Source of the DNA: Micromonospora sp. Llam0
GTDB taxonomy: Bacteria > Actinomycetota > Actinomycetes > Mycobacteriales > Micromonosporaceae
Direction: 5' to 3'
DNA: 64,000 nt
Assembly: GCF_003751085.1 (NCBI RefSeq)
Contig: NZ_RJJY01000001.1
Location: 4,278,001 to 4,342,000 of the forward strand
The notes under the pieces are model-generated. The model was given only the letters and a program-made list of their open reading frames with translations. It had not been told where the DNA came from and did not search any database. The position numbers and the translations under genes are program-made. This document shows positions 1 to 64,000 of this stretch, piece after piece. Position 1 is the first letter of the stretch. The number at the start of each line of letters is the position of its first letter.

Positions 1-483
1 GGTGCCGCCGAGGAACGCGACAAGCCGGTCGTCGCCGGCCGGGATCCGGTCGAGGTGGCGGGTGAAGTCGCCGACGACCGCGTGGACCGGCAGCCCCGGG
101 TAGTCCCGGTCGATGGCGGTGGCGGCGTCGCGCAACGCCGCCTCTGAGACGTCCAGCGGCACGAACAGGTCGAGGCTGCCCTGCCGGCGCAGCGCGTCGA
201 GCAGCAGCCGGGTCTTCTCCGACGAGCCGGAGCCGAGCTCGACCAGGGTCCCGGCCCGGGTGACGGCGGCGATGTCGTCGGCGTGGGCGGTCAACGCGGC
301 CCGCTCGGCCCGGGTCGGGTAGTACTCCGACAGGGTGGTGATGCGTTCGAACAGTTCGCTGCCGTGCTTGTCGTAGAACCACTTGGGGGGCAGCCATTTC
401 GGGTGGGCGGTGAGTCCGGCGCGGGCGTCGGCCCGCAGCGCCTGCCGCTGGTCGGCGTCGGTCAGCTCGATGTCGATCCGCAC
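1..483 (-). CDS. egtD: L-histidine N-alpha-methyltransferase EgtD (partial, C-terminus off the left edge)
   Basis: SAM-dependent methyltransferase that trimethylates histidine to hercynine, the first committed step of ergothioneine synthesis. The first 161 codons are present. They show the family N-terminal block with KWFYDKHGSELFERIT and EYYPTRAE, followed by the Rossmann SAM-binding LVELGSGSSEKT and the acidic PLDVSEAAL. GTG at 483-481 is chosen because the encoded start (MRIDIELTDADQRQALRADA) fits the family, and it overlaps the end of egtC by 22 bp, as expected for a coupled operon. Roughly half of the usual 320 residues lies outside the window; egtE, if present, would also lie to the left. 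Confidence 0.93.
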   Translation of the reverse strand, partial: MRIDIELTDADQRQALRADARAGLTAHPKWLPPKWFYDKHGSELFERITTLSEYYPTRAERAALTAHADDIAAVTRAGTLVELGSGSSEKTRLLLDALRRQGSLDLFVPLDVSEAALRDAATAIDRDYPGLPVHAVVGDFTRHLDRIPAGDDRLVAFLGGT

Positions 484-1214
484 AGATCCTCCACGGTGTA
501 GGTGTGCCGGTCGGCGACGACGAGCCGGCGGTCGGCGACCGGTCGCCAGGCCGGGTCGTCGTCGGACGGTTCGGAGGCGATGATCAGCCGCTCCGGCCCG
601 GCGAGGACGGACAGGGAGTGGCCGACGGCGCTGGCCCAGGCCCGTTCGCCGTCGGTGAGCAGCAGGTTGAGTCGCGACGCCGGGGCGGCGGCCAGGACGC
701 CGGTGACGGTGTCAGCGACCGCCGGACCCGGGTCGGCGCCGGACCGCAGCCGGTGCCGCACCAGCGCCCACAGCAGCGCCGAGTCGGTCGGCGCGTCGAG
801 GGTGAGCAGGTCGGTGACGGGCAGCTCGGCGGCCAGCGCGGCGACGCTGTCCGGCCAGCCGGCCACCACCCCGTTGTGGCTGAACAGCCAGCGCCCGTCG
901 GTGAACGGCGCACAGGCCGTCTCGCCGAACGGCATCCCGGGGGTCGCCGAGCGGACCGCGGCCAGCACCGCGTCGACGGTGGTGGCCCGGCCCAGCTCGA
1001 CCAAGCCGGGATCGGCCCAGATCGGCCCGGCCCGCCGGTAGCGGACCGGGCCGGACGGGGTGTACCAGCCGACGCCGAAACCGTCGACGTTGACGGTGCC
1101 GCCGCCGCGCATGTCCCGGGGCGCCCAGGACTGGCGGTACAGGCCGTACGGCGGCTCGACCAGCAGCTGCGTCAGGCTGACCGGCGGGCCCAGGTAGAGC
1201 TGGTGGCGGCACAC
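462..1214 (-). CDS. egtC: gamma-glutamyl-hercynylcysteine S-oxide hydrolase EgtC
   Basis: Class II glutamine amidotransferase-fold hydrolase, 250 aa, that removes the glutamyl group from gamma-glutamyl-hercynylcysteine sulfoxide in ergothioneine synthesis. The predicted N-terminal nucleophile is Cys2 (MCRHQLYLG). The Ntn-type blocks GGTVNVDGFGVGWY and FSHNGVVAGW, typical of the family, are present. The GTG start at 1214 shares one base with the egtB stop (TAGTG), and the 3' end overlaps egtD, so the four genes are translationally coupled. Length and order egtA-B-C-D match the actinobacterial operon. Confidence 0.93.
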   Translation of the reverse strand: MCRHQLYLGPPVSLTQLLVEPPYGLYRQSWAPRDMRGGGTVNVDGFGVGWYTPSGPVRYRRAGPIWADPGLVELGRATTVDAVLAAVRSATPGMPFGETACAPFTDGRWLFSHNGVVAGWPDSVAALAAELPVTDLLTLDAPTDSALLWALVRHRLRSGADPGPAVADTVTGVLAAAPASRLNLLLTDGERAWASAVGHSLSVLAGPERLIIASEPSDDDPAWRPVADRRLVVADRHTYTVEDLCGSTSS

Positions 1215-2557
1215 TAGGCGGTCTCGCCGGGGTGCGGGTCACGGGCGGTACGGAAGCCGCTGAAGATCTGCCGGCGGATCGGGTAGTCCCAGTTGCGGAA
1301 GGTGCCCCGGCAGGCGGAGCGGTCGGTGCCGAACGAGCCACCGCGCAGCACCCGGTAGTCGCGGCCGAAGAAGACCTCCGAGTATTCGCGGTACGGGAAG
1401 GCCGCGAAGCCGGGGTAGCCGGTGAACCAGGTGCCGGTCCACTCCCACACGTCGCCGATCAGCTGGTGCACCCCGGCCGGTGACGCACCGGCCGGGTAGG
1501 CGCCGACCGGCGCCGGGTGCAGGTGCCGCTGGCCCAGGTTGGCGTGCTCGGGGCCGGGGTCGTCGTCGCCCCACGGGTAGCGGCGGGACCGGCCGGTGGC
1601 CGGGTCGTACCGGGCCGCCTTCTCCCATTCGGCTTCGGTGGGCAGCCGGCGGCCGGCCCAGCTGGCGTACGCCTGCGCCTCGTACCAGCCGACGTGCACC
1701 ACCGGCTCGTCGGGCACGATCGCCGACCGCCGGCCGAACCGGGTGTAGCTGCCGTCGCCGTGCCAGTGCGCCGGCCCGCTGAGCCGGGCCTGCAGCCGGT
1801 GCGCCCAGCCCTCGGCGCTCCACCACCGCTCGTCGTGGTAGCCGCCGTCGTCGACGAACTGCCGGTACCGGGCGTTGCTGACCGGCGCGCGGTCGATGAA
1901 GAAGGCGGGTACGTCGACGGTGTGCGCCGGGCGTTCGTTGTCCAGCGCCCACGGCTCGGTGGAGGTGCCCATGGTGAACGGCCCGGCCGGGATCAGCGCC
2001 TCACCGTCGACGGGTCCGGCCATCGACGGTGGCGTCGGCGCGCCGGTGAGCACCGGCGGGCCGGCCCGCAGCTGATGGGTGGCGAGCATCGTCTCGTCGT
2101 GCTGCTGCTCGTGCTGCACGATCATGCCGAAGGCGAAGCCCTGCTCGACCAGCCGGCGGCCGTCGAACGTCACCGTGTCGAGCAGGTCGAGGACCTTGTC
2201 CCGGACAGTACGGGTGTACGCGCGCGCCTCGGCCGGGTCCAGCAGCGGCAACGCCGGCCGGTCGGCGCGGGCGTGCTTGAACGCGTCGTACAGGTGGTCG
2301 ATGTCGGCGCGGACCGGCTCCCGGCCGCCGACGTCGCGGACCAGCCACAGCTCCTCCTGGTTGCCGATGTGCGCCAGGTCCCAGACCAGCGGCGACATCA
2401 GCCGGGAGTGCTGCCGGACGAGGTCGTCGTCGTCGACCGGGTCGGTCAGGGCGCTGCTGCGCCGCCGGGCCCGGTCGAGGTCGGCGGCGAGCGCGGTACG
2501 CAGGTCGGACGCGGTGCGCAGATCGGGCGCGGTCGGGTCGTGGGCTGTCTCGGTCAC
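1214..2557 (-). CDS. egtB: iron-dependent hercynine oxygenase / sulfoxide synthase EgtB
   Basis: Non-haem iron enzyme, 447 aa, that joins hercynine to gamma-glutamylcysteine with O2 to form the sulfoxide. An N-terminal DinB-like domain (about residues 15-170) carries the probable iron ligands His63 (VWDLAHIG) and the pair in HEQQHDE (about 149 and 153). The C-terminal formylglycine-generating-enzyme-type domain (about 185-440) shows GPFTMGT, RLPTEAEWEKAAR, GDVWEWT and RGGSFGT. GTG at 2557 is chosen because it overlaps the egtA stop by 4 bp (GTGA). A longer in-frame ORF extends upstream to 3403, but that part is antisense-frame noise inside egtA. Confidence 0.94.
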   Translation of the reverse strand: MTETAHDPTAPDLRTASDLRTALAADLDRARRRSSALTDPVDDDDLVRQHSRLMSPLVWDLAHIGNQEELWLVRDVGGREPVRADIDHLYDAFKHARADRPALPLLDPAEARAYTRTVRDKVLDLLDTVTFDGRRLVEQGFAFGMIVQHEQQHDETMLATHQLRAGPPVLTGAPTPPSMAGPVDGEALIPAGPFTMGTSTEPWALDNERPAHTVDVPAFFIDRAPVSNARYRQFVDDGGYHDERWWSAEGWAHRLQARLSGPAHWHGDGSYTRFGRRSAIVPDEPVVHVGWYEAQAYASWAGRRLPTEAEWEKAARYDPATGRSRRYPWGDDDPGPEHANLGQRHLHPAPVGAYPAGASPAGVHQLIGDVWEWTGTWFTGYPGFAAFPYREYSEVFFGRDYRVLRGGSFGTDRSACRGTFRNWDYPIRRQIFSGFRTARDPHPGETA

Positions 2558-3882
2558 CTGGTTCCTCCCCAGGGGTGGATTCGCTGGTGCAGCCGTCGGC
2601 GCAGGGCGCGCACCACGGTGCTGGTCGTCTCGTCGGGCAGGCCGGTGTCGGTGAGGCGCTCGCAGGCCAGCTCGGCCAGCGAGTGGGCGGCCGACGCGAC
2701 AACCGGATCGGCGAGCCCGTCGCGGGCGGCGGGCAGCCAGCGGTCGGCCGCGTCCATCACTGTCGATGTCGCGGTCCGCAGGGTCTCGTCGCGGGCGAAC
2801 AGCGCGGCCAGCACCGCCGCCGGGACGATCCACTCGCCGTGCGGCTGCGCGTCGAGGTAGCGCAGCTCCAGGTAGCCGCGTGGGCGGACCGGCGGAAACA
2901 TGGTGCTCAGATGCAGGTCGAGGTCGGCGTAGGTCGGTGGTCGGGGCGTGCCGGTGAGGATCCATTCGCCGAAGGTCGCCGGCCCCGGCAGCCGCCAGCC
3001 GGTCGGCTCGTCGACGAACAGCGGTGGCGTGTCGAGCACCCGCCGGGTCCAGTCGGCGACCGGGTCGGACGGCCGCGTACCGGCGGTCGGGTCGGCCGGT
3101 GCGGCGGTGCGGACCGGGTCGAGGGTCAGCCAGGTCGCCATCCGGCTCGACACCCAGCCGGTGCGCCGGCCGGCCCGCGACGGCGAGTTGGCGAACAGGG
3201 CGATCAACGGCGGACCGAGCAGGTGCGCCGCCGACCACCGGAGGGAGAGCTGGCGATCGCTGCCGGTGTCCAGGCAGACCTGCAGGCCGGCGGTGCCGCA
3301 CATCATGTCGGCACCGGCCCGACCCTGCCGGGCGAACGCCGCCGCCATCGCCGTGTAGCGGCCGTTGCGCAGAATCTGCCGGGGTGGCCGGTACGGATCG
3401 CATCCGGTGCGGCCGAGCAGCAGGCCGGCCCGGTCGAGTCGGCGGGTCAGCGCGCCGACGTCGGCCGACGCGACCTGGTGCAACGTGGTGAGGGATTCCG
3501 TCGGCGGGGTGGAGATCTCCACCTGCCCGCCGGGTTCGACCGTTACCAGTCCGCCGTGTGGGAGCGGGTCGTGCGGGCTGGTAGGGCGTAGTGTCCGCGG
3601 GGCGTGGTCACCGAGGGCAGTCGCGAGGTCGGCGGGGTCGAGCGGTCTGGCGGGTTGGTCTCGGTAGTGAACGGTCCATTCGAGTTCGACGCCGATCCGT
3701 CGGGGTGGGCCGGTCTTGAAGCAGATCCGGGTGATGTAGCCGGCGGCGGCGGTCGGATCAACGATGGCGGTACCGGCCGAGACGTCGGCCACGACGCTCG
3801 GACCGGTTGACGCCGCAGACTCGGCGGCCACCGGTAGCACGTCGGGCGGATGGGGAGCTGGCGGATGGGGAGCTTTGGTCAT
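2554..3882 (-). CDS. egtA: ergothioneine-pathway glutamate-cysteine ligase EgtA
   Basis: ATP-dependent ligase, 442 aa, making gamma-glutamylcysteine for EgtB. GCS2-type signatures are visible: RIGVELEWTVHYRD (about residues 62-75), the glutamate-rich EPGGQVEISTPP, and MMCGTAGLQVCLD. The first 45 residues are a Pro/Ala-rich extension outside the catalytic fold. ATG 3882 is preceded by a clean GGAGG 5 bases upstream. This is the promoter-proximal gene of the egt operon, and a perfect 10-bp inverted repeat lies 18 bp ahead of it, possibly an operator or 5'-UTR hairpin. Confidence 0.92.
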   Translation of the reverse strand: MTKAPHPPAPHPPDVLPVAAESAASTGPSVVADVSAGTAIVDPTAAAGYITRICFKTGPPRRIGVELEWTVHYRDQPARPLDPADLATALGDHAPRTLRPTSPHDPLPHGGLVTVEPGGQVEISTPPTESLTTLHQVASADVGALTRRLDRAGLLLGRTGCDPYRPPRQILRNGRYTAMAAAFARQGRAGADMMCGTAGLQVCLDTGSDRQLSLRWSAAHLLGPPLIALFANSPSRAGRRTGWVSSRMATWLTLDPVRTAAPADPTAGTRPSDPVADWTRRVLDTPPLFVDEPTGWRLPGPATFGEWILTGTPRPPTYADLDLHLSTMFPPVRPRGYLELRYLDAQPHGEWIVPAAVLAALFARDETLRTATSTVMDAADRWLPAARDGLADPVVASAAHSLAELACERLTDTGLPDETTSTVVRALRRRLHQRIHPWGGTR

Positions 3883-3899
3883 CTCGTCCTCCAGTAAAT

Positions 3900-3924
3900 G
3901 ATCGATCGCGGGTAGCGATCGATC
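3900..3924. promoter_or_regulatory. inverted repeat upstream of egtA
   Basis: GATCGATCGC, a 5-base spacer GGGTA, then GCGATCGATC: perfect 10-bp arms. The repeat lies just before the ribosome binding site of egtA in a less GC-rich stretch. It could be a repressor operator or a leader hairpin over the translation start of the ergothioneine operon. No known regulator is inferred. Confidence 0.5.
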
Positions 3925-4092
3925 TTCGTTACCGTATCGTCACCTTCCGACATTTGCCGAGACACCGGCGGACTGCGGGAGACGTTCCCTCTTGCGCAAC
4001 CCGGCGGTCACCTGCGGATTCGCGTCACCGGGGGCATGATCGCCGCCGGACGGGGTACCGGCAGGGTCGGTGCCGACCGGAGGGGAGCCAAC

Positions 4093-4341
4093 GTGACCGA
4101 CGGGGCAAGGATCGACGATGACCAGGTGGTGATGCGGGCGGCCCGGGCCGCGCACGCCCACGCCGACGCGACCACTCAGACCGCCCGGTTCCTGGACCGG
4201 GTCGGCGCGGTCCCCGACCCGGCGGTGATCGCCGAGTACGCGGCGCTGCTGGCCCGGGAGGAGTCGACCCGCGACGAGCGGGCCGACGCGCTCCGCGACG
4301 CCGGGCTGGACGTGCCGAGCCTGGACACCGACGCGGCGTGA
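4093..4341 (+). CDS. small hypothetical protein
   Basis: 82-aa acidic, Ala-rich, mainly helical protein divergent from the egt operon; I do not recognise a family. GTG 4093 is preferred over the longer ATG at 4036 because AGGGGAG lies 7 bases before it and the extra N-terminal residues look non-coding. The protein (ending DAGLDVPSLDTDAA) contains a heptad-like stretch RAARAAHAHADATTQTARFL, and no membrane segment or metal motif. Its neighbours, egtA and a toxin-antitoxin remnant, do not suggest a role. Codon bias supports it being real, but its expression is unproven. Confidence 0.5.
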   Translation: MTDGARIDDDQVVMRAARAAHAHADATTQTARFLDRVGAVPDPAVIAEYAALLAREESTRDERADALRDAGLDVPSLDTDAA

Positions 4342-4393
4342 CGCCACCCCGGTCAGCGCTGCCGCACGTTGGTCGAGCACGCCGCTGTGAAGT

Positions 4394-4474
4394 TCAGCGA
4401 CGGTACGCGTCCCGTCGGTGATCTACGTCGAGGACGTGTACCTCGCGGTGCTTGTCGTCGGGGTCCGTCTCCTC
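4394..4474 (-). pseudogene. RelE-family toxin C-terminal remnant
   Basis: In frame with a TGA at 4396-4394 the minus strand reads DDKHREVHVLDVDHRRDAYR, closely matching the end of RelE/YoeB-type mRNA interferases, which usually finish V-x-V-L-x-V-x-H-R-x-x-x-Y-R. Only about 25 residues of the expected 85-90 remain, and they follow the antitoxin stop at 4473 directly. The toxin body, with its catalytic core, has therefore been deleted. No start codon suited to this frame is visible. It is best read as debris of a type II toxin-antitoxin locus. Confidence 0.6.
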
Positions 4475-4679
4475 ATTCGGCCTGTTCACGAGCCCGCCGT
4501 TGCGCCATGAGCAGTGCCATCTCCTCGGCGCTGGTGCTCTCGCCCCTGGCGAGAGCGTCGTCTGCCTCCTGTATCCGCGCCATGGCGGTCGGGTCGGAAA
4601 GCAGTTCGATGGTGGCTTCCAGCGATTCAAGATCCTCGGCGGAGATCAGCACCAGCGGCAACACAGTCATGGACAACAA
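4473..4679 (-). pseudogene. YefM/Phd-type antitoxin, truncated
   Basis: 68 aa whose body (PLVLISAEDLESLEATIELL, then SDPTAMARI, then AEEMALLMAQRR) matches the C-terminal two thirds of YefM/Phd antitoxins: the end of the DNA-binding fold plus the toxin-binding helix. The usual N-terminal strand-helix part (about 30 residues with the S-x-S-E-x-R motif and a HGRP turn) is missing. The frame continues upstream without a recognisable homologous N-terminus. It sits directly before the RelE fragment, in the usual antitoxin-toxin order. Decay of the DNA-binding half suggests it no longer represses; a minimal toxin-binding peptide cannot be excluded. Confidence 0.6.
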
Positions 4680-4790
4680 TTTTGGTCTATGACACCGCCG
4701 GTATCCACGGTTGGCCAGATCGGACAGGGCGGAGACGAGGGCAACGGATCCCCGAGCTCCGCGAAGACTCCTGGGAGCCGTACGGGTGGG

Positions 4791-5549
4791 TCAGCGCACA
4801 AGTTCGCGGCCGCCCGCCAGGGACAGGATCTGCCCGTTGACGTGGCTGTTGGCCGCCGAGGCCAGGTAGGTGATCGCGCTGGCCACGTCGTCGGGAGTGC
4901 AGATGCGGCCGGTCGGGGTCTTCTCCGACTCGGCCGCGACCGCCTTCGGGCCCAGGAAAGGGGCGCTCAAGGCCTTGTCGGTAAGGGTGAATCCGGGACG
5001 GACGACGTTCGTCAGGATGCCGTGCCGGGCTTCCCGGACGGCGAGCACTCGCGCGGCGGTCTCGAGTGCTCCCTTCGCTGTGGCGTAGGCGAGCGGTCCG
5101 GCCATGGGTTGCTCGACGATGTCGGTCGACACGGCGACGATGCGCCCCCAGCCGGCGGCACGCATGGCCGGTAGGGCCGCGTCGGTCAGCGCCAGGGGGC
5201 CGACCGTGTTGACGGCCAACGACGTGGTGAGGCCGCCGATTTCGTCGGCGCCGAAGGCTGGCCACTGTACGGCGTTGGCGATCAGCACGGATATCGGCCC
5301 GAGACGCGTGGTCACCTGCTCGACGACGCCCCGTGCGGTGGCGAGGTCGCCGTGGTCCAGGCGTACGGCGCAGGCGTCGCCGCCTGCCTGCGCGATGGCG
5401 TCGACGACCTCCATCGCGGCGACGCGGTTGGTGTGCCAGGAGACCGCCACGGAGGCACCTTCGGCGGCCAGATGCCGGGCGGCGGCCCTGCCGATGGCGC
5501 CGGAAGCGCCGGTGACCAGGGCGACCTTGTTCAACAGACCGGTTTCCAT
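4791..5549 (-). CDS. SDR family NAD(P)-dependent oxidoreductase
   Basis: Classical short-chain dehydrogenase, 252 aa. Cofactor loop TGASGAIG lies near residues 13-20, the NNA-equivalent ANAV near 90, and the catalytic pair in YATAKG near 155. A Ser in VAVSTD provides the third catalytic residue. ATG 5549 is favoured because GGAG ends 5 bases ahead; two in-frame GTG codons lie immediately upstream. It is divergent from the MarR gene across a 77-bp region with two near-palindromic boxes, so MarR probably represses it. The substrate is unknown. Confidence 0.85.
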   Translation of the reverse strand: METGLLNKVALVTGASGAIGRAAARHLAAEGASVAVSWHTNRVAAMEVVDAIAQAGGDACAVRLDHGDLATARGVVEQVTTRLGPISVLIANAVQWPAFGADEIGGLTTSLAVNTVGPLALTDAALPAMRAAGWGRIVAVSTDIVEQPMAGPLAYATAKGALETAARVLAVREARHGILTNVVRPGFTLTDKALSAPFLGPKAVAAESEKTPTGRICTPDDVASAITYLASAANSHVNGQILSLAGGRELVR

Positions 5550-5558
5550 CACCACTCC

Positions 5559-5585
5559 ATAGCCGACTATAGGTTAGCCGACTAT
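5559..5585. promoter_or_regulatory. twin MarR-type operator boxes
   Basis: ATAGCCGACTAT (5559-5570) and TTAGCCGACTAT (5574-5585) repeat at 15-bp spacing. Each is almost palindromic (ATAGCC against GACTAT). They lie between the divergent SDR and MarR genes and overlap the probable promoters, the usual arrangement for MarR autoregulation and control of a divergent target. Confidence 0.6.
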
Positions 5586-5626
5586 GAATCAGGATCGAGC
5601 CGTTCGTCAACTCGTACACTCTCCGG

Positions 5627-6076
5627 GTGGAACTCTCGGACGTCCTGGCGACCAACAAAGCCCTGGTCAAGGTGGCCAAGTTGTACCGGAACGCGCAGGC
5701 TGACGTCCTGGCCGAGCTCGCCCTGCACCCGGGGCAGGACGTCCTACTGTGGGTGCTGGGGCAGGAGCCCGACGGTTTGACGGTCTCCGAGGTCGCCGCC
5801 CGGCTCGGCGTGGAGCAGCCGACGGTGACCCGCAGCCTCAGTCGTCTCGAACACGGCGGCTGGTTCGTCCGGGAATCCGTACCGGGCGACCGGCGCCTCA
5901 CCAGGATCGTGCTGACCGGCAAGGGCCGGACCGGCGTTTCGCAGATCGAAACGGCCTGGCGCACCCTCGCCGAAACCGCGACCGCCGGAATGGCGAACGA
6001 TCAACGAGCGACGCTGGTCGAACTGCTCGAGAAGGTACGCGGGAACCTGCTCACCCTCGCCACCGAAACCGGCTGA
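5627..6076 (+). CDS. MarR family transcriptional regulator
   Basis: 149-aa winged-helix regulator. The recognition region LTVSEVAARLGVEQPTVTRS is followed by LSRLEHGGWFVRE and the wing RLTRIVLTGKG, all typical of MarR, with dimerisation helices at both ends. The start is GTG 5627. The neighbouring divergent SDR gene and twin ATAGCCGACTAT boxes suggest it represses that gene and itself, probably released by a small phenolic-type ligand as in the family. Its ligand is not predictable. Confidence 0.88.
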   Translation: MELSDVLATNKALVKVAKLYRNAQADVLAELALHPGQDVLLWVLGQEPDGLTVSEVAARLGVEQPTVTRSLSRLEHGGWFVRESVPGDRRLTRIVLTGKGRTGVSQIETAWRTLAETATAGMANDQRATLVELLEKVRGNLLTLATETG

Positions 6077-6255
6077 GGTACGGTCTGCCGATCGACACCA
6101 ACAAGCCACACCCGGACAACACCGACCCCGCCGGCTGGCGCAACCCGCCCGTACCGGAATCGTGGTGGCCGGTGATCCGCGCCCACACGCCCGGGTTCGA
6201 TCCGGCGGCACACGGCAGTTCCGGACGCCAAGGCGGCGGCGCTACATCGAGGTGA
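6077..6255 (+). other. possible short ORF or gene remnant
   Basis: Between the MarR stop and the next gene one frame stays open to TGA 6253-6255 and reads TDPAGWRNPPVPESWWPVIR with good codon bias, but it has no convincing start or ribosome site. No family is recognised. It may be the end of a displaced gene. Its stop codon lies inside the left arm of the hairpin at 6245-6307. Confidence 0.25.
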
Positions 6256-6307
6256 CGCTAGGACACCTCATCTGGCGAACTTGAGGTGCGTCAGCGTCAC
6301 CTCGATG
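6245..6307. terminator. two-tier inverted repeat
   Basis: Perfect 15-bp outer arms, CATCGAGGTGACGCT and AGCGTCACCTCGATG. An inner 7-bp stem (CACCTCA at 6264-6270, TGAGGTG at 6282-6288) closes an 11-base loop. It has no T-run, so it is more likely a factor-independent stem, a bidirectional terminator or an operator ahead of the sigma-factor cassette. Confidence 0.5.
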
Positions 6308-6419
6308 TCGAGCCAACCTGCTGGTCGACCAAAAGATCTTGGTTGCCAGGCTTCACGCCGGATCTGTTCTCGCGCCACTTAGCAGTGAGCACAGCGGACA
6401 GGCGGAAGGGAAGACAGCG

Positions 6420-6647
6420 ATGGCAGCGTACGACGCGATCAGCTTCGGGCTGAGAGTTCTTGGGTCAGCCGTACCCCTGGTGACACTATGGCTACGGCTT
6501 CACTTCCGACTCCGCCAGGAGCGGGAGCGGCGCGACTACCTGCAGGCGGCTACCGCGCTGCCCGCCGGGAGCCGGGTGCGGGAGCAGCGCGAGGACGGTA
6601 CCCGGCTCGTCCTCGACGTCGGGCCCGCAACCCGAAACGAGTGCTGA
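6420..6647 (+). CDS. small membrane-associated protein preceding a sigma factor
   Basis: 75 aa. One hydrophobic helix (about residues 5-24, FGLRVLGSAVPLVTLWLRL) is followed by a basic segment (RLRQERERRDYL) and a short beta-rich tail. ATG 6420 has a GGAAGGGAAG site 8 bases ahead; a longer ORF start at 6339 lacks one. Its TGA overlaps the sigma-factor ATG by one base, so the two are translated together. I cannot name the family. The arrangement suggests a membrane-anchored partner, possibly regulatory, of the sigma factor or of the repeat protein downstream. Confidence 0.65.
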   Translation: MAAYDAISFGLRVLGSAVPLVTLWLRLHFRLRQERERRDYLQAATALPAGSRVREQREDGTRLVLDVGPATRNEC

Positions 6648-7222
6648 TGAACCATGTGCTGGAGCCTCCCGACGAACCGGGACGTACGTTGCCCACAACC
6701 GCGACAGGTGCGCCGGGTCACCACGACCCTGACCCACCCCTGGTCGATGTCGCCGCCTACAGCGCCTTCTACCGGGCAGAGGTCAAAGCCCTGGTCAACT
6801 TCCTGCTCTGGATGGGCGCTGGACTCGCCGACGCCACCGACATCGCCCAGGAGACGATGATCGAGGCGTACCAGAGCTGGCCGTCGATCCGGCATCCGCG
6901 CGCGTGGACCCGGCGGGTCGCGTCCCGCCGGTACGGGCGTCGACAATTCGGCCAGGAGGTGATCACTGAGCCGGAGTTGCTCAGCCCGCTGCTGTCCGCC
7001 TCCGCCGACCTCTGCGCCTGGGAACAGCGGCATGACGTCCTGCGGCTGCTGGCCATGCTCCCCTGGCGGCAACGGCAGGTCATGGCGTGGACGTTCGACG
7101 GCTACCAGCCGCAGGAGATCGCCGTCGAGCTGGAGATCACCCCCGAGGCGGTACGGGCCAGCCTGAAGCTCGCCCGCCGCGCGCTCGCCGAACACCTCCG
7201 TCGGGCGGGGGAATCCACATGA
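6647..7222 (+). CDS. ECF-like RNA polymerase sigma factor
   Basis: 191-aa two-domain sigma factor. Region 2 spans about residues 40-105 (YRAEVKALVNFLLWMG, then ADATDIAQETMIEAYQSW). Region 4 spans about 125-185 (LLAMLPWRQRQVMAW, then QEIAVELEITPEAVRASLK). There is no region 3 and no C-terminal extension. It overlaps the small membrane gene by 1 base and the following repeat-protein gene by 4 bases (ATGA), forming a strict three-gene cassette. There is no recognisable anti-sigma factor with a zinc motif nearby. The upstream membrane peptide or the repeat protein could fill that role, which is inference. Confidence 0.85.
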   Translation: MNHVLEPPDEPGRTLPTTATGAPGHHDPDPPLVDVAAYSAFYRAEVKALVNFLLWMGAGLADATDIAQETMIEAYQSWPSIRHPRAWTRRVASRRYGRRQFGQEVITEPELLSPLLSASADLCAWEQRHDVLRLLAMLPWRQRQVMAWTFDGYQPQEIAVELEITPEAVRASLKLARRALAEHLRRAGEST

Positions 7223-8160
7223 ACCACGACGACCTGTTCACCAGCCTCCACACCAGCACCGCAGCCGAACTCGACGGCCTACTCGATGTCGAAGCGGGCC
7301 TGCGCGAAGCCCTCGTCGCCACCCAACACACCCAAACCAGCAACGATCTCGACCTTGACCTCGAGGCAGGACTCCGCGCCGTCGTCGCCCCATCCGAGGT
7401 TGCCCCACCGTCACCGGCCGCAGATCCCCAGCAGCCCGGCGCGACTCCCGAACAGTCTAACGTGCAGGGTGCGGTCGCCGCTCGGCTGATGTCGTTGAAC
7501 GACGCCAGCCGACTAGCTCTCCGCAACCACCCGGCCATCGTCGCCTTGGCACTCACCCTGGAGATCGCCAAAGCGCTGACAACCGTCCGAGCCATCGCCC
7601 GCGACATTGCCCGAGACAATCCCGTCGACTTTCACGACCAAGAGCTCGTCCACGCACTCGACTGTGTCCGCGCCCTCGCCCACGACCTCGACCGACACCC
7701 CGGGCTCGTCCTCGACCGCGACCTCGGGCTCGTCCTCGACCGCGACCTCGGCCGGGTCCTCTCCCTCGAACGCGCCCTCGAACGCACCCTCGAACGCGCC
7801 CGCGCCCTTGCCCACAACCGCACCCGCGCCCGTGACCTCGCCCGTGACCTCGCCCGTGACCTCACCCGTGACCTCACCCTTGTCCACAATCGCACCCGTG
7901 CCCTCGACCTCGACCGCGCCCTCAACCTCGACCACGCCCGCGCTCGCGACCTCGACCGCGCTCGAAATGACCTAACGGATGCCGATCTCGGCGATGTAGA
8001 TCTACGCGGGGTGTCCCTCACTGGTATCCGCTGGTCGATGGGCACTAGTTGGCCGTCGGACGAGTGGCGAGCACAGGCTCTGTTGAACTCGCGTGACCTT
8101 GGCGACGGAACGTACGAAATCCTGGACGGCAACACGAATGTCCCCGTCTACAGCGCCTGA
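7219..8160 (+). CDS. Arg-Asp-Leu repeat protein with short pentapeptide-like end
   Basis: 313 aa. Residues 1-95 are acidic and low-complexity; 95-140 form helices. About 145-255 is a run of four-residue helical repeats of the type R-(D/A)-L-x, for example RDLARDLARDLTRDLT and ALERTLERARAL. The C-terminal part includes DADLGDVDLRGVSLTG, which resembles A(D/N)LxG pentapeptide turns, and ends GDGTYEILDGN. The repeats would place Leu on one face of a long charged helix, fitting a coiled coil or protein scaffold. ATG 7219 overlaps the sigma gene. The function is unknown; a role as partner or effector of the sigma factor is inference. The DNA here holds in-frame tandem repeats. Confidence 0.7.
   Translation: MNHDDLFTSLHTSTAAELDGLLDVEAGLREALVATQHTQTSNDLDLDLEAGLRAVVAPSEVAPPSPAADPQQPGATPEQSNVQGAVAARLMSLNDASRLALRNHPAIVALALTLEIAKALTTVRAIARDIARDNPVDFHDQELVHALDCVRALAHDLDRHPGLVLDRDLGLVLDRDLGRVLSLERALERTLERARALAHNRTRARDLARDLARDLTRDLTLVHNRTRALDLDRALNLDHARARDLDRARNDLTDADLGDVDLRGVSLTGIRWSMGTSWPSDEWRAQALLNSRDLGDGTYEILDGNTNVPVYSA
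7702..7749 (+). repeat. 24-bp tandem repeat, two identical copies
   Basis: Two consecutive identical 24-bp units (7702-7725, 7726-7749) encode GLVLDRDL twice within the repeat protein. Exact identity at third positions implies recent duplication. Confidence 0.8.
7768..7803 (+). repeat. 12-bp tandem repeat, three copies
   Basis: GAACGCGCCCTC and two near-identical units (one or two substitutions) encode ERAL-ERTL-ERAR in the repeat protein. The array keeps the reading frame. Confidence 0.75.
7831..7878 (+). repeat. 12-bp tandem repeat, four copies
   Basis: CGTGACCTCGCC twice, then CGTGACCTCACC twice, encode RDLA-RDLA-RDLT-RDLT. This is the most regular part of the repeat protein and probably varies in copy number. 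Confidence 0.8.
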
Positions 8161-8185
8161 GCGCCCGTACGGAGCTGTAGTCGAT

Positions 8186-8237
8186 TCGCGGCTGATCCCG
8201 TTGGGGGATCATGATCCCTCAACGGGATCAGCCGCGA
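8186..8237. terminator. 52-bp near-perfect palindrome
   Basis: Arms of 26 bases pair at 25 positions: TCGCGGCTGATCCCGTTG pairs with CAACGGGATCAGCCGCGA, around a centre GGGGATCATGATCCCT. It lies 25 bp after the repeat-protein stop and probably ends that transcript. As DNA it could extrude as a cruciform. Confidence 0.65.
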
Positions 8238-8292
8238 CGACAGTATGGGTTCCCGGGGAGCATCCAGCTGGGGTTCGGCAGAGCGCAGCGAA

Positions 8293-8329
8293 GGAACCCC
8301 GGTCACCTGGTGCGGGTGACCGGGGTTCC
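8293..8329 (-). terminator. hairpin after the DUF397 gene
   Basis: Perfect 15-bp stem (GGAACCCCGGTCACC with GGTGACCGGGGTTCC) and a 7-base loop, 22 bp beyond the DUF397 stop on the minus strand. It faces the 52-bp palindrome that ends the convergent cassette. Confidence 0.65.
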
Positions 8330-8351
8330 GGGAAGCGTTGCTGGAAGCGGG

Positions 8352-8549
8352 TCAGGCGGCGGCGGTGTCCTTGGTCGACGCGACGAACGCCGACCAGGCG
8401 GCCGGGCCGAAGGTCAACGTACCGCCGGCACGGTCCTTGGTGTCGCGCACCAGGACCCGACCGGGAAGGTTGTCGGCCACCTCGACGCAGGTGTCTCCGC
8501 CGTTGGCCGATCGGCTGGACTTCCGCCAGCGCGGTTCACTTGCGCTCAT
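8352..8549 (-). CDS. DUF397 domain protein
   Basis: 65-aa DUF397 protein with the family pattern WRKSSRSANGGDTCVEVAD, then VLVRDTKD and FGPAAWSAFV. Such small proteins accompany XRE/DUF5753 regulators throughout streptomycetes and relatives (WhiJ-type pairs) and are thought to modulate them. The start overlaps the end of the XRE gene by 14 bp. A strong hairpin follows the stop. Confidence 0.9.
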   Translation of the reverse strand: MSASEPRWRKSSRSANGGDTCVEVADNLPGRVLVRDTKDRAGGTLTFGPAAWSAFVASTKDTAAA

Positions 8550-9309
8550 CGATCATCCTCAGCATCAGATCCCGGGACTGCACCACCGGCAGCGCGAGTC
8601 CGTCCACGGACTCCCAGGCTAGTTCCAGCTCGGTCACATCGCCATGGCTGGACACCACGGTGCCCTTCAACTGGTTGTCCAGGTAGCCACAGCGCCGGCC
8701 GTCCGGCAGGCTGGCCAGCACGAACGCGCCACCGAGACCGAGGTGCAGCCCGGCGTCGTCCGGCAGCACCCGGATTTTGACCGACGGCCGGTGGCCGAGT
8801 TCCACCAGGTGGCCCAGTTGCTTCGTCATCACCTCGCGGGGGCCACGACTGAGGGCGAACTCGTTGACGATCGCCGAGATCACCACTGGGTTGTCCCGGC
8901 CCAGCGTCGCGGCCTGTCGCTCCAGCCGGGTGCGCACCAGCTCGTCGATCCGCCCGTCGTTCATCGTGGAGGTCGCCAACACCGCCCGCATGTAGCCCTC
9001 GGACTGGAGCAGTCCGGGGACGAGCAGCGGCTGGAAGGTGCGCAACAGCAGCGCCCGTCGCTCGTGCTCGACCCACGGACGCATCCACGGGTACCGGTCC
9101 TCCCGCGCCTCGGCCGACAACTTGGCGAACTTGTCATCGGTGCCGAACACCCGGTCCAGGTTGGTGGCGGTGTCGGCCTGCGGGATGTGCCGCCCCGACT
9201 CGAATCCCGCGATGAGCGACTTGGACACCCGCAGCGCGGCGCCAAGCTGGCTCTGATTCATCCCCCCGGCGATGCGAAGTCGCCGGATCTCGACGCTAAG
9301 TTCACTCAC
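8536..9309 (-). CDS. XRE-family regulator with DUF5753 (WhiJ-like)
   Basis: 257 aa. An N-terminal helix-turn-helix (about residues 6-60, MNQSQLGAALRVSKSLIAGF) is followed by a DUF5753 ligand-type domain (about 75-250) with RTFQPLLVPGLLQSEGYMRA and IRVLPDDAGLHLGLGGAFVL. The GTG start at 9309 is preceded only by a weak site. Paired with the overlapping DUF397 gene, it resembles the WhiJ-like regulator/modulator pairs of differentiating actinomycetes. Its targets are unknown. Confidence 0.9.
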   Translation of the reverse strand: MSELSVEIRRLRIAGGMNQSQLGAALRVSKSLIAGFESGRHIPQADTATNLDRVFGTDDKFAKLSAEAREDRYPWMRPWVEHERRALLLRTFQPLLVPGLLQSEGYMRAVLATSTMNDGRIDELVRTRLERQAATLGRDNPVVISAIVNEFALSRGPREVMTKQLGHLVELGHRPSVKIRVLPDDAGLHLGLGGAFVLASLPDGRRCGYLDNQLKGTVVSSHGDVTELELAWESVDGLALPVVQSRDLMLRMIDERK

Positions 9310-9476
9310 GTTGGATCACCCCGGTGTCGTGATGTGGTGGTTGTCCGCCGGGGTCATCCTCCACTGGTCGGGACAGATAGTCCAGGATGGAACAGAAACT
9401 CGTGAGGATTCCGCAGCTGTGCAGAAATTCCAGCCGTCGAATTGATCAACAAGCAGATGCCGTCGAACCACGAGAA

Positions 9477-9509
9477 AACGACCCCCGGGGAGAATTCCCG
9501 AGGGTCGTT
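9477..9509 (-). terminator. hairpin after the extradiol dioxygenase operon
   Basis: AACGACCC and GGGTCGTT arms enclose a smaller CCGGGGAGAATTCCCGA hairpin. On the minus strand it is followed by TTTT, 21 bp beyond the dioxygenase stop. It is the end of the Rieske/extradiol operon. Confidence 0.65.
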
Positions 9510-9530
9510 CACCTTTTCGTACGATGATGA

Positions 9531-10424
9531 TCAGAAACGACCCCAGTCGTCGGCGGCCGGCCGCCACACGTCGATGTTGCGTGGGTCGACGGCCATCCGG
9601 CGGGCCCGGTGCGTGGCGTGCTCCTCCGGGGTGAACACCCGGTGCCGGTCACACAGCTCGTAACGCGGCCCGTGCTTCGGGTCGTGCATGTAGAACGCGA
9701 TCGACGTCGACGCCGAGTGGTTGACCAGGTCGGAGGCGATCGGCACCTTCTTGTACTGCGCCCGCGCCCGGCCGCGCATCACATGGTCGAAGCTCTTCAT
9801 CTTGAAGCACAGGTGCGCGGCGTAGAACTCCTTGTTGCGCTGCAACGCCAGGCTGTGGTGGTAGCGGTCCTCGCAGCGCAGGAAGACGGTCACGTCGCCG
9901 ACGTAGTCGCTGGGCAGGAAACCCAGCACGTTGGTGTAGAAGTCGAGCGACTCCTCGTACTTGTCGGTGGCCAGGAACGGGTGCACCAGGTCAACCGGGC
10001 GCAGCTCGATCAACGGCGGTTCGGCGTACTCGACGAACTCGGTGAACAGCTCGACGATCAGCCCGTTGGGATCGCGTACGGCGAATCCGCGCTGGCACAG
10101 GCCCTTCATCCGCTCGTGCAGCTCCAGCACCTCGTGGCCGGCGGCGACGACCCGCTCCCGCAGGTCGTCGAGGACCTCGTCGGACTCGACGCTGAACCCG
10201 ACCGCGGTGGTCCACGACTCGGTACGCTGCGGCGCGGCGATCAGCTCGATGCTGTGGTGCTCGATGTCGGCGCGCAGGAAGGCGTACTCGTCGTCGTGCT
10301 GCTCCAACTGCAGCCCGACGTGGTACTGCAGGAACTCGATGGAGGCGGCCAGATCCGGCACCTCGATCCGGGCGTACTCCATGCCGTAGGGCCCGCGACG
10401 GCGGGTGGCGGCCTCGGTGGACAT
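9531..10424 (-). CDS. type I extradiol ring-cleavage dioxygenase (VOC superfamily)
   Basis: 297 aa, two VOC modules as in 2,3-dihydroxybiphenyl or catechol 2,3-dioxygenases, which open catechols next to the diol using Fe(II) and O2. The metal ligands are visible in the second module: His in DLVHPFLA, His in RYHHSLAL and Glu in RYELCD. ATG 10424 is preferred because AAGGGG lies 7 bases upstream; an earlier ATG at 10439 lacks a ribosome site. It is the last gene of an operon after the Rieske alpha and beta subunits and Dabb, so it should cleave the diol those enzymes make. Confidence 0.88.
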   Translation of the reverse strand: MSTEAATRRRGPYGMEYARIEVPDLAASIEFLQYHVGLQLEQHDDEYAFLRADIEHHSIELIAAPQRTESWTTAVGFSVESDEVLDDLRERVVAAGHEVLELHERMKGLCQRGFAVRDPNGLIVELFTEFVEYAEPPLIELRPVDLVHPFLATDKYEESLDFYTNVLGFLPSDYVGDVTVFLRCEDRYHHSLALQRNKEFYAAHLCFKMKSFDHVMRGRARAQYKKVPIASDLVNHSASTSIAFYMHDPKHGPRYELCDRHRVFTPEEHATHRARRMAVDPRNIDVWRPAADDWGRF

Positions 10425-10445
10425 CTGCGACCCCTTCATGGTGAG

Positions 10446-10751
10446 TTACGCGTCCCCGGCGGTGGGGAGGCTGACGATGACCTGGCGTTGCACGACCGGG
10501 CGCCAGCGTTCCCGGACGAACCTCTCGTGCGACTCGCTGTGCAGGTAGTCGAGCAGGTCCTGCTCGGTGGCGAACTCCACGACGAAACCGTGCGTCATCG
10601 TGGTGTCCCGGGTGCTGACGTTGACCCCGCTGCGCCAGTTGCGCATCGCCGGGTATTTGGTCGGGAAGGTGTCCAGCTCGGCGAGGACCGACTCGGCGAC
10701 GCCGGGCGGCAGGTCGTCGCGGAACTTGAACGCCAACATGTGGGTGATCAC
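10446..10751 (-). CDS. Dabb-family (stress-responsive alpha/beta barrel) protein
   Basis: 101-aa dimeric ferredoxin-like fold protein. It begins MITHMLAFKFRDDLPP and contains RNWRSGVNVSTRD and FVVEFATEQDLLDYLHSESH, the standard Dabb pattern including the His of H-E-x-F. Dabb proteins bind or cyclise hydrophobic small molecules and recur in aromatic-degradation operons. It lies between the Rieske beta subunit (13 bp upstream) and the extradiol dioxygenase. A helper or isomerase role is inferred. Confidence 0.85.
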   Translation of the reverse strand: MITHMLAFKFRDDLPPGVAESVLAELDTFPTKYPAMRNWRSGVNVSTRDTTMTHGFVVEFATEQDLLDYLHSESHERFVRERWRPVVQRQVIVSLPTAGDA

Positions 10752-10764
10752 GACGGCGGCCCCG

Positions 10765-11286
10765 CTACAGGATGAAGCTGAGTCGGGCGCCGGGGTCCAT
10801 CGACTCCATCACCGGGATGGAGCGGCGGACCCGGAAGCGCAGGCCGTCGTCGTCGACCTTGAGCACGTGCTCGTAGCGGCCCACGTAGGTGTAGGCGCCA
10901 CCGTCGCGGTAGCGGTGGATGAGGAAGTTGGCGCTGATCCACACCGTCTCCGCGCCGGCCTCCAGCAGGATCACGTTGGAGACCATCCGGTGGGTACGCG
11001 AGTGCGGGTTCTCGGCGTGCGCCTTGCGGCTCTTCAGCCGCTTCACCCGGGCCCGGATCAGGTCGTAGTCGTCGCAGACGAAGAACCCGGCGGTGGTGGC
11101 GTCCCAGCCGGCCCAGTCGGTGGTCGGCACCTCCATCCGGCCGTCCGGCTCGAACATGGTGAACCACTCGTCGAGGCGCCACTCGTCGAGCAGCTGCGCC
11201 TCCCGGTAGAGGAAGTCCTCCACCTGCGCCCGGGTCACCTCGCGGGTGCCCACGTTGAGCACTGCTCCGCTGGTCGTCGGGGACAT
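10765..11286 (-). CDS. aromatic-ring-hydroxylating dioxygenase beta subunit
   Basis: 173 aa, SnoaL-like cone fold of the small subunit of Rieske oxygenases. Typical stretches are VEDFLYREAQLLDEWRLDEW, FFVCDDYDLIRARVKRL and RTHRMVSNVILL. It is structural rather than catalytic. It begins 4 bp after the alpha-subunit stop, so an alpha-beta hexamer is expected. ATG 11286 is chosen over an upstream in-frame codon that would run into the alpha gene. Confidence 0.92.
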   Translation of the reverse strand: MSPTTSGAVLNVGTREVTRAQVEDFLYREAQLLDEWRLDEWFTMFEPDGRMEVPTTDWAGWDATTAGFFVCDDYDLIRARVKRLKSRKAHAENPHSRTHRMVSNVILLEAGAETVWISANFLIHRYRDGGAYTYVGRYEHVLKVDDDGLRFRVRRSIPVMESMDPGARLSFIL

Positions 11287-11290
11287 CGGG

Positions 11291-12718
11291 TCACTCCTTC
11301 CCGCTGGTGGTGGGCGCGGCGGATCCGGCGGTGGCCGTGGATCCGGCGGCGAAGACGGTGGACGGGCCGGGAGCGCCGGGGTCGGCCGGCGGGTCACCGG
11401 CGACGGCGGTGGCCACCCCGACCCGGTCGGCCCAGTGCCGCCAGAAGCTGCGCATCGCGCCCTCGTCGATGGAGCGGCCCTGGTTGCCCTGCTTCTCGTT
11501 GGCCATGCCCCGGGACATGTCGGACCAGTCGTGGGCCGGGTCGGCCGAGTCGGCGGTGGCGACGATGCCGCGCTGCACCGCCTCGTACGCCTCGATGTCG
11601 TCCGGGGTGGCCAGGCCGCCGGGGCCGACGAAGCTGACCATGGTCTTGATCCGCAGCGCGCGGACCGACTCCGGCTCGCCGGTCTCGACGAACTGCCAGG
11701 CCCGCACGTCGGTGCGGTCCGGGGCGACCGGTTCGAGCTGGCGGATGGTCAGCGCCTCCAGGTCGAACAGCAGCAGGTTGGGGAAGACGAAGAGGATCCG
11801 GCTGGCGTCGGCGATCTCGGCGGCGAGCTCCGGCCCGAGCCGGGCCGCCATCTCGTTGCGCTTGGCGACGGTACGGGCCTTTTCCTCGTCGCCGAAGCGC
11901 GGCTCCCAGACCATGCCGATCCGGCCGTTGTGCCCGGTGAGCACGAGCAACCCGTGGCCGCCGCCGAGGTCGTAGGCGTACTGGTCGTCGTCGGTGACCG
12001 CGAAGCCGGTCTCCCGCAGGTAGCCGACGAAGGTGTTGTGGGTCGGCGCGAAGTGGTAGCCGTCCATGGCGTTCTCGACGGCGAGTTTCCAGTTGCCTTT
12101 GACGCTGTAGAGCTGCACGCCGGGCAGGGTCTGCATGCCGTGCTGGCCGATCTTGGCGGTCAGCGACATGTAGTGCGCGGCCGGACCGAGGTGGGTGAGC
12201 AGATCAGGCACGTCGGGGGTGAACGCGATGAAGACGAAGCCCTCGTGGATCTGCAGCCGGGGCACCTGGCGCAGCCGCATCGACTCGCGGAATCCCGGGT
12301 CGTCGGGGTAGCTCTCGTCGCCGGGCAGCGCGGCCAGGTCACCGGAGTTGCTGAACGCCCAGGCGTGGTAGAAGCACTGGAAGAACTTGGTGTTGCCCTC
12401 GTTGTGCCGGCACAGGATGGTGCCGCGGTGGGTGCAGGCGTTCAGGAAGACCTTGACCTCGCCGGCGGAGTCGCGGCAGAAGATCAGCGGACGGCCGCCG
12501 AGGGTACGGGTCTTGAAGTCGCCGGCGTTGGGGATCTCGGTCTCGTGGCCGAGGTACAGCCAGGTGTGGCCCCAGATCTTGGCGATCTCGTCGCGGAACA
12601 CGCCCGGGTCGCGGTACGCCGAGCGGTGCACCCGGAAGCGCATCGCCTCCCAGTCCTCGTCGATCAGCGCGCCACCCTCGGCTCCGCCGAGCGGTCGCAC
12701 CGGCGTCTGCTGCGTCAT
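11291..12718 (-). CDS. aromatic-ring-hydroxylating dioxygenase alpha subunit (Rieske)
   Basis: 475 aa. The Rieske 2Fe-2S ligands are Cys95-x-His97 (CTHRG) and Cys115-x2-His118 (CFYH). The mononuclear iron site follows with NAMDGYHFAPTH (His222, His227). The family dihydroxylates, or oxidatively demethylates or decarboxylates, aromatic rings with electrons from a reductase and ferredoxin; such genes lie at 21.7-23.0 kb. ATG 12718 is used; an upstream in-frame start at 12790 would begin inside the operator palindrome. The Ala/Pro-rich C-terminal tail (about 45 residues) is unusual. A perfect GTCTCGCA palindrome lies 53 bp upstream. Confidence 0.93.
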   Translation of the reverse strand: MTQQTPVRPLGGAEGGALIDEDWEAMRFRVHRSAYRDPGVFRDEIAKIWGHTWLYLGHETEIPNAGDFKTRTLGGRPLIFCRDSAGEVKVFLNACTHRGTILCRHNEGNTKFFQCFYHAWAFSNSGDLAALPGDESYPDDPGFRESMRLRQVPRLQIHEGFVFIAFTPDVPDLLTHLGPAAHYMSLTAKIGQHGMQTLPGVQLYSVKGNWKLAVENAMDGYHFAPTHNTFVGYLRETGFAVTDDDQYAYDLGGGHGLLVLTGHNGRIGMVWEPRFGDEEKARTVAKRNEMAARLGPELAAEIADASRILFVFPNLLLFDLEALTIRQLEPVAPDRTDVRAWQFVETGEPESVRALRIKTMVSFVGPGGLATPDDIEAYEAVQRGIVATADSADPAHDWSDMSRGMANEKQGNQGRSIDEGAMRSFWRHWADRVGVATAVAGDPPADPGAPGPSTVFAAGSTATAGSAAPTTSGKE

Positions 12719-12770
12719 CACCCCACCGCCCTCTTTCGTCCCGTCCGCCCACCTCGGCGGCGCTACGTCA

Positions 12771-12789
12771 TGCGAGACAGTGTCTCGCA
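12771..12789. promoter_or_regulatory. operator A of the shared GTCTCGCA motif
   Basis: TGCGAGACAGTGTCTCGCA is a perfect palindrome with one central base. It lies between the divergent Rieske and formamidase genes and is the most symmetrical member of a motif found before seven catabolic transcription units in the window. Confidence 0.75.
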
Positions 12790-12994
12790 CTCCGATGCTG
12801 CTATCAGAGCCCTCTGCCTGTCAAGAGCAGGGCATCTTCCGTGATCGGGTTACTCACTGTTAACAGGACAGCAACATGTTCCTGCGGGTTCGCCGGAAAC
12901 GATCCGGTCATCCACCCAGCACCCGGCCCGCCAGCGGCACGCACCGCCGCGCGCCCTGCGCCCACCCGGCCGGGTACCCCTTCCGGAGGAACCG

Positions 12995-14101
12995 ATGCTC
13001 CAGCCGCACCAGGGACCGATCGCCGGCGCCCACTACCTGCCGACCACGCCCGAGACCTGCCTGTGGGGCCGGCTGCCCAACCGCAGCCACGCCCCGGTGC
13101 TGCGGGTCCGCTCCGGTGAGACCGTGACCATCGACACCCTCAGCCACGAAGGCATCCTCGAAGACCAGGGCCGCGACCCGGTCGGCTACCTCAAGCAGTA
13201 CGACGTACCCGCCGACGGTGTCCTCGCCGACGCCCGCGACCTGGCCGCCTCCGACGTCGCCCACGACTACGACGACGACGGCCCGCACGTGGTCACCGGC
13301 CCGATCACCGTCAACGGCGCGCAGCCCGGCGACCTGCTCCGGGTCGACGTGCTCGACCTGACGATCCGGGCCCCGTACGGCTTCGTCAGCAGCCGGCACG
13401 GCTACGGCGCGCTACCCGGCGAGTTCCCGCTCACCCCGGTCGACACCGGGCCGGGCAGCGACCCGCGCGCCTACGGCAGCGTCTGCCACTTCACCGAGGT
13501 CGCCTCCAGCGGCGGCCGGCTGTACGGCGTCCTGCCGTTCGGCGCCGGCCGGGCCGCCCGGTTCCCGCTCGCGCCGTTCCTCGGCCTGATGGGCGTCGCC
13601 GTCGACACCGACGAGATGGTGCACTCGGTGCCGCCCGGCGGGCACGGCGGCAACCTGGACATCAACGAACTGCAGGTCGGCTCCAGCCTCTACCTGCCGG
13701 TGCAGCTGCCCGGTGCCGGCTTCTACGCCGGCGACCCGCACTACGCCCAGGGCGACGGCGAGGTGGCGTTGACCGCGCTGGAGGCACCACTGCGGGCCAC
13801 TCTGCGGTTGACGGTGATCCCGGCGGCGCAGGCCGCGACGCTGATCGGTGCCGGCGAGGCCCCGCTGGCCGAGACCGCCACCCACTGGATCCCGGTCGGC
13901 CTGGACGCCGACCTCAACGAGGCGATGCGCCGGGCGGTCCGCGCCGCGGTCGACTTCCTGGCCCGCACCCAGGGCATGCCCCGCGACACCGCCCTGGCCT
14001 ACCTGAGCGCAGCCGCCGACTTCGAGGTCAGCCAGGTCGTCGACGCGGTCAAAGGCGTGCACTGCCTGATCCGCAAGGCCGACTTCCCCGCCCAGATCTG
14101 A
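12995..14101 (+). CDS. acetamidase/formamidase family amidohydrolase
   Basis: 368 aa FmdA/AmdA-type hydrolase releasing ammonia from formamide or short amides. Diagnostic segments: ITVNGAQPGDLLRVDVLDL, VPPGGHGGNLDINELQVGS and FYAGDPHYAQGDGEV. ATG 12995 follows GGAGGA by 4 bases. It is divergent from the Rieske operon across operator A, so both should be induced together. This suggests the degraded compound yields formamide or a related amide. Confidence 0.9.
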   Translation: MLQPHQGPIAGAHYLPTTPETCLWGRLPNRSHAPVLRVRSGETVTIDTLSHEGILEDQGRDPVGYLKQYDVPADGVLADARDLAASDVAHDYDDDGPHVVTGPITVNGAQPGDLLRVDVLDLTIRAPYGFVSSRHGYGALPGEFPLTPVDTGPGSDPRAYGSVCHFTEVASSGGRLYGVLPFGAGRAARFPLAPFLGLMGVAVDTDEMVHSVPPGGHGGNLDINELQVGSSLYLPVQLPGAGFYAGDPHYAQGDGEVALTALEAPLRATLRLTVIPAAQAATLIGAGEAPLAETATHWIPVGLDADLNEAMRRAVRAAVDFLARTQGMPRDTALAYLSAAADFEVSQVVDAVKGVHCLIRKADFPAQI

Positions 14102-14310
14102 GGGCGGTGGCGCGGTCGGGGCCGCACACCGTCGTCCGCGCCGCCGGGCGCACTGTGGACGCGCTGCTGGCGAGGATCGCCAGCGGCCTACGGCGGGGCA
14201 CCGACGTCACAGCGTCGGCGTTCGTCCGGGTCGAGGTGCGCCACCCGGACGGGCGGCTGGCGGCCCTGAGCAACCCGGTCACGCTGGTCCGATCCACTCG
14301 TGGCGTACGG
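14102..14310 (+). pseudogene. possible C-terminal remnant of a CehA/PHP-type hydrolase
   Basis: After the formamidase stop the + strand stays open and reads VTASAFVRVEVRHPDGRLAA, then LSNPV. This resembles the end of CehA/McbA-type PHP metallohydrolases, which close with a YVRxEVR...ALTNPI pattern. There is no upstream catalytic part and no good start. I treat it as a gene fragment; a short unrelated ORF is possible. Confidence 0.35.
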
Positions 14311-14348
14311 TCGGGCGTGATCTGTTCCGACGCCGACCGGGGTACGCC

Positions 14349-15527
14349 ATGCGCCGGGGGCTGACCTTCCTGTTCGCGGTGGCGGCCGGTGCCGCCGTCG
14401 CCAACCTCTACTGGGCGCAACCGCTGCTCGATCTCATCGCCGCCGACCTCGACGTCACCACCGCGACCGCCGGCTTGCTGGTCACCGCCACCCAGATCGG
14501 CTACGCCGCCGGGATTCTGTTCCTGGTGCCGCTGGGCGACATCCTCGACCGACGCCGGCTGGTACCGGTGCTGATGCTCTGCGCGGCGGGCGCGCTGGTG
14601 CTGTGCGCGCTCGCGCCGTCGTTCGGCGTGCTGCTCGTGGCGATCACCGTGCTCGGGGTGGCCACGGTCTCCGGGCAGCTACTCACCCCGCTCGCCAGCG
14701 ATCTCGCCGACGACACGCGGCGCGGCAGCGCGGTCGGTACGGTCGTCGCCGGGATCCTGACCGGCATCCTCGCTTCGCGGACCATCAGCGGGCTGGTCGC
14801 CGACATCGCCGGCTGGCGGGCGATCTTCCTGCTGGCGGCGGTGGCGGCGGTCGGCTTCGCCGTGGTGATGTACCGGGCGATTCCGGTGCTGGCGCCGAAG
14901 ACCCGGCTGCCGTATCCGGCGCTGATCGCGTCCGTCGCCGCGGTGGTCGCCCGGGAACGCGCGGTCCGGTGGACGCTGGTGCTGTCCGCGACCGGCTTCG
15001 CCGCGTTCACCATGTTCTGGACGGCGTTGACGTTCCTGCTCAGCGGTCCGCCGTTCGACTATCCGGTGTCGGTGATCGGGCTGTTCGGCCTCGCCGGTCT
15101 GGCCGGCGCGGTCGCCGCACAGCGCAGCGGTCGGCTGCACGACCTGGGCTGGTCGCTGCCGGCCACCGGCGCGGCCTGGGCCGTGGTGCTCGCCTCGTTC
15201 GTCACGGCGATCTTCGCCGGACGCAGCGCCCTGCTGGTGATCGTCGTCGTGGTCGCGCTCGACGCGGCGTTGCAGGCGGCCGGGATCCTCAACCAGTTGC
15301 GGGTCATGGCCATCTCACATGAGGCGCGCAGCCGGCTGAACACGGCGTACGTGACCGCGAACTTCCTCGGTGGCGCCGCCGGCTCGGCCGCTGCCGCAGT
15401 CCTCTGGTCGGCCGGCGGCTGGCCGGCGGTGTCGCTGGCCGGGGTGGGGCTGAGCTGCTTCGCCCTGGCCCTGTGGGTGGTGGGCCGTCGGCACGCGCTC
15501 GTTCCGGTCGACCCACTGGCCAGATAG
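14349..15527 (+). CDS. MFS transporter
   Basis: 392-aa major facilitator with 12 predicted membrane helices, starting ANLYWAQPLLDLIAADL and containing the conserved loop GDILDRRRLVP between helices 2 and 3. It resembles drug/metabolite exporters of the DHA1 group. It ends 25 bp before a PadR regulator gene, whose promoter contains a CAAATCATTTG palindrome, but it is not obviously in the same operon. The substrate is unknown. Confidence 0.88.
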   Translation: MRRGLTFLFAVAAGAAVANLYWAQPLLDLIAADLDVTTATAGLLVTATQIGYAAGILFLVPLGDILDRRRLVPVLMLCAAGALVLCALAPSFGVLLVAITVLGVATVSGQLLTPLASDLADDTRRGSAVGTVVAGILTGILASRTISGLVADIAGWRAIFLLAAVAAVGFAVVMYRAIPVLAPKTRLPYPALIASVAAVVARERAVRWTLVLSATGFAAFTMFWTALTFLLSGPPFDYPVSVIGLFGLAGLAGAVAAQRSGRLHDLGWSLPATGAAWAVVLASFVTAIFAGRSALLVIVVVVALDAALQAAGILNQLRVMAISHEARSRLNTAYVTANFLGGAAGSAAAAVLWSAGGWPAVSLAGVGLSCFALALWVVGRRHALVPVDPLAR

Positions 15528-15528
15528 T

Positions 15529-15539
15529 CAAATCATTTG
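15529..15539. promoter_or_regulatory. AT-rich palindrome before the PadR gene
   Basis: CAAATCATTTG, inside an AT-rich stretch (15525-15545) rare in this GC-rich window, lies 14 bp before the padR start. It is a plausible autoregulatory PadR operator; PadR sites are often ATGT/ACAT-type AT-rich repeats. Confidence 0.5.
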
Positions 15540-15552
15540 TATATTCTGCCGC

Positions 15553-15906
15553 GTGACACGTCCGATGAGAGAACCGACGTTCTGGATCCTGACCGCGCTG
15601 GTCGACCAGCCACGACATGGATACGGGGTGATCCAGCAGGTCAACAAGCTGTCCGGGGGTGAAACGCGACTGCTGGCCGCGACCCTCTACGCCGCGCTGG
15701 ACCGACTGGCCGCCGAGGGTCTGGTGGCCGTCGACCGGGAGGAGGCGGTCGACGGGCGGCTGCGCCGCTACTACCGGCTCACCGACTCCGGTGGCGCCGC
15801 GCTGGCCGCCGAGACGCAACGGCTGAGCCGCAAGGTGGCCACCGCGTCCCGGCTGCTGGACGCGCTGCGCCCACCGGCCGGGCCGGCCACGGTGGCGTTC
15901 GGTTGA
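15553..15906 (+). CDS. PadR family transcriptional regulator
   Basis: 117-aa winged helix: PTFWILTALVDQPRHGYGV, then LLAATLYAALDRLAAEGLVA and RRYYRLTDSGGAALAAE. The usual actinobacterial partner, a HAAS-type membrane protein, follows but is displaced by about 345 bp of IS-like sequence starting right at the stop. The last residues (GPATVAFG) may therefore be an altered end. The GTG start at 15553 is preceded by an AT-rich palindromic promoter. Confidence 0.88.
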   Translation: MTRPMREPTFWILTALVDQPRHGYGVIQQVNKLSGGETRLLAATLYAALDRLAAEGLVAVDREEAVDGRLRRYYRLTDSGGAALAAETQRLSRKVATASRLLDALRPPAGPATVAFG

Positions 15907-16250
15907 CATCTCTCCCTGCTGAAGCAGGGAGATTCAACCCTCACGGGTCGAGCTTTCTGCTTCGCCGACCACAGCCGACCCGAATCAACGGCAAGGGACG
16001 GGGTACCGCCCATCGGTCTTACACAGTCTCCACAGACGTCACTTCCCACCAGCCCGGCGGTAGGCCCGACCGGCCTGGTTGTCACCGGAAAGGCAACGCG
16101 ATGTCAGCACACCTGTCCACACGCCGGATGTCCCGGTGCACGGGGGGTAGACGTGGATCCGCCTCGGCGGCGAATCGGCTTTCGCTGACCTGCTCCGCAG
16201 GAGTCCGTTCCCTCCCCTGCCTGCAGGCCGGAGCATCCACGGAAGGCATC
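15907..16250 (-). mobile_element. IS200/IS605-like end remnant
   Basis: The segment has no credible ORF. It ends with a perfect hairpin (TCTCCCTGCT at 15911-15920, AGCAGGGAGA at 15923-15932) followed on the other side by TTCAACCC. This layout resembles the right end of IS605/TnpB-type elements of actinomycetes, which carry a TCTCCCT...AGGGAGA stem. If so, the minus strand here would contain the 3' part of the element, where the guide RNA is normally encoded. No transposase or TnpB remains. The identification is by pattern only. Confidence 0.4.
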
Positions 16251-16252
16251 GG

Positions 16253-17494
16253 ATGAGCCCGACCGGCACCGCACGCCACCGGCGCTACCGGCTACTCGCC
16301 CGCGCCTACCCGCCGGGGCCCCGCCGGGCCGAACTGCTCGACACGATGTTGATGATCGCCGAGGCCACCGGCCGTCGGCGACCGAGCACCCGCGAGGTCC
16401 TCAATGTGCTCCGGCACGCCCCCCGGGCCCGGCTGGGCCGACCGGGCAACCGCCTCGTGGTCCCCGTCGCCATCGTCGTCGCGATCCTCAGCGGCTTCGT
16501 GGCCGCGTCGCTGACCGCCCGGGCCTTCGGCGAAACCGACCGGCCGCTGCCCAGCACGGCGGAGATGACCGCCATCGCCGAACTGGTCACCCCCGACGTC
16601 GAGGATCCACCGCTGCAACGGCACGACCGGGTCTTCGTCAATGGCAACGGCGAGGCCCAGTTCGGCCACGTGCGGTACGAGGTCGGGTACGCCGGGCCGA
16701 TGCCGGACCCGTGTGCCTACGGCGCCGAGGCGGCGGACCGACTGGCCGGTGCCGGCTGGCAGCCCGCACCGCTCGACGCGGGCCGCACCGGTCCGTGTGA
16801 CGCCGAGGTGCTGACCGCCACCAAGGACGACTGGGTGCTCACCTTCGCCAACTACAACGCGACCGTACCGGCCGACGGCGGATGGTTCGACGTCTCGGTC
16901 CGCCGGGTGGAGCCGGCCGCGATGCCGGTCGGATTCGCCGCCGGTGGCCTGGTCGGGATGGTGCTCGGCTGGTTCTTCGCCGGGTGGGCCAGCCGCCGGA
17001 CCGAGCACAGCACGGCGGCCAGCGGCGTCCTCGCCCTGCTGGCCATCGTCGCGGCCGGCAACTCCGCACTAATGATCAACTTTGTGGTGCGGGACTACCT
17101 GACGGTCATCAACCAGGGGTTCTCGCTCCACGAGGGACCGATCTGGTCGTGGACCGTGTTCGGCGACGAGGGTCAGCTGATCCTCGCCACCCTCGCTGCG
17201 GGAGTGATTCTCGCGGTGTCCCGCCGGCCGCGCGGCACCACGCCGCGCCGGGTCGCCGGCAGGTCCCCGCTCACCCGCGTCGGCTGGACGCTGACTCTCG
17301 TCATCTTCAGCCTGGGGGTGCTCAGCGCGTTTACCGGATTCGGCCTGTTCGGCTGCGACATGTTCGTGGTGGCCCTGCTGATGGCGATCGGGCTGGCGGT
17401 CCACCGGATGCAGAACCGACCGATCACCCCGACGGCGGTCACCCAGGAACCGGACGGCGACGCCGGATCCCACCAACCTGGTCTGGCAACCTAG
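16253..17494 (+). CDS. membrane protein with HAAS-like N-terminus (PadR partner)
   Basis: 413 aa. The N-terminal cytosolic segment (RYRLLARAYPPGPRRAELLD) resembles the HAAS-type domain commonly encoded after padR genes. One membrane helix lies near 68-88, an extracytoplasmic domain spans about 90-220 with two Cys-containing stretches (DPCAYG, GPCDAEV), and then come about five more helices. There is no enzymatic motif. It is probably regulated by PadR, from which it is separated by the IS-like remnant. Function unknown. Confidence 0.75.
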   Translation: MSPTGTARHRRYRLLARAYPPGPRRAELLDTMLMIAEATGRRRPSTREVLNVLRHAPRARLGRPGNRLVVPVAIVVAILSGFVAASLTARAFGETDRPLPSTAEMTAIAELVTPDVEDPPLQRHDRVFVNGNGEAQFGHVRYEVGYAGPMPDPCAYGAEAADRLAGAGWQPAPLDAGRTGPCDAEVLTATKDDWVLTFANYNATVPADGGWFDVSVRRVEPAAMPVGFAAGGLVGMVLGWFFAGWASRRTEHSTAASGVLALLAIVAAGNSALMINFVVRDYLTVINQGFSLHEGPIWSWTVFGDEGQLILATLAAGVILAVSRRPRGTTPRRVAGRSPLTRVGWTLTLVIFSLGVLSAFTGFGLFGCDMFVVALLMAIGLAVHRMQNRPITPTAVTQEPDGDAGSHQPGLAT

Positions 17495-18402
17495 CCGACG
17501 GCGAGCACCTCGGCCCGGCGTGGGGCACTGGCCATCGCGCCGGGCCGGGTCACCGTCACCGCCGCCGCCCGGCTCGCCCAGCGGGCCGCGTCGTCGATCG
17601 CCGCGCCGTCGAGCAGCGCGTCGGCCAGCGCCGCGCAGAACGTGTCCCCGGCACCGGTGGCATCTACCGCGTCGACCTGCTCGGCCGGCACCAGATGCTC
17701 CCGGTCGGCGGTCACCACCAGGGCACCGTCGACGCCGAGGGTCACCACCACCGGCCCCCGGGTGCCCAGCGACCGGGCCATCGTGGCGAGCGCAGCGACA
17801 TCGCCGGTCCCGGCACCGGCAGGCCCGGCCGCACCGGCAAGCGCCGCGAGTTCACCCCGGTTGGGCACCAGCACGTCGACCCGGGCCAGGGTTTCCGCGT
17901 CGATCGGCCGGGCCGGTGCCGGGTTCACCACGACCAGGCCGCGGGCGGCGGCCACCGCCGCGGCCACCACCGCCGCATCGATCTCCTGCTGCAGCAGTAC
18001 GGCGGCAGCGTCACCGATCAGATCCGCGTACGGCCGCAGGTGCTCCGGGGCGAGCCACATGTTGGCCCCGGAGCTGACCGCGATGGTGCTGTCGCCGTCG
18101 ACGGTGACCAGCACGATCGCCTGCCCGGTGGGGCGGGGCGCGCGCAGCACCGCCGAGGTGTCGACGCCTTCGGCGGCCAGCAGCCCGGTCAGCCACTCCC
18201 CCTCGGCGTCGTCGCCGACCGCGCCGACCATGGCCACTGATCGGCCCAGCCGGGCGGCGGCCACCGCCTGGTTGGCACCCTTGCCGCCACCGGCCCGGGA
18301 ATGGTCGGCGGCGCTGAGCACCGTCTGCCCGGCGGCGGGCAACTCGTCGAGGGGCACCACCACGTCGACGTTGAGGCTGCCCACCACCACGATGTCAGTC
18401 AT
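17491..18402 (-). CDS. rbsK: ribokinase (PfkB family)
   Basis: 303 aa. PfkB signatures: GGKGANQAVAAARLG near residue 40, NPAPAR near 155 and DATGAGDTFCAALADAL near 243, which carries the catalytic Asp. It phosphorylates D-ribose to ribose 5-phosphate. It is the last gene of a seven-gene operon whose other members process aromatic or heterocyclic compounds, and there is no ribose ABC transporter next to it. Ribose is therefore probably released inside the cell from a ribosylated substrate; specificity for another sugar is possible. Confidence 0.85.
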   Translation of the reverse strand: MTDIVVVGSLNVDVVVPLDELPAAGQTVLSAADHSRAGGGKGANQAVAAARLGRSVAMVGAVGDDAEGEWLTGLLAAEGVDTSAVLRAPRPTGQAIVLVTVDGDSTIAVSSGANMWLAPEHLRPYADLIGDAAAVLLQQEIDAAVVAAAVAAARGLVVVNPAPARPIDAETLARVDVLVPNRGELAALAGAAGPAGAGTGDVAALATMARSLGTRGPVVVTLGVDGALVVTADREHLVPAEQVDAVDATGAGDTFCAALADALLDGAAIDDAARWASRAAAVTVTRPGAMASAPRRAEVLAVG

Positions 18403-18406
18403 CGGC

Positions 18407-18784
18407 TCACCCCTGAGCGGCGGGACGCCAGGCGTGCGCCAGGAAGTCGGCGCGGGGCGGGGCGAACACGTCCAGGTTGATGCACGGGCCCTCGGTCGGC
18501 TCGACGTAGTGCTCGGCGCCGCGCGGCACCAGCAGCATCGAACCCGCGCTCATGTCGTGCGGTACGCCGTCGACGTAGTAGTTGCACCGGCCGCCGAGGA
18601 TCATCACCAGCTGGTCGAAGTCGTCGTGGGTGTGCGGGTTGAGGGCCATCCCGACGCTGAGCTCGTGCCAGGCGAGCACCACCTCGTCGGTGGCGTACAC
18701 CTTGCGTCGCACGCCGGGGCGCACGTCGGTGGCGGGGATCTCGTCCCAGTTGACCGAGGTGCGGTAGAGCTGCGGGTTCAGCAC
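18407..18784 (-). CDS. cupin-domain protein
   Basis: 125-aa single-domain cupin. The metal-binding motifs are NPHTHDDFDQLVMILGG and VPRGAEHYVEP. The GTG start at 18784 has GGGAG 6 bases upstream, and the gene sits between the aldolase and ribokinase genes with a 4-bp gap to the latter. Such cupins in catabolic operons act as isomerases, dioxygenases or ligand-binding proteins; nothing here decides which. Confidence 0.8.
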   Translation of the reverse strand: MLNPQLYRTSVNWDEIPATDVRPGVRRKVYATDEVVLAWHELSVGMALNPHTHDDFDQLVMILGGRCNYYVDGVPHDMSAGSMLLVPRGAEHYVEPTEGPCINLDVFAPPRADFLAHAWRPAAQG

Positions 18785-18809
18785 GTCCGGGCTCCCTTCG
18801 AGGGCTGGC

Positions 18810-19610
18810 TCAATTGTCGGTGGCGAGGTGGCGCAGGCCGGCGCCGAGCAGCTGCAGGTCGGAGCCGGCGACCAGATAGTTGGCACCGGCGAGGCCGTAC
18901 CGGCGCAGAATGTCGGCGGCCCGGCCCGGCGCCCACCCGCCCAGAGTGACCCCGGCGGCGCGGGCGGCGTCGGCGATCTCACCGACCCGGCGCAGCAGCG
19001 GTGCCTGGTCGTCGGTGGCGGCCAGGCCGAGGCTGACCGCCAGGTCGGTGGTGCCGGCGAACGCCACGTCGACGCTGGAGCTGCCGGCCCCGCCGGTCAG
19101 CAGGTCGGGCAGCGGGTCGTCGGTGTCGGCGGTCTCGATCTGGGCGACCAGCAGCGGCGGGTCGGCGGCCTCGGCGGCCAGGTAGGCGTCCAACCCGGCG
19201 GACCCGTAACCGGCGGCCGGGTGGGCGAGGCTGATGCTGCGCCGGCCGGCCGGCGCGTACCGGACGGCGGCGTGCAGCGTGTCGAGCTGCGCTCGGGCGC
19301 GGACGGTGGACAGCTGCACCCCGGCGGCTCCGGCCTCGAGCAGCCGGTTGACCTGCGCCGGGTCGACCGCTGCCAGCCGTACCAGGGCCGGCAGGCCGAG
19401 CAGTGCGGCGTGCCGCAACTGCCCGGCGGCGGTCCGCTCGTCCAACCCGGAGTGCTCCAGGTCGACCACCACGAAGTCGAGGCCGGCCTGGGCGGCCAAC
19501 TCGACCGCGTCGGTGCCGGGCAGCTTGAGGAAGGTGCCGACCACCCGCCGGCCGCGCCGCAGCCGCTCGCGCAGCGCCGCCCGGCCGGTGTGCACCCCGG
19601 TACGCATCAC
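18810..19610 (-). CDS. HpcH/HpaI-type aldolase
   Basis: 266-aa class II pyruvate-type aldolase. Typical segments are GTFLKLPGTDAVELAAQAG and DFVVVDLEHSGLD with the metal-binding acidic residue, then NRLLEAGAAGVQLSTVR. The family splits 4-hydroxy-2-oxo acids to pyruvate plus an aldehyde, often the last step of meta-cleavage pathways. GTG 19610 or the adjacent ATG 19607 may be the start; GAGG lies 7-10 bases before. It follows the amidohydrolase gene and precedes the cupin gene in the same operon. Confidence 0.85.
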   Translation of the reverse strand: MMRTGVHTGRAALRERLRRGRRVVGTFLKLPGTDAVELAAQAGLDFVVVDLEHSGLDERTAAGQLRHAALLGLPALVRLAAVDPAQVNRLLEAGAAGVQLSTVRARAQLDTLHAAVRYAPAGRRSISLAHPAAGYGSAGLDAYLAAEAADPPLLVAQIETADTDDPLPDLLTGGAGSSSVDVAFAGTTDLAVSLGLAATDDQAPLLRRVGEIADAARAAGVTLGGWAPGRAADILRRYGLAGANYLVAGSDLQLLGAGLRHLATDN

Positions 19611-19619
19611 GGTCGGTCC

Positions 19620-20807
19620 TCAGCCGGCCCGGCCGGCTGCACCGGCCTGGTCGGTGGGCAGGCCCCGCCACGGTACGGTCGGCACCCGCTCGCCGGCCAG
19701 CAGCACCAGTTCCGGCTCCAGCCGGGGCGCGGTGATCTGGTTGCCGGCCGCGTCGGGCAGCACCGCCTCGTCGGCGTCGGCGAGTACGGTGACATGCGCC
19801 GGGCCACCTTCGACGAGGCTGCCGTAGCCTTCGGCGTCCAGGCCGGTCAGCCGGGCCGGGGCGCTGGTCACCCGGGGCACGATCTGCTCCATGGTCATGC
19901 CCAGCGCCCGCAGTTTGGCCATGCTGGTGACCAGGTCGAACACCGGGCCGCGCCAGTTGCGGGCCGAGGTGTCCGAGGTGATCACGTCCGGGTAGAAGCC
20001 TTGCGCGATCGCCGGTTCGGCCACCGTGAAGCTGAGGTTGCTCTTGCCGTGCGCCGACTCGAACAGCACGCCACGCTCACGGGCGGCGTACACCTCGGGC
20101 AGCACGGTGCCGTCGGCCATGATGCCGTACGGCTTGCCGGTGTAGCAGTGCGCGACGACGTCGCCGGGGCGCAGCATCTCCAGCACGGCCGGCAACGGTT
20201 CCGGGGTCTCCCCGATGTGGATCATGAGCGGCAGGTCGGCGTCGGCGGACAGCTCCAGGGAACGCTTGAGCAGCGGCCGCCAGTTGTGCCCGACGACGTC
20301 CTCGGAGAGCCGGATCTTGAAGCCGCGGACCCGGTGCGGGTTGTCGGCGGCGACCGCGAGGGCATCCTCGATCACCAGGGTGTCCGGGTTGATCAGCTCG
20401 CCGAACCGGAAGTCGATCAGCCCGAGCACGCTGACGTTGAGGAAGTTGACCAGCCGCAGCTTCGCCGGCACGGCGACGTACCGCTCAAAGGCCGCGAAGG
20501 TGGAGGCGCCGACGGTGCCGGCGTCGCAGGCTGCGACGACGCCCCGGTGCAGGTGCGCCTCGTCCGGCGGGGCGCCGACCTTGGACACCTCGGCGAAGAT
20601 ATGGGTGTGTCCCTCGACCAGGCCGGGCAGCACGTACCGGCCGGCGCAGTCGACCACCTCGCGGGCGTCGGCGGCCAGGCCGGGAGCGATCCGGGCGATC
20701 CGGTCGCCGGTCACCGCGACGTCGGCGACCTGGCTGGCACCGGTGGCGGAGTCGAAGACCTCACCACCGGCCAGCACCAGGTCGTACCGGGGAGCATTCT
20801 CAGTCAT
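19620..20807 (-). CDS. amidohydrolase/deacetylase family metallohydrolase (EF_0837 group)
   Basis: 395-aa TIM-barrel amidohydrolase. The first metal pair is GLVEGHTHIF, and AHCYTGKPYGIM carries a later His. FESAHGKSNLSF, QGFYPDVITSDTS and GPVFDLVTSMAKLRALGM follow the EF_0837/Atu3266 subgroup. Members hydrolyse N-acyl amino acids or cyclic amides; the substrate here is unknown. The start shares one base with the FAH-protein stop, in the operon driven from site B. Confidence 0.85.
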   Translation of the reverse strand: MTENAPRYDLVLAGGEVFDSATGASQVADVAVTGDRIARIAPGLAADAREVVDCAGRYVLPGLVEGHTHIFAEVSKVGAPPDEAHLHRGVVAACDAGTVGASTFAAFERYVAVPAKLRLVNFLNVSVLGLIDFRFGELINPDTLVIEDALAVAADNPHRVRGFKIRLSEDVVGHNWRPLLKRSLELSADADLPLMIHIGETPEPLPAVLEMLRPGDVVAHCYTGKPYGIMADGTVLPEVYAARERGVLFESAHGKSNLSFTVAEPAIAQGFYPDVITSDTSARNWRGPVFDLVTSMAKLRALGMTMEQIVPRVTSAPARLTGLDAEGYGSLVEGGPAHVTVLADADEAVLPDAAGNQITAPRLEPELVLLAGERVPTVPWRGLPTDQAGAAGRAG

Positions 20808-21712
20808 CAGTCAGCGGACTTTCTGTGCGAAGGAGAGGACGGCGCCACCGTGTCGAGAGTTCCGTCGGGGGTTTCGGCGCAGAACCGGGTACGCAGCGGC
20901 AGTACCCCGCCGACCGAGACCTCGACCAGGTCGCCGGGGCGCAGGAAGCAGCCCCGGTCCTGGCCGGTGCCGGCCGGAGTGCCGGTGAGCACCACGTCGC
21001 CGGGTTCCAGCACCACGTACTTGGTGATCCAGGCGAGCAGCTGCGGCACCGGGAAGATCAGGTCGGCGCTGGTGGCCTGCTGGCGTACCTCGCCGTTGAC
21101 GGTGGTCCGCACTTCGATGGCGTCGCGGTCGGCGACGGCGGCGATGTCCAGCACCGAGGTGCCCAGCGCGCCGAAGCCGGGGAAGCTCTTGGCCAGCGTC
21201 GGGTTGGCCGAGGCGGTCATCACGTCCCGGGCGGTCAGGTCGTTGGCGGCGGTGATCGCCGCGACGTGCGACCAGGCATGCTCGGCCGGCGTACGGTGCA
21301 TCCGGGCCCCGATGACCAGCGCGATCTCGCCTTCGTAGTCGGGTTGGGTGCTGATCGAGCTGGGCAGCGCCACGGTGGCGTCCGGGCCGGAGCCGGCGCT
21401 GGCCGACTTGAGGTAGAGCACTGGTTCGGTGGGGACGGCCCGGCCGGCGGCCCGCGCCTTGCAGTGGTAGTTGAGGCCGACCCCCCACACCGCCCGGGTG
21501 CTGCCCAGCGGGGCGACCAGCTCGGCGGTGACGCTGTCCAGCGGCAGTCGGTCGCGGGCCGGCGCGTCGGCGGCCGGGGCCAGACCGGCGCCGGCCCGCA
21601 GCAGCTCGGCGACGTCGCGGTACGGCAGGTCGAGCAGTTCGGCGGTGCCGTCGCCGCAGATCCGGGCCAGACCGCGCCGGGTGGCGAGCAGCTGCAGTCC
21701 GGGGGCGCTCAC
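20807..21712 (-). CDS. fumarylacetoacetate hydrolase family protein
   Basis: 301 aa. The FAH fold shows [13 protein letters not shown], the metal-binding [13 protein letters not shown] (Glu-x-Glu type) and [10 protein letters not shown]. The family hydrolyses acylpyruvates or hydrates/decarboxylates 2-oxo acids in aromatic degradation. The GTG start overlaps the reductase stop by 4 bp. With HpcH aldolase downstream it fits a lower meta-cleavage or gentisate-like branch. Confidence 0.88.
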
Positions 21713-22689
21713 GCGGCGTCCGAGGAGTGGCCGGGCACGGTGCTCAGCGCCGGGTTGACCAGCGGTGCCAGGTTGTTGACGGCGGCGGCGGCCTCACCGA
21801 AGCCGACCGAGATCAGCCGCACCTTGCCGGGGTAGTCGGTGACGTCACCGGCGGCGTAGACCCGGGGCAGGCTGGTCCGCATCGACCGGTCGACGGTGAT
21901 GTGCCGTTTGGTCATCTCCAGCCCCCACTGTTGCATCGGGCCGAGGTCGGCGATGAAGCCGAGGGCCGCCACCACCGCCTGGGCGGGCAGTTCCTCGCGC
22001 CCTTCACCGCGTACCTCGCTGATCGTCACCGAGGTCAGCTGCGGGTCGCCGACGATGCCGCTGACCTCGTACGGGGTGACCACCCGCACGGTGGAGGCGT
22101 GCAGCTGCTCGACGCTGCGTTCGTGGGCGCGGAACTGCGGCCGGCGGTGCACCAGGGTGACGCTGGCGGCGTACGGCTCCAGGGCGAGCGCCCAGTCGAC
22201 GGCGGAGTCGCCGCCGCCGACCACGACGACCTGCTGTCCGGCGAGCTCCTCCAGCCGGGGCACGAAGTAGCGCAGTCCACGACCGAGGTAGTCGCTGCCG
22301 ACCGGCAGTTCGCGCGGGGTGAAGGTGCCGATCCCGGCGGTCAGCAGGACCGCCTTGGCGCGCATCCGGCTGCCGGTGTCGGTGCCGATCAGGACGTGGT
22401 CGGCGGCGTTGGTCAGCTCCACGGCGCTCTCGCCCAGCAGGAAGGTGGGTTTGGCGGTGGCGGCCTGGGTGAGCAGGTCGTCGACGAGCTGCTGACCTTT
22501 GATCGCCGGTAGGCCGGCGATGTCGTAGATGTCCTTCTCCGGGTAGAGGGCAGCTATCTGTCCGCCCGGTTCGGGCAGCGAGTCGATGATCGCCACGGTC
22601 ATCCCGCGGAAGCCGGCGTAGTAGGCGGCGTACAGGCCGGCCGGGCCGGCGCCGATGATGGCCAGGTCGACGTCGTGTTCGGCGGTCAT
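21709..22689 (-). CDS. thioredoxin-reductase-like ferredoxin-NADP reductase
   Basis: 326-aa FAD/NAD(P) oxidoreductase. FAD loop [16 protein letters not shown] is near residue 10, the NADPH loop [14 protein letters not shown] near 160 and the second FAD motif YAAGDVTDY near 290. It lacks the CxxC of thioredoxin reductases, as expected for TrxR-like ferredoxin reductases. It overlaps the ferredoxin gene by 4 bp. Together they should feed electrons to the Rieske dioxygenase at 11-13 kb or to another oxygenase of the region. Confidence 0.88.
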
Positions 22690-23000
22690 GAGCCGGCGCT
22701 CCCGGCGACGGCCGGGTGGTCGCGACCGACCCGGCCGATCTTGCGAGCACCGCCGGGGGCACCGATCTCACCGAAGAACTCGGCGTTGATCGGGCCGAAG
22801 TGGGCCTGGTCGGCCGGCAGATCGTCCAGGTGGAAGATCGAGGTGACCGGGCAGACCGGTTCGCACCGGCCGCACTCGACGCACTCGTCGGGGTTGATGT
22901 ACATCATCCGGTCGCCCTCGTAGATGCAGTCCACGGGGCATTCCTCGACGCAGGAGCGGTCCTGTACGTCCACGCATTCGTCGGTGACCACGTAGGTCAT
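22686..23000 (-). CDS. fdxA: FdxA-type 7Fe ferredoxin
   Basis: 104 aa. N-terminal cluster region [19 protein letters not shown] and the classic [12 protein letters not shown] match the 3Fe-4S/4Fe-4S ferredoxins of actinomycetes. It has GGAGG 4 bases before the ATG. It is the first gene of the seven-gene operon ending with ribokinase and is paired with its reductase. The promoter region carries motif site B. Confidence 0.92.
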
Positions 23001-23129
23001 CGGTCCTCCCGCATCAGTGGGCCTTCCGCCGTCCTGCTCGCGTCTCGCGCCTCTGCGACCTGCGGTTATCTGGTTGGACAGCGGCGTCGTTGATGTGACG
23101 TCACGCTAGAGACCACACCCTGGCTATGT

Positions 23130-23153
23130 CAACATGCGAGACGTCATCTTGGA
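23130..23153. promoter_or_regulatory. operator B of the shared motif
   Basis: TGCGAGAC (23135-23142), on the minus strand AAGATGAC followed by GTCTCGCA and TGTTGA. It lies between the divergent ferredoxin operon and the M20-like gene. A second half-site GTCTCGC occurs at 23042-23048 and a GTGACGTCAC palindrome at 23095-23104. Confidence 0.6.
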
Positions 23154-23183
23154 TAACTGTCACGGGAGTGATGGGATGAGGCG

Positions 23184-24524
23184 ATGAGCGAGGACCGGAT
23201 CGTCGACGCCCTGACGGTGCTGACCGCCGGGCCGACCCCGTACGGACAGGAGTTGGCCACCGCCGAACGACTGGCCGGCTGGGGCGGCGCCCGCTGGCCG
23301 GAGCTGGCCTGGCGGGTCGACCGGCTGCCAGCGACCGCCGAGATGCCGCGCAGCGCCAACCTCGTGGTCACCGCCGGCCACGACAACGCGCCGGAGCTGC
23401 TGATCTGCTCCCACCTCGACACCTCCCTCACCGGTGACCCGGACTTCGACGAGCCGATGACCGGCTCGTCGAGTCCGGCGGGTGGACTGCGCCGGTCGGT
23501 CGGGCCGGACGGCGACGCCCTGGTAGACGGCTTCGGCCTCGGGGTCGCCCGGGCCGCCGCCGCGACCGCGCTGGTCGGTTTCGTCGCCGCCGCCGAGGCG
23601 CTGCGGGCGGCCGACCGACCGCACCGGCTGACCCTGCTGCTGGCCGCCACCGGAACCCACCGGTACCACCTGTCGCATCCGCCAGCAGCTCCCGGTGGGT
23701 CGCGACCGCGTACGGATGCCGGTACCGTGACCCGGCAGCAGCCCGGCGGTGTCGCCCGGCACCTGGACCGGCATCCGGCGCCGGCCGCGGCGGTGCTGGC
23801 CAAGACCAGTCCGCCGGGCGTGCTGACCGCCGAACCAGGCGCCCTCTACCTGCGGGTACGGCTGACCGGCCGGTTCCATCCGGTGCTGGCTCGCGACCAC
23901 GCGGTGCCGCCCGGCGGGCTGGTCACCCATCTCGGCGTGGTGATCGAGGCGCTGGAGGCCTTCCGTCGGCGGCACCTGGCCGCCCGGGCCGATCCCACCG
24001 CTGCGGTCGGCGCCGAGGTCGGCATCGGTGCGGTACGCGCCGGGCAGCCGGCCAAGCCGGATCTGCTGCCGGGCCGACTGGACCTGCACCTGTACCTGGT
24101 GACGGTGCCCGGTGACGATCCGGCGCGGATCCGCGACGAGGTGCAGACCGCCGTCACCGCCGCGACCGCCGTCACCCCGCTGGCCGAGTGCCCGGTGTCG
24201 GTGGACGGGCAACTGGTGCACCCGGCCGCAGCGACAGCACCGGACGCGCCGATCGCCCGGCACGCGTACGACGCCTGGACGGCGGCGTACGGTGAACAGC
24301 CACCGCCGGTTCTCGGCTGGACCGGTTCGACCGACGGGGTGGTGCTGCGCGGTCGGGACGTGCCGACGGTACGGCTGGGACCGCCGGGCCGGGGCACCGA
24401 TCCCGCCGATCCCCGACGGGACCGGTACGCGCTGGCCGATCTGCGAATGTTCGCCGGCATTTATGCGGACATCGCGGTACGGCACACCGGCACCATCGAC
24501 AGCGCAGGGTACCGTATGGCATGA
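23184..24524 (+). CDS. M20/M28-like metallohydrolase, divergent
   Basis: 446 aa. ICSHLDTS (His77, Asp79) and the C-terminal STDGVVLRGRDVPTVRLGP look like M20-type peptidases/deacetylases with an inserted dimerisation domain. However, the position of the metal-bridging Asp (normally within G-x-x-D-x-K-G) reads VDGFGLGVARA near 114-124. The segment expected to hold the Glu-Glu pair reads LAATGTHRYH. It may be a metal-altered hydrolase or a non-catalytic relative. It is divergent from the ferredoxin operon across site B. The substrate is unknown. Confidence 0.65.
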   Translation: MSEDRIVDALTVLTAGPTPYGQELATAERLAGWGGARWPELAWRVDRLPATAEMPRSANLVVTAGHDNAPELLICSHLDTSLTGDPDFDEPMTGSSSPAGGLRRSVGPDGDALVDGFGLGVARAAAATALVGFVAAAEALRAADRPHRLTLLLAATGTHRYHLSHPPAAPGGSRPRTDAGTVTRQQPGGVARHLDRHPAPAAAVLAKTSPPGVLTAEPGALYLRVRLTGRFHPVLARDHAVPPGGLVTHLGVVIEALEAFRRRHLAARADPTAAVGAEVGIGAVRAGQPAKPDLLPGRLDLHLYLVTVPGDDPARIRDEVQTAVTAATAVTPLAECPVSVDGQLVHPAAATAPDAPIARHAYDAWTAAYGEQPPPVLGWTGSTDGVVLRGRDVPTVRLGPPGRGTDPADPRRDRYALADLRMFAGIYADIAVRHTGTIDSAGYRMA

Positions 24525-24542
24525 TGCTGTCTCACTTTCCGT
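24521..24542. promoter_or_regulatory. operator C of the shared motif, before the IclR gene
   Basis: ATGATGCT followed by GTCTCACT (24529-24536), 90 bp before the IclR start. It resembles sites B and D in the ATGATGC/AAGATGC left part, which suggests autoregulation of the IclR gene. Confidence 0.5.
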
Positions 24543-24625
24543 ACGCGTCCCGGCCGCCCGCACCTACCCCCGTCCGGTGCGCACGCCCCGCCGCTTCCGA
24601 CCAGGAAGCCAGATAAGGAAGCCAG

Positions 24626-25486
24626 ATGGCGGACGACAGCTCTCCCGCCGAGGTGAGCCCCCCGGTGCTCGCCGAGCCGAGCACCCCGGCGATCCAGACC
24701 GTGCAGCGCGCCGCGGTGATCCTCAACGCGTTCACCGCCGCCCGACCCCGGCTGAGCCTCAACGAGCTCACCGCCAGCCTCGGCACCAGCAAGGCCACCG
24801 CGCACCGCTACACCAAGGCGCTGCGGGAGAGCAACCTGCTGCGCTACGACGAACGCGAGGGCCTCTACTCCCTGGGCCCGCAGATCCTCACCCTGTCCGC
24901 CGCCGCCCGCGCCGCCATGCCGGTGATCAGCATCGCCGGCCCGCACATGCAGCAGCTGGTCCGCGAGGTCGACGAGACCGTGGTGCTCAGCGTCTGGGAC
25001 GGCGACACGGCGGTGGTGGTCCGCGCCGACGACAACACCGACCGGGTGATCCGGGTCAGCGTCCGCACCGGGTCCCGACTGTCGCGCACCGAATCCGCCC
25101 AGGGCCGGGTGTTCTGCGCGTTCCTGCCGGCGGATGACGTCCCCGGGCTGGCCGCCGACCTGGCAGCCTCGGCCGAGCTGCGCCACGAGGTCGACAAGAT
25201 CCGCCGCACCGGAATCTCCGCCAACACGCCGTCGGTCAACGGGGTACGCAGCATCGCCGCGCCGATCTTCCGGGGCCAGACGCTGATCGCCGCCATGGCG
25301 ATCGTCGGCACCACCACGTCGGTGCCGGAGGGCACCGACAGTCCGCTGGCCGCCGCCCTGCAGCGCGCCGCCGCCGTGGTCACCGCCGAACTGGGCAGCG
25401 TCGCCGGCAACGGCCACCAGCCGGACGGCAACGGACGGACCAGCCACCAGCCGGGTGGCAACGGACGGACCAGCCGGCGTCGTTAA
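24626..25486 (+). CDS. IclR family transcriptional regulator (first of a pair)
   Basis: 286 aa. The winged HTH is at about 22-80 (TVQRAAVILNAFTAARPRLS, then LTASLGTSKATAHRYTKAL), and the effector-binding domain at about 95-260 (AQGRVFCAFLPAD, SVNGVRSIAAPIF). The C-terminal tail repeats HQPDGNGRTS/HQPGGNGRTS from a 30-bp tandem repeat. Its stop overlaps the stop of a paralogous, convergent IclR gene. IclR proteins typically control aromatic catabolic operons. It has motif site C in its own promoter and is the best candidate for recognising the shared GTCTCGCA sites. Confidence 0.9.
   Translation: MADDSSPAEVSPPVLAEPSTPAIQTVQRAAVILNAFTAARPRLSLNELTASLGTSKATAHRYTKALRESNLLRYDEREGLYSLGPQILTLSAAARAAMPVISIAGPHMQQLVREVDETVVLSVWDGDTAVVVRADDNTDRVIRVSVRTGSRLSRTESAQGRVFCAFLPADDVPGLAADLAASAELRHEVDKIRRTGISANTPSVNGVRSIAAPIFRGQTLIAAMAIVGTTTSVPEGTDSPLAAALQRAAAVVTAELGSVAGNGHQPDGNGRTSHQPGGNGRTSRRR
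25414..25473 (+). repeat. 30-bp tandem duplication in the IclR tail
   Basis: Two consecutive 30-bp units (25414-25443, 25444-25473) differ at two positions and encode a hydrophilic Gln/Gly/Asn tail that is not part of the IclR fold. Confidence 0.75.
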
Positions 25487-26262
25487 CCGGCGATCGCCCC
25501 CAGCGTCTCGGACAACTCCCCCGCGACCTGCCGCAGCTGATCAGCCGCCTCGGCCTGCGCCGGACCGGCCAGCGCCACGCTGGTGCCGAGCACCGCGAGC
25601 GCGGCGACCACCTGGGTACGTTCGAACACCGGGGCGGCGATCACCCGTACCCCGAAATCCTCCGGTGAGTTGACCGCGACGCCGTCGCGGCGGACCTGCG
25701 CGACCACCTCCCGCAGCGCGGCGGACAGCCGCAGCTGCCGGGCCACCACCGGGTTCTCGGCGGGCGGCAGGTACGCGCAGAACACCCGGCCCTGGGCCGA
25801 GCGGGTCAGGTCCAACGGCGAGCCGGTACGCACGCTGAGCCGCACGTCACCGCTGGTGTTGTCCATGCACCGGACCACCGTCGGTGCCTCGCCGTTCCAG
25901 ATGCTCAGCACCGAGGTCTGGTTGGTTTCGCGGGTCAGCCGGTCGAGGTAGGGCTCAGCGACGGTGACGATCGGCAGTGCGGCGCGGGCCGCCGCCTCCA
26001 TCGCCAGGATCTGCGGCCCCAACGTGTAGGTGGCGGTGGCGACGTCGAACCGCAGCAGGTTGGCGGCGCGCAGCGCCCGCGCGTACCGGTGTGCGGTGGC
26101 CCGGCTGATCGCCAGGTCGGCGGTCAACTCGGCCAGGGTGAGCCGGGGCCGTTCCACGGTGAACGCCCGCAGGATCGTCGCGGCGCGCTGCACCGTCTGG
26201 ATGGCCGGCCCGTCGCCGGTCACCTCGCTCGCCGTACCCGCCGCCCGACCCGTGACCACCAC
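25483..26262 (-). CDS. IclR family transcriptional regulator (second of a pair)
   Basis: 259 aa, clearly related to the convergent IclR protein. Shared segments are AIQTVQRAA, RATAHRYARALRAANLLR, YTLGPQILAMEAAARAALPI and SAQGRVFCAYLPP. The paralogues meet tail to tail with stop codons overlapping by 3 bp. It probably co-regulates the nearby catabolic operons, or answers to a different intermediate. The upstream 54 bp to the SnoaL gene shows no clear motif site. Confidence 0.9.
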   Translation of the reverse strand: MVVTGRAAGTASEVTGDGPAIQTVQRAATILRAFTVERPRLTLAELTADLAISRATAHRYARALRAANLLRFDVATATYTLGPQILAMEAAARAALPIVTVAEPYLDRLTRETNQTSVLSIWNGEAPTVVRCMDNTSGDVRLSVRTGSPLDLTRSAQGRVFCAYLPPAENPVVARQLRLSAALREVVAQVRRDGVAVNSPEDFGVRVIAAPVFERTQVVAALAVLGTSVALAGPAQAEAADQLRQVAGELSETLGAIAG

Positions 26263-26316
26263 GGCGCCACTCTACCGAGCACCCACCGGCCGGCGGGACC
26301 AGCCGGCCGGCAGCAA

Positions 26317-26727
26317 TCAGCCGGCGGCGGCGATCTGCCGGTGCACCTCGGCGCTGTCCCAGTAGTCGACCCGGTGGGCGATCAGCCCGTCGGCGTCCAC
26401 CCGGAAGCGGAACATGCCCCGGATGCGTACCGGCGCGCGCCCGGCCGACACCAGCCGGAACGACATCCGGTACGCCACCGCCGCCCGGTCGCCGTCGACC
26501 AGCAGATCCTCGACCTCGTAGTGCAGGTCGGCGAACTCGGTGAGGAAGCCGTCCAGCCGGGCGCGGTACGCGGCCCGGCCGGTGACGGTGCGGCCCAGCG
26601 CCGCGGTGTGCTCGTTGACGAACCCGGGACTGACGCAGCCGGCGACCGCGTCGGCGTCCCGGGCGTTGAGCGCGGCCAGGTACCGCCGCACCGCGTCGCG
26701 GGTGCGTCCGCCGGTCAGCTCCCCCAC
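26317..26727 (-). CDS. SnoaL/NTF2-like protein
   Basis: 136-aa cone-fold protein: VRRYLAALNARDADAVAGCV, then LDGFLTEFADLHYEVEDLLV and RIRGMFRFRVDADGLIAHRV. Such proteins are isomerases, hydratases or accessory subunits. GTG 26727 overlaps the VOC gene end by 13 bp, so the two are coupled. Its role in the pathway is not resolvable. Confidence 0.8.
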   Translation of the reverse strand: MGELTGGRTRDAVRRYLAALNARDADAVAGCVSPGFVNEHTAALGRTVTGRAAYRARLDGFLTEFADLHYEVEDLLVDGDRAAVAYRMSFRLVSAGRAPVRIRGMFRFRVDADGLIAHRVDYWDSAEVHRQIAAAG

Positions 26728-27164
26728 AGCCGCCGTACGGTGTCGAACACCTGCTGGTCGTGGGAGATCTCGATGACGTTGCCGTCCGGGTCCTTCAACG
26801 CGCAGATGTAGCCGACCGGCGGCGGCATCTGCCGCGGCTCCCAGTGCAGACAGCCCATTTCCCGGGCGCGCTCGGCGATCTCGTCGACGTCGGACCGGTT
26901 CGGCACCTCGACGCCGATGTGCGCGAACGGGTGCAGCAGCCCCAGCTGGCCGCCCTTGTCCTTGTTGAACGAGACCAGCACCAGCACGAACGGTGTCTCT
27001 ACCTGCTTGTCGTTGGAGAGCCAGACGCTCTCGCCGTCGGCGTCGGCGAACCGTTCGACCACCACCAGCGGGGTGAGCGAGGTGTAGAACGAGATGGCCT
27101 TGTCGAGGTCGCCGGTGGGCAGTGCCACGTGCGTCCATCGGGCGTGGGTCAGGCCGGTCGCCAC
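26715..27164 (-). CDS. VOC family (glyoxalase-like) protein
   Basis: 149 aa. A single VOC unit pair: THVALPTGDLDKAISFYTSL at the start and DPDGNVIEISHDQQV near the end, with metal-type His and Glu. GTG 27164 has GGAGG 5 bases upstream. It could be a lyase, epimerase or extradiol-type enzyme. It is coupled to the downstream SnoaL gene and divergent from the aldo/keto reductase. Confidence 0.82.
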   Translation of the reverse strand: MATGLTHARWTHVALPTGDLDKAISFYTSLTPLVVVERFADADGESVWLSNDKQVETPFVLVLVSFNKDKGGQLGLLHPFAHIGVEVPNRSDVDEIAERAREMGCLHWEPRQMPPPVGYICALKDPDGNVIEISHDQQVFDTVRRLWGS

Positions 27165-27331
27165 AGGAACCTCCAGTTGCCGAAATGTCTGTTGCAGCGC
27201 GCCTACCAGGCTATTCGGCACGGTAGCCGGGATCCATGTGCCGGGGACACAAACCCGGCGATCGGCCTTCGAGCTGCGGCAACGGTGCCGCCGCCGGTGC
27301 TCAGGTGACAGGCTGGCGGCGGGAGGTCCTG

Positions 27332-28360
27332 ATGCAGTACCGCAGACTCGGCGACACCGGCGTCGAGGTGAGCACGCTCTGCCTCGGCGCGATGATGTTC
27401 GGTGCCTGGGGCAACACCGACGAACAGGAGTGCCGGCGGATCGTCGGGGAGGCACTCGACGCCGGAATCAACGTCGTGGACACCGCCGACGTGTACGCGC
27501 ACGGCGAGTCCGAACAGATCCTCGGCCGGGCGCTACGAGGTCGGCGCGACGACGTCGTGCTGGCCACCAAGTTCCACGAGCCGATGGGGGACGACCGCAA
27601 CCGACGCGGCAACTCGCGGCGGTGGATCCGGCAGGCGGTCGAAGCGAGCCTGCGCCGGCTCGGCACCGACCGGATCGACCTCTACCAGGTGCACCGGCCC
27701 GACCCGGGCACCGACGTCGACGAGACCCTCGGCGCGCTGTCCGACCTGGTCCGCGAGGGCAAGGTGCTGATGATCGGCTCGTCGGCGTTCCCCGCCGAGG
27801 AGATCGTCGAGGCGCAGTGGGTCGCCCGGCGACGGCAGCGGGAACGGTTCACCACCGAACAGCTGCCGTACTCGATCATGGCGCGGGGGGTGGAGGCCGG
27901 GGTCCTGCCGACCTGCCAGCGGCACCGACTCGGGGTGCTCGCCTTCAGCCCGCTCAACGGCGGCTGGCTGACCGGCAAGTACCGCTCCGCCGAGGTTCCC
28001 GCCGACTCACGGGCCGGACGCAACGCCGACCACTTCGACTTCCGCGACGCCGCCGCCCGGCAGCGCAAACTCGACGTCGTCGGCGAGCTGGAGAAGCTGG
28101 CCGCGCAGGCCGGGCTGAGCCTGATCGAGCTGGCCCTCGGTTTCGTGCTGAGCCACCCGGCGGTGACCAGCGCCATCGTCGGCCCACGCACCCTGCCCCA
28201 GCTGCGCAGTCAGCTCGGTGCCGGGGAGCTGACCGGGCTGCCCGCCGCAGTGCTGGACCGCATCGACGAGCTGGTGCCGCCAGGGCACAACGTCAACCCG
28301 GCCGACGCCGGCTACCGGCCGCCGGCACTCACCGACCCGGCGTCGCGCCGCCGCAGCTGA
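27332..28360 (+). CDS. aldo/keto reductase
   Basis: 342 aa AKR barrel: MQYRRLGDTGVEVSTLCLGA, NVVDTADVYAHGESE (catalytic Asp/Tyr), VLATKFHEPMG (Lys) and DLYQVHRPDP (His), with SAIVGPRTLPQL for the cofactor. ATG 27332 with GGGAGG 5 bases upstream is preferred to an earlier in-frame GTG. NADP-linked reduction of an aldehyde or ketone intermediate is expected. It is monocistronic and divergent from the VOC/SnoaL pair. Confidence 0.88.
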   Translation: MQYRRLGDTGVEVSTLCLGAMMFGAWGNTDEQECRRIVGEALDAGINVVDTADVYAHGESEQILGRALRGRRDDVVLATKFHEPMGDDRNRRGNSRRWIRQAVEASLRRLGTDRIDLYQVHRPDPGTDVDETLGALSDLVREGKVLMIGSSAFPAEEIVEAQWVARRRQRERFTTEQLPYSIMARGVEAGVLPTCQRHRLGVLAFSPLNGGWLTGKYRSAEVPADSRAGRNADHFDFRDAAARQRKLDVVGELEKLAAQAGLSLIELALGFVLSHPAVTSAIVGPRTLPQLRSQLGAGELTGLPAAVLDRIDELVPPGHNVNPADAGYRPPALTDPASRRRS

Positions 28361-28381
28361 CGCCCGCCGGGGGCAGTGCGG

Positions 28382-29419
28382 TCAGGCGACGCGGGCCAGC
28401 AGCAACACCACCGTGACCAGGTAGACCACCGGGATGGCGACGCCCTCGAAACCGACACCCCGGCGTTCACGCAGGATCAGGCCGGCCGCGAGAGTCACGG
28501 TGAGCAGCGTGGTCGACCCGGCGAGGAGCAGACCGGCGGAGGCCGCGTCGGTGTAGACCGACCCCGGCCGGTACGCCGCGTCGGCGAGGAAGATCATCAG
28601 TGAGTCGAAGGCGTTGCCGCCGAGGATGTTGCCGATCCCCAGGGTCAACGCCCCGATCCGGACCGCCGCGATCAGGGTGACCAGTTCCGGCAACGACGTG
28701 ATCGCGGTGGTGACGGTGAACCCGACGAAGCCGCTGGGCAGGCCGGTCGCCGCGATCACCCCCAGGCCGCCCTGCCCGATGAGGTAGCCGGTGCCGCCGA
28801 CGACGGCGGCGAGCGCGGCCAGCCGCCGCCACAGCCGGCGGGTGCTGGGCGCGCCGTCGGCGTCGCCGTCGGCGTCGTACGGTACGTCCTGCCGGGTGTC
28901 CGAGGTCTGCTCGGCCCGCCACATCGGATTCTGTCGCAGCCGGCGGACCAGGTGCAGCCCGTACAGGTAGAGGACCGGGATCAGCAGGCTCGCCGGATGC
29001 ACCCAGCCGATGGTCAGGCCGGGCGTGGCGTAGGCCACGATCGGCAGGCAGAGCAGCGCCACCAGCACCAGCGCCTGCATGATGTTCTCCAGCGAGGCGG
29101 CCGCGTGTTCGATGTTCGACCGCCGGTAGAGCAGATCGGCGATGGCCAGCCAGACCGTCTGTACGGCGATGCCGCCGATCGGGTTGGCGATGGCGAACTG
29201 CGCGTCGCCCTGCCAGGCGCCGATCGCGGTGGTGGCGATCCCCGGTAGCGAGGTGACCGCGCCGAGCAGCAGCGCTCCGGCGACGGCCTCGCCCATCCCG
29301 GTCCGGTCGGCGAGAGTGTCGGCGGTCGACGCCAGCGACTTGCCGGCGAAGACGATCACCAGCAGGGCGACCGCCAGCGCCGCGACGCTCGGCGCCAGCG
29401 GCCAGGTCGACCCGGTCAT
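28382..29419 (-). CDS. sodium/calcium exchanger-type (CaCA) membrane protein
   Basis: 345 aa, about 10 membrane helices in two homologous halves. The alpha-repeat motifs are visible as GAVTSLPGIATTAIGAWQG and ITSLPELVTLIAAVRIG, followed by GNILGGNAFDSLMIFLADAA. A hydrophilic acidic loop (TRQDVPYDADGDADGA) separates the halves. ATG 29419 starts at the first helix; an upstream Arg-rich extension looks non-coding. It is probably a cation antiporter and housekeeping rather than part of the catabolic pathway. Confidence 0.82.
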   Translation of the reverse strand: MTGSTWPLAPSVAALAVALLVIVFAGKSLASTADTLADRTGMGEAVAGALLLGAVTSLPGIATTAIGAWQGDAQFAIANPIGGIAVQTVWLAIADLLYRRSNIEHAAASLENIMQALVLVALLCLPIVAYATPGLTIGWVHPASLLIPVLYLYGLHLVRRLRQNPMWRAEQTSDTRQDVPYDADGDADGAPSTRRLWRRLAALAAVVGGTGYLIGQGGLGVIAATGLPSGFVGFTVTTAITSLPELVTLIAAVRIGALTLGIGNILGGNAFDSLMIFLADAAYRPGSVYTDAASAGLLLAGSTTLLTVTLAAGLILRERRGVGFEGVAIPVVYLVTVVLLLARVA

Positions 29420-29594
29420 CGATGCCGGCGATCGGCTTGCGGTCGGGCTGCGGGACGCTCGCCCTGCCGCGGTGCGGCGGAGCGTTCGCCCTGCGGCGAG
29501 GCGTGGGTCGGTCGGATCATGCCGGTCCTCTACCCCGGCGCGGTGACGGCGAACCGCCGCCACCGCGCCGACCCGGGGCCGCAGGCCGTCACCG

Positions 29595-29630
29595 CACCCG
29601 GGCCCGGGTGTCCGGCCCGTACCGGGCCGG
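29595..29630 (-). terminator. double hairpin after the BMP transporter operon
   Basis: CCGGCCCG (29612-29619) pairs with CGGGCCGG (29623-29630) across a 3-base loop just after the permease stop. The next 16 bases, CACCCGGGCCCGGGTG (29595-29610), are a perfect palindrome. The rest of 29420-29594 shows nothing recognisable. Confidence 0.55.
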
Positions 29631-29632
29631 GG

Positions 29633-30547
29633 TCAGGTGGTGCCGCGCTGGAACGGTTTGGCCAGCGCTCTCGGTTCTCGGTGCTGAGTGGCGAAGACCA
29701 GCATGGCCAGCAGCGCCAACAGGTACGGCGCGGCGATGAGCAACTGCGAGTTGATCGTCACACCGAGCGCCGGCAGCGCCAGCCGCATCGCGTCGGCGAG
29801 GCCGAACACCGCGCAGCCGATCATGGTCCGACCGAGCCGCCAGGCACCGAAGATCACTGCGGCGATCACCAGGTAGCCACGGCCGGCGGTCATGTTCTGA
29901 TTGAACGAACCGACCTCACCGACCGCCAGGTAGGCGCCGCCGAGCCCGGCGAGCAGACCGCAGAACAGCAGCGCCTGCCGGCGCCGGTGGTTGACCCGGA
30001 TTCCGCTGACGTCGGCGGCCTGCGGGTTCTCCCCGACCGCCCGCAACTCCAGGCCCCACCGGCTACGTTCCACCAGCCACCAGGTGAGTGGGACCGCGAT
30101 CAGCAGCAGGTACGCCGGCCAACGCTGTACGAACAACATCGGTCCGATGATCGGGATGTCGCGCAGCACCGGGATGTCCACCCGCCACACCTGGTGCCCG
30201 GTGAAGCTGCTGATAGTGATCAGGTAGCTGGTCAGGCCGAGCACCAGCGCGTTGAGCACCAGACCGACGACGAACGTGTTGATCTGGGCCCGGTGCGACA
30301 GGTTGGCGTGCAGCACGGCGACCAGCACGCCGACGAGCGCGCCGGCGGCCAGCCCGATGGTGGCGCTGCCGGTGGCGCTGGCCACCGCGACCGAGCCGAA
30401 CGCCGCGCCGAGCATCATGCCCTCGACCGAGATGTTCAGCGTGCCGGCGCGCTGCGCCACGTACTCGCCGCAGGCGGCGAAGGCCAACGGGATGGTCAGC
30501 CGCGCCCCACTGGACAAGATGGTGGCGATGTTGTCGGCGGCGCTCAT
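29633..30547 (-). CDS. BMP-type ABC transporter permease (second)
   Basis: 304-aa permease of the BPD_transp_2 family with about 8-9 helices. It contains GTLNISVEGMMLGAAFGSV and the EAA-like cytoplasmic loop LRAVGENPQAADVSGIRV. It pairs with the upstream permease in nucleoside-, purine- or riboflavin-type importers (NupPQ, RfuCD). The start overlaps the upstream stop by 4 bp (ATGA). It is the last gene of the operon headed by the quinone oxidoreductase. Confidence 0.9.
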   Translation of the reverse strand: MSAADNIATILSSGARLTIPLAFAACGEYVAQRAGTLNISVEGMMLGAAFGSVAVASATGSATIGLAAGALVGVLVAVLHANLSHRAQINTFVVGLVLNALVLGLTSYLITISSFTGHQVWRVDIPVLRDIPIIGPMLFVQRWPAYLLLIAVPLTWWLVERSRWGLELRAVGENPQAADVSGIRVNHRRRQALLFCGLLAGLGGAYLAVGEVGSFNQNMTAGRGYLVIAAVIFGAWRLGRTMIGCAVFGLADAMRLALPALGVTINSQLLIAAPYLLALLAMLVFATQHREPRALAKPFQRGTT

Positions 30548-31842
30548 GCCGGCCTGCCTTCCATGGTGGTCTTCTCGCTACCGGTCGGCCCGCTGCCGGT
30601 CTCCCTGCTGCCGGTCGCCTCCGGGACGTCGATCGCCGGCACCTCGGTGCCGGGTGCCGCCGGCTCTCCCGTCGACGGGGTCGGGGTCGGCAGGCCACCG
30701 GTCGGCGGCGGGGTGCCAGCCGGCTCACCGCCGGCCCGCCGCCGACGCAGCAGGGCGATCACCGCCGGCGGCGCCACGAACGCCAGCACCAGCAGCGCCT
30801 TGACCACGTCGACCAGGAACGACGGCACCCCGGTGGCGGCCAGGAAGCTGGAACCGGCGCGCAGCACGCCGAACAGCACCGCCACCGGGATGGCCAGCAG
30901 CGGATTGTTCCGGGCGACCAGGGCGACCAGCAGGCCGTCCCAGCCGAGGTTCAACGACATCCCCGGCTGCAGCCGGTGGCTGCCGATCGGGCTGGTCAGC
31001 AGCAGCGCGCCGGCCAGACCGGCGAAGGCTCCCGAGATGGCCAGCGCCATCCCGCCGAGGGCCCCGACCCGGACCCCGGCGTGCTGGGCGGTGACCGGAT
31101 TGAGCCCGAGCATCTTGAGCCGGAACCCCCACCGGGTCCGGGTCATCGCCAGGCTGATCGCCACCGCGACCAGGATGGCCAGGATCAGACCCCCGTTGAC
31201 CTGCAGATTCGGGTACTCACCGAGGGAGGCGAGCCGGGCGTTCTCCGGCAGCGGGTTGGACTGCGGCGAGACCACCCCGGTGCCCAGCCGGGACTCCTGC
31301 AGCAGCCACGGGGTGTTGACCGCGAACGCCACCAACTGCTGGGCCAGGAAGGTCATCAGCAGCGTGCTGACCACCACGTTGACCCCGCGGAAGCGGTACA
31401 TCAGCGCGCTCAACCCGGCCCAGCCGCCGGCGGCGAGCAGCGCCGCGAGCAGCACGACGACCAGCAGCAGCGGCCCGGGCAGGGCAAGTCGCAGGCCGAC
31501 CCAGGCACCGGCCAGCGCCCCGATCAGCACCTGCCCCTCCTGGCCGATGTTGAAAAAGCCGGACCGGGCGCTGACGCAGGCACCGACCGCGACCAGCAGC
31601 AGCGGCGCGACGTAGAGCAGCGAGTTGCTCCAGGCTCGCGGGCTGGCCATGCTGCCCTGGTACAGCGCCTGCACCGAGGCGCTCGGCGAGCCGCCGGTAA
31701 CCGCGATCAGCAAGGCGGACAGGCCGAGGGCGACGGCGATCGTGACCACCGTCGCCGCGGTGACCTGCCAGCCGCCGGGGCCGGGGGTGAGCCGGGCCAG
31801 CAGCCGCCGGCCGGCCGGGTCCGGGCCGGTCAAGGTGGCCAT
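30544..31842 (-). CDS. BMP-type ABC transporter permease (first)
   Basis: 432-aa permease of the same family, with ARSGFFNIGQEGQVLIGALA and the loop FRLKMLGLNPVTAQHAGVRV. The core ends near residue 370. About 60 extra residues (Pro/Thr/Gly/Glu-rich, no helix) form a cytoplasmic tail not usual in the family. ATG 31842 shares one base with the ATPase stop. It forms the importer with the following permease. Confidence 0.9.
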   Translation of the reverse strand: MATLTGPDPAGRRLLARLTPGPGGWQVTAATVVTIAVALGLSALLIAVTGGSPSASVQALYQGSMASPRAWSNSLLYVAPLLLVAVGACVSARSGFFNIGQEGQVLIGALAGAWVGLRLALPGPLLLVVVLLAALLAAGGWAGLSALMYRFRGVNVVVSTLLMTFLAQQLVAFAVNTPWLLQESRLGTGVVSPQSNPLPENARLASLGEYPNLQVNGGLILAILVAVAISLAMTRTRWGFRLKMLGLNPVTAQHAGVRVGALGGMALAISGAFAGLAGALLLTSPIGSHRLQPGMSLNLGWDGLLVALVARNNPLLAIPVAVLFGVLRAGSSFLAATGVPSFLVDVVKALLVLAFVAPPAVIALLRRRRAGGEPAGTPPPTGGLPTPTPSTGEPAAPGTEVPAIDVPEATGSRETGSGPTGSEKTTMEGRPA

Positions 31843-33485
31843 CAGTGGCTCACCCCGCCGACCAGCATGCCGAGACGTTCCGCAGTGGCCTCGGCGGGGT
31901 CGAGCACGCCGACGATCCGGCCCGAGGAGATCACCGCCACCCGGTCGGACAGGGCCATCACCTCTTCGAGTTCGGTGGAGATCAGCAAAACCGCCACCCC
32001 TTCCGCGGCGGCCTGCCGCAGCCGCACGTACATGTCTTCGATCGCGCCGACGTCCAGCCCGTGGGTGGGCTGGGCGGCGATCAGCACCCTCGGTCCGGCG
32101 GACAGTTCCCGGGCCAGCACCACCCGTTGCTGGTTGCCGCCGGAGAGGCTGCGTACCGGGGTGTCCGGGGACGGGGCGATGATGTTGAACTCGGTCATCC
32201 GCTGCCGGGCGATCTGCTGGATCCGCCGCCGGCTGAGCACCCCGCCGCTGCCGGAGACCCCGGCCAGCGACTTCATCACCAGGTTCTCGGCGATCGTCAT
32301 GTCCAGCACGACGCCGGAGCGGTGCCGGTCCTCGGGCACGATGCCGAGTCCGGCGGCGTGCAGCGCGCCGGCCCGGTCGAGGTCGACCGGTTCGCCGGCG
32401 ATCTCGACGGAGCCGGAGTCGGGCACGACCAGCCCGGAGAGCAGGTCGCCGAGGGTGGCCTGGCCGTTGCCTTCGACCCCGTACAGGCCGACGATCTCCC
32501 CCGGCGCGACGTCGAGGTTGAGGGCGTCGAGGATCCGCAGCTCGCCGAGGAGCACGGTGACGTCGCGCAGCCGCAGCGCCGGCGGGGAACCTGCCGTCAC
32601 CGGCTCTGCCGGTCCGCCGACGGGTTGCCCCGCCGGCCGGTCGCCTGCCGGCCGGTCATCTACTGGCTGGTCCCCTGCCGGCCGGTCGCCGGAACGTTCG
32701 ACCGGCAGCATGCCCAGCGCGGCGCTCTCCGCCCGCAGCGACACATCCCGGCCGACCATCTGTCGGGCCAGCAACTGCGGGGTGGTCTGTGCGGTCGGCC
32801 CGTGGAACACGACCGCGCCCCGGCGCAGCACGGTGACCTGGTCGGTGGCCGCGATGATCTCGGCCAGCTTGTGACTGATCAGGATGACCGCCCGGTTCTC
32901 CGCCTGCACCACCCGGCGCAGCACGGTGAACAGTTCGGCCGACTCGGCCTGGGTGAGCACCGAGGTCGGTTCGTCGAGGATCAGCACCGACGGGTCGCGG
33001 CGCAGACACTTGATCAGCTCGACCCGTTGCCGTTCCCCGGCGGAGAGCCGGTCCACCCGGGCCATCGGGTCGATCGGCAGGCCGTACCGCTCGGCGACCT
33101 GCTCGACCTGGGCGCAGGCCGCGCCCCTGTCGACCCGGCCGCTGTCGCCCATGATCACGTTTTCCCAGACGGTGAGCGGGTCGATCAGGCTGAAGTGCTG
33201 GTGCACCATGCCCAGCCCCAGGTCGGCTGCCCGCTGCGGGGTGTCGATCTCCACCGGCTCGCCGTCGCGCAGGATCCTGCCGGCGTCCCGGTGCACCAGC
33301 CCGAGCAGGATCTTCATCAGGGTCGACTTGCCGGCCCCGTTCTCGCCGAGGAGGCCGTGGATCTCGCCGGGTCGTACGGCGAGATCCACGGCGTCGCAGG
33401 CGACGACCGGACCGTAGCGCTTGCTCACTCCGCGCAGGGTGAGCGCCGGCGCCGTGTGGCCGTCGGTGTGCACAGTCCGTTCCAC
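31842..33485 (-). CDS. BMP-type ABC transporter, dual ATPase subunit
   Basis: 547-aa protein with two nucleotide-binding domains. The first has GLLGENGAGKSTLMKIL, LSAGERQRVELIKCL and LILDEPTSVLT. The second, degenerate as usual, has GLYGVEGNGQATLGDLL and SLSGGNQQRVVLARELS. The linker at about 263-290 is a Pro/Asp-rich repeat (DRPAGD-type units). This is the architecture of sugar/nucleoside importers such as NupO, YufO or RfuB. GTG 33485 overlaps a GAGG site; a slightly shorter start is possible. Confidence 0.92.
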   Translation of the reverse strand: MERTVHTDGHTAPALTLRGVSKRYGPVVACDAVDLAVRPGEIHGLLGENGAGKSTLMKILLGLVHRDAGRILRDGEPVEIDTPQRAADLGLGMVHQHFSLIDPLTVWENVIMGDSGRVDRGAACAQVEQVAERYGLPIDPMARVDRLSAGERQRVELIKCLRRDPSVLILDEPTSVLTQAESAELFTVLRRVVQAENRAVILISHKLAEIIAATDQVTVLRRGAVVFHGPTAQTTPQLLARQMVGRDVSLRAESAALGMLPVERSGDRPAGDQPVDDRPAGDRPAGQPVGGPAEPVTAGSPPALRLRDVTVLLGELRILDALNLDVAPGEIVGLYGVEGNGQATLGDLLSGLVVPDSGSVEIAGEPVDLDRAGALHAAGLGIVPEDRHRSGVVLDMTIAENLVMKSLAGVSGSGGVLSRRRIQQIARQRMTEFNIIAPSPDTPVRSLSGGNQQRVVLARELSAGPRVLIAAQPTHGLDVGAIEDMYVRLRQAAAEGVAVLLISTELEEVMALSDRVAVISSGRIVGVLDPAEATAERLGMLVGGVSH

Positions 33486-33534
33486 CTCGATAGTCGGGTC
33501 AGGCAGTGGATTCAGTGGTACGGGCGGTGACGGG

Positions 33535-34614
33535 TCAGCCGCCGAGCCGCTCCACCTCGGCGGCGGTGTCGATGTTGCCCTCGGCCACGTCGGTGACGAA
33601 AGCTTCCATCCGCTCGGTCTGCTCCGCCGTCGGGTCGCAGATCTTGATCGCCGGGTACGGGTCGATACCGATCTGCCACACCTTGGTGGTGCCCATCTCC
33701 AGCTCGCCCTCGGCGAACAGGGTCAGCGCGGCGGCGAAGTAGGCACCCGGGTCGAAGATGACCGAGATGTCGAACTCCGGCTCGGTCGAGTCGCACCGGT
33801 CGGTGCCCGGGGTCAGGGTGATCGCGCCGCCCTCGTTGGCCAGCTCGGTTGCGGCGTCGGTGGCCCCACCGAGGTACGGGTAGACCACGCTGACGCCCTG
33901 GTCGATCTGCGCTTGCACGGCCTCGCGGGCCTTGGCGGAGTCGTTGAAGTCACCGGTGTAGGTGATCACCAGCTCGGCCTCGGGGACCACCATCCGGATA
34001 CCGGCCTTGAAGGCCCGGGCGGCGTTGATCGCGAAGTCGACCTCCATGCCGGTGACGAAGCCGGCCTTGGTGTCGCCGTTCTCCTCCATCAGCAGACCGG
34101 TGGCGTACCCGGCGGCGAGCATGCTCTGGTTCGGGTCGTCGCTGGAGATGACGATCTCCGGGGTCTGCGGGATGTTCTCCGACGACGGCACGTACCAGGC
34201 GACGTTCTCGCAGGCCGGCTCCTCGGAGGCGGGGATGGCGTCCTTGAGCTCGGAGGCGCCCAGCGCCACCATGTCGACGCCCTGCTGGCACAGCGCCCGG
34301 GCCGAGCTGAGCGCCTCGGTCGGCGGTACGGAGCCCCGCTTGATGACCTCCCAGCCCTGCTCGTTGGCGAACCGCTCCGCTTCGGCGACGAAGCTCTCGT
34401 AGTAGCCGTTGTCGTTGATGTCACCGGGGCTGAGCACCCCGATCAGCACCTTGCCGTCGCCGTTGACGTCCGGCTGGCCGGCGATGACGGTGCCGCCGCC
34501 CTCGGAGCCGGCGGGATCCGGCGCGGTGGCGTCGTTGTCGGCGCAGCCGACCAGGGCGAGGCTGACGGCGCCGGCGAGCAGCGCCGCCGCACCCTTTCCG
34601 ATCCTTATTGTCAC
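33535..34614 (-). CDS. BMP family substrate-binding lipoprotein
   Basis: 359 aa, lipid-anchored receptor of the importer. Signal peptide with lipobox LALVGC (Cys about 24). The mature part has the PnrA/BMP pattern: VLIGVLSPGDINDNGYYESF, YATGLLMEEN, VYPYLGGATDAATELA. The family binds purine nucleosides (PnrA), riboflavin (RfuA) or sugars. GTG 34614 has AAAGGA 6 bases upstream. It lies 11 bp after an amidohydrolase gene, which suggests the imported compound is the substrate of that enzyme. Confidence 0.92.
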   Translation of the reverse strand: MTIRIGKGAAALLAGAVSLALVGCADNDATAPDPAGSEGGGTVIAGQPDVNGDGKVLIGVLSPGDINDNGYYESFVAEAERFANEQGWEVIKRGSVPPTEALSSARALCQQGVDMVALGASELKDAIPASEEPACENVAWYVPSSENIPQTPEIVISSDDPNQSMLAAGYATGLLMEENGDTKAGFVTGMEVDFAINAARAFKAGIRMVVPEAELVITYTGDFNDSAKAREAVQAQIDQGVSVVYPYLGGATDAATELANEGGAITLTPGTDRCDSTEPEFDISVIFDPGAYFAAALTLFAEGELEMGTTKVWQIGIDPYPAIKICDPTAEQTERMEAFVTDVAEGNIDTAAEVERLGG

Positions 34615-34625
34615 AGCTGTTCCTT

Positions 34626-36101
34626 TCACCTTGGGGGCGTCGCGCCGGCCGGTCCGGTCCGGTGCGCGCGGTACTCGGTCGCCGGCACGGCAGGCCAGCG
34701 ATGCGGGATGTCGATGCCGGCCCGGCGGAGCAGGTCCGCGCCGCGCGACGCGACCTCGGCCCGCAGGGCGTCGACGTCGACGGTGGTGATCCGGCGGTCC
34801 CGGACCACCGGCCGGCCGTCGACCAGTACGTCCCGCACGGTGTGGCTGGCCGCGCCCCAGACAAGCTGGGTGGCCAGGTCCCCGCGCGGGGTCCACGCAA
34901 TGGTGCGGGTGTCCAGTACGACCAGGTCGGCGGCTTTGCCGACCTCGATCGAACCGGTCAGCCGCCCCAGCCCGACGGCCTCGGCGCCGTCGACGGTGGC
35001 CAGGGCGAAGATCTCGTCGGCGGGCAGCGGCTCGGCCGCGCCGCGGTCGCGGTCCAGCCCGGCGAACAGCCGGGCGGCCCGCCACACGTCCGGGGTGTCG
35101 CCGGCGTTGTGCGAGTCGCAGCCCAACGCCAGCCGGCCGCCGGCGCGCCGCAGCTCGGTGTGCCGGCCCGCCCGGGTGAAGCCCTGGCCGAGCCGCAGGT
35201 AGGCACCGGGGCAGGAGGCGACGGCGGTGCCGCTGCCGGCGAGTACGTCGAGTTCGTCGTCGTCGAGCCAGACGGCGTGGCCGAGCAGCAGGCGGGGGCC
35301 GAGCACACCGAGGTCACGCAGGTGCAGCACCGGACGGGGGCGACCGGCGACGGCGTACCCGGCCGGGTCCTCGGCGCTGGGCGACAGGTGCCAGGTCATC
35401 GGCACGTCGAGCCGCTCGGCCAGCTCGGCGGCGCCGGTGAACAGTTCGTCGCTGACCAGGTCGTGGCCGACCAGGGTGACCCAGCCGGTGACCAGCCGGT
35501 CACCGGCCAGCACGGTGACCGTCTCGGCCTGCGCGGCGAGGGTGTCGGCGGCCGGCATCGCGTACGGGGCGTCGGCGGTGTCCCAGCCCCAGCGGCCGAC
35601 CCGGCCCCGGATGCCGGCCGCGCGCAGCCCGGCGGCGACCCGCAGCGGATGCGCCACGGTGCCCGGTTCGAGCAGGGTGGTCACGCCGTAGCTGAGCGCC
35701 TCGACGGCGGTCAGGGTGGCCGAGAGTTCGTCGTCGTCGCCGGTGACGGCGGCGTGCAGCGGCACGATCCAGTCGAAGATCGCCTGCTGGGCGGGGACGT
35801 CGTCGGGGATGCCGCTGCGGATCAGCGGGTCGGCGGTGGTGTGCTGGTGGGCGTTGACCAGGCCGGGGACGACCAGGCAGCCGGCCGCGTCGAGCTCCGG
35901 GCTGTGCGGGTACGCGACCCGCAGCGCACCGGTCGGGCCGATGTCGGCGATCCGGCCGTCGACCACCGCGATCGCGCCGCCGGTGACCACCTCCCGGCCG
36001 GGGGCCATGGTGACGATGTCGGCGTCGACGATCAGCAGGTCGGCGCGGGCGGCGCCGGGTCCGGCGGCGGCGGTCGGGGCCGCAGGCGTGGGGGCGGTCA
36101 T
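34626..36101 (-). CDS. amidohydrolase of the TRZ/ATZ (aminohydrolase) group
   Basis: 491 aa. Metal and catalytic residues: VNAHQHTTADPL (His-x-His), MTWHLSPSAED (His), LLLGHAVWLDDDEL (His) and LALGCDSHNAGD (Asp). It is closest in pattern to S-adenosylhomocysteine/guanine deaminases and triazine hydrolases, which remove an amino group or chlorine from N-heteroaromatic rings. It sits between the transporter receptor and a quinone-oxidoreductase-like gene (ATGA overlap). Deamination of an imported heterocycle is the likely role. Confidence 0.86.
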   Translation of the reverse strand: MTAPTPAAPTAAAGPGAARADLLIVDADIVTMAPGREVVTGGAIAVVDGRIADIGPTGALRVAYPHSPELDAAGCLVVPGLVNAHQHTTADPLIRSGIPDDVPAQQAIFDWIVPLHAAVTGDDDELSATLTAVEALSYGVTTLLEPGTVAHPLRVAAGLRAAGIRGRVGRWGWDTADAPYAMPAADTLAAQAETVTVLAGDRLVTGWVTLVGHDLVSDELFTGAAELAERLDVPMTWHLSPSAEDPAGYAVAGRPRPVLHLRDLGVLGPRLLLGHAVWLDDDELDVLAGSGTAVASCPGAYLRLGQGFTRAGRHTELRRAGGRLALGCDSHNAGDTPDVWRAARLFAGLDRDRGAAEPLPADEIFALATVDGAEAVGLGRLTGSIEVGKAADLVVLDTRTIAWTPRGDLATQLVWGAASHTVRDVLVDGRPVVRDRRITTVDVDALRAEVASRGADLLRRAGIDIPHRWPAVPATEYRAHRTGPAGATPPR

Positions 36102-37126
36102 GGCCGGATCAGGATCTTGCCGACGAGGTCACCGGACTCCAGCCGGGCGTACGCCGCGGGCAGGTCGGCGAGCGGGTACTCGGCTCCCCGGACCACCCGC
36201 AGCCCGCCCGCGAAGTAGGCGTCGAGCATCGCGGCGAAGTCGGCTGGGGCGTACGCGCCAGCGCCGAGCAGGCGCAGGCCCTGGTGGTAGACCTGGGCCA
36301 GCGACAGGCTGACCTGGTCGCCGCTGGTGTTGCCGAGCAGCACCAGCCGGCCGCCGGTGCGCAGGCTGGCCAGGGAGCTGTCCCAGGTGGCCGCACCGAC
36401 GTGGTCCAGGACCAGGTCGGCGCCGTACCCACCGGTGTGCTCCCGGACTCCGGCGGCGGTCCGGTCGTCCAGGTCGAGCACCACGTCGGCGCCGAGTTCG
36501 ATGGCGGCGGCCCGCTTGGCCGCGCTGCGGGCCACCGCGATCACCCAGGCGCCGCTGGCCCGGGCGAGCTGGATGGCGGCGATGCTGACCGCGCTGGTGG
36601 CGGCCTGGATCACCACGGATTCGCCGGAGCGCAGGGTGCCGACCCGGTGCAGGGCGTGCCAGGCGACGCTCCAGGCGGTGGGCAGTGCGGCAGCGTCGGC
36701 GAGGTCGACGTGGTCGGGGACCCGGTGGGCGACGGCGGCCGGTACGGCGACGTACTCGGCGAAGCCGCCGGGGCGGTTGCCGCCGACGACGCGCAGCGTG
36801 GCGCAGTAGCCGGGGTTGCCGCCGACGCAGGCGGAGCAGTACCCGCAGCCGATGGTGGGGTCGAGCACGACCCGCTCGCCGGTGCGCAGCGTGCCGACCT
36901 CGGCGCCGGTGGCGACCACCTGTCCGGCGACGTCCATGCCGGCGACGTGCGGCAGCGTGAAGCCGGGGAGCAGGCCGGGCCCGCGCAGCTGGAGCAGGTC
37001 GAGACGGTTCAGCGCGGCGGCGCGGACGGCGACGACGACGTCGGCCGGGCCGGGCTCGGGGTCCGGCAGGGCGCGCGGCCGTACGACTTCGGGGCCACCG
37101 AAGTCGGTCTGAACCATCGCTCGCAC
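36098..37126 (-). CDS. zinc-binding alcohol dehydrogenase/quinone oxidoreductase family protein
   Basis: 342-aa MDR-superfamily enzyme: LPHVAGMDVAGQVVATGAEV, the structural-zinc loop GCGYCSACVGGNPGYC and a degenerate cofactor loop ATSAVSIAAIQLA (instead of GxGxxG). GTG 37126 is preferred to the more upstream codon at 37150 because GGAGG lies 6 bases before it. It is the first gene of the BMP importer operon, with motif site G 34 bp upstream. The substrate is probably a carbonyl or alcohol intermediate. Confidence 0.85.
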   Translation of the reverse strand: MRAMVQTDFGGPEVVRPRALPDPEPGPADVVVAVRAAALNRLDLLQLRGPGLLPGFTLPHVAGMDVAGQVVATGAEVGTLRTGERVVLDPTIGCGYCSACVGGNPGYCATLRVVGGNRPGGFAEYVAVPAAVAHRVPDHVDLADAAALPTAWSVAWHALHRVGTLRSGESVVIQAATSAVSIAAIQLARASGAWVIAVARSAAKRAAAIELGADVVLDLDDRTAAGVREHTGGYGADLVLDHVGAATWDSSLASLRTGGRLVLLGNTSGDQVSLSLAQVYHQGLRLLGAGAYAPADFAAMLDAYFAGGLRVVRGAEYPLADLPAAYARLESGDLVGKILIRP

Positions 37127-37150
37127 CCTTGGCCTCCACTGGTCTACCAA

Positions 37151-37176
37151 ACAATATGCCGTCTTGCATTGTGATT
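37151..37176. promoter_or_regulatory. operator G of the shared motif
   Basis: ACAATATGCC followed by GTCTTGCA (37161-37168) and TTGTGA. It is located just ahead of the quinone oxidoreductase/BMP operon in a locally AT-richer stretch. Confidence 0.6.
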
Positions 37177-37308
37177 CGCGCTGCTTAGCGACGTACTTTG
37201 CCTGCGCTCCGGCGGCCTGTCAACGCCTCGACCGAAACTGGCTCAGCTACGTAACGTGCCCGTGATCCAAGCCGGCGCAACCGGGCGGAAATCGCCATCG
37301 ACCTGCGG

Positions 37309-38490
37309 TTATCCGCCGTCGGCGGCAACGATCAGCAGCTCCCGCGCGACCAGCGCGGTACGCAGCACGGCAGCGGTCGACGGATCCAACGGATCCACCC
37401 CCAGCAGCCGCTTGATCAGACCCACCCGGTAGCCGACGGAGTTACGGTGCAGATGCAGTTGTTCACTCACAGCTTGCCTGCTTCCCCCGGTCGCCAACCA
37501 GTGGTCCAGGGTGCGGAGCAGGTCGTCGCGCTGCGCGATCGGCCCCAGGTGCCGGTCCACGTACCAGCGCAGCCGGTCCGACGGAACGGCCAGCAGCAGT
37601 TGCGCCAGACCGGCCCGCTCGAACGGCAGCTCGGCCGGCTCCGCCGCCGGACTGTTACGCAGCAGCAGCCGCAGCAGCAGCCGGGCGTCCCGAAACGAGT
37701 CCGGGGTCGCGGCCGGGCCGGTCACCGACCGACCGCCGGCCACCCGGACCTGGCCGGCACCGACGATCTGTTCCAACCGGCCGCGCAGCCGGGCCACCTC
37801 CCGCTCGGCGTCGCCCTGCAGCAGGGTCCACCCCAGCCGACCGTCGGCCAGCACCGGCCGGTCCAGCCAGGTCAACGCGGACGCCCACCGGCGGCGCTGG
37901 GTGCCGGTGTAGCCGAGCGCCACCGCCGCGTGCGGCCGGTCCAGCCGCCACCGGTACGCCGCAGCGGCCCGCACCAGGTCCGCCTGACCGGCCGGTGACC
38001 GGTCACCGGTGCCGTCGCGCAGCGCCCGCAGCAGCCCGTCGGCACCCACCGGCGCCGACGGCTGCGGCGGCTCCCGGCGTACCGCCTCGATGAGCAACGC
38101 GGTGACCGCGGCCCGGGCGTAGTCGAGCTGGCCGGTCCCGACCGGCTCGGCCAGCAGCAGGACACCGAGCCGGCGGCTGCCCGAACCCACCGGCACCGAC
38201 CGGCCGAGCCAGCCGTCGGCGCAGCGCACCCGGTCGCCGCGCAGCGCCCCCGGGTCGACGACGGTGCTGCCGCTGGTGCTGTCGCTGGTGGCCAGCAGCT
38301 CGCCGGTCTCGGCGACCAGCCGGCAGTCACGGCCGGTGGCCTCGGCCAGCCGGGCCAGCAGCACCGGCCAGCCGGCACCGCCGAACGCGAGGTCGGTCAG
38401 CCACTGGGCGAACTGGGCCGGCGTCGGGTCGGCGGCCACGGCCAGCCGGGGCCGGGCAGCCGGCACCGGACCGTCGGCCGCCCCGGTCAC
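37309..38490 (-). CDS. PucR family transcriptional regulator
   Basis: 393 aa. The N-terminal half lacks a clear fold; a GGDEF-like segment lies around 200-300. The C-terminal PucR helix-turn-helix is RQAVSEQLHLHRNSVGYRVG followed by LIKRLLGVDPLDP. PucR-type proteins activate purine or other nitrogen-compound catabolism. GTG 38490 overlaps the aldehyde dehydrogenase stop by 4 bp (GTGA), so it is transcribed from site D. It probably acts on the adjacent importer/amidohydrolase operon. Confidence 0.85.
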   Translation of the reverse strand: MTGAADGPVPAARPRLAVAADPTPAQFAQWLTDLAFGGAGWPVLLARLAEATGRDCRLVAETGELLATSDSTSGSTVVDPGALRGDRVRCADGWLGRSVPVGSGSRRLGVLLLAEPVGTGQLDYARAAVTALLIEAVRREPPQPSAPVGADGLLRALRDGTGDRSPAGQADLVRAAAAYRWRLDRPHAAVALGYTGTQRRRWASALTWLDRPVLADGRLGWTLLQGDAEREVARLRGRLEQIVGAGQVRVAGGRSVTGPAATPDSFRDARLLLRLLLRNSPAAEPAELPFERAGLAQLLLAVPSDRLRWYVDRHLGPIAQRDDLLRTLDHWLATGGSRQAVSEQLHLHRNSVGYRVGLIKRLLGVDPLDPSTAAVLRTALVARELLIVAADGG

Positions 38491-39956
38491 GTCGGCGATC
38501 GATCGAGCAGCCGGACCGCGACGGCCTTCTCCTGGGTGTACTCGCGCAGCGCCGCGTACCCGCCACCCCGGCTGAACCCGCTCTCCTTCTGCATGTTGAA
38601 CGGGAACCCGATCACCCCGGCGTCGTGGAACTGGTTGACCGCCACCTGGCCGCTGCGGGCCTGGCCGGCCACCCGCAACGCCCGGGACACGTCCGAGGTC
38701 CAGACGCAGGTGAGCAGCCCGAAGTCGGTGCCATTCATGATCGACACCGCCTCCTCGGTGGTCCGGAACCCCTGCACGGCCAGGACCGGGCCGAAGATCT
38801 CCTCGCGGGCCAGCCGCATCGTCTCGTCGACCCCGTCGAACACGGTCGGGGCCACGTACCAGCCGTCGCCGAACTCGGCCGTGGCCGACTCCCCGCCGGT
38901 GACCAGCCGCGCCCCGGAGCCCGGCGCCTCGGCCAGGAAACCCCGGACCCGTTCGTACTGGGCCTGGCTGACCAGCGGGCCCATGTCCAGGTCCTGCTCC
39001 CACGACCCGACCCGGATCTCGGCCATCGCGGCGGCCACCCGCTCGACCACCTCGGCCCGGATCGACTCCTCGACCACCAGCCGGGACCCGGCGTAGCAGT
39101 TCTGGCCGGCGTTCTCGGTGATCGAGGCGACGATCGCCGGGACGGCGGTGTCCAGATCCGCGTCGGCGAAGACCACGTTCGGCGACTTGCCGCCGAGTTC
39201 GAGCTTCACCGGGACCAGGTGCTCAGCGGCGGCGCGCATCACCGCCCGGCCGGTGACGGTCGAGCCGACGAAGCTGATGTGGTCGACGTCCGGGTGGCCG
39301 GTCAGCGCCACACCGGCCTCCGGGCCGAGCCCGGTCACCACGTTGAGCACCCCGGGCGGCAGGCCGGCCCGGCGAGCCAGCTCGGCCAGGGCGAACGGGG
39401 CGAGCGGGGCGATCTCGGACGGCTTGAGCACCACCGTGTTGCCGGCGGCCAGCGCCGGGGCGACGTTCGCGGCGGTGAGCACGGCCGGCACGTTCCACGG
39501 GATCACCACCGCGCAGACGCCGTACGGCTCCGGGCGGGTGTAACCGAAGTAGTCAGGGGTACGGGTGGGCAGGGTGACCCCGGTCAGCTTGTCGGCCGCA
39601 CCGGCGAAGTAGTCGACGATGCCCTGCGCGATGTAGATGTTGAGCCGCCCGCCGGAGCGAGGTTTGCCCACGTCACGAGCCTCATGGGCGGCGAGTTCCT
39701 CGACGTGGGCGGCGATCAGGTCGGCCCACCGGCGCAGCGCGGCGCCGCGTTCGCTCGGCGAGGTCGCGGCCCAGCCGGGGGCGGCCCGACGGGCGGCGGC
39801 GACCGCGCGGTCCACGTCGACGGCGCGGGCCCGGGCGACCGGCTGGATGCTCTGCCGGGTCGCCGGGTCGAGCACCGGAAGTTCGCCACCGTCGGCGGCC
39901 GCCTCCCAGGCACCGTCGATCAGCTGGCGGGCAGCGGGAATGTCCAGGTCAGCCAT
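38487..39956 (-). CDS. NAD(P)-dependent aldehyde dehydrogenase
   Basis: 489 aa ALDH: IPWNVPAVLTAANVAPALAA, the general base Glu in KLELGGKSPN and the nucleophile Cys in ENAGQNCYAGSR (about 297). It is closest in style to gamma-aminobutyraldehyde or betaine-aldehyde-type enzymes. It is divergent from a zinc alcohol dehydrogenase gene across site D. The two together would oxidise an alcohol to a carboxylate. Confidence 0.9.
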   Translation of the reverse strand: MADLDIPAARQLIDGAWEAAADGGELPVLDPATRQSIQPVARARAVDVDRAVAAARRAAPGWAATSPSERGAALRRWADLIAAHVEELAAHEARDVGKPRSGGRLNIYIAQGIVDYFAGAADKLTGVTLPTRTPDYFGYTRPEPYGVCAVVIPWNVPAVLTAANVAPALAAGNTVVLKPSEIAPLAPFALAELARRAGLPPGVLNVVTGLGPEAGVALTGHPDVDHISFVGSTVTGRAVMRAAAEHLVPVKLELGGKSPNVVFADADLDTAVPAIVASITENAGQNCYAGSRLVVEESIRAEVVERVAAAMAEIRVGSWEQDLDMGPLVSQAQYERVRGFLAEAPGSGARLVTGGESATAEFGDGWYVAPTVFDGVDETMRLAREEIFGPVLAVQGFRTTEEAVSIMNGTDFGLLTCVWTSDVSRALRVAGQARSGQVAVNQFHDAGVIGFPFNMQKESGFSRGGGYAALREYTQEKAVAVRLLDRSPT

Positions 39957-39990
39957 GGTGGAATCCTTGACCCTCCATGTTCCGCATGTC

Positions 39991-40012
39991 AAGATGCAGT
40001 CTCGCTTTGTGA
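39991..40012. promoter_or_regulatory. operator D of the shared motif
   Basis: AAGATGCA followed by GTCTCGCT (39999-40006) and TTGTGA, between the divergent aldehyde and alcohol dehydrogenase genes. It lies 8 bp from the GGAGG of the latter. Confidence 0.65.
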
Positions 40013-40031
40013 GTACACCGGGAGGATTTGC

Positions 40032-41114
40032 GTGCGGGTCACGGCGGCGGTACTGGACAACGCGGGTGCACCGTTCACCCTGCAGGAGCTCGACCTGGCC
40101 GGACCCGGCCCGGACGAGGTGCTGGTACGCGTACACAGCGTCGGTATCTGCGGCACCGACCTGGAGTTCGCCAACTTCTTCCCCACCCCGGCGGTGCTCG
40201 GCCACGAGGGCGCCGGCGTGGTCGAACAGGTCGGCGAGCGGGTCACCGGCGTCTCGGCCGGCGACCACGTGGCGATGAGCTTCACCTCGTGCGGCAGCTG
40301 CCCGCTGTGTCTGACCGGCAGCCCGGCGTACTGCCGCAGCTTCGACGCGGTCAACTTCGCCGGCCGCCGCCCGGACGGCAGCAGCGCGCTGTCGCGCGAC
40401 GGCGAACCGGTCAACGGACACTTTCTCGGCCAGTCGTCGTTCGCCAGCCACGTGGTCGCCCCGGCCCGCGCCGTGGTGCCGGTCAGCAAGGAGATCGACC
40501 TGCGGCTGGTCGGGCCGTTCGGCTGCGGCTTCGGCACCGGGGCCGGCGCGGTGCTCAACGTGCTCCGCCCGCCGGTCGGGTCGTCGATCGTCGTCTTCGG
40601 CGCCGGCTCGGTCGGTGTGGCGGCGATCCTGGCCGCCCGGATCGCCGGCTGCACCACGATCGCCGCGGTCGACGTCAACGCCGACAAGCTGGACACCGCC
40701 CGGCTGCTCGGCGCCACCCACGGCGTCGACTCCCGTGCCGGCGACGCCAAGGAGTTGCTCGCCGCGATCGCCCCGCACGGCTTCGACTTCGCCATCGACG
40801 CCACCGGGCGCGAGCAGGTGCTGCGGACCGCGGTCGAGACCCTCGGCCCGCTGGGCCGCTGCGGCGTTGTCGGCGTCGGCCCGAGCGAGCAGATGAGCTT
40901 CGACTGGCGCAGCATCCTCAACGGGCGCAGCGTCACCGGCATCATCGGCGGTGCCAGCCTGCCCCAGGTGTTCCTGCCCAAGCTGCTCGATCTGCACACC
41001 GCCGGCCGGTTCCCGGTCGACCGGCTGCTCAGCTACTACCCGTTCGAGCAGGTCAACGAGGCGGTGGCGGCGGTACGCGGCGGTACGGTGGGCAAGGCCG
41101 TCCTGACCTTCTGA
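40032..41114 (+). CDS. zinc-dependent alcohol dehydrogenase (benzyl-alcohol type)
   Basis: 360 aa. Catalytic zinc site VGICGTDLEF and GHEGAGVV; structural zinc CGSCPLCLTGSPAYC; cofactor loop VVFGAGSVGVAAILAA. The FTLQELDLAGPGPDEVLV start and GPFGCGFGTGAGAVLNVL resemble aryl-alcohol dehydrogenases (XylB-like). GTG 40032 has GGAGG 6 bases ahead. It is paired with the divergent aldehyde dehydrogenase and upstream of the P450 fusion. A hydroxymethyl-aromatic substrate is plausible but inferred. Confidence 0.88.
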   Translation: MRVTAAVLDNAGAPFTLQELDLAGPGPDEVLVRVHSVGICGTDLEFANFFPTPAVLGHEGAGVVEQVGERVTGVSAGDHVAMSFTSCGSCPLCLTGSPAYCRSFDAVNFAGRRPDGSSALSRDGEPVNGHFLGQSSFASHVVAPARAVVPVSKEIDLRLVGPFGCGFGTGAGAVLNVLRPPVGSSIVVFGAGSVGVAAILAARIAGCTTIAAVDVNADKLDTARLLGATHGVDSRAGDAKELLAAIAPHGFDFAIDATGREQVLRTAVETLGPLGRCGVVGVGPSEQMSFDWRSILNGRSVTGIIGGASLPQVFLPKLLDLHTAGRFPVDRLLSYYPFEQVNEAVAAVRGGTVGKAVLTF

Positions 41115-41126
41115 CCCCCTCTCCCC

Positions 41127-41188
41127 GACGATCTTGCAGTTATCGAGAGCTTATGTGCATTTTGTCCGTCGATAAGTGCAAGATCGTC
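41127..41188. repeat. 20-bp inverted repeat, possible dispersed element
   Basis: Arms GACGATCTTGCAGTTATCGA and TCGATAAGTGCAAGATCGTC pair at 19 of 20 positions around a 22-base loop. It follows the alcohol dehydrogenase by 12 bp, so it may terminate transcription. Its composition, less GC-rich than its surroundings, also fits a small interspersed palindromic element. Confidence 0.55.
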
Positions 41189-41219
41189 GTGATCATGGGG
41201 CACGGCTAGAGCATCTCAA

Positions 41220-41244
41220 AGCGAAACGTTGTCTCGCAATGTGA
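41220..41244. promoter_or_regulatory. operator E of the shared motif
   Basis: AGCGAAACGTTGTCTCGCA (41220-41238), followed by ATGTGA. It is near-palindromic (GCGAAAC against GTCTCGC) and 85 bp before the P450 fusion gene. Confidence 0.68.
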
Positions 41245-41328
41245 ACGGGATTACGCTCGGCTCCAGACACCCAGTGGCGCGGCTGGGCAACACCGCGCGG
41301 CAGCCAGCATCCGTGGAGCTAGTCCGCC

Positions 41329-43533
41329 ATGACTGACTTCGATCACCACTCCGACGTCTGCAACGCCGACCCGGTCGGCTACTACCGCGCGTACCGGGAG
41401 AAGTGCCCGGTCGGACGGACCGACGCGCACGGCGGTTTCGTCTACACCACCCGGTACGCCGACGTGGTCCGCGTCGCCCGCGACGACGACACCTTCTCCT
41501 CGGCCCGCGACGTCGCCGGCGGCGACGGCACCGCCATCGTCATCCCGCGCGGCCCCGGCCTGGAGCAGTACCCGATCGAGCTCGACCCACCGGCCGCCAC
41601 CGGCTACCGCGACCTGATCAACCCGCTGCTCACCCAGGACGCGGTCGCCAAGCTCGCCCCGATGATCGCCCGGCACACCACCCGGGTGATCGACGCCTTC
41701 GTCACCGAAGGGTCCGTCGACTTCGTCCGCGACCTGACCAACCCGCTGCCGGCCGCCGTCACCCTCGACTGGCTCGGCTTCCCCGAATCCGACTGGGCCA
41801 AGCTGGCCAAGCCGATCCACGACATCTTCGCCGCACTGCCCGGCAGCGACCGGGCCATCCGGGGCGCGCAGGGCCTGGCGTACCTGGACGAGCGGATCCG
41901 GGACCTGATCCGCGACCGGCGGGCCGAGCCCGCCGACGACGCGGTCAGCTACCTGGTCGCCCAACGCCGCCCAGACGGCGAACCCTTCAGCGTCGACGAA
42001 CTCGTCTCGGTGATCGGCCTGCTGGTCGCCGGTGGTGTCGACACCACCACGTCGCTGACCGGCTCCACGCTGGTGCACCTGAGCCGCAACCCGGAGCAGC
42101 GGCAACGCCTGATCGACTCCCCCGACCTGCTCGACGGCGCCACCGAGGAGTTCCTGCGGGTCTTCGCGCCGTCGCAGTCGATGGCCCGCACCGCCCGCAC
42201 CGACGCCAAGGTCGGCGGCTGCCCGGTCAGCGCCGGCGAACGCGTCCTCATCCCCTGGGTCGCCGCCAACCACGACCCGGCGGTCTTCCCCGAGCCCGAG
42301 CAGGTCCGCCTCGACCGCGACGCCACCCGCCACCTCAGCTTCGGTATCGGGAGCCACCGGTGCGCCGGTGCCCACCTGGCCCGGCTGATGTTCCGCGAAA
42401 TGATCACCCAGGTGCTGACCCGGCTACCCGACTACCAGGTCGTCGAAGACGGCCTCGTCGGCTACCCCACCAAGGGGAACCAGACCGGCTGGGACGCCAT
42501 CCCGGCCGTGTTCACCCCCGGCCGCCGCGCCGCCGACGCGGCGACCGGGGGTATCCCGGTGGCGATCCGCCCGGGTGGCGACCGGGACCTGGTCGTCGAG
42601 GCGGTCACCACCGTCGCCGAGCAGGTGCTGGAGGTACGGCTTACCGCCGCCGACGGTGCCCCGCTGCCGACCTGGGCACCCGGGGCCCATCTGGAGGTAC
42701 GGCTGCCGTCCGGCCGGGTCCGGCAGTACTCGCTCTGTGGCGACCCGGACGAGTCCGGCCGCTACCGGATCGGCGTACTGCGGGAGACCGCCGGCCGGGG
42801 CGGATCCGTCGAACTGCACACCGTCGCCGCGACCGGCGCGACGCTGACCGTACGCGGCCCGCGTAACCACTTCCCGCTGGTCGACGCCGACGAGTACCTC
42901 TTCCTGGCCGGCGGCATCGGCATCACCCCGATCCTCGCCATGGTCCGCGAAGCCGTCCGGCGTGGCACGCCGTTCCGCGTCGTCTACGGGGGCCGCAGCC
43001 GCGCCTCGATGGCCTTCACCGACGAGTTGGTCGCCCTGGCCGGCGACCGGGCCACCCTGCTGCCACAGGACGAGGCCGGCCTGCCCGACCTGGCCACGCT
43101 GATCGGCGGCACCGGCGACGGCGCCGCCATCTACTGCTGCGGACCCGGCGCGATGATCAACGCGGTGGAGCGGACCTGCGGCGACGCCGGGCGCACCGGG
43201 CAACTGCACGTGGAACGCTTCGCCGCCGGCGACGACCTGGAAGTCGCGTTCGACCCGGCGGCCAACACCGAGTTCGACGTGCACCTGGCCCGCACCGGGG
43301 TCACCCTGCGGGTGCCGAAGGACAAGCGCATGATCGAGGTGCTGCGCGAGGCGGTGCCCGGGTTGACCTACGACTGCGAGAAGGGCTACTGCGGTTCCTG
43401 CGAGACCCGGGTGCTGGCCGGCACGCCGGAGCACCGCGACTCGCTGCTCACCGCCGACGAACGGGCCGCCGGCCGCAGCATGATGATCTGCGTCGGCCGG
43501 TGCAGCTCCGACCGTCTGGTGCTCGACCTCTAA
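41329..43533 (+). CDS. self-sufficient cytochrome P450 fused to phthalate-dioxygenase-type reductase
   Basis: 734 aa. P450 domain (about 1-400): I-helix AGGVDTT near 234-240, ExxR at 274-277 and haem ligand Cys345 in FGIGSHRCAGAHLAR. The reductase follows: FMN site RQYSLCG near 465, NAD(P)H site GGIGITPILAM near 530, and a C-terminal plant-type 2Fe-2S domain with Cys683, 688, 691 (CEKGYCGSC) and 721. This is the CYP116B-like class, needing only NAD(P)H and O2. It is monocistronic under operator E. Hydroxylation or dealkylation of the pathway substrate is expected. Confidence 0.93.
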   Translation: MTDFDHHSDVCNADPVGYYRAYREKCPVGRTDAHGGFVYTTRYADVVRVARDDDTFSSARDVAGGDGTAIVIPRGPGLEQYPIELDPPAATGYRDLINPLLTQDAVAKLAPMIARHTTRVIDAFVTEGSVDFVRDLTNPLPAAVTLDWLGFPESDWAKLAKPIHDIFAALPGSDRAIRGAQGLAYLDERIRDLIRDRRAEPADDAVSYLVAQRRPDGEPFSVDELVSVIGLLVAGGVDTTTSLTGSTLVHLSRNPEQRQRLIDSPDLLDGATEEFLRVFAPSQSMARTARTDAKVGGCPVSAGERVLIPWVAANHDPAVFPEPEQVRLDRDATRHLSFGIGSHRCAGAHLARLMFREMITQVLTRLPDYQVVEDGLVGYPTKGNQTGWDAIPAVFTPGRRAADAATGGIPVAIRPGGDRDLVVEAVTTVAEQVLEVRLTAADGAPLPTWAPGAHLEVRLPSGRVRQYSLCGDPDESGRYRIGVLRETAGRGGSVELHTVAATGATLTVRGPRNHFPLVDADEYLFLAGGIGITPILAMVREAVRRGTPFRVVYGGRSRASMAFTDELVALAGDRATLLPQDEAGLPDLATLIGGTGDGAAIYCCGPGAMINAVERTCGDAGRTGQLHVERFAAGDDLEVAFDPAANTEFDVHLARTGVTLRVPKDKRMIEVLREAVPGLTYDCEKGYCGSCETRVLAGTPEHRDSLLTADERAAGRSMMICVGRCSSDRLVLDL

Positions 43534-43546
43534 CCGTGGCCGGCGT

Positions 43547-44260
43547 TCACACGACGGAGAAGCCCGGCGGCAGCGAGCCTCGACCGGTCAGGGCCTGCAG
43601 CACCAGGGGTCCGTCACCGACCGCGACGGCGACCCGGGCCGCCTGCGCCGCTGTCTCGGCGAGAGCCGGTGCCGCGAACTCGACCGACACTCCGGTGGCC
43701 GCAGCGACATCCAGTCCGTGCACCACCAGCTCGAAGGTCCGGGTCGGCAGCCAGACGTCGACCCGGATACCGCCTACCCGGGTGTGCACCACGTCGTCGT
43801 CCGCCACCGCCGCCAGCGCCGCCGTCGCTTGGCGTACCCAGTCATCGACCACGGCGTCGGCGGTGTCGGCGGTGGGCGCGGCCGCGGCGTCGGCGGCGGG
43901 TCCGCGGGCGAACAACAACTGTCCGGTACGGCGGGCGTCCACTGACGACGCCGCCACCGCGGCCGCCAGCAGTTCGGCCGGCACACTACGCGGCAGCGCC
44001 CAGTAGTCCTCCGGCGAGTCGACCCCGATCGGCGGCACAGTGGCCGGCGCGGGTGCCTGCCCGGTCGCGGGCGCTCCGGTCTGCCCGGCCGTGGCCAGCA
44101 CCTCGGGCACCTGACGCAGCGCCGAGCTGACGGTGTGGCCGACGAGATCCGCACAGGACCATTCACCGAGTCCTGGAGCGGCCCAGCGGTCGGCGGGCAC
44201 CCGGTGGATCAGCTCGGCGAAGGTCGACGCGGCCGACTCGTACGTCTGGCGATAGTCCAT
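43547..44260 (-). CDS. mycothiol-dependent maleylpyruvate isomerase family protein
   Basis: 237 aa. DinB/MDMPI N-terminal fold: AELIHRVPADRWAAPGLGEW, then CADLVGHTVSS with the first metal His, and FELVVHGLDVA with another. Members use mycothiol as cofactor, like maleylpyruvate isomerase, or transfer bacillithiol-like thiols. It is convergent with the P450 gene, 13 bp between stops. An isomerisation or thiol-transfer step in ring-cleavage product processing is possible; family members are also common as uncharacterised paralogues. Confidence 0.82.
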   Translation of the reverse strand: MDYRQTYESAASTFAELIHRVPADRWAAPGLGEWSCADLVGHTVSSALRQVPEVLATAGQTGAPATGQAPAPATVPPIGVDSPEDYWALPRSVPAELLAAAVAASSVDARRTGQLLFARGPAADAAAAPTADTADAVVDDWVRQATAALAAVADDDVVHTRVGGIRVDVWLPTRTFELVVHGLDVAAATGVSVEFAAPALAETAAQAARVAVAVGDGPLVLQALTGRGSLPPGFSVV

Positions 44261-44358
44261 GCCCGACAGTGTGCCGGTCGCCGGGTGCTGGAATGCGGGC
44301 GGCCCGCCACGCTGCGACATTGAAGCATGACGGGCCGTCCACGTACAGCCGGGTGAGG

Positions 44359-45429
44359 TCAGTTGCCCCACTCGAAGTTCGGCTCGGCGGCCTCGGCGAT
44401 CTTGAACCGGCCACCCGGCACCACGGCCACCGCGCTGCGGTCGGTGACGACGTTCTTGCCGAAGCCGTCGACCAGCGGGCGGCCGACGTCGCGCTTGAGC
44501 CACAGCCGCAGCAGGTGGCGGCGACGCTCCGGCTCCGGGTAGTCGACGTAGCCGGTCCGCGAGTGCAGGGCGGCGTAGTTCAGCAGCCACTGCACGTCGC
44601 CGGGCTGGAAGTCCATGTCCAGCGCCAGGCCCGGCTCCTGGGCGATCTCGTCGTAGAGGTGCAGCAACTCGATCTGGGCCTCGGTGAGCCGGGGCACCTC
44701 CGGGTAGTCCTGCGCCGAAAAGATCATCGAACTGCCGGCGTAGGTGCTGAAGACGCCGTCGACGAAGCTGCAGATCGGTGACAGGTAGGTCTTCGCCGGG
44801 GCATCGTGGTCCTGCTTGTACCAGTCCCAGTGCCACGGCTCGAACAGCAGCGGGGCCAGGTCGGGCCGGCGGCGCAGGATCTCGTTGTAGATGGTTGTGC
44901 CGCTGACCAGACTGCTCGACCCGCCGTCCTTCGCGGCGCGCAGGCACATCAGCGCGACGACGTCGGAGCTGTCGGAGTGGAACGGCAGCCGGTCACGCAC
45001 CCGCGACGGCAGCGCCGACGGGTCGTCGAGGGTCTTGTTGGAGGTGGCGATGACGTGGTCGAGCACGTCACCCATCTGGTTCTGCCCCATCGGTACGCCG
45101 AGGTGCAGCCCCATCAGGAAGAAGATCGCACCGGCGAGGGTGTCTCCGTACTCCTCGGTGCGCAGCCCGCGCACCAGGATGAAGCCGCGGCCCGAGTCCA
45201 TCTGCTGGGCACATTCGGCGTTGAGGTCGGCGCAGACCGGCAACGGGTAGTCGGCGGCGGTGACCGTACGCAGGTCGGGGTCGTCAGCGACGAACTTGCG
45301 CCCGACGGTCTCCAACTCGGTCCGCTCGGCGTCACTGAGGTGGTAGATCCATTCGGTGGACTTGCTCAGCTCGTCGCCGCGCCAGGCGGACGGGCCGGAG
45401 ATCGGGGCCAGGTCGATTGCGGTCGTCAT
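44359..45429 (-). CDS. TauD/TfdA-type Fe(II)/2-oxoglutarate-dependent dioxygenase
   Basis: 356 aa. Fe ligands: His151 and Asp153 in LPFHSDSSDVV, and His289 in LNYAALHSRTGY. The 2-oxoglutarate Arg is probably in PEPERRRHLLRLWL. Enzymes of the family hydroxylate or cleave C-S, C-O and C-N bonds. It lies downstream of a 41-codon gene on the same strand, with motif site F farther upstream, so both are likely part of the shared regulon. The substrate is unknown. Confidence 0.88.
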   Translation of the reverse strand: MTTAIDLAPISGPSAWRGDELSKSTEWIYHLSDAERTELETVGRKFVADDPDLRTVTAADYPLPVCADLNAECAQQMDSGRGFILVRGLRTEEYGDTLAGAIFFLMGLHLGVPMGQNQMGDVLDHVIATSNKTLDDPSALPSRVRDRLPFHSDSSDVVALMCLRAAKDGGSSSLVSGTTIYNEILRRRPDLAPLLFEPWHWDWYKQDHDAPAKTYLSPICSFVDGVFSTYAGSSMIFSAQDYPEVPRLTEAQIELLHLYDEIAQEPGLALDMDFQPGDVQWLLNYAALHSRTGYVDYPEPERRRHLLRLWLKRDVGRPLVDGFGKNVVTDRSAVAVVPGGRFKIAEAAEPNFEWGN

Positions 45430-45596
45430 GATGATGCGCTCCGAGGATCGTCGGTTCTGCTGGAAGAGTCGGCCGGTGTCCCGGGCGCGACGCGCGGTGG
45501 CGTGCGCGGACCGGTTCGGTCAGGACAGGGGTGCCGTGCCCGCCGTTGCCGCGGCATGTCAGGTGCCGGGGTGCGACGGTCGGGCGTACTCGACAA

Positions 45597-45722
45597 TCAG
45601 AACGGGGTCTGCGGGTCCCCGGCAGCGGTCCCGGGGCGCATGCCCTCGCGCGGCGGGTGGACCCGCAGCGGCTCCTCGTAACCGCGCACCAGCAATCCAG
45701 CACCTTGCGGAACTCGGATCAT
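45597..45722 (-). CDS. 41-aa peptide upstream of the TauD-type oxygenase
   Basis: The peptide begins MIRVPQGAGLLVRGYEEPL and ends GTAAGDPQTPF. It has an excellent ribosome site AGGAG 7 bases before the ATG. It is the first ORF after operator F and 167 bp ahead of the dioxygenase start on the same strand. Composition is Pro/Gly/Arg-rich, with no Cys, Ser or Lys and no transmembrane segment. I do not recognise it. It could be a leader peptide, a small enzyme partner or a modified-peptide precursor. The strong ribosome site and position argue that it is translated. Confidence 0.6.
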   Translation of the reverse strand: MIRVPQGAGLLVRGYEEPLRVHPPREGMRPGTAAGDPQTPF

Positions 45723-45787
45723 GGCGTTCTCCTGCGGCTGGGTGGTCGTGTCCCCTAGCCTAGGCCAGCACCTACCCACCGTCAACA

Positions 45788-45808
45788 GAGACGCCATCTC
45801 GCAATACG
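45788..45808. promoter_or_regulatory. operator F of the shared motif
   Basis: GAGACGCC followed by ATCTCGCA (45796-45803) and ATACGA, about 66 bp before the 41-codon gene and its TauD-type oxygenase. GAGAC and the offset ATCTC give partial dyad symmetry. Confidence 0.55.
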
Positions 45809-45853
45809 ATCAAACTCTACGCAGCTCCACCGAAGCACGACGGCGGCCTACTA

Positions 45854-45912
45854 CTCGGTGACACGTCAGATACCTCAACGGGTCCACGTGAGGTATCTGA
45901 CGTGTCACCGAG
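45854..45912 (-). terminator. 24-bp perfect inverted repeat
   Basis: Arms of 24 bases pair perfectly (45854-45877 with 45889-45912) around an 11-base loop ACGGGTCCACG. The right arm covers the stop codon of the DUF559 gene on the minus strand. It should act as a strong terminator isolating that gene from the upstream region of the TauD locus. Confidence 0.65.
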
Positions 45913-46816
45913 CAAGGCTCCGGCGGTCGCGGATAGCGGCTGCGACGTGGCCGATGGTCCGAGCCGGTTGCCGGTGCACATCGTCAGCAGTGAAGCGCAG
46001 GACCAGCCAGCCGAGATCACGCAGGGCGTTGAACCGGGCCACGTCCTGCTGATAGTGCGCCCGCTCCCGATGGTGGTCACCCTCGTACTCGATGCCGATC
46101 CGCCACTGCCGGTACGCCAGGTCGATACGGGCGACGAACCGGCCCAGCCGATCGGACACGTCGTGCTGGGCTACCGGGCGGGGCAGCCCGGCGTCGCAAA
46201 GCAGCAGACGTAGCCGGGTTTCCATGGGCGATTCGGTGAGCGGCTCGGCCAGCGACGCCACCTCCCGCAGCAACGGCACACCAGGCCAGCCGGCCCGGTC
46301 GGCGCACAACCGGGTAAGCAGCGGCAGCCTGACCACCCGCCGGTGCGCCAACGCGTCGACGGCGACCACCGCATCCAGCCGTGGCGGCCGCCGCCCCAGG
46401 TCGAAGGCGGTACGCAGACCCGTGGTGACCGGCAGTCCGGCGAACCGAGTCACCTCCTTCGGCCGTAGGGGCGACCGCCACACGGCCAGGCCGGCGTGCT
46501 CACGCAGCCGCAACGGTGGCGGTACCACCAGCGTCACCGGGACCGCCGGGACGGGCAGCAGGTTCACCCCCCACAGGTACGCCGCGCTCAACCCGCCGAT
46601 CGCCGCCCCCGGCGGCAGCAGCAAGGCAGCAGCCTCGCACCAGGTACCGTGGTCCGCCCGGGCCGCAGCGGCGGCATGCAGGTAGACGTCGGGTAGCAGA
46701 CGTCGCCACGCCGATCCGTGCAGCATCCGCTTGGTCAACAGACCGGCAGCGACCGCCCGGCTGCCCCGGAAGGGCCTGAACCGCAACTGCGACGGAACGT
46801 GAGCGGAGCCCGGCAT
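45905..46816 (-). CDS. DUF559 endonuclease-fold protein
   Basis: 303 aa. An AbiEi-like N-terminal region (about 1-190: LLTKRMLHGSAWRRLLPDVY, GLSAAYLWGVNLLP, VTTGLRTAFDLGR) is followed by a C-terminal DUF559 very-short-patch-repair-like nuclease fold (about 195-300) with SPMETRLR, ARIDLAY, GIEYEGDHH and LRFTADDV. These provide the Glu, Asp and Glu-x-Glu expected of a PD-(D/E)xK-related site. This architecture is very common and multi-copy in actinomycetes, with unknown role. It is followed by a 24-bp hairpin. Confidence 0.82.
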   Translation of the reverse strand: MPGSAHVPSQLRFRPFRGSRAVAAGLLTKRMLHGSAWRRLLPDVYLHAAAAARADHGTWCEAAALLLPPGAAIGGLSAAYLWGVNLLPVPAVPVTLVVPPPLRLREHAGLAVWRSPLRPKEVTRFAGLPVTTGLRTAFDLGRRPPRLDAVVAVDALAHRRVVRLPLLTRLCADRAGWPGVPLLREVASLAEPLTESPMETRLRLLLCDAGLPRPVAQHDVSDRLGRFVARIDLAYRQWRIGIEYEGDHHRERAHYQQDVARFNALRDLGWLVLRFTADDVHRQPARTIGHVAAAIRDRRSLAR

Positions 46817-46911
46817 CCGGTCGATGATGCCGCCCGACGCCGCGAGCCGCTGTCCTGCTCACGACAACCGCCTACGCCAGTTGGCCGAGTCGCGCCGCTC
46901 GAACCCGGCAG

Positions 46912-46926
46912 CCAGCAGGCTGCTGG
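46912..46926 (-). terminator. short hairpin after the TetR gene
   Basis: CCAGCA and TGCTGG with a 3-base loop, 8 bp beyond the TetR stop on the minus strand. It is weak and has no T-run. Confidence 0.35.
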
Positions 46927-46933
46927 ACAGCAG

Positions 46934-47539
46934 TCAGTGGCGGACGGCGGCCACCGCCTCGTCGTAGAGGGCTTCGAGGTCGAGCCGACCGTCGCTGCGT
47001 ACCCATGCCGCAGTCGCCACCTCCATGCAGGAGATCGCGGCGGCGACCACCGCGCCGGCCCGCAGTTGACTGATCGGCTCCGGTGCGGTGGGCGCGGTCC
47101 GGGCCATGACGCCGGGCGTCAGAACGTCGATCCACTGCTGCTGCTTCTCGATGTGCCGGGCGCGCAGGGCCGACGACTGTTTGAGCATGCGGTTGATCCG
47201 CAGGAACTCCTGCAACGAGTACGGCATGGTGTCGAGGAGCGTCTTCAGCGCCGCCCGGATCGCCGTCCACGCGTCCTCGTCGTCGGGTCGGGCCGCCAGC
47301 GCGGCCCGGACGATCTCGCCCTGCTCGGCGTGGTCACCGAGGACGATGTCCTCCTTGGTGCCAAAGTAGTGGAACAGCGAGCGCCGCGAGATGCCGACCT
47401 GGCGGGCAATTTGATCCATTGTGGTGGCTTCGAAACCCTGCTCCAGGAACAGCCGCATCGCCGCCGAGGCGATGTCCGCGCGGACCGCTCGACGGGTGCG
47501 GTCCCGCAGTCCTTCCCGATGAACCGGCTCGTCAACCAT
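46934..47539 (-). CDS. TetR family transcriptional regulator
   Basis: 201 aa. HTH at about 18-65: ADIASAAMRLFLEQGFEATT, MDQIARQVGISRRSLFHYFG and TKEDIVLG. The C-terminal ligand domain is typical of actinobacterial TetR/AcrR proteins. ATG 47539 is chosen; an upstream extension of the ORF would cover the operator. It is divergent from an SDR gene with a TTGCACCGAGTGCAA palindrome between them, so it probably represses that SDR and itself. Confidence 0.9.
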   Translation of the reverse strand: MVDEPVHREGLRDRTRRAVRADIASAAMRLFLEQGFEATTMDQIARQVGISRRSLFHYFGTKEDIVLGDHAEQGEIVRAALAARPDDEDAWTAIRAALKTLLDTMPYSLQEFLRINRMLKQSSALRARHIEKQQQWIDVLTPGVMARTAPTAPEPISQLRAGAVVAAAISCMEVATAAWVRSDGRLDLEALYDEAVAAVRH

Positions 47540-47560
47540 ATGGCACAGCGTACCTTCTCT

Positions 47561-47591
47561 GCACTCGAAACGGGCGTTGCACCGAGTGCAA
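47561..47591. promoter_or_regulatory. TetR-type operator
   Basis: TTGCACCGAGTGCAA (47577-47591) is a perfect 6-bp dyad with a 3-base centre, overlapped by a wider GCACTCG (47561-47567) / CGAGTGC (47583-47589) pair. It lies between the divergent TetR and SDR genes. Confidence 0.65.
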
Positions 47592-47636
47592 GTTAGGGAT
47601 AGGGTGCAAGCAGCGACGAGACTTCGAGGAGATGCC

Positions 47637-48476
47637 ATGCCACCCGTCAACTACCGTGACCAGACCACCCTGATTACCGGCGCGAGCTCCGGCATCGGTG
47701 CCGAGTTCGCCCGCCAGTTCGCCGCCCGCGGCTCCGACCTAGTGCTCGTCGCCCGCCGCGAGGAGCGCCTACGCCAGTTGGCAACCGAACTGACCACCGC
47801 GCACCGGGTTCGGGTCGAGGTGATCCCGGCCGATCTGAGCCTGCCCCGCGCCGGCGAGCACCTCGCGGAGCAGACGAACCGTCGAGGAATCGCGGTGACC
47901 AGCGTGGTCAACAATGCTGCCTTCGGCACCGCCGGCCCGTTCCACCGGGAGGACCCGGACCGGCTGCGGGACGAGATCGCGGTCGACGTCACGGCCGTGG
48001 TCGACATCAGCCGGGCCTTCATCGGCCAACTACGCGCCGCCGACACCGGCGTACTGATCAACGTCGCCAGCCTCGCCGCGTACCAACCCAGCCCGAACCT
48101 TGCGGTGTACGCGGCGACGAAAGCGTTCGTGCTGCACTTCACCGAAGCCCTCTGGCACGAGAGCCTGGGCACCGGCCTGCGGGTGCTGGCGCTGTCCCCC
48201 GGCATCACCCAGACGGAATTCTTCGACGTGCTCGGCACCGACGAAGTCAGCGGGCCGCTCCCGCGGCAGTCGGCATCCGATGTGGTCGCGACGGCACTGC
48301 GTGCCCTCGACCGGCGCAGCTCCCCGCCGAGCATGGTCTCGGGCCGGCTGAACTGGTTCGCCGCCAACGGCGCCCGGCTACTCAGCCGCCGGCAGGCCGT
48401 ACAGACGATGGGTCGGGTCAACGCACACATGAACGCAGCCGCGACCAGCACCAGCGCCAGCAGCACGGCGGCGTGA
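47637..48476 (+). CDS. SDR family oxidoreductase
   Basis: 279-aa classical SDR: TLITGASSGIGAEFARQFAA, VVNNAAFG, INVASLAAY with the catalytic Ser, and YAATKAF with Tyr and Lys. The start ATG 47637 is preceded by GAGGAG; a second ATG 5 bases upstream is out of frame. It resembles DltE-like/YqjQ-type dehydrogenases regulated by a neighbouring TetR. The Ala/Ser-rich tail (about 15 residues) is unstructured. The substrate is unknown. Confidence 0.87.
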   Translation: MPPVNYRDQTTLITGASSGIGAEFARQFAARGSDLVLVARREERLRQLATELTTAHRVRVEVIPADLSLPRAGEHLAEQTNRRGIAVTSVVNNAAFGTAGPFHREDPDRLRDEIAVDVTAVVDISRAFIGQLRAADTGVLINVASLAAYQPSPNLAVYAATKAFVLHFTEALWHESLGTGLRVLALSPGITQTEFFDVLGTDEVSGPLPRQSASDVVATALRALDRRSSPPSMVSGRLNWFAANGARLLSRRQAVQTMGRVNAHMNAAATSTSASSTAA

Positions 48477-48520
48477 CGGCAGGCCACCGCGATCAGCTGC
48501 GGTCGAGATCGGCGCCGCAG

Positions 48521-50143
48521 TCAGCCGGCGGCGTAGCGGACCTCGCCGGCCACCACGGTGGCCAGGACGGTGCCGGCGGGCAGCGCGTCGGCGTCCGGGG
48601 TGAGCGGGTCGACGTCGAGCACGGTCAGGTCCGCCGGATCACCGACCCGCAGCATCCCACCGCCCCAGCCGGCCTGCGGACTGCCGGCCACCTGCGCCGC
48701 TCCGGTGGTGAACAGCGCCAGGGCCTCGGCGGCGGTGACCGCCTGGTCCGGCCCGAGCGGCTCGTCGCGGCCCCGGACCCGACGGGTGCGGGCCTGCCAG
48801 ATGCCGTGCAGCACCGACATCGGCGGCCCCGGCCCGTCCGAGCCGCCACCGACCGTCACCCCGGCGTCCAACCAGGATCGCAGTGGATTCGCGGCGGCGG
48901 CGGCCGGCTCGCCGAGCCGGTCGATCAGGTTGAGCCCGAACGCCCACTGCAGCGTCGGATGCGCCGACACCGGCACGCCGAGCCGCCGAGCGGTCGCCAT
49001 CGCCGCCGGTCCTGGGCCGAGGTAGGCGTGGATCAGGTGGAAGCCCAGTCCGGCGATCGGCGTACCGGCCGCGGCCTCGGCGAAGACCGACAGGGTGAGG
49101 TCGATCGCGGCGTCGCCGACGGCGTGCACGCCGACACCACGCCGGTGCGCCGCCGCCGCCACGCAGTGCGCCCGCACCGTCTCGGTGCGCAGGCTCTGGT
49201 TGCCGTGGTAGCCGTCGGTGCCCGGCCAGGGCGACGAACGCAGTGCGGTGCCGAGCGAGCCGCCGCCGTCGAGGAACAGCTTCGTCGGCCCGGCGCGCAA
49301 CAGACCGGGTGCGGCCCGGTCAAGATCAAGTTCATCGAGGGTACGTCGAAGCTGCGCGTCGTCGACGTCATCGCCGCCCAACGGCATCGCGACAGTACGC
49401 AGCCGCAGCGCACCGGCCCGCCCGGCCGCCGCGTACGCGGCCAGTTCGGCGGCCGGCACTGCCGGGTCGACGGCGGTGGTGATGCCATGGGCGAGCAGCT
49501 CCGCCTGCCCGGCGGTGATCCAGTCGATCCTCGTCTGCTGGTCCGGCTCCGGGACCACCGCGCGGACCAGGGCCACGGCCGGATGTTCGACGAGCAGCCC
49601 GGTCGGGGTGCCGTCGGCGTACCGGTCGATCCGTCCGCCGGCTGGGTCCGAAGTGCCGGCGGTGATCCCGGCCAGCCGCAACGCGGTCAGGTTGGCGATG
49701 CCGTCGTGGCCCTTGCGGTCCAGCAGCACCGGCCGGCCAGGAGCGGCAGCCTCCAACTCGGCGGCGCTGGGTAGCCGGCGTTCGGCCAGGTCACCGGGGT
49801 CGAAGCCGGCATCGGCCTCGATCCACCGGCGGGTGGGATGCCGGCGGGCGTACCCGCTGATCCGGTCGCAGATGTCGCGGACGCTGACCGCGTCGTCCAA
49901 CCCGACCCGGGCGGCGGCCCGGCCGGCCCAGATCAGGTGGACGTGACTGTCGACGAAGCCGGGCAGCACTACCCCGCCGGGCGGGGCGAGCTCCGGCGTT
50001 CCGGTGGGAACGGCGGCGCGGGCGGCGCGCAGGTCACCGACGGCGACGATCCGACCGGCCCGTACGGCCACCGCCTCGGCCAGCGGGCCGGTTGGGTCCA
50101 TCGTCTGTACGTCGCCGACGACGAGCAGGTCACCGCCGGTCAC
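48521..50143 (-). CDS. amidohydrolase family protein (YtcJ/NfdA-like)
   Basis: 540 aa. LPGFVDSHVHLIWAG (His-x-His), LLDRKGHDGIAN with the conserved Lys/His, GVGVHAVGDAAID (His) and VGGGSDGPGPPMS (Asp) mark the amidohydrolase_3 group, which includes N-substituted formamide deformylase. It would hydrolyse an N-formyl or other exocyclic amide. The GTG start overlaps the flavin enzyme stop by 4 bp. It is the last gene of the long 13-gene operon. Confidence 0.86.
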   Translation of the reverse strand: MTGGDLLVVGDVQTMDPTGPLAEAVAVRAGRIVAVGDLRAARAAVPTGTPELAPPGGVVLPGFVDSHVHLIWAGRAAARVGLDDAVSVRDICDRISGYARRHPTRRWIEADAGFDPGDLAERRLPSAAELEAAAPGRPVLLDRKGHDGIANLTALRLAGITAGTSDPAGGRIDRYADGTPTGLLVEHPAVALVRAVVPEPDQQTRIDWITAGQAELLAHGITTAVDPAVPAAELAAYAAAGRAGALRLRTVAMPLGGDDVDDAQLRRTLDELDLDRAAPGLLRAGPTKLFLDGGGSLGTALRSSPWPGTDGYHGNQSLRTETVRAHCVAAAAHRRGVGVHAVGDAAIDLTLSVFAEAAAGTPIAGLGFHLIHAYLGPGPAAMATARRLGVPVSAHPTLQWAFGLNLIDRLGEPAAAAANPLRSWLDAGVTVGGGSDGPGPPMSVLHGIWQARTRRVRGRDEPLGPDQAVTAAEALALFTTGAAQVAGSPQAGWGGGMLRVGDPADLTVLDVDPLTPDADALPAGTVLATVVAGEVRYAAG

Positions 50144-52086
50144 CGGGCCACCTGCCGGAAGGCGAGGGCCTCGTGCAGGGTACGGGCGGCCCGTGCCCCG
50201 GCGTGCACCGCGTCGTGCAGCCGCCCCGGGCGCAGCGCGTCGCCGCAGCGCAGCACCGGCCGGCCGGCGGCCACCTCGGCGACAGCCTCGTACAGGTCAT
50301 GGTCGGGTTCGCGGCCGACCGCCGCGACGATCAGCCCGGCCCGCAGCACCGTCCCGTCCACCTGTACCTCCTGGTCTTCGGTGACCCTGGCCCGGTGACC
50401 CAGCACGGTCCGCACCCCGACCGAGGCGAGCAGGTCGGTCCAGGTCGGTGGGTCGTCGGGGGGTTCGTCGTCGAGCACCTGGGTGGTGTCGCCGAGCAGC
50501 GTGACGTCGGCACCGCGCCGGGCCAGCGCGGCGGCGGTGCTGGTGCCGGTCCGGCCGGCACCGATCACCAGCACCGGACCGTCGGCGGGCAGCGGCACCC
50601 GGCCGCGCAGCACGTCGAGTGCGGGCACCGCGCCGGGCAGCGACCGCGCCACGCCGCCGGTGGCGACCAGCAGCCCGACCCAGCCTCCGCCAAGGTCCCT
50701 CGGGTGCAGCGGAGCGTCGGCCAGCTCGACGGCGCTGGCCGCGAGCCGGTCGGTCAACCAGCGCAGGTACGGGGCGAAGCTGTCGTGCACCCCGCTGTCC
50801 ACCGCGTCCCGCAGGGTACCGCCGAGCCGGCCACCGGTGTACAGCCGGACCCGGTGGCCGTGCTCGGCGAGCCGGTGCGCGGCTTCCAGGCCGGCCGGGC
50901 CGGCCCCGGCGACGATCACCGGCGCATCCGGTCGCCCCGGGCCGGACGACCCGGCGGCCGGCGGCAGGCTCAGCGACGGGTTGACGGTGCAGGCGACCGG
51001 CCGGGCGATCAGGGCTGCGCGGGCGTGGCAGCCGTCGTTGCCGCGTACGCAGGGGCGGATCCGCTCGGCGGCGCCGGCGAGCGCCTTGTCCGCCCAGTCC
51101 GGGTCGGCTAGGAACGCCCGGCCGAGCGCGACCAGATCGGCGGTGCCGTCGCGGAGCAGCGTGGCGGCCTGCACCGGTTCGGTGAGCCCGCCACAGGCGA
51201 TGGTGGGCAGCCCGATGCCCCGCAGGGTCCGGGCCGACCGCCAGACGGCGCCCGGTGGCACGGCGGCCGGCGGCACCTGGCGTACCCGCGTGGCGTGGTT
51301 GCCGGACGAGACATGGACCGCGTCGACCTGACCGGTGGCGGCCAGGGCCGCGACCAGCTCGGCGGTCTCGGCCAGGTCCTGCCCGCCGGGCTCGTGGTCA
51401 CGGTCGGACAGCCGTACGGTGAGCGCCACCTCGGCCGGCAGCGCGGCCCGGCAGCGGGCGACGACCTCCAGCAGGACGCGACGTCGCCGGGCCGGATCGC
51501 CGCCGTAGTCGTCGTCGCGCCGGTTGGTGTGCGGGGAGAGGAATCCGGCGAGCAGGTAGCCGTTGGCCGCCTGGATCTCCACCACCTGGAAGCCGGCCCG
51601 GGCCGCGCGGCCGGCGGCCCGGCCGAACCCGTCGACGACCGCGGCGATCTCGTCGACGGTGATGGCGCGTGGTCGCAGCCCGAGTCGGCGTTCGATGGCG
51701 GGCCAGGGCACCGCCGACGCGGCGAGCGCCTCCCCCGGCAGGGTGCGCTGCCGTCCGGCGTGAGCGATCTGCAGCCCGGCGACGCGGCCGTCGGCGCGGA
51801 TCCGCTCGGCGACCGGGGCCAACGCGGCGGCGTGGTCGTCGCTGGCGATGCCGAGGTGGCCGGGGAAGCCGAGGGCGGCCCCGTCGTCGATCGCGGTGAA
51901 CTCGACGATGGTCAACGCGCTCCCCCGGCCGACCCGCGCATAGTGGTCCCGGTGCCACGGCTGGGCGTACCCACCGGCGTCGGCCGCGCCGGTCGAGGTG
52001 GGTGCCTTGACGATCCGGGACCGCAGCGTGACCGGCCCGAGCCGGTACGGTTCGGCGAGTAGTGCGGCCGCCTCGGCGGGGTCCAT
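50140..52086 (-). CDS. Old Yellow Enzyme-like flavin oxidoreductase (2,4-dienoyl-CoA reductase type)
   Basis: 648 aa. FMN barrel (about 1-340) with LQIAHAGRQ, the QAANGYLLAGFLSPHTNRR active site and ACGGLTEP; iron-sulphur linker; then an FAD/NAD(P) domain (about 385-640) with VIVAGAGPAGLEAAHRLAEH. The linker has Cys346, Cys353 and Cys366, but the expected fourth ligand position 349 is Gly (CVRGNDGC instead of C-x2-C-x3-C), so the 4Fe-4S cluster may be altered. Related enzymes reduce enones or demethylate amines. It is coupled to both neighbours in the operon. Confidence 0.85.
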   Translation of the reverse strand: MDPAEAAALLAEPYRLGPVTLRSRIVKAPTSTGAADAGGYAQPWHRDHYARVGRGSALTIVEFTAIDDGAALGFPGHLGIASDDHAAALAPVAERIRADGRVAGLQIAHAGRQRTLPGEALAASAVPWPAIERRLGLRPRAITVDEIAAVVDGFGRAAGRAARAGFQVVEIQAANGYLLAGFLSPHTNRRDDDYGGDPARRRRVLLEVVARCRAALPAEVALTVRLSDRDHEPGGQDLAETAELVAALAATGQVDAVHVSSGNHATRVRQVPPAAVPPGAVWRSARTLRGIGLPTIACGGLTEPVQAATLLRDGTADLVALGRAFLADPDWADKALAGAAERIRPCVRGNDGCHARAALIARPVACTVNPSLSLPPAAGSSGPGRPDAPVIVAGAGPAGLEAAHRLAEHGHRVRLYTGGRLGGTLRDAVDSGVHDSFAPYLRWLTDRLAASAVELADAPLHPRDLGGGWVGLLVATGGVARSLPGAVPALDVLRGRVPLPADGPVLVIGAGRTGTSTAAALARRGADVTLLGDTTQVLDDEPPDDPPTWTDLLASVGVRTVLGHRARVTEDQEVQVDGTVLRAGLIVAAVGREPDHDLYEAVAEVAAGRPVLRCGDALRPGRLHDAVHAGARAARTLHEALAFRQVAR

Positions 52087-53618
52087 CAGTGGCCTCGCAG
52101 CACCCGGGCGGCGCCGTCGGCGCGGGGGTCGCTGGCCGCGTCGAGGCCGGCCGGGGTGAGCCGGGCCAGTTGGACGTGCCCGGCGTCGTCGTGGCGCTGC
52201 GGCAACTGCACCACCCGCAGGTTGAGATCGGTGGCGGCGGCCCGCAGCGCGTCGGCGGCCGGGGTGTCGGGTTCGAGCAGCAGGCTGGGCTGGTCCTGCC
52301 CGACGTCGCGGGCACCGATCACCCAGCGCGAGCGGGCCAGCAGGCCGGCCGGGTCGGCGGTGGTCAGCGCCTCGGCGGCGACCTGGGCCAGGATCCACGG
52401 CTGGGCCCGGCCGCCCTGGCAGCCGAGCGCGACGATCCGGTCCGGGCCGGTGGCGATCGCCGGGCAGAGGGTGTGTGGTGGGCGGGCACCGGGGCGCAGC
52501 CGGCCGGGGTGGGCCGGGTCGAGGCTGAACACCGACCCCCGGTTGTGCAGCACCAGGCCGGTGCCGGGTTCGCAGATACCGGCGCCGAACGTCTGGAAGA
52601 CGCTCTGGATCAGGGTGACGGCGGTGCCGTCGCTGCCGACGGCGGTGACCGCGACGGTGTCGCCAGCCGGTTTCGGGCCGGAGGGCGGCACCGGCCTGGC
52701 CGGCGGGTCGGTGCGCAGCAGTAGCCCGTCGAGGTCGATCGGACCGGTCCGGGGGTCACCGAGCAGGGTGTCGCGGCGCTGCTCGGCGGTCCGGGCGGTG
52801 GCCAGCGCGGCGGCGTCGGCGCTGGCGTTGGCGTTGGCGTTGGCGTTGGCGAGCATGGCCAGCAGGGTGGCGCCCTGACTGGGCGGCGGCGCGACCGACC
52901 AGGTCACCCCGGAGCCGACGGCGGCGTACCGCAGTGGATCGGTGATCTCGGCGGCGTGCCCGGCAAGGTCGGCGGTGGTCAGCGGGCTGCCGAGGGCGGC
53001 CAGCCCGGCGGCCAGCGCCTCGGCGAGCTCGCCCTGGTAGTAGTCGCGCCAGTCGGCGCCGATGGTGCCGAGGGTGCGGGCCAGCGCCGGCTGGCGCAGC
53101 ACCGCTCCGGCCGGCAGCGGCGTACCGTCGCCGTCGAGCAGCAGCGCGGCCAGGCCGGGATCGGCGCGGACCACGTCGAGCCGGCGCAGGATCGCCGCAG
53201 CCAGGCCAGGGCTGACCGGTACGCCGCCGACGGCCAACTCGACGGCGGGTGCCAGCACCCGGGCCAGCGGCAGCCGGCCGCCGAGGTCGGCGAGCGCGGC
53301 CCAGCCGGCGACGACACCGGGCACGGTGACGGTCAGCGGACCGCCGGGTGGCATCCGGTCCCCGGCTGCGCGCAGCGCCGCGACGTCGACGCTGGCGGCG
53401 GCCGCGCCGACCGACAGCACCGCGCGTACCTCGTCGTCGGGGGTGCGGACCAGGGCGATCAGGTCACCGCCGGCGGAGCACTGGTGCGGGTAGGCGACGG
53501 TGAGCGCGGCGGCGGCGGCGAGGACGGCGTCAACGACGCCGCCGCCGGCCGCCACCACGTCGGCGGCGGCGTCCAACGCGGACGGATGCGGTGCGGCGAA
53601 CGCGATCTCGATCGACAT
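52086..53618 (-). CDS. gamma-glutamyltransferase family protein
   Basis: 510 aa Ntn-hydrolase. Large-subunit part: PHPSALDAAADVVAAGGGVV, HQCSAGGDLIALV and TVTVPGVVAGW. The autocleavage Thr begins DTVAVTAVGSDGTAVT, and the small subunit continues with FQTFGAGICEPGTGLVLHNR. A (Asn-Ala) run near 258 comes from a GTTGGC microsatellite. There is no signal peptide, so it is cytoplasmic, unlike the classical periplasmic enzymes. Members can also be cephalosporin-type acylases, so cleavage of an amide in the imported compound is possible. Confidence 0.85.
   Translation of the reverse strand: MSIEIAFAAPHPSALDAAADVVAAGGGVVDAVLAAAAALTVAYPHQCSAGGDLIALVRTPDDEVRAVLSVGAAAASVDVAALRAAGDRMPPGGPLTVTVPGVVAGWAALADLGGRLPLARVLAPAVELAVGGVPVSPGLAAAILRRLDVVRADPGLAALLLDGDGTPLPAGAVLRQPALARTLGTIGADWRDYYQGELAEALAAGLAALGSPLTTADLAGHAAEITDPLRYAAVGSGVTWSVAPPPSQGATLLAMLANANANANASADAAALATARTAEQRRDTLLGDPRTGPIDLDGLLLRTDPPARPVPPSGPKPAGDTVAVTAVGSDGTAVTLIQSVFQTFGAGICEPGTGLVLHNRGSVFSLDPAHPGRLRPGARPPHTLCPAIATGPDRIVALGCQGGRAQPWILAQVAAEALTTADPAGLLARSRWVIGARDVGQDQPSLLLEPDTPAADALRAAATDLNLRVVQLPQRHDDAGHVQLARLTPAGLDAASDPRADGAARVLRGH
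52827..52850. repeat. 6-bp microsatellite, four GTTGGC units
   Basis: Four exact hexamers within the gamma-glutamyltransferase gene encode alternating Asn-Ala residues in a loop ahead of the nucleophile region. The number may vary between strains. Confidence 0.8.
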
Positions 53619-53637
53619 GCGGATCAGTCTCGCCGGG

Positions 53638-54270
53638 TCAGTCGCGCTGGATCAGGATGGTACGGGCGAACGCCCCGTCGGCGCCGACCAGCTTCGTCGG
53701 CAGGCAGACCAGCTCGTACTCCCCCGGTGGCACGGCGTCCAGGTCGGCGTTCTCCAGGATGATCACGCCGGAGCCGAGCAGTGCGTGGTGGGCGTCCCAG
53801 GTGTCGGTACGCCGATGGCTCTCGATGGTCAGGTAGTCGATGCCGATCAGCGCGACCCGCTGGTCGATCAGCCAGCGGGCGGCCTCCGGGGAGAGCCCGA
53901 CCCAGGATTCGGCGCGTTCGGTCTCGCGCAACGGGCCGGCCGAGTTGCTGGTCTTCAACAGCACCCGGGTGGCACCGGCGACTCCGGCGGTGACCAGATC
54001 GGCGATGGTCACGTCCCCGTCGACGGCGGTCAGGTCGGCGACCACCGCCGGGCCGACCAGGGTCTCCAGCGCCACCTCGTCGATCGGGGTGGCACCGTCG
54101 ACGAAGTGCGCCGGGGCGTCGACGTGGGTGCCGGTGTGCGCGCCGAGCCGCCACCGGGTGACGTTGGAGGCGTCGCCGTTGGCCAGCGACTCGACGATCT
54201 CCACCTCGGGTTTACGGCCCCAGTGCAGCATCTTCGGATGGATCGGCAGGGTGATGTCGTAGATCTTCAC
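53638..54270 (-). CDS. cyclase family protein (kynurenine-formamidase-like)
   Basis: 210 aa. The metal motif HTGTHVDAPAHF (about residues 45-56) is the hallmark H-x-G-T-H-x-D of KynB-type metal-dependent formamidases and isatin hydrolases. YLTIESHRRT and VILENADLDAVPPGEYEL complete the family pattern. It is expected to hydrolyse an N-formyl or a cyclic amide. It lies between creatininase and gamma-glutamyltransferase genes in the long operon. Confidence 0.9.
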   Translation of the reverse strand: MKIYDITLPIHPKMLHWGRKPEVEIVESLANGDASNVTRWRLGAHTGTHVDAPAHFVDGATPIDEVALETLVGPAVVADLTAVDGDVTIADLVTAGVAGATRVLLKTSNSAGPLRETERAESWVGLSPEAARWLIDQRVALIGIDYLTIESHRRTDTWDAHHALLGSGVIILENADLDAVPPGEYELVCLPTKLVGADGAFARTILIQRD

Positions 54271-54298
54271 GCAGAATGCTCCTTCGCGGCACCGGTCG

Positions 54299-54370
54299 GG
54301 GCCGGTGGGTGGGGTCGGGCCAGGGCCGGTGGGCGGACGGTCAGGGCCGGTGGGTGGGGTCGGGCCAGGG
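54299..54370. repeat. 27-bp duplication at the creatininase 3' end
   Basis: Two identical 27-bp blocks (54299-54325, 54344-54370), with a partial GGGCCGGTGGGCGG copy between, span the creatininase stop and the following gap. It looks like a local slippage product. Confidence 0.65.
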
Positions 54371-55153
54371 TTCGCGCACGGCGGCGGCGACGGCCCGGGC
54401 GGTGGTGGCCACGCAGCGGTCGAACTCGGCCCGGCCGTGCTCAGCGGTGGCGTCGGCGACGTCGCGGCCCCACACGCCGGTGTCGCTGACCTGGTCCATC
54501 CGGTAGTCCCAGAACGAGTCGACGTCGCGGTGTGAGGTGGCCTTGTCCATCCGGACCAGATCCGGGTGCAGGTGCAGCATCACCGAGGTCTCGAAGTAGT
54601 TGGCGTGCATCAGGCCACGCCCGTGGTAGACGTGCCCGTCGACCTCCGGCCCGGGGTACATGGTCACGTAGGCCAACGCCCGTACCCGTGAGTCGCGGTG
54701 GCGTACCCGTAGCTTCTCGGCGGATACGTCGAGCGAGCCGTTGTTCCAGATGTGTCCGTTGAGCAGGATGAACTGCCGGACGCCGCTGGCGTGCAGCGAG
54801 TCGATGACGTCTTCGACGACGGCGATCAGGGTCTCCGGGCGCAACGCGATGGTGCCGGCGAAGTCGCCGTGCGAGGCGGAGACGCCGTACCCGATCGGCG
54901 GCACCACTGGCACGCCGGTGAGGGCGGAGACGTCGCGGGCGACCGCGTCGCAGATCAGCGTGTCGACGGCGAGCGGCAGGTGCGGGCCGTGCTGTTCGGT
55001 GGCGCCGACCGGAATGATCACCGCGTCGACGGTGGTTGCCGTGTGGCCGGCCTCCGGCCAGGTCAGCTCGGCCCAGGCGACCGGCGTGCCGGGGCCGCCG
55101 AGCTCGGCGGCGAGCGCCGCCCGGTCAAGGTCGGTGCGGGACGGTTCGGACAC
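54341..55153 (-). CDS. creatininase family amidohydrolase
   Basis: 270 aa. Metal-binding segments: PVGATEQHGPHLPLAVDT (Glu, His, Asp), GVSASHGDFAGTIAL and LNGHIWNNG, plus the Glu in NYFETSVML. The family hydrolyses cyclic amides such as creatinine and deformylates pyrimidine or riboflavin-pathway intermediates. GTG 55153 with AGGA 6 bases upstream is chosen over ATG 55174. Opening of a lactam ring in the pathway is likely. Its 3' end carries a 27-bp tandem duplication. Confidence 0.87.
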   Translation of the reverse strand: MSEPSRTDLDRAALAAELGGPGTPVAWAELTWPEAGHTATTVDAVIIPVGATEQHGPHLPLAVDTLICDAVARDVSALTGVPVVPPIGYGVSASHGDFAGTIALRPETLIAVVEDVIDSLHASGVRQFILLNGHIWNNGSLDVSAEKLRVRHRDSRVRALAYVTMYPGPEVDGHVYHGRGLMHANYFETSVMLHLHPDLVRMDKATSHRDVDSFWDYRMDQVSDTGVWGRDVADATAEHGRAEFDRCVATTARAVAAAVREPWPDPTHRP

Positions 55154-55210
55154 GGTGTTCCTCTCTCGGTACATGGACGGAGTCGGGCGCGGCACGTGGA
55201 CGGGGCCGGG

Positions 55211-55666
55211 TCACCAGGCCCGGCGGGTCTTCTCCGGCAGCAGGTCAATGGCCTCCATCGCGGTGACGGCGCCGTCGACGGTGGTGATCCAGACCCGAGC
55301 CTGCGGGCTGTAGTCGCTGATCAGCTCGCGGCACACCCCGCACGGGGCGATGACCCGGAACCGGCCGGCTGGCTTGATCTGCACCGAGACCACGCTGTCG
55401 ACGGTGAGCGGCGTCCCGGCCGGCAACGCGGCGCGGGCCGCGCCGAGTGCGACACCTTCGGCGCAGATCGAGCTGCGCCGGCAGGACCCTTCCAGGTGGA
55501 CGCCGGTGTGGACGGTGCCGTCCGGGGTACGCAGCGCGGTGGCGACCTCGTGCCGGCCGGCGACCCAGACCTTCGACAGCAGCCGCTGGGCGACGTCAAG
55601 CAGCTCGACCTCGCCCGGAGTCATCCCGGCCGGTGCCGGTACCGGCGCGACGTCCTCGCTGATCAT
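55211..55666 (-). CDS. cytidine deaminase-like protein
   Basis: 151 aa. The zinc site is SICAEGVALG (Cys-Ala-Glu with catalytic Glu) and APCGVCRELI (Pro-Cys-x2-Cys), as in tetrameric cytidine or blasticidin deaminases. It starts with ATG 55666, overlapping the amidohydrolase end by 4 bp. Placement inside a catabolic operon, not next to nucleoside salvage genes, suggests it deaminates an N-heterocyclic intermediate. Cytidine itself remains possible. Confidence 0.85.
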   Translation of the reverse strand: MISEDVAPVPAPAGMTPGEVELLDVAQRLLSKVWVAGRHEVATALRTPDGTVHTGVHLEGSCRRSSICAEGVALGAARAALPAGTPLTVDSVVSVQIKPAGRFRVIAPCGVCRELISDYSPQARVWITTVDGAVTAMEAIDLLPEKTRRAW

Positions 55667-56427
55667 GCGGTGATCCCGAGCAGCTTGGCCATGTTGCCGC
55701 CCTCGACGAGTGCCCGGTCCGCGGCGTCCGGGATCGCCTTGGCGATCTTCATCCGTTCCAGGTCGAAGTCGGATCCGGGCCACTCACTGCCCAGCAGGAT
55801 CTGCTCCGGGCCGAGCCGGGCGTACGCCCGCTTGACGTCGCTGATCAGGGTGGCCGAGGTCTCCAGATAGATGTGCGGGTTCCGTTCGGCGACGATGATC
55901 GCCTCGGGGACGTTCCAGACCGCCCCCATGTGGGCGATGATCGTCGGCACCTGCGGGTGGCCCTTGGCGATCTCCTCGACTGCCAGCGGCGCGCAGAACG
56001 CGTCGTCGAGGGCGTTGATCAGCACCATCAGGCCGTGTTCGGCGCAGGCGGCGAAGACCGGGTCGAGCAGTCCGTGGTCGGCGACGTGGTAGCCGTGCAG
56101 GCTGGGGTGCAGTTTGAGCCCTTTGAGGCCGGCGTCGGCGATCCGGGCGATCTCGTCGAGCGCGTCGTCGTCGGCCGGGCGGACCTGCCCGAAGCCGAAC
56201 AGCCGGTCCGGGTGGGCCTTGGCCAGGCCAATGATGAAGTCGTTCTCGATCCGCTGGGCCAGTGAGCAGACCATCGCCATGTCGACCCCGGCGGCGTCCA
56301 TCCGGTCCAGGATTCGCCGCGGGTCGAACGGCGTGTACGGCGGCGGTGCCTGCCCCGGCCGGGCGCCGGTGAGGTAGTCGGATCGGCCCCGCACGTCCTG
56401 GGTGGTGTTGTACGCGTCGATGATCAC
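55663..56427 (-). CDS. amidohydrolase_2 family metal-dependent hydrolase
   Basis: 254-aa TIM barrel of the ACMSD/gamma-resorcylate decarboxylase group: [40 protein letters not shown] and [13 protein letters not shown]. The usual N-terminal D-x-H-x-H is replaced by DAYNTTQD, so one metal site may be lost. Family members hydrolyse lactones or decarboxylate aromatic acids. GTG 56427 overlaps the ABC ATPase stop. Confidence 0.8.
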
Positions 56428-57431
56428 GGTGCTGTGCCTCCGGTGGTGACGGTCGACGGTGCCGGGATGTCCTGCGGCACCAGGGGCAGATGGCAACGGA
56501 CCGTGCGGCCCGGTTGGATCGGTCGCAGCGCCGGCGCTTCGGTGCGGCAACGGTCGACGGCGTACCGGCAGCGGGTGTGGAACAGACATCCGGCCGGCGG
56601 GTGGGCGGGGTCGGGCAGTTCGCCGGCGAGCACGATCCGCTCCCGGTCTGACTCCCGGTCCAGGGTGGGCACGGCGGAGAGCAGCGCCTCGCTGTACGGG
56701 TGTGCCGGTCCGCCGAAGAAGGTGTCCCGGTCGGCGACCTCGATGATCTGGCCGAGGTACATGACGGCGATCCGGTCGGCGATGTGCCGCACCACGCCCA
56801 GGTCGTGCGAGATGAACAGCATGGTCAGCCCGCGCTCCCGGGTCAGGTCGGCGAGCAGGTTCACCACCTGGGCCTGGATGGAGACGTCGAGCGCGGAGAC
56901 CGGCTCGTCGGCGACGATGAACCGGGGGGACGGGGCGAGCGCCCGGGCGATGCCGATGCGCTGCCGCTGGCCACCGGAGAACTCGTGCGGCCGGCGTCGG
57001 CCGGCGTCGCGGCCGAGCCCGACGAGGTCGAGCAGTTCGTCGACGGCCCGGCTGGCGTCGGCCCGGCTGGCCCCCCGGCCGCGCAGCAGCGGCTCGGCGA
57101 CGCTGTCGGAGATCCGCCGCCGCGGGTTGAGCGAGCTGAACGGATCCTGGAAGACCATCTGCAGGTCGGCGCGGATCTGCCGGAACACGGTGCCGCGCAG
57201 GCCGGTGATCTCCCGGCCGAGCAGTCGGATGCTGCCGGCGGTGGGTTCGGTGATCCGCAGGATGGCCCGGCCGAGGGTGGACTTGCCGCAGCCGGATTCA
57301 CCGACCAGGCCGAGGGTCTCGCCCTCGCGGATCTCCAGGTCGACGTCGCGCACGGCACGGACCGGATCACCGCCGCGCCCCGGGTACTCCACCCGCAGGC
57401 CGGTCAGCTGGATCAGTGGCACGCTGGTCAC
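56424..57431 (-). CDS. dipeptide/oligopeptide ABC transporter ATPase (DppF/OppF type)
   Basis: 335 aa. Walker [20 protein letters not shown]-loop [13 protein letters not shown], signature [15 protein letters not shown], Walker [15 protein letters not shown], and the C-terminal oligo_HPY domain with [14 protein letters not shown]. It starts with GTG 57431, overlapping the DppD-type gene by 4 bp. It powers the importer encoded around it. Confidence 0.93.
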
Positions 57432-58471
57432 GGTCGACCTCCGACCGCTGCCGGGGTCCGGGCGGTGTGCCGGGCCGACGCGTCGAGCAGGCACGCGTCG
57501 ACGTGGCCGGGTTCGCCGTACCGGTTGACAAGCTCGGGTGGCGCGGTGTCGCAGTCGGCGTGGGCGAACGCGCAGCGCGGGGCGAAGCCGCAGCCGGTCG
57601 GTCGGTCGACCCCGGTGAGTGGGCTGCCGGGGATGGCCGGCAGCCGGTCGGCGACCGGCCCGTCGACCCGGGGCACCGAGTCCAGCAACCCCATCGTGTA
57701 CGGATGCTGCGGTGTGTACAGCACCTGGTCGCGGGTGCCCTGCTCGACGATGCGGCCGCCGTACATGACGGCGACCCGGTCGGCGACCTCGGCGACCACC
57801 CCGAGGTCGTGGGTGATCAGGACGATGGAGGTGCCGTGCTCGGCCTGTAGCCGTTTGAGGGTGGCCAGCACCTGGGCCTGGATGGTGACGTCCAGGGCGG
57901 TGGTGGGCTCGTCGGCGATCAGTACGGTCGGGTCGTTCGCCAGCCCGATCGCGATCATGACGCGTTGCCGCATGCCGCCGGAGAGCTGGTGCGGGTAGGC
58001 GCGCGCGTTGCGGGCCGGATTGGCGATGCCGACGTCGGCGAGCAGCTCCTCGGCCCGCTGCCAGGCCCGCGCCCGGCTGATCCGTTGATGGGTACGGATC
58101 ATCTCGGCGACCTGGGCCCCGGCCCGTTGCAACGGATTGAGCGCGGCGAGGGCGTCCTGGAAGACCACCGCGATGTCCCGGCCCCGGACCCGGCGCAGGT
58201 CGGCCTCGCTGGCGGTGGCCAGGTCCCGCCCGTCGAACTCCACCCGGCCGGTGATGTGCGTGCCGGGTGCCCGGTTGAGCCCGACCAGGCTCATCGCCAG
58301 GGCGGACTTGCCGGAGCCGGACTCGCCGACCAGGGCTAGGATCTCGCCGGCGTGCAGGTCGAGGTCGACGCCGGCGACGGCCGGCAGCCTACCCGCCGGC
58401 ACGTCGAACTCGACCCGCAGCCCGCGGACAGTGAGCACGGGCTGGTGGTCGGTCGCCGGGGCGGAGGTCAC
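57428..58471 (-). CDS. dipeptide/oligopeptide ABC transporter ATPase (DppD/OppD type)
   Basis: 347 aa. Walker [18 protein letters not shown], signature [15 protein letters not shown], Walker [15 protein letters not shown], and the C-terminal [15 protein letters not shown] of the oligo_HPY domain. It forms a heterodimer with the following DppF-type subunit. It overlaps the alpha/beta hydrolase gene by 4 bp, so that enzyme is embedded between permease and ATPase genes of one importer. Confidence 0.93.
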
Positions 58472-59160
58472 CGGGGCGCTCCGGTGATGCTGGCGGCAGC
58501 CCGCTCCACCAGGTCGGCCACTTCACGGGGCCACACCCGGGGGGTGAAGTGACTGCCGGTGATCTCGGCTACGGTGGCGTCGGCGCGGGCCGCCATGTCC
58601 CGTTGGGTGTCCGGGCGCAGCGTCTTGTCCTGTGCCGCGACCAGGTACCAGGACGGCTTGTCGCGCCAGGCGGGCAGCCCGGTGGGCTGCGCGAAGATCG
58701 CGTCGGCGCTGGGGCGAGAGTCGGCGTCGAAGTTGTCCCGCTCGGCTTCCGGCACGTCCCAGCCGATCTCCGCCCAGTACTCGGGGCTGTGCTCCGAGGC
58801 CCATTCACCGTTCGGACCGCGCCGCATGTGCCGGCTGGCCTCGGCCGGCGGGTAGCGGCCGATGATGTCCTGGATCGACTCGCCTTCGTCGGGGGCGAAG
58901 GCGCAGACGTAGACGAGCCCGGCGACCCGCTCGTCGCGGCCGACGTTGGTGATCACCGCCCCGCCGTAGGAGTGGCCGACCAGCAGCACCGGTGCGGCGC
59001 AGTCGGCAAGTACGGCGGTGGTGTTGGCGACGTCCTCGACGAGCGAGTTCATCGGATTGGTGACCAGGTGTACCCGGTGTCCGACGGCGCGCAGCAACGG
59101 CGCCACGTGTGCCCAGGTGCCCGGGGTGCCGCCGGCACCATGCACCAGCACGATATCCAT
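58468..59160 (-). CDS. alpha/beta hydrolase
   Basis: 230 aa. Oxyanion region VHGAGGTPGTW, nucleophile elbow VGHSYGG (Ser about 72), and catalytic His in GSHFTPRVW near the end. It resembles EstC/salicylate-esterase-like hydrolases acting on small esters. It is located inside the transporter operon between permease (7 bp away) and ATPase genes. It may process the imported compound at once. Confidence 0.87.
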   Translation of the reverse strand: MDIVLVHGAGGTPGTWAHVAPLLRAVGHRVHLVTNPMNSLVEDVANTTAVLADCAAPVLLVGHSYGGAVITNVGRDERVAGLVYVCAFAPDEGESIQDIIGRYPPAEASRHMRRGPNGEWASEHSPEYWAEIGWDVPEAERDNFDADSRPSADAIFAQPTGLPAWRDKPSWYLVAAQDKTLRPDTQRDMAARADATVAEITGSHFTPRVWPREVADLVERAAASITGAPR

Positions 59161-59167
59161 GATGGAC

Positions 59168-60220
59168 TCATCCTTTCCGAAGGCGCGGGTCCAGGACCAG
59201 GTAGAACAGATCGACCGCGGCGTTGACCAGTACGAAGAGCAGCGCGATCGCCAGCGCGGCGCCCTGCACCACCGGATAGTCGCGCTGCAGCACCGAGCTG
59301 ACCAGCAGGTTGCCGACGCCCGGGTAGGAGAAGACCGTCTCGGTGATCACCGAGCCGCCGAGCAGCGAACCGAACTGCAGTCCGAGCACGGTCACGATGG
59401 GCAGGCCGGCGTTGCGCAGCACGTGCCGGCGCAGGATGGTCCGCTCCCGCAGCCCTTTCATCCGGGCGGTCCGCACGAAGTCATCGCTGAGCACCTCCAG
59501 CACCGAGGCCCGCACGATCCGGGTGATGAAGCCGGCCATCGCCAGCGCGAGGGTGGTGGCCGGCAGGATCAGGTACTGCAGCCACGGCCCGACCAGTTCG
59601 GGCCGGTCCTGCAGGATCGCGTCGAGCAGCACGAAGTTGGTGGTGGGCTGGTAGTCGAGCTGGCTGGGCAGCCGACCGATCACCGGCATCCAGCGCAGCC
59701 ACACCCCGAAGATCACGATGCTCAGTACGCCGAGGGCGAACCAGGGCAGCGAGAAGCTGACCGTGGCGATGGACCGGGTGGTGGTGTCCACCCAGGTGTC
59801 CCTACGCAGCGCCGCGATCACTCCGGTGACGACCCCGATCAGGACGGCGATCAGCATCGCCGCGACGGTCAGCTCGATCGTCGCTGGCAGCGCGCCACCC
59901 AGCAGATGCAACACACTGTTGCCGCCGTAGAAGGAACGCCCGAGATCCAGCCCGAGCAGGTCGCCGAGGTAGCGCAGGTACTGCTCCCAGATCGGCCGGT
60001 CCAGGCCGAGTGCTTCGTTGATCCGGGCCTCGTTGTCCGAGATCTGCTCGGCGCTGAGCCCTTGGGTGCCGGTGGCCGCGAGGGTGGACGACGGCGAGCC
60101 GGGCAGCTGCCTGATGGCCAGGAACACCAGGGAGGCCAGGACGAACAGCACCACCGGCACGCTGGCCAGCCGGCGTACCGTGAGCATCGGCAGCGACCTG
60201 CCGCGCAGCAGCCGCATCAC
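59168..60220 (-). CDS. dipeptide-type ABC transporter permease (DppB)
   Basis: 350 aa, about 6 helices. The N-terminal LASVPVVLFVLASLVFLAIR is typical. A periplasmic loop follows, then the permease motif FVRTARMKGLRERTILRRH (EAA loop) and the end VLNAAVDLFYLVLDPRLRKG-type signature. GTG 60220 overlaps the DppC-type stop by 4 bp. It forms the channel with DppC. Confidence 0.92.
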   Translation of the reverse strand: MMRLLRGRSLPMLTVRRLASVPVVLFVLASLVFLAIRQLPGSPSSTLAATGTQGLSAEQISDNEARINEALGLDRPIWEQYLRYLGDLLGLDLGRSFYGGNSVLHLLGGALPATIELTVAAMLIAVLIGVVTGVIAALRRDTWVDTTTRSIATVSFSLPWFALGVLSIVIFGVWLRWMPVIGRLPSQLDYQPTTNFVLLDAILQDRPELVGPWLQYLILPATTLALAMAGFITRIVRASVLEVLSDDFVRTARMKGLRERTILRRHVLRNAGLPIVTVLGLQFGSLLGGSVITETVFSYPGVGNLLVSSVLQRDYPVVQGAALAIALLFVLVNAAVDLFYLVLDPRLRKG

Positions 60221-61086
60221 CGACGGCTCCTCGGGTCCAGCGCGTCGCGTAGGTCGTCCCCGACGAAGTTGCTGGCGACCACGAAGATCAGCGTCAACGC
60301 TGCGGGCAGCACCGCCATCCGAGGTGCCGAGTAGATGAACTCCTGCCCGGCCTGCACCATGTAGCCCCAGTCCGGGGTGGGCGGCTGAATGCCCAGGCCC
60401 AGGTAGGACAGGCCGGCGGCGAATCCGGCGGCCACCGACAGGGTCATCACGACCTGGGCGAGCAGCGGGCCGGCGATGTTCGGCAGGATCTCCTGGATCA
60501 TGATCCGGGGCGACCGGGTACCGCCGAGCCGGGCGGCGAGCACGTAGTCCCGGGCGGCCTCCCGGGCGGTCAACGCCCGGGCCAGCCGGGCCAGGCCGGG
60601 CGACAGCGCGACACCGACCCCGACCACCAGACTGCGTACGCCGGGTCCGCTGGCCGCCACCACCAGGATGATCAACAGCATCGACGGGAAGGCCAGCCCG
60701 ATGTCGGTGACCCGCATCAGGATCTGCTCACCCCAGCCGCCGAGATAGCCGGCGAGCATCCCGACGGTGGTGCCGATGACTGCGGCGAGGACGGTGGCGA
60801 GGAACGCGACCAGTAGCAGCGGTTGGGCGCCGTACACCAGCCGGGCCAGGAAGTCGCGGCCGAGATCGTCGGTGCCGAGCGGGTGCCCGGCGGTGCCGAA
60901 CCCGGCGAGGGTGACGTTGGACTGCCGCTCCGGGTCGGCGCCGATCACCAGCGGCCCGATGGCCGCCATCAGCACGAAGCCGACGACCACCAGCCAGGAG
61001 ACGGTGGCCAGCCAGGACCGGGCGATGGAGCGCCGCGCGTAGGCGGCTCTCCATCGCCCGACCGGCCGCGCCCCGGCGACCGTCAC
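60217..61086 (-). CDS. dipeptide-type ABC transporter permease (DppC)
   Basis: 289 aa. The N-terminal helix at about 24-44, the periplasmic HPLGTDDLGRDFLARLVYGA motif typical of OppC/DppC, the EAA-like loop REAARDYVLAARLGGTRS and the end FVGDDLRDALDPRSRR. It is coupled to the DppB-type gene and 33 bp downstream of the substrate-binding protein gene. Confidence 0.93.
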   Translation of the reverse strand: MTVAGARPVGRWRAAYARRSIARSWLATVSWLVVVGFVLMAAIGPLVIGADPERQSNVTLAGFGTAGHPLGTDDLGRDFLARLVYGAQPLLLVAFLATVLAAVIGTTVGMLAGYLGGWGEQILMRVTDIGLAFPSMLLIILVVAASGPGVRSLVVGVGVALSPGLARLARALTAREAARDYVLAARLGGTRSPRIMIQEILPNIAGPLLAQVVMTLSVAAGFAAGLSYLGLGIQPPTPDWGYMVQAGQEFIYSAPRMAVLPAALTLIFVVASNFVGDDLRDALDPRSRR

Positions 61087-61119
61087 TGGTGCCCCGGACG
61101 GGCCGCCGTGAGGATCGGA

Positions 61120-62766
61120 TCAGACACTGGCGTTCTCCATGAAGCAGCGGTGGTTGCCGAGCGCGGCGACGTTGGCGCCCTCGACGTTCGCGCCGGTCAC
61201 CACCGGGTTCGCCGAGTAGCAGAGCATGGACAGCACCATGTACTGCTCAGCGAACCGGCGTTGGATGTCGGTGTACGCGGCGGTGCGCTCGGAACCGTTG
61301 GGCAGGTTCTTCGCGGCGGCCAGGTCGTCGGCGAACGCCTCCGAGCCGGACAGCGTGTTGAACCCGGAGGTGAAGTCGCCGTACACCCCGGACGGCAGGC
61401 CCATCGCCCCGATCATGTTGTCCGGGTCCGGGATGTAGGAGTTGCGCTCCCAGATCATCAGCTCGTGGAACTCGTCGTCCGGGTCGAGCAGCCGGCTGAA
61501 GTAGGTCGCCGGGTCGACCGAGTCGGTCACGACGGTCAGCCCGATGTCGGTGAGGTTCTGCGCGACGATCTGCGCCGCCCGCGGGTGCCAGGAGTCGCTG
61601 GCCGCCATCAACGCCACCTGCCGGCCGCTGGCGCCGGCCGACTCGATCAGCCGCCGGGCCTCGTCCGGATCGAACCGGCTCAGGTCGGCCAGGCTCGGGT
61701 CGTAGCCGTCCTGCGACGGTGGGATCGTGTAGCCGTCGGGTGGCGCGCCGATGCCGAAGAACGCCTGGGCGATGATCGCTTCCCGGTCGATCGCCAGGTT
61801 GATCGCCTGGCGCACCTCCAGCTCCGGGATCCGCCGGGCGTCGATCATCATCATCGCGTCGAAGCTGTACGGCGTCTCGTGGAAGGTCACCGCGTCGTCG
61901 GCCTTGAGCTGCTCGATCGCCGAGTACGGGGTGAACTGGGTGGCGGACAGGTCGCCGCTGAGCAGCGAGCTGACGATGGTCGACGGGTCCTGGACCTGTT
62001 GCATCACCAGCCGGTCGACTTTGGGTCGGCCGGTGCGGTAGTCCTCGAACGCGGTCAGCACCACCTGCTGCCCGGCGGTCGCCGAGGAGAACTGGAACGG
62101 GCCGGTGCCGACGAGGTTCTTGCCGATGTCGGCGCCGTACTCGGCGAGTGCGGCGGAGGAGATGATCCGGCCGCCGATGTCGGAGAGCCGGTTGAGCACG
62201 GTGGCGTCGGGGCTGTTGAGCACCATCACCACGGTGTACTCGTCGGGGGCGTCCAGCGAGGCGACGTTGGCACCGAGGCTGCGCAGCGGCCGGGACGACC
62301 CCTCGGGCAGGGTCGGGTCGTCCTCGTTGAACTGCCGACCGAGGCTGGCCAGCACGTCCGCCGAGGTGAAGGTGGTGCCGTCGTGGAAGGTGACGCCCTG
62401 GCGCAGGGTGAAGGTGTAGGTCAGCCCGTCGTCGGAGATTTCCCAGCTCTCGGCGAGGTCGGCCTGTGGCTCGTTGGTCTCGAAGGAGATGAAGGTCAGC
62501 CCACGGCAGATGCAGTCGACCGCCATCCAGTCGCCGAGTGAGGTGTAGAAGGCCGGGTCGTGGACGGCGCTGGTGGCGTCGATGCCGAGCGTGAGGGTGC
62601 CGCCGCTGGTGGTGCCGTCGTCGCCGTCTTCGCTGCCGTCGGAGGCGACGCCGCAGGCGGCGAGCAGGCTGCTGGCGCCGAAGCCGAGGCCGAGCAGACC
62701 GGCGCCACGCAGCATCGCGCGACGGGTTATCAGGTGCTGCGGGAGGTTGCGGGGATCGTCCGACAT
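61120..62766 (-). CDS. ABC transporter substrate-binding lipoprotein (SBP family 5)
   Basis: 548 aa. Twin-arginine-like signal (RRAMLRGAG) with lipobox LLAAC (Cys about 38). SBP_bac_5 features: WEISDDGLTYTFTLRQGVTF, then FHDGTTFTSADVLASL, LVGTGPFQF, and EVRQAINLAIDREAIIAQAF. GAGGAG precedes ATG 62766. It heads the 13-gene operon that runs to 48521, with AT-rich palindromes in the promoter. Family members bind peptides but also nickel, haem and other solutes. Confidence 0.92.
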   Translation of the reverse strand: MSDDPRNLPQHLITRRAMLRGAGLLGLGFGASSLLAACGVASDGSEDGDDGTTSGGTLTLGIDATSAVHDPAFYTSLGDWMAVDCICRGLTFISFETNEPQADLAESWEISDDGLTYTFTLRQGVTFHDGTTFTSADVLASLGRQFNEDDPTLPEGSSRPLRSLGANVASLDAPDEYTVVMVLNSPDATVLNRLSDIGGRIISSAALAEYGADIGKNLVGTGPFQFSSATAGQQVVLTAFEDYRTGRPKVDRLVMQQVQDPSTIVSSLLSGDLSATQFTPYSAIEQLKADDAVTFHETPYSFDAMMMIDARRIPELEVRQAINLAIDREAIIAQAFFGIGAPPDGYTIPPSQDGYDPSLADLSRFDPDEARRLIESAGASGRQVALMAASDSWHPRAAQIVAQNLTDIGLTVVTDSVDPATYFSRLLDPDDEFHELMIWERNSYIPDPDNMIGAMGLPSGVYGDFTSGFNTLSGSEAFADDLAAAKNLPNGSERTAAYTDIQRRFAEQYMVLSMLCYSANPVVTGANVEGANVAALGNHRCFMENASV

Positions 62767-62801
62767 AGTGCGCTCCTCGGCAGGGTATGGGACGAAGATG
62801 G

Positions 62802-62829
62802 ATGAAATTTCATTTGGATTGGATCCAAA
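62802..62829. promoter_or_regulatory. AT-rich palindromes before the SBP operon
   Basis: ATGAAATTTCAT (62802-62813, perfect) is followed at once by TTTGGAT, TGG, ATCCAAA (62813-62829, perfect 7-bp arms). It is the most AT-rich promoter of the region and a good operator candidate for the 13-gene operon. A degenerate GTATCGCG...TTGTGA resembling the shared motif occurs at 62860-62874. Confidence 0.6.
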
Positions 62830-62947
62830 ACCATCATCTGCGGTACCCAATTCGGGTCCGTATCGCGATTGTGAACGTCTGGTGTCGGGATGTCGAGAGT
62901 GGACAGGGTCCCCCATGGCCGGCGCGGTGGCCGACGTGCCGGCCGGG

Positions 62948-64000
62948 TCAGTCGGCCGGCACCACGTCTGTTCCGGTGGAGCAGCAGGCACTGCCCGCAC
63001 CGCGGGCAGCGGCCGGATCCGGCACGTCCATCGCCGGATTGCGGTCGAAGAAGCCGTCCGGTTCGAGGATCATGTGGATCGCGTCCACCGGCATCACCGG
63101 CCACTGCTCGGGGCGCGGGAAATGATGGGTGCCGAGCACCGGCCACAGCACCAGCTCCGCGCCGTCGATCGACCGGTCCTGGCGCTGCCAGACCTGTACA
63201 CCGTCGTCGCCCGGCTCGGCGTGGTTGGGATAGCGGCCACCGAGGAACTGCTCCTGCGGGTCGTACGGGGTGGCCCACAGGTGCTGGTGGATGAACGGTG
63301 CCCGGCGGGCCATCACCGAGTCCGGCCGGGCGAACGACCGGGTGGTGTTCGGCAGCAGCAGCCGGTAGGCCGTCGGTTCACCGTACCGGTTGGTCCGGGT
63401 GGTGCTCTCCACCCGCCAGCGGCGGGCTGACGACGGATCGGTGCGGCGCGCCGCCTGCGACTCACGCAGCAGCGGGGTACGCACGTTGCGTACCGCGTTG
63501 CCGTACGGGTCGAGCGCCGGGTCGGTCTCGCCCTCGGCGTGCTCCTCGACCAGCCGGTTGCGCGGACCGTCCACCGCCATGTCCAGGCGTAGCCCGAAGT
63601 AGTGCTGGTGGGTCGGGGTCTGCACGTTCGGCGCGACGACCCGGCCGTAGCGCACCTCGTCGCCGTCGGCGATGCCGGAGGCGGAGAGCATCCCGGTCAG
63701 CTTGACCTCCAACTCGATCCGGCCGTCCTGGTAGAGCGACCAGTAGAAGCCGTAGTCGTAGTTGGCCACGGTCTGGAAGTTGGAGATGACCAACCGACGG
63801 GAGCGGCGCACCTGGCTGACCCCGCGACGCAGGTCGTTGTGCTTCCAGAGGATGCTGTGGTCCTCCTCGTGCATGCAGATCGCGTTCGGGATGGTCACCG
63901 GGTCGCCGTCGCCACCGAGGTAGGCCGTGTCGAAGTAGTAGATGACGCCGAGGCAGTCGCAGCCGAGGGCAAGCGAGTTGGTCAACGGCCCGGCACCGTA
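62948..64000 (-). CDS. copper amine oxidase (partial, N-terminus off the right edge)
   Basis: The last about 350 residues of a quinoprotein amine oxidase, which oxidises primary amines to aldehydes with H2O2 and NH3. The TPQ precursor Tyr is in TVANYDYGFYW (Asn-Tyr-Asp-Tyr). Copper ligands are in TPTHQHYFGLRLD (His-x-His) and probably the GTHHFPRPEQW segment. Other family blocks are YGAGPLTNSLALGCDCLG, ICMHEEDHSILWKHND and FFDRNPAMDVP. The C-terminal tail has CCSTGTD. The gene continues beyond 64000. It is transcribed towards the SBP operon but separated from it by the AT-rich promoter at 62.8 kb. Confidence 0.92.
   Translation of the reverse strand, partial: YGAGPLTNSLALGCDCLGVIYYFDTAYLGGDGDPVTIPNAICMHEEDHSILWKHNDLRRGVSQVRRSRRLVISNFQTVANYDYGFYWSLYQDGRIELEVKLTGMLSASGIADGDEVRYGRVVAPNVQTPTHQHYFGLRLDMAVDGPRNRLVEEHAEGETDPALDPYGNAVRNVRTPLLRESQAARRTDPSSARRWRVESTTRTNRYGEPTAYRLLLPNTTRSFARPDSVMARRAPFIHQHLWATPYDPQEQFLGGRYPNHAEPGDDGVQVWQRQDRSIDGAELVLWPVLGTHHFPRPEQWPVMPVDAIHMILEPDGFFDRNPAMDVPDPAAARGAGSACCSTGTDVVPAD

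Follow-up and report, generated by a model that had tools for sequence, protein, structure and literature searches.

The data suggest that a 19-bp palindrome found at seven places over 33 kb of the Micromonospora sp. Llam0 genome is the operator of IclR1, a 286-aa IclR-family protein encoded among them (24626..25486, + strand), and we consider it quite likely that IclR1 uses these sites to repress a regulon of about 25 genes for a sister pathway of lumichrome catabolism. The window analysed is a stretch of 64,000 nucleotides (contig NZ_RJJY01000001.1, positions 4,278,001 to 4,342,000), to which all coordinates refer. A sequence-only reading had already placed the seven promoters and their 25 or so genes under the IclR protein at 24.6 kb, and this is the best reading of the present results because: (i), matrix matches recur before the same genes in other genomes, (ii), the sites have the features of IclR operators and, (iii), among 294 genomes of one family, IclR1 accompanies a close relative of the cluster's P450 in seven of seven.

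The palindrome and its conservation

All seven sites first picked by eye were recovered, with a 19-mer register starting at most 5 bp from the original coordinates, and site A is indeed a perfect palindrome (TGCGAGACAGTGTCTCGCA at 12771..12789). The 8-mer core on which they had been aligned, GTCTCGCA, fails as a unit: exact copies occur at three sites, A (twice), B and E, and at none of the other four, a further one lies inside the P450 gene at 43399, and the five window copies, against 3.69 expected, are reached in 28 of 100 shuffles. The significant unit is the 19-bp palindrome TGCRAGAY-RNY-RTCTYGCA. Searched as TGCRAGAYNNNRTCTYGCA with up to three mismatches, it has eight matches in the window where shuffling predicts 2.18, a number that none of 100 shuffles reached. 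Six of the eight coincide with sites A, B, D, E, F and G; exactly these six are matched by the core CRAGAYNNNRTCTYG with at most one mismatch, counts that are partly circular since the consensus was built from the sites. With two mismatches allowed the core shows no excess in the window (16 matches, 26.6 in shuffles). Site C is degenerate, with four mismatches and the lowest score of the seven (17.3 bits, the next non-site scoring 10.9), though it has counterparts before IclR1 in other genomes.

The non-circular test is to apply the window matrix, built from the seven sites, to other genomes. Run on 832 kb around IclR1 orthologues (45 loci, many of them from close relatives and thus not independent), it gave 105 matches of at least 16 bits, compared with about 1.5 for permuted controls; in 101 cases a cluster gene follows no more than 500 bp downstream. 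The 22 close loci contributed 51 matches, 50 of them upstream of cluster genes (permuted-column mean 0.44), and the 23 distant loci 54, of which 51 were so placed (mean 1.06); in neither set did any of 100 column permutations reach the count of the real matrix. Matches in coding regions as frequent as those in the promoters had been named as a result that would speak against a regulon, and none of the 105 falls in a mapped gene of the IclR1-orthologue loci. Comparison of related promoters, as also proposed at the outset, showed the sites recurring at matching promoters in Micromonospora, Streptosporangiaceae, Rhodococcus and Acidimicrobiia. Around other IclR genes, 75 kb held no match of 14 bits or more. 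Loci found via the P450 rather than via IclR gave 27 matches of at least 16 bits in 320 kb from six genomes (mean of permuted matrices 0.64, 0 of 200 as high as 27). At 15 bits or more the lum-type stretches hold 30 matches, a number equalled or exceeded by one of 200 permuted matrices; one of the 30 (G691, 26075) is in an unmapped region some 4.7 kb beyond the P450. In L060 and G250 the P450 gene is not preceded by any site of at least 13 bits.

The consensus alone is not genome-selective. In the window genome, the 19-mer with at most one mismatch has two matches (A and B, both in the window) against one for the reversed control, with at most two 19 against 12, and with at most three 223 against 204, while the core with at most one mismatch has 91 against 79. 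At least three isolated sites outside the window, exact core matches of 15.8-18.8 bits (L001, L003, L007), precede no cluster gene; gene calling and comparison of first residues found none in the surrounding 20-kb stretches. In the ten genomes that have a close orthologue of IclR1 (G000-G006, G008, G009 and G036), matches with at most one mismatch number 22 against 8 in the control, and in the other 31 genomes 11 against 18, nine of these lying in one genome; the excess bears on IclR1 dependence in a suggestive way only. A per-genome count at up to two mismatches proved too noisy as a test of that dependence. Chance likeness among G+C-rich promoters, selected by eye, would fit both the unremarkable 8-mer and the poor selectivity of the loose consensus, but the matrix matches elsewhere are nearly confined to positions upstream of the same genes and greatly outnumber those of permuted matrices, which leaves this explanation with hardly any credit unless the orthologous promoters have been kept alike for some other reason.

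IclR1 as the candidate regulator

IclR1 carries the IclR helix-turn-helix and effector domains (PF09339, 48.1 bits; PF01614, 73.4 bits; both above curated cut-offs), its PDB relatives are KdgR, TtgV and IclR, and its recognition-helix segment is nearly invariant among aligned orthologues. In one family, seven of 294 genomes hold a close relative of the P450 (61-62% identity, E<1e-290), and IclR1 is present in exactly these seven; in G250, which was found via the P450, an IclR1 of 67% identity adjoins it. Two other regulator genes lie in the cluster, a PucR-type gene between sites G and D (37309-39003) and a PadR gene (15553-15906), and either of these, or a global regulator, might in principle read the sites. 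However, sites are present in five Microtetraspora cluster loci (L076, L077, L079-L081) where no PucR match was seen, PadR is found in only 4 of 46 loci though these have sites, the boxes and their spacings are of the IclR kind, and IclR1 accompanies the close P450 relative in all seven of its genomes; we regard a reader of another family as very improbable.

The sites also have the architecture expected for an IclR protein. By eye, the half-site GTCTCGC fits the published GKTYCRY at six of seven positions, and the two half-sites point away from each other across 3 bp, which is the group-2 arrangement of Suvorova and Gelfand (2021; PMC8222616). That study describes group 2 and three-box operators (KdgR is listed as RWWGAAACGNCGTTTCAKKA), a third box in alternating direction in 32 groups, and tandem palindromes 18-22 bp apart in 94. 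Among 213 flanks of our sites, 30% have a third box of at least 2 bits at spacing 3, compared with about 5% after shuffling, and this spacing stands out among offsets 0-15, followed by offsets 1 (11%) and 5 (10%); GCGAGAC occupies the place in two promoters of G644. The TTGTGA that had been taken for the right part of the motif fits this third box. In the window, third-box-like heptamers were recognised by eye near G (GTGATTC, 37171-37177), D (GTGAGTA, 40009-40015) and E (GTGAACG, 41241-41247), and are absent from the flanks listed at 3 bits or more. Secondary sites of at least 9 bits occur at 20 bp (seven counts, in which a pair may count twice) and 18 bp (two), and elsewhere in the range 5-44 bp only at 5 bp (three) and 8 bp (one); L060, L082 and G680 provide examples of tandem sites.

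Diverging half-sites 3 bp apart, an alternating third box and tandems of about 20 bp are shared with the IclR operators of PMC8222616, as are sites near gene starts, autoregulation and aromatic catabolism. The window half-site, GTCTYGC, differs from its consensus by a C in place of T; the motif is absent from Table 1 there but may be among the 181 groups. With seven operators spread across 33 kb, the proposed regulon is also larger than the "one or two adjacent operons" which the same source calls general, though regulogs of up to 55 COGs are reported in it too. IphR of Comamonas, which belongs to the IclR family and regulates the pathway for an aromatic acid, isophthalate, is given there with GTCTCATCAGAC and a further half-site; a GTCTC-type half-site and an extra half-site are common to both systems, whereas spacing and orientation differ, the comparison being one of operators.

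The neighbouring gene encodes IclR2 (25483..26262, - strand), a paralogue 51% identical to IclR1 that has the ATAHRY stretch of the recognition helix in common with it, and IclR2, alone or with IclR1, could read the sites in Micromonospora, the two proteins sharing operators but responding to different ligands. A site between the FAH gene and IclR2 in Microtetraspora loci and a second IclR1-type copy in L082 and L088 are in keeping with this. Against it, cluster and sites are found in genomes where IclR2 is missing: the IclR protein ranking behind IclR1 in G036 and G008 is only 33-34% identical, and at 1e-50 the seven P450-positive genomes have one match each. The sequence stretches of L062, L082, L084 and L086-L090, which are perhaps too short, showed none either. 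IclR2 is therefore not the general reader but may be a second reader in the window genome; that it reads the sites is an unlikely alternative, and it may provide a second input. We thus favour one regulator, IclR1, which would read all seven sites, that of its own gene included.

Operator positions and probable mode of control

Operator A (12771..12789) lies between the divergent genes for the Rieske oxygenase alpha subunit (-) and formamidase (+), at the probable transcription start, TTGACA starting 34-41 bp upstream of it in 23 of 24 promoters compared. Operator D (39988..40006) sits in the 75-bp gap between divergent aldehyde (-) and alcohol (+) dehydrogenase genes and covers the -10 of one gene and the TTGACA of the other; TTGAC-N18-CAAGAT, with CAAGAT within the operator, is found in 16 of 16 promoters compared. 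Operator E (41220..41238) covers the -35 of the P450 promoter, TTGTCT-N17-TACGCT, and a matching pattern occurs in 16 of 19 promoters, the other three having, by eye, an unchanged -35 and an 18-bp spacer. Operator B (23135..23153) separates the ferredoxin (-) and M20-like (+) genes; the ferredoxin-operon promoter, TTGACA-N18-TA, starts 2 bp beyond it in 18 of 18 promoters compared, and this position upstream of the -35 would also suit an activator. Operator G (37150..37168) precedes the ADH/amidohydrolase/importer operon (-) by 23 bp, operator F (45785..45803) stands before the genes for a 41-aa peptide and a TauD-family dioxygenase (-), and the degenerate operator C (24518..24536) precedes IclR1. 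IclR1 has sites of at least 15 bits assigned to it in 28 of 45 loci, and operator C probably serves its autoregulation.

The overlap of operators with core promoters at A, D and E favours repression. PobR and PcaU are activators, and activation by IclR1 would agree with its best NCBIfam match, the PcaR/PcaU/PobR subfamily, although this match (95.5 of 284.75 bits) is far under the cut-off, and with operator B ending 2 bp upstream of the -35. Operators on the transcription start, -10 or -35 at A, D and E rather argue for blocking of polymerase, and we hold activation to be improbable, about as much so as reading by IclR2. We thus propose that a dimer of IclR1 binds the palindrome, that more than one dimer may assemble per promoter through the half-site at spacing 3 (several promoters) or another palindrome 20 bp off (relatives), and that IclR1 most likely represses by covering the -35, -10 or transcription start at A, D and E until a pathway compound binds its C-terminal domain and releases it. 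Some 25 genes would then be switched together: the importer, the fused P450 and dehydrogenases, the Rieske oxygenase and the ferredoxin and reductase dedicated to it, the extradiol dioxygenase, and a pyrone hydrolase, hydratase and aldolase.

A probable sister of the lumichrome pathway

The lum cluster of Nocardioides simplex, for catabolism of the vitamin B2 derivative lumichrome, was described and its pathway reconstituted by Sinha et al. (2025; PMC12746152). We compared the window with it through the clusters of G644, G680, G624 and G660, by domain types and letter order; in these respects the clusters of the seven P450/IclR1 genomes match the lum genes. Such lum-type clusters carry the operators of the window, and the enzymes common to the window and G644 are mostly 53-76% identical, a fused LumU-type P450 being present together with LumN, LumA-E and LumW-Y, at 55-76% identity to the G644 cluster proteins.

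Left of operator A lie the LumC-like Rieske alpha subunit (11291..12718, -, start by eye; 67% identical to the G644 protein) and LumD-like beta subunit (10765..11397, -, an open frame with approximate start; 55% to G644), followed by a Dabb domain gene (10446-10751, -) and a LumE-like extradiol dioxygenase (9531-10439, -), which together (9531..10751) match a single 402-aa LumE-like protein in G644 and G680; an acetamidase/formamidase family enzyme is on the right (12995..14101, +). Operator B is flanked by the LumB-like FdxA-type ferredoxin (22686..23000, -, 69% to G644) and the LumF-like M20-type hydrolase (23184..24524, +, 44%). The ferredoxin is followed by a predicted operon of five genes (18407..22689, -): FAD reductase (LumA, 21709-22689), FAH (LumV, 20807-21712), metallohydrolase (LumW, 19620-20807, 67%), HpcH aldolase (LumX, 18810-19610) and cupin (LumY, 18407-18784, 67%, start by eye, named from its G250 counterpart and position). 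Downstream of G, another predicted operon (29633..37126, -) comprises an ADH (36098-37126), an amidohydrolase (34626-36101) and an importer made of a BMP protein (about 33535-34625), an ABC ATPase (31842-33485) and permeases (30544-31842 and 29633-30547), LumOPQR-like at 37-56% identity. Around D and E are the LumN-like aldehyde dehydrogenase (38487..39956, -, 62%, start by eye), an alcohol dehydrogenase only 30% identical to the G644 enzyme (40032..41114, +, start by eye) and the LumU-like P450-reductase-ferredoxin fusion (41329..43533, +, 61%), for which viral contigs gave no match. The conserved 41-aa peptide gene (45597..45722, -) and TauD (44359..45429, -) lie downstream of F.

The likeness to lum, compared through these clusters, extends to LumU, LumN, the LumA-D Rieske system, LumE, LumF, LumV-Y and the four-gene importer. 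LumH, LumI, LumJ, LumK/L and LumM act in the pyrimidine and quinoxaline steps of the lumichrome pathway. The amidohydrolase and ADH that take the roles of LumM and LumT share only some 29-30% identity with their G644 counterparts; the window genes scanned include no isochorismatase, molybdenum hydroxylase or TPP domain (LumI-L); and a formamidase, second ADH, AKR, SnoaL, TauD and the 41-aa peptide come in addition. The window genome holds no LumH orthologue, its best match being 34-36% identical to the protein at the LumH place in G644, itself a frame of 497 aa compared with an 80-kDa LumH in PMC12746152. Given this lack, and judging from sequence, the cluster probably serves a sister pathway for a related heterocycle, and a related methylated aromatic heterocycle may be the substrate, lum-matching clusters probably being run by the same regulator. 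IclR is named nowhere in the main text of PMC12746152, and the literature searched gave nothing linking lumichrome with IclR, no matching IclR regulon in Micromonospora or domain set, and no dimethylbenzimidazole catabolism with a Rieske enzyme, what came up instead being a report on mycobacterial flavin biosynthesis.

The results provide a concrete candidate regulator and operator for the breakdown of flavin-type heterocycles, point to a sister pathway, and yield a matrix which, with gene context, can help to locate clusters of this kind elsewhere and to set their limits. It is tempting to speculate, although we hold it only tentatively, that a single ancient IclR regulator, acting through three-box operators, controls a family of vitamin-derived heterocycle pathways from Actinomycetota into Chloroflexota, and that the window is an undescribed branch taking a different ring off the same methylated benzenoid core (e.g. 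intact riboflavin, or the B12 ligand dimethylbenzimidazole or its riboside) and adding control at a second level through a private pseudoknot in the leader of the P450. This candidate H-type RNA pseudoknot (41270..41298, +), a weakly supported assignment, has no Rfam match. A widespread riboswitch was rejected, as the exact pattern is present in 2 of 296 genomes, a lower bound since it misses the variant of G250, which was in the sample; both occurrences lie at the leader of the P450.

One palindromic candidate operator in the window

The window has a G+C content of 72% and lies in an 8.9-Mb genome of two contigs; the closest named relatives of its IclR gene are Micromonospora. The sequence-only reading placed copies of one motif, cored on an exact 8-mer, before seven catabolic units. 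Re-read in register, all seven sites are indeed copies of one palindrome with the best form TGCRAGAYNNNRTCTYGCA, and site A (12771, Rieske/formamidase) is, as claimed, a perfect palindrome. One mismatch is found at B (23135, ferredoxin/M20-like), two at E (41220, P450), three each at D (39988, ALDH/ADH), F (45785, 41-aa peptide/TauD) and G (37150, importer operon), and four at C (24518, IclR1). The exact 8-mer did not hold as the unit: it occurs at just three of the seven sites, a further copy lies within the P450 gene, and by itself the 8-mer is not significant. At up to one mismatch, the core's matches in the window are A, B, D, E, F and G and no others; at up to two its frequency is not above chance. 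The palindrome at up to three mismatches gives 8 matches against 2.18 expected (0/100 shuffles as high), but we do not rely on the window counts because the consensus was derived from these sites.

Across the genome, the consensus by itself is not selective. With one mismatch allowed, the consensus occurs at two places, A and B (1 in the reversed control), with two at 19 (12) and with three at 223 (204). The exact core has seven matches in the genome, three of which are window sites; three of the four matches outside the window (loci L001, L003 and L007) score 15.8-18.8 bits, and no cluster gene was recognised downstream of any of these three. The regulon would not be marked by the DNA motif alone; conservation is what marks it.

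Conservation of the predicted operator

A symmetric matrix was derived from the seven window sites alone and tested against 45 loci surrounding IclR-gene orthologues (L046-L090; 832 kb). Of these loci, 22 are close and 23 are more distant; the 28% relative L091 was excluded. At 16 bits or more there were 105 matches, 51 in 20 close loci and 54 in 16 distant ones, and 101 (50 and 51) lay at most 500 bp upstream of a gene matching a window cluster gene, with 4 elsewhere. None of the 105 lay more than 20 bp inside any mapped gene. Column-permuted symmetric matrices never reached the observed numbers (0/100; means 0.44 and 1.06), and no match at 14 bits or more occurred in 20 control loci around other IclR genes (75 kb). 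The close loci are not mutually independent; more weight falls on the distant group. Sites recur before the Rieske, ferredoxin/M20-like, IclR1, ALDH/ADH, P450 and second ADH genes and the 41-aa peptide/TauD locus; no site of at least 13 bits precedes the P450 gene in L060 or in genome G250.

Candidate regulators of the sites

Two IclR genes lie end to end, IclR1 (24626-25486, +), the proposed regulator, and IclR2 (25483-26262, -); the window also holds a PucR-type gene (37309-39003, -), directly behind ALDH and before site G, and one PadR gene. The 45-locus test alone cannot tie the sites to IclR1, because the loci were picked by IclR1. In an independent survey, 294 genomes of one family, probably Nocardioidaceae, were searched with the fused P450. 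At 1e-120, 13 of the 294 match, 7 at 61-62% identity (E<1e-290) and 6 at 37-41%. An IclR1 orthologue (56-63%, E<=1e-50) occurs in the same 7 genomes, one match each, and in none of the others at that threshold; G250, found via its P450, carries IclR1 (67%) beside it. IclR1 orthologues hardly vary in their helix-turn-helix; the Acidimicrobiia that bear the motif show small changes there. IclR2 has part of this helix-turn-helix in common and is a possible second reader; neither G036 nor G008 has it, and there the next IclR after IclR1 is only 33-34% identical. Five Microtetraspora clusters (L076, L077, L079-L081) yielded no match to the PucR-type gene. In five other Microtetraspora loci (L070-L073, L078), an IclR1 orthologue (78-84%) is preceded by a site and the catabolic cluster is absent from the fetched stretch; these are second, lone copies.

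In its build the predicted operator resembles those of IclR proteins. Suvorova and Gelfand (PMC8222616, in the part available) describe IclR motifs of two types, operators whose three boxes alternate in direction, and tandem palindromes at a distance of 18-22 bp. GTCTCGC, the half-site here, agrees with their consensus GKTYCRY at 6/7 positions, in a group 2 arrangement. Of 213 distinct flanking sequences, taken from sites in the window and in relatives, 30% carry a third inverted box of at least 2 bits at spacing 3, against about 5% of shuffled flanks (runner-up offsets 1, 11%, and 5, 10%). Second palindromes lie at 20 bp (7 counts) and 18 bp (2), and otherwise, between 5 and 44 bp, only at 5 bp (3) and 8 bp (1); both features resemble the published operators. 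The 'right part' TTGTGA noted earlier at D, E and G sits at the third-box position (GTGARN or similar); these three boxes fit by eye but are not among the flanks scoring at least 3 bits.

Predicted promoter geometry

Site-bearing promoters were selected by hand and aligned on the operator. In 16 of the 19 promoters at E, a predicted -35 (TTG[AT]CT) starts from operator base 10 and a -10 follows after 17 bp; the other three read as having an 18-bp spacer. At D, TTGAC-N18-CAAGAT is found in 16/16, the predicted -10 falling inside the operator, and at A, 23/24 promoters have a TTGACA 34-41 bp ahead of the operator start, which would put the operator at the probable transcription start. The ferredoxin promoter at B (TTGACA-N18-TA) begins 2 bp beyond the operator in 18/18 promoters, a set that excludes the ferredoxin sites of L082, L084 and L088. 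The predicted geometry would suit a repressor at A, D and E, and a repressor or an activator alike at B. The divergent ALDH and ADH promoters (39956-40032) appear superimposed, with TTGAC-N18-CAAG on both strands; the ADH-side copy is conserved from Micromonospora to Acidimicrobiia (16/16 promoters).

Relation to lumichrome catabolism

Sinha et al. (PMC12746152) reconstituted the lumichrome pathway. According to the accessible part of that paper, its enzymes are a single-chain P450, two dehydrogenases, a Rieske enzyme with ferredoxin and reductase, and an extradiol dioxygenase, with further genes for a cobalt hydrolase, cupin hydratase, aldolase, four transport functions, a FAH protein and a metallohydrolase. 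The window gene set, from domain searches and one translated gap (the cupin), matches the pathway as described there. Four of the seven P450/IclR1 genomes were mapped (G644, G680, G624, G660), and their gene order follows the lum letters there, within the limits of the stretches. In G644 an amidohydrolase occupies the LumH place between LumF and LumN, a molybdenum hydroxylase (1191 aa) that of LumJ, a 176-aa protein with a weak TPP-enzyme match below Pfam's cut-off that of LumK, and a second amidohydrolase that of LumM; a 168-aa frame without a Pfam match is a possible LumL, and in G624 an isochorismatase-domain protein (211 aa) stands at LumI. The LumH-place frame has 497 aa, whereas LumH is given as 80 kDa (PMC12746152, available part).

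The window matrix, scanned over six of the seven clusters (320 kb), gave 30 matches at 15 bits or more (permuted mean 1.31; 1/200 reached 30) and 27 at 16 or more (mean 0.64; 0/200 as high). All 22 matches in the four mapped clusters precede cluster units by homology-based starts, some lying inside over-long called frames. In G691 one match (26075) falls in an unmapped part, some 4.7 kb beyond the P450.

Identities of the window proteins to G644 are 61% (P450), 67% (Rieske alpha), 55% (beta), 76% (dioxygenase), 69% (ferredoxin), 65% (reductase), 67% (LumW-like), 67% (cupin), 57% (aldolase), 53% (FAH) and 62% (ALDH); the M20-like protein has 44% and the importer 37-56%. The amidohydrolase (34626-36101) and ADH (40032-41114) reach only 29-30%. 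For the LumH-place protein the window genome offers no close match (34-36% at best), and the window genes scanned lack isochorismatase, molybdenum hydroxylase and TPP domains. Unlike the lum-type cluster, the window has a formamidase, second ADH, AKR, SnoaL, TauD and the 41-aa peptide. Our reading of the window is accordingly that of a sister pathway, in which the methylated benzene ring would be handled alike, with equal end products, and the heterocycle opened differently; riboflavin itself or dimethylbenzimidazole are guesses at the substrate.

IclR-controlled aromatic regulons are well known as a kind. No paper joining lumichrome with IclR was found in the literature searched, and 'IclR' does not occur in the available text of PMC12746152; the motif may be among the supplementary tables of PMC8222616, which was available in part. 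What is new is this member of the kind, its size, its spread (Actinomycetota plus one Chloroflexi MAG) and its tie to vitamin B2-type catabolism.

Other features near the operators

The P450 leader (41270-41298, +) reads CCCAG-TG-GCGCGG-CTGGG-NAACA-CCGCGC and could fold as a candidate H-type pseudoknot. It has no Rfam match and does not occur in the G644 P450 leader. Micromonospora and Microtetraspora carry it in nearly identical form; L060 and G250 show one double change from A-U to G-C. Covariation support is weak (51/500 shuffles as high), the second stem of L060 being misaligned there by loop length. Downstream of site F and before TauD, 45597-45722 (-) encodes the 41-aa peptide MIRVPQGAGLLVRGYEEPLRVHPPREGMRPGTAAGDPQTPF, highly conserved in Micromonospora; 13 proteins were found, those with a named source coming from Micromonospora and Actinomadura. 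Very large open frames of 1854, 1170 and 3864 aa (G000:C1:4248959-4270863, in L100 and L101) lie about 7-29 kb to the left of the window and are possibly a modular synthase; at their left edge is an isolated operator-like site of 18.8 bits.
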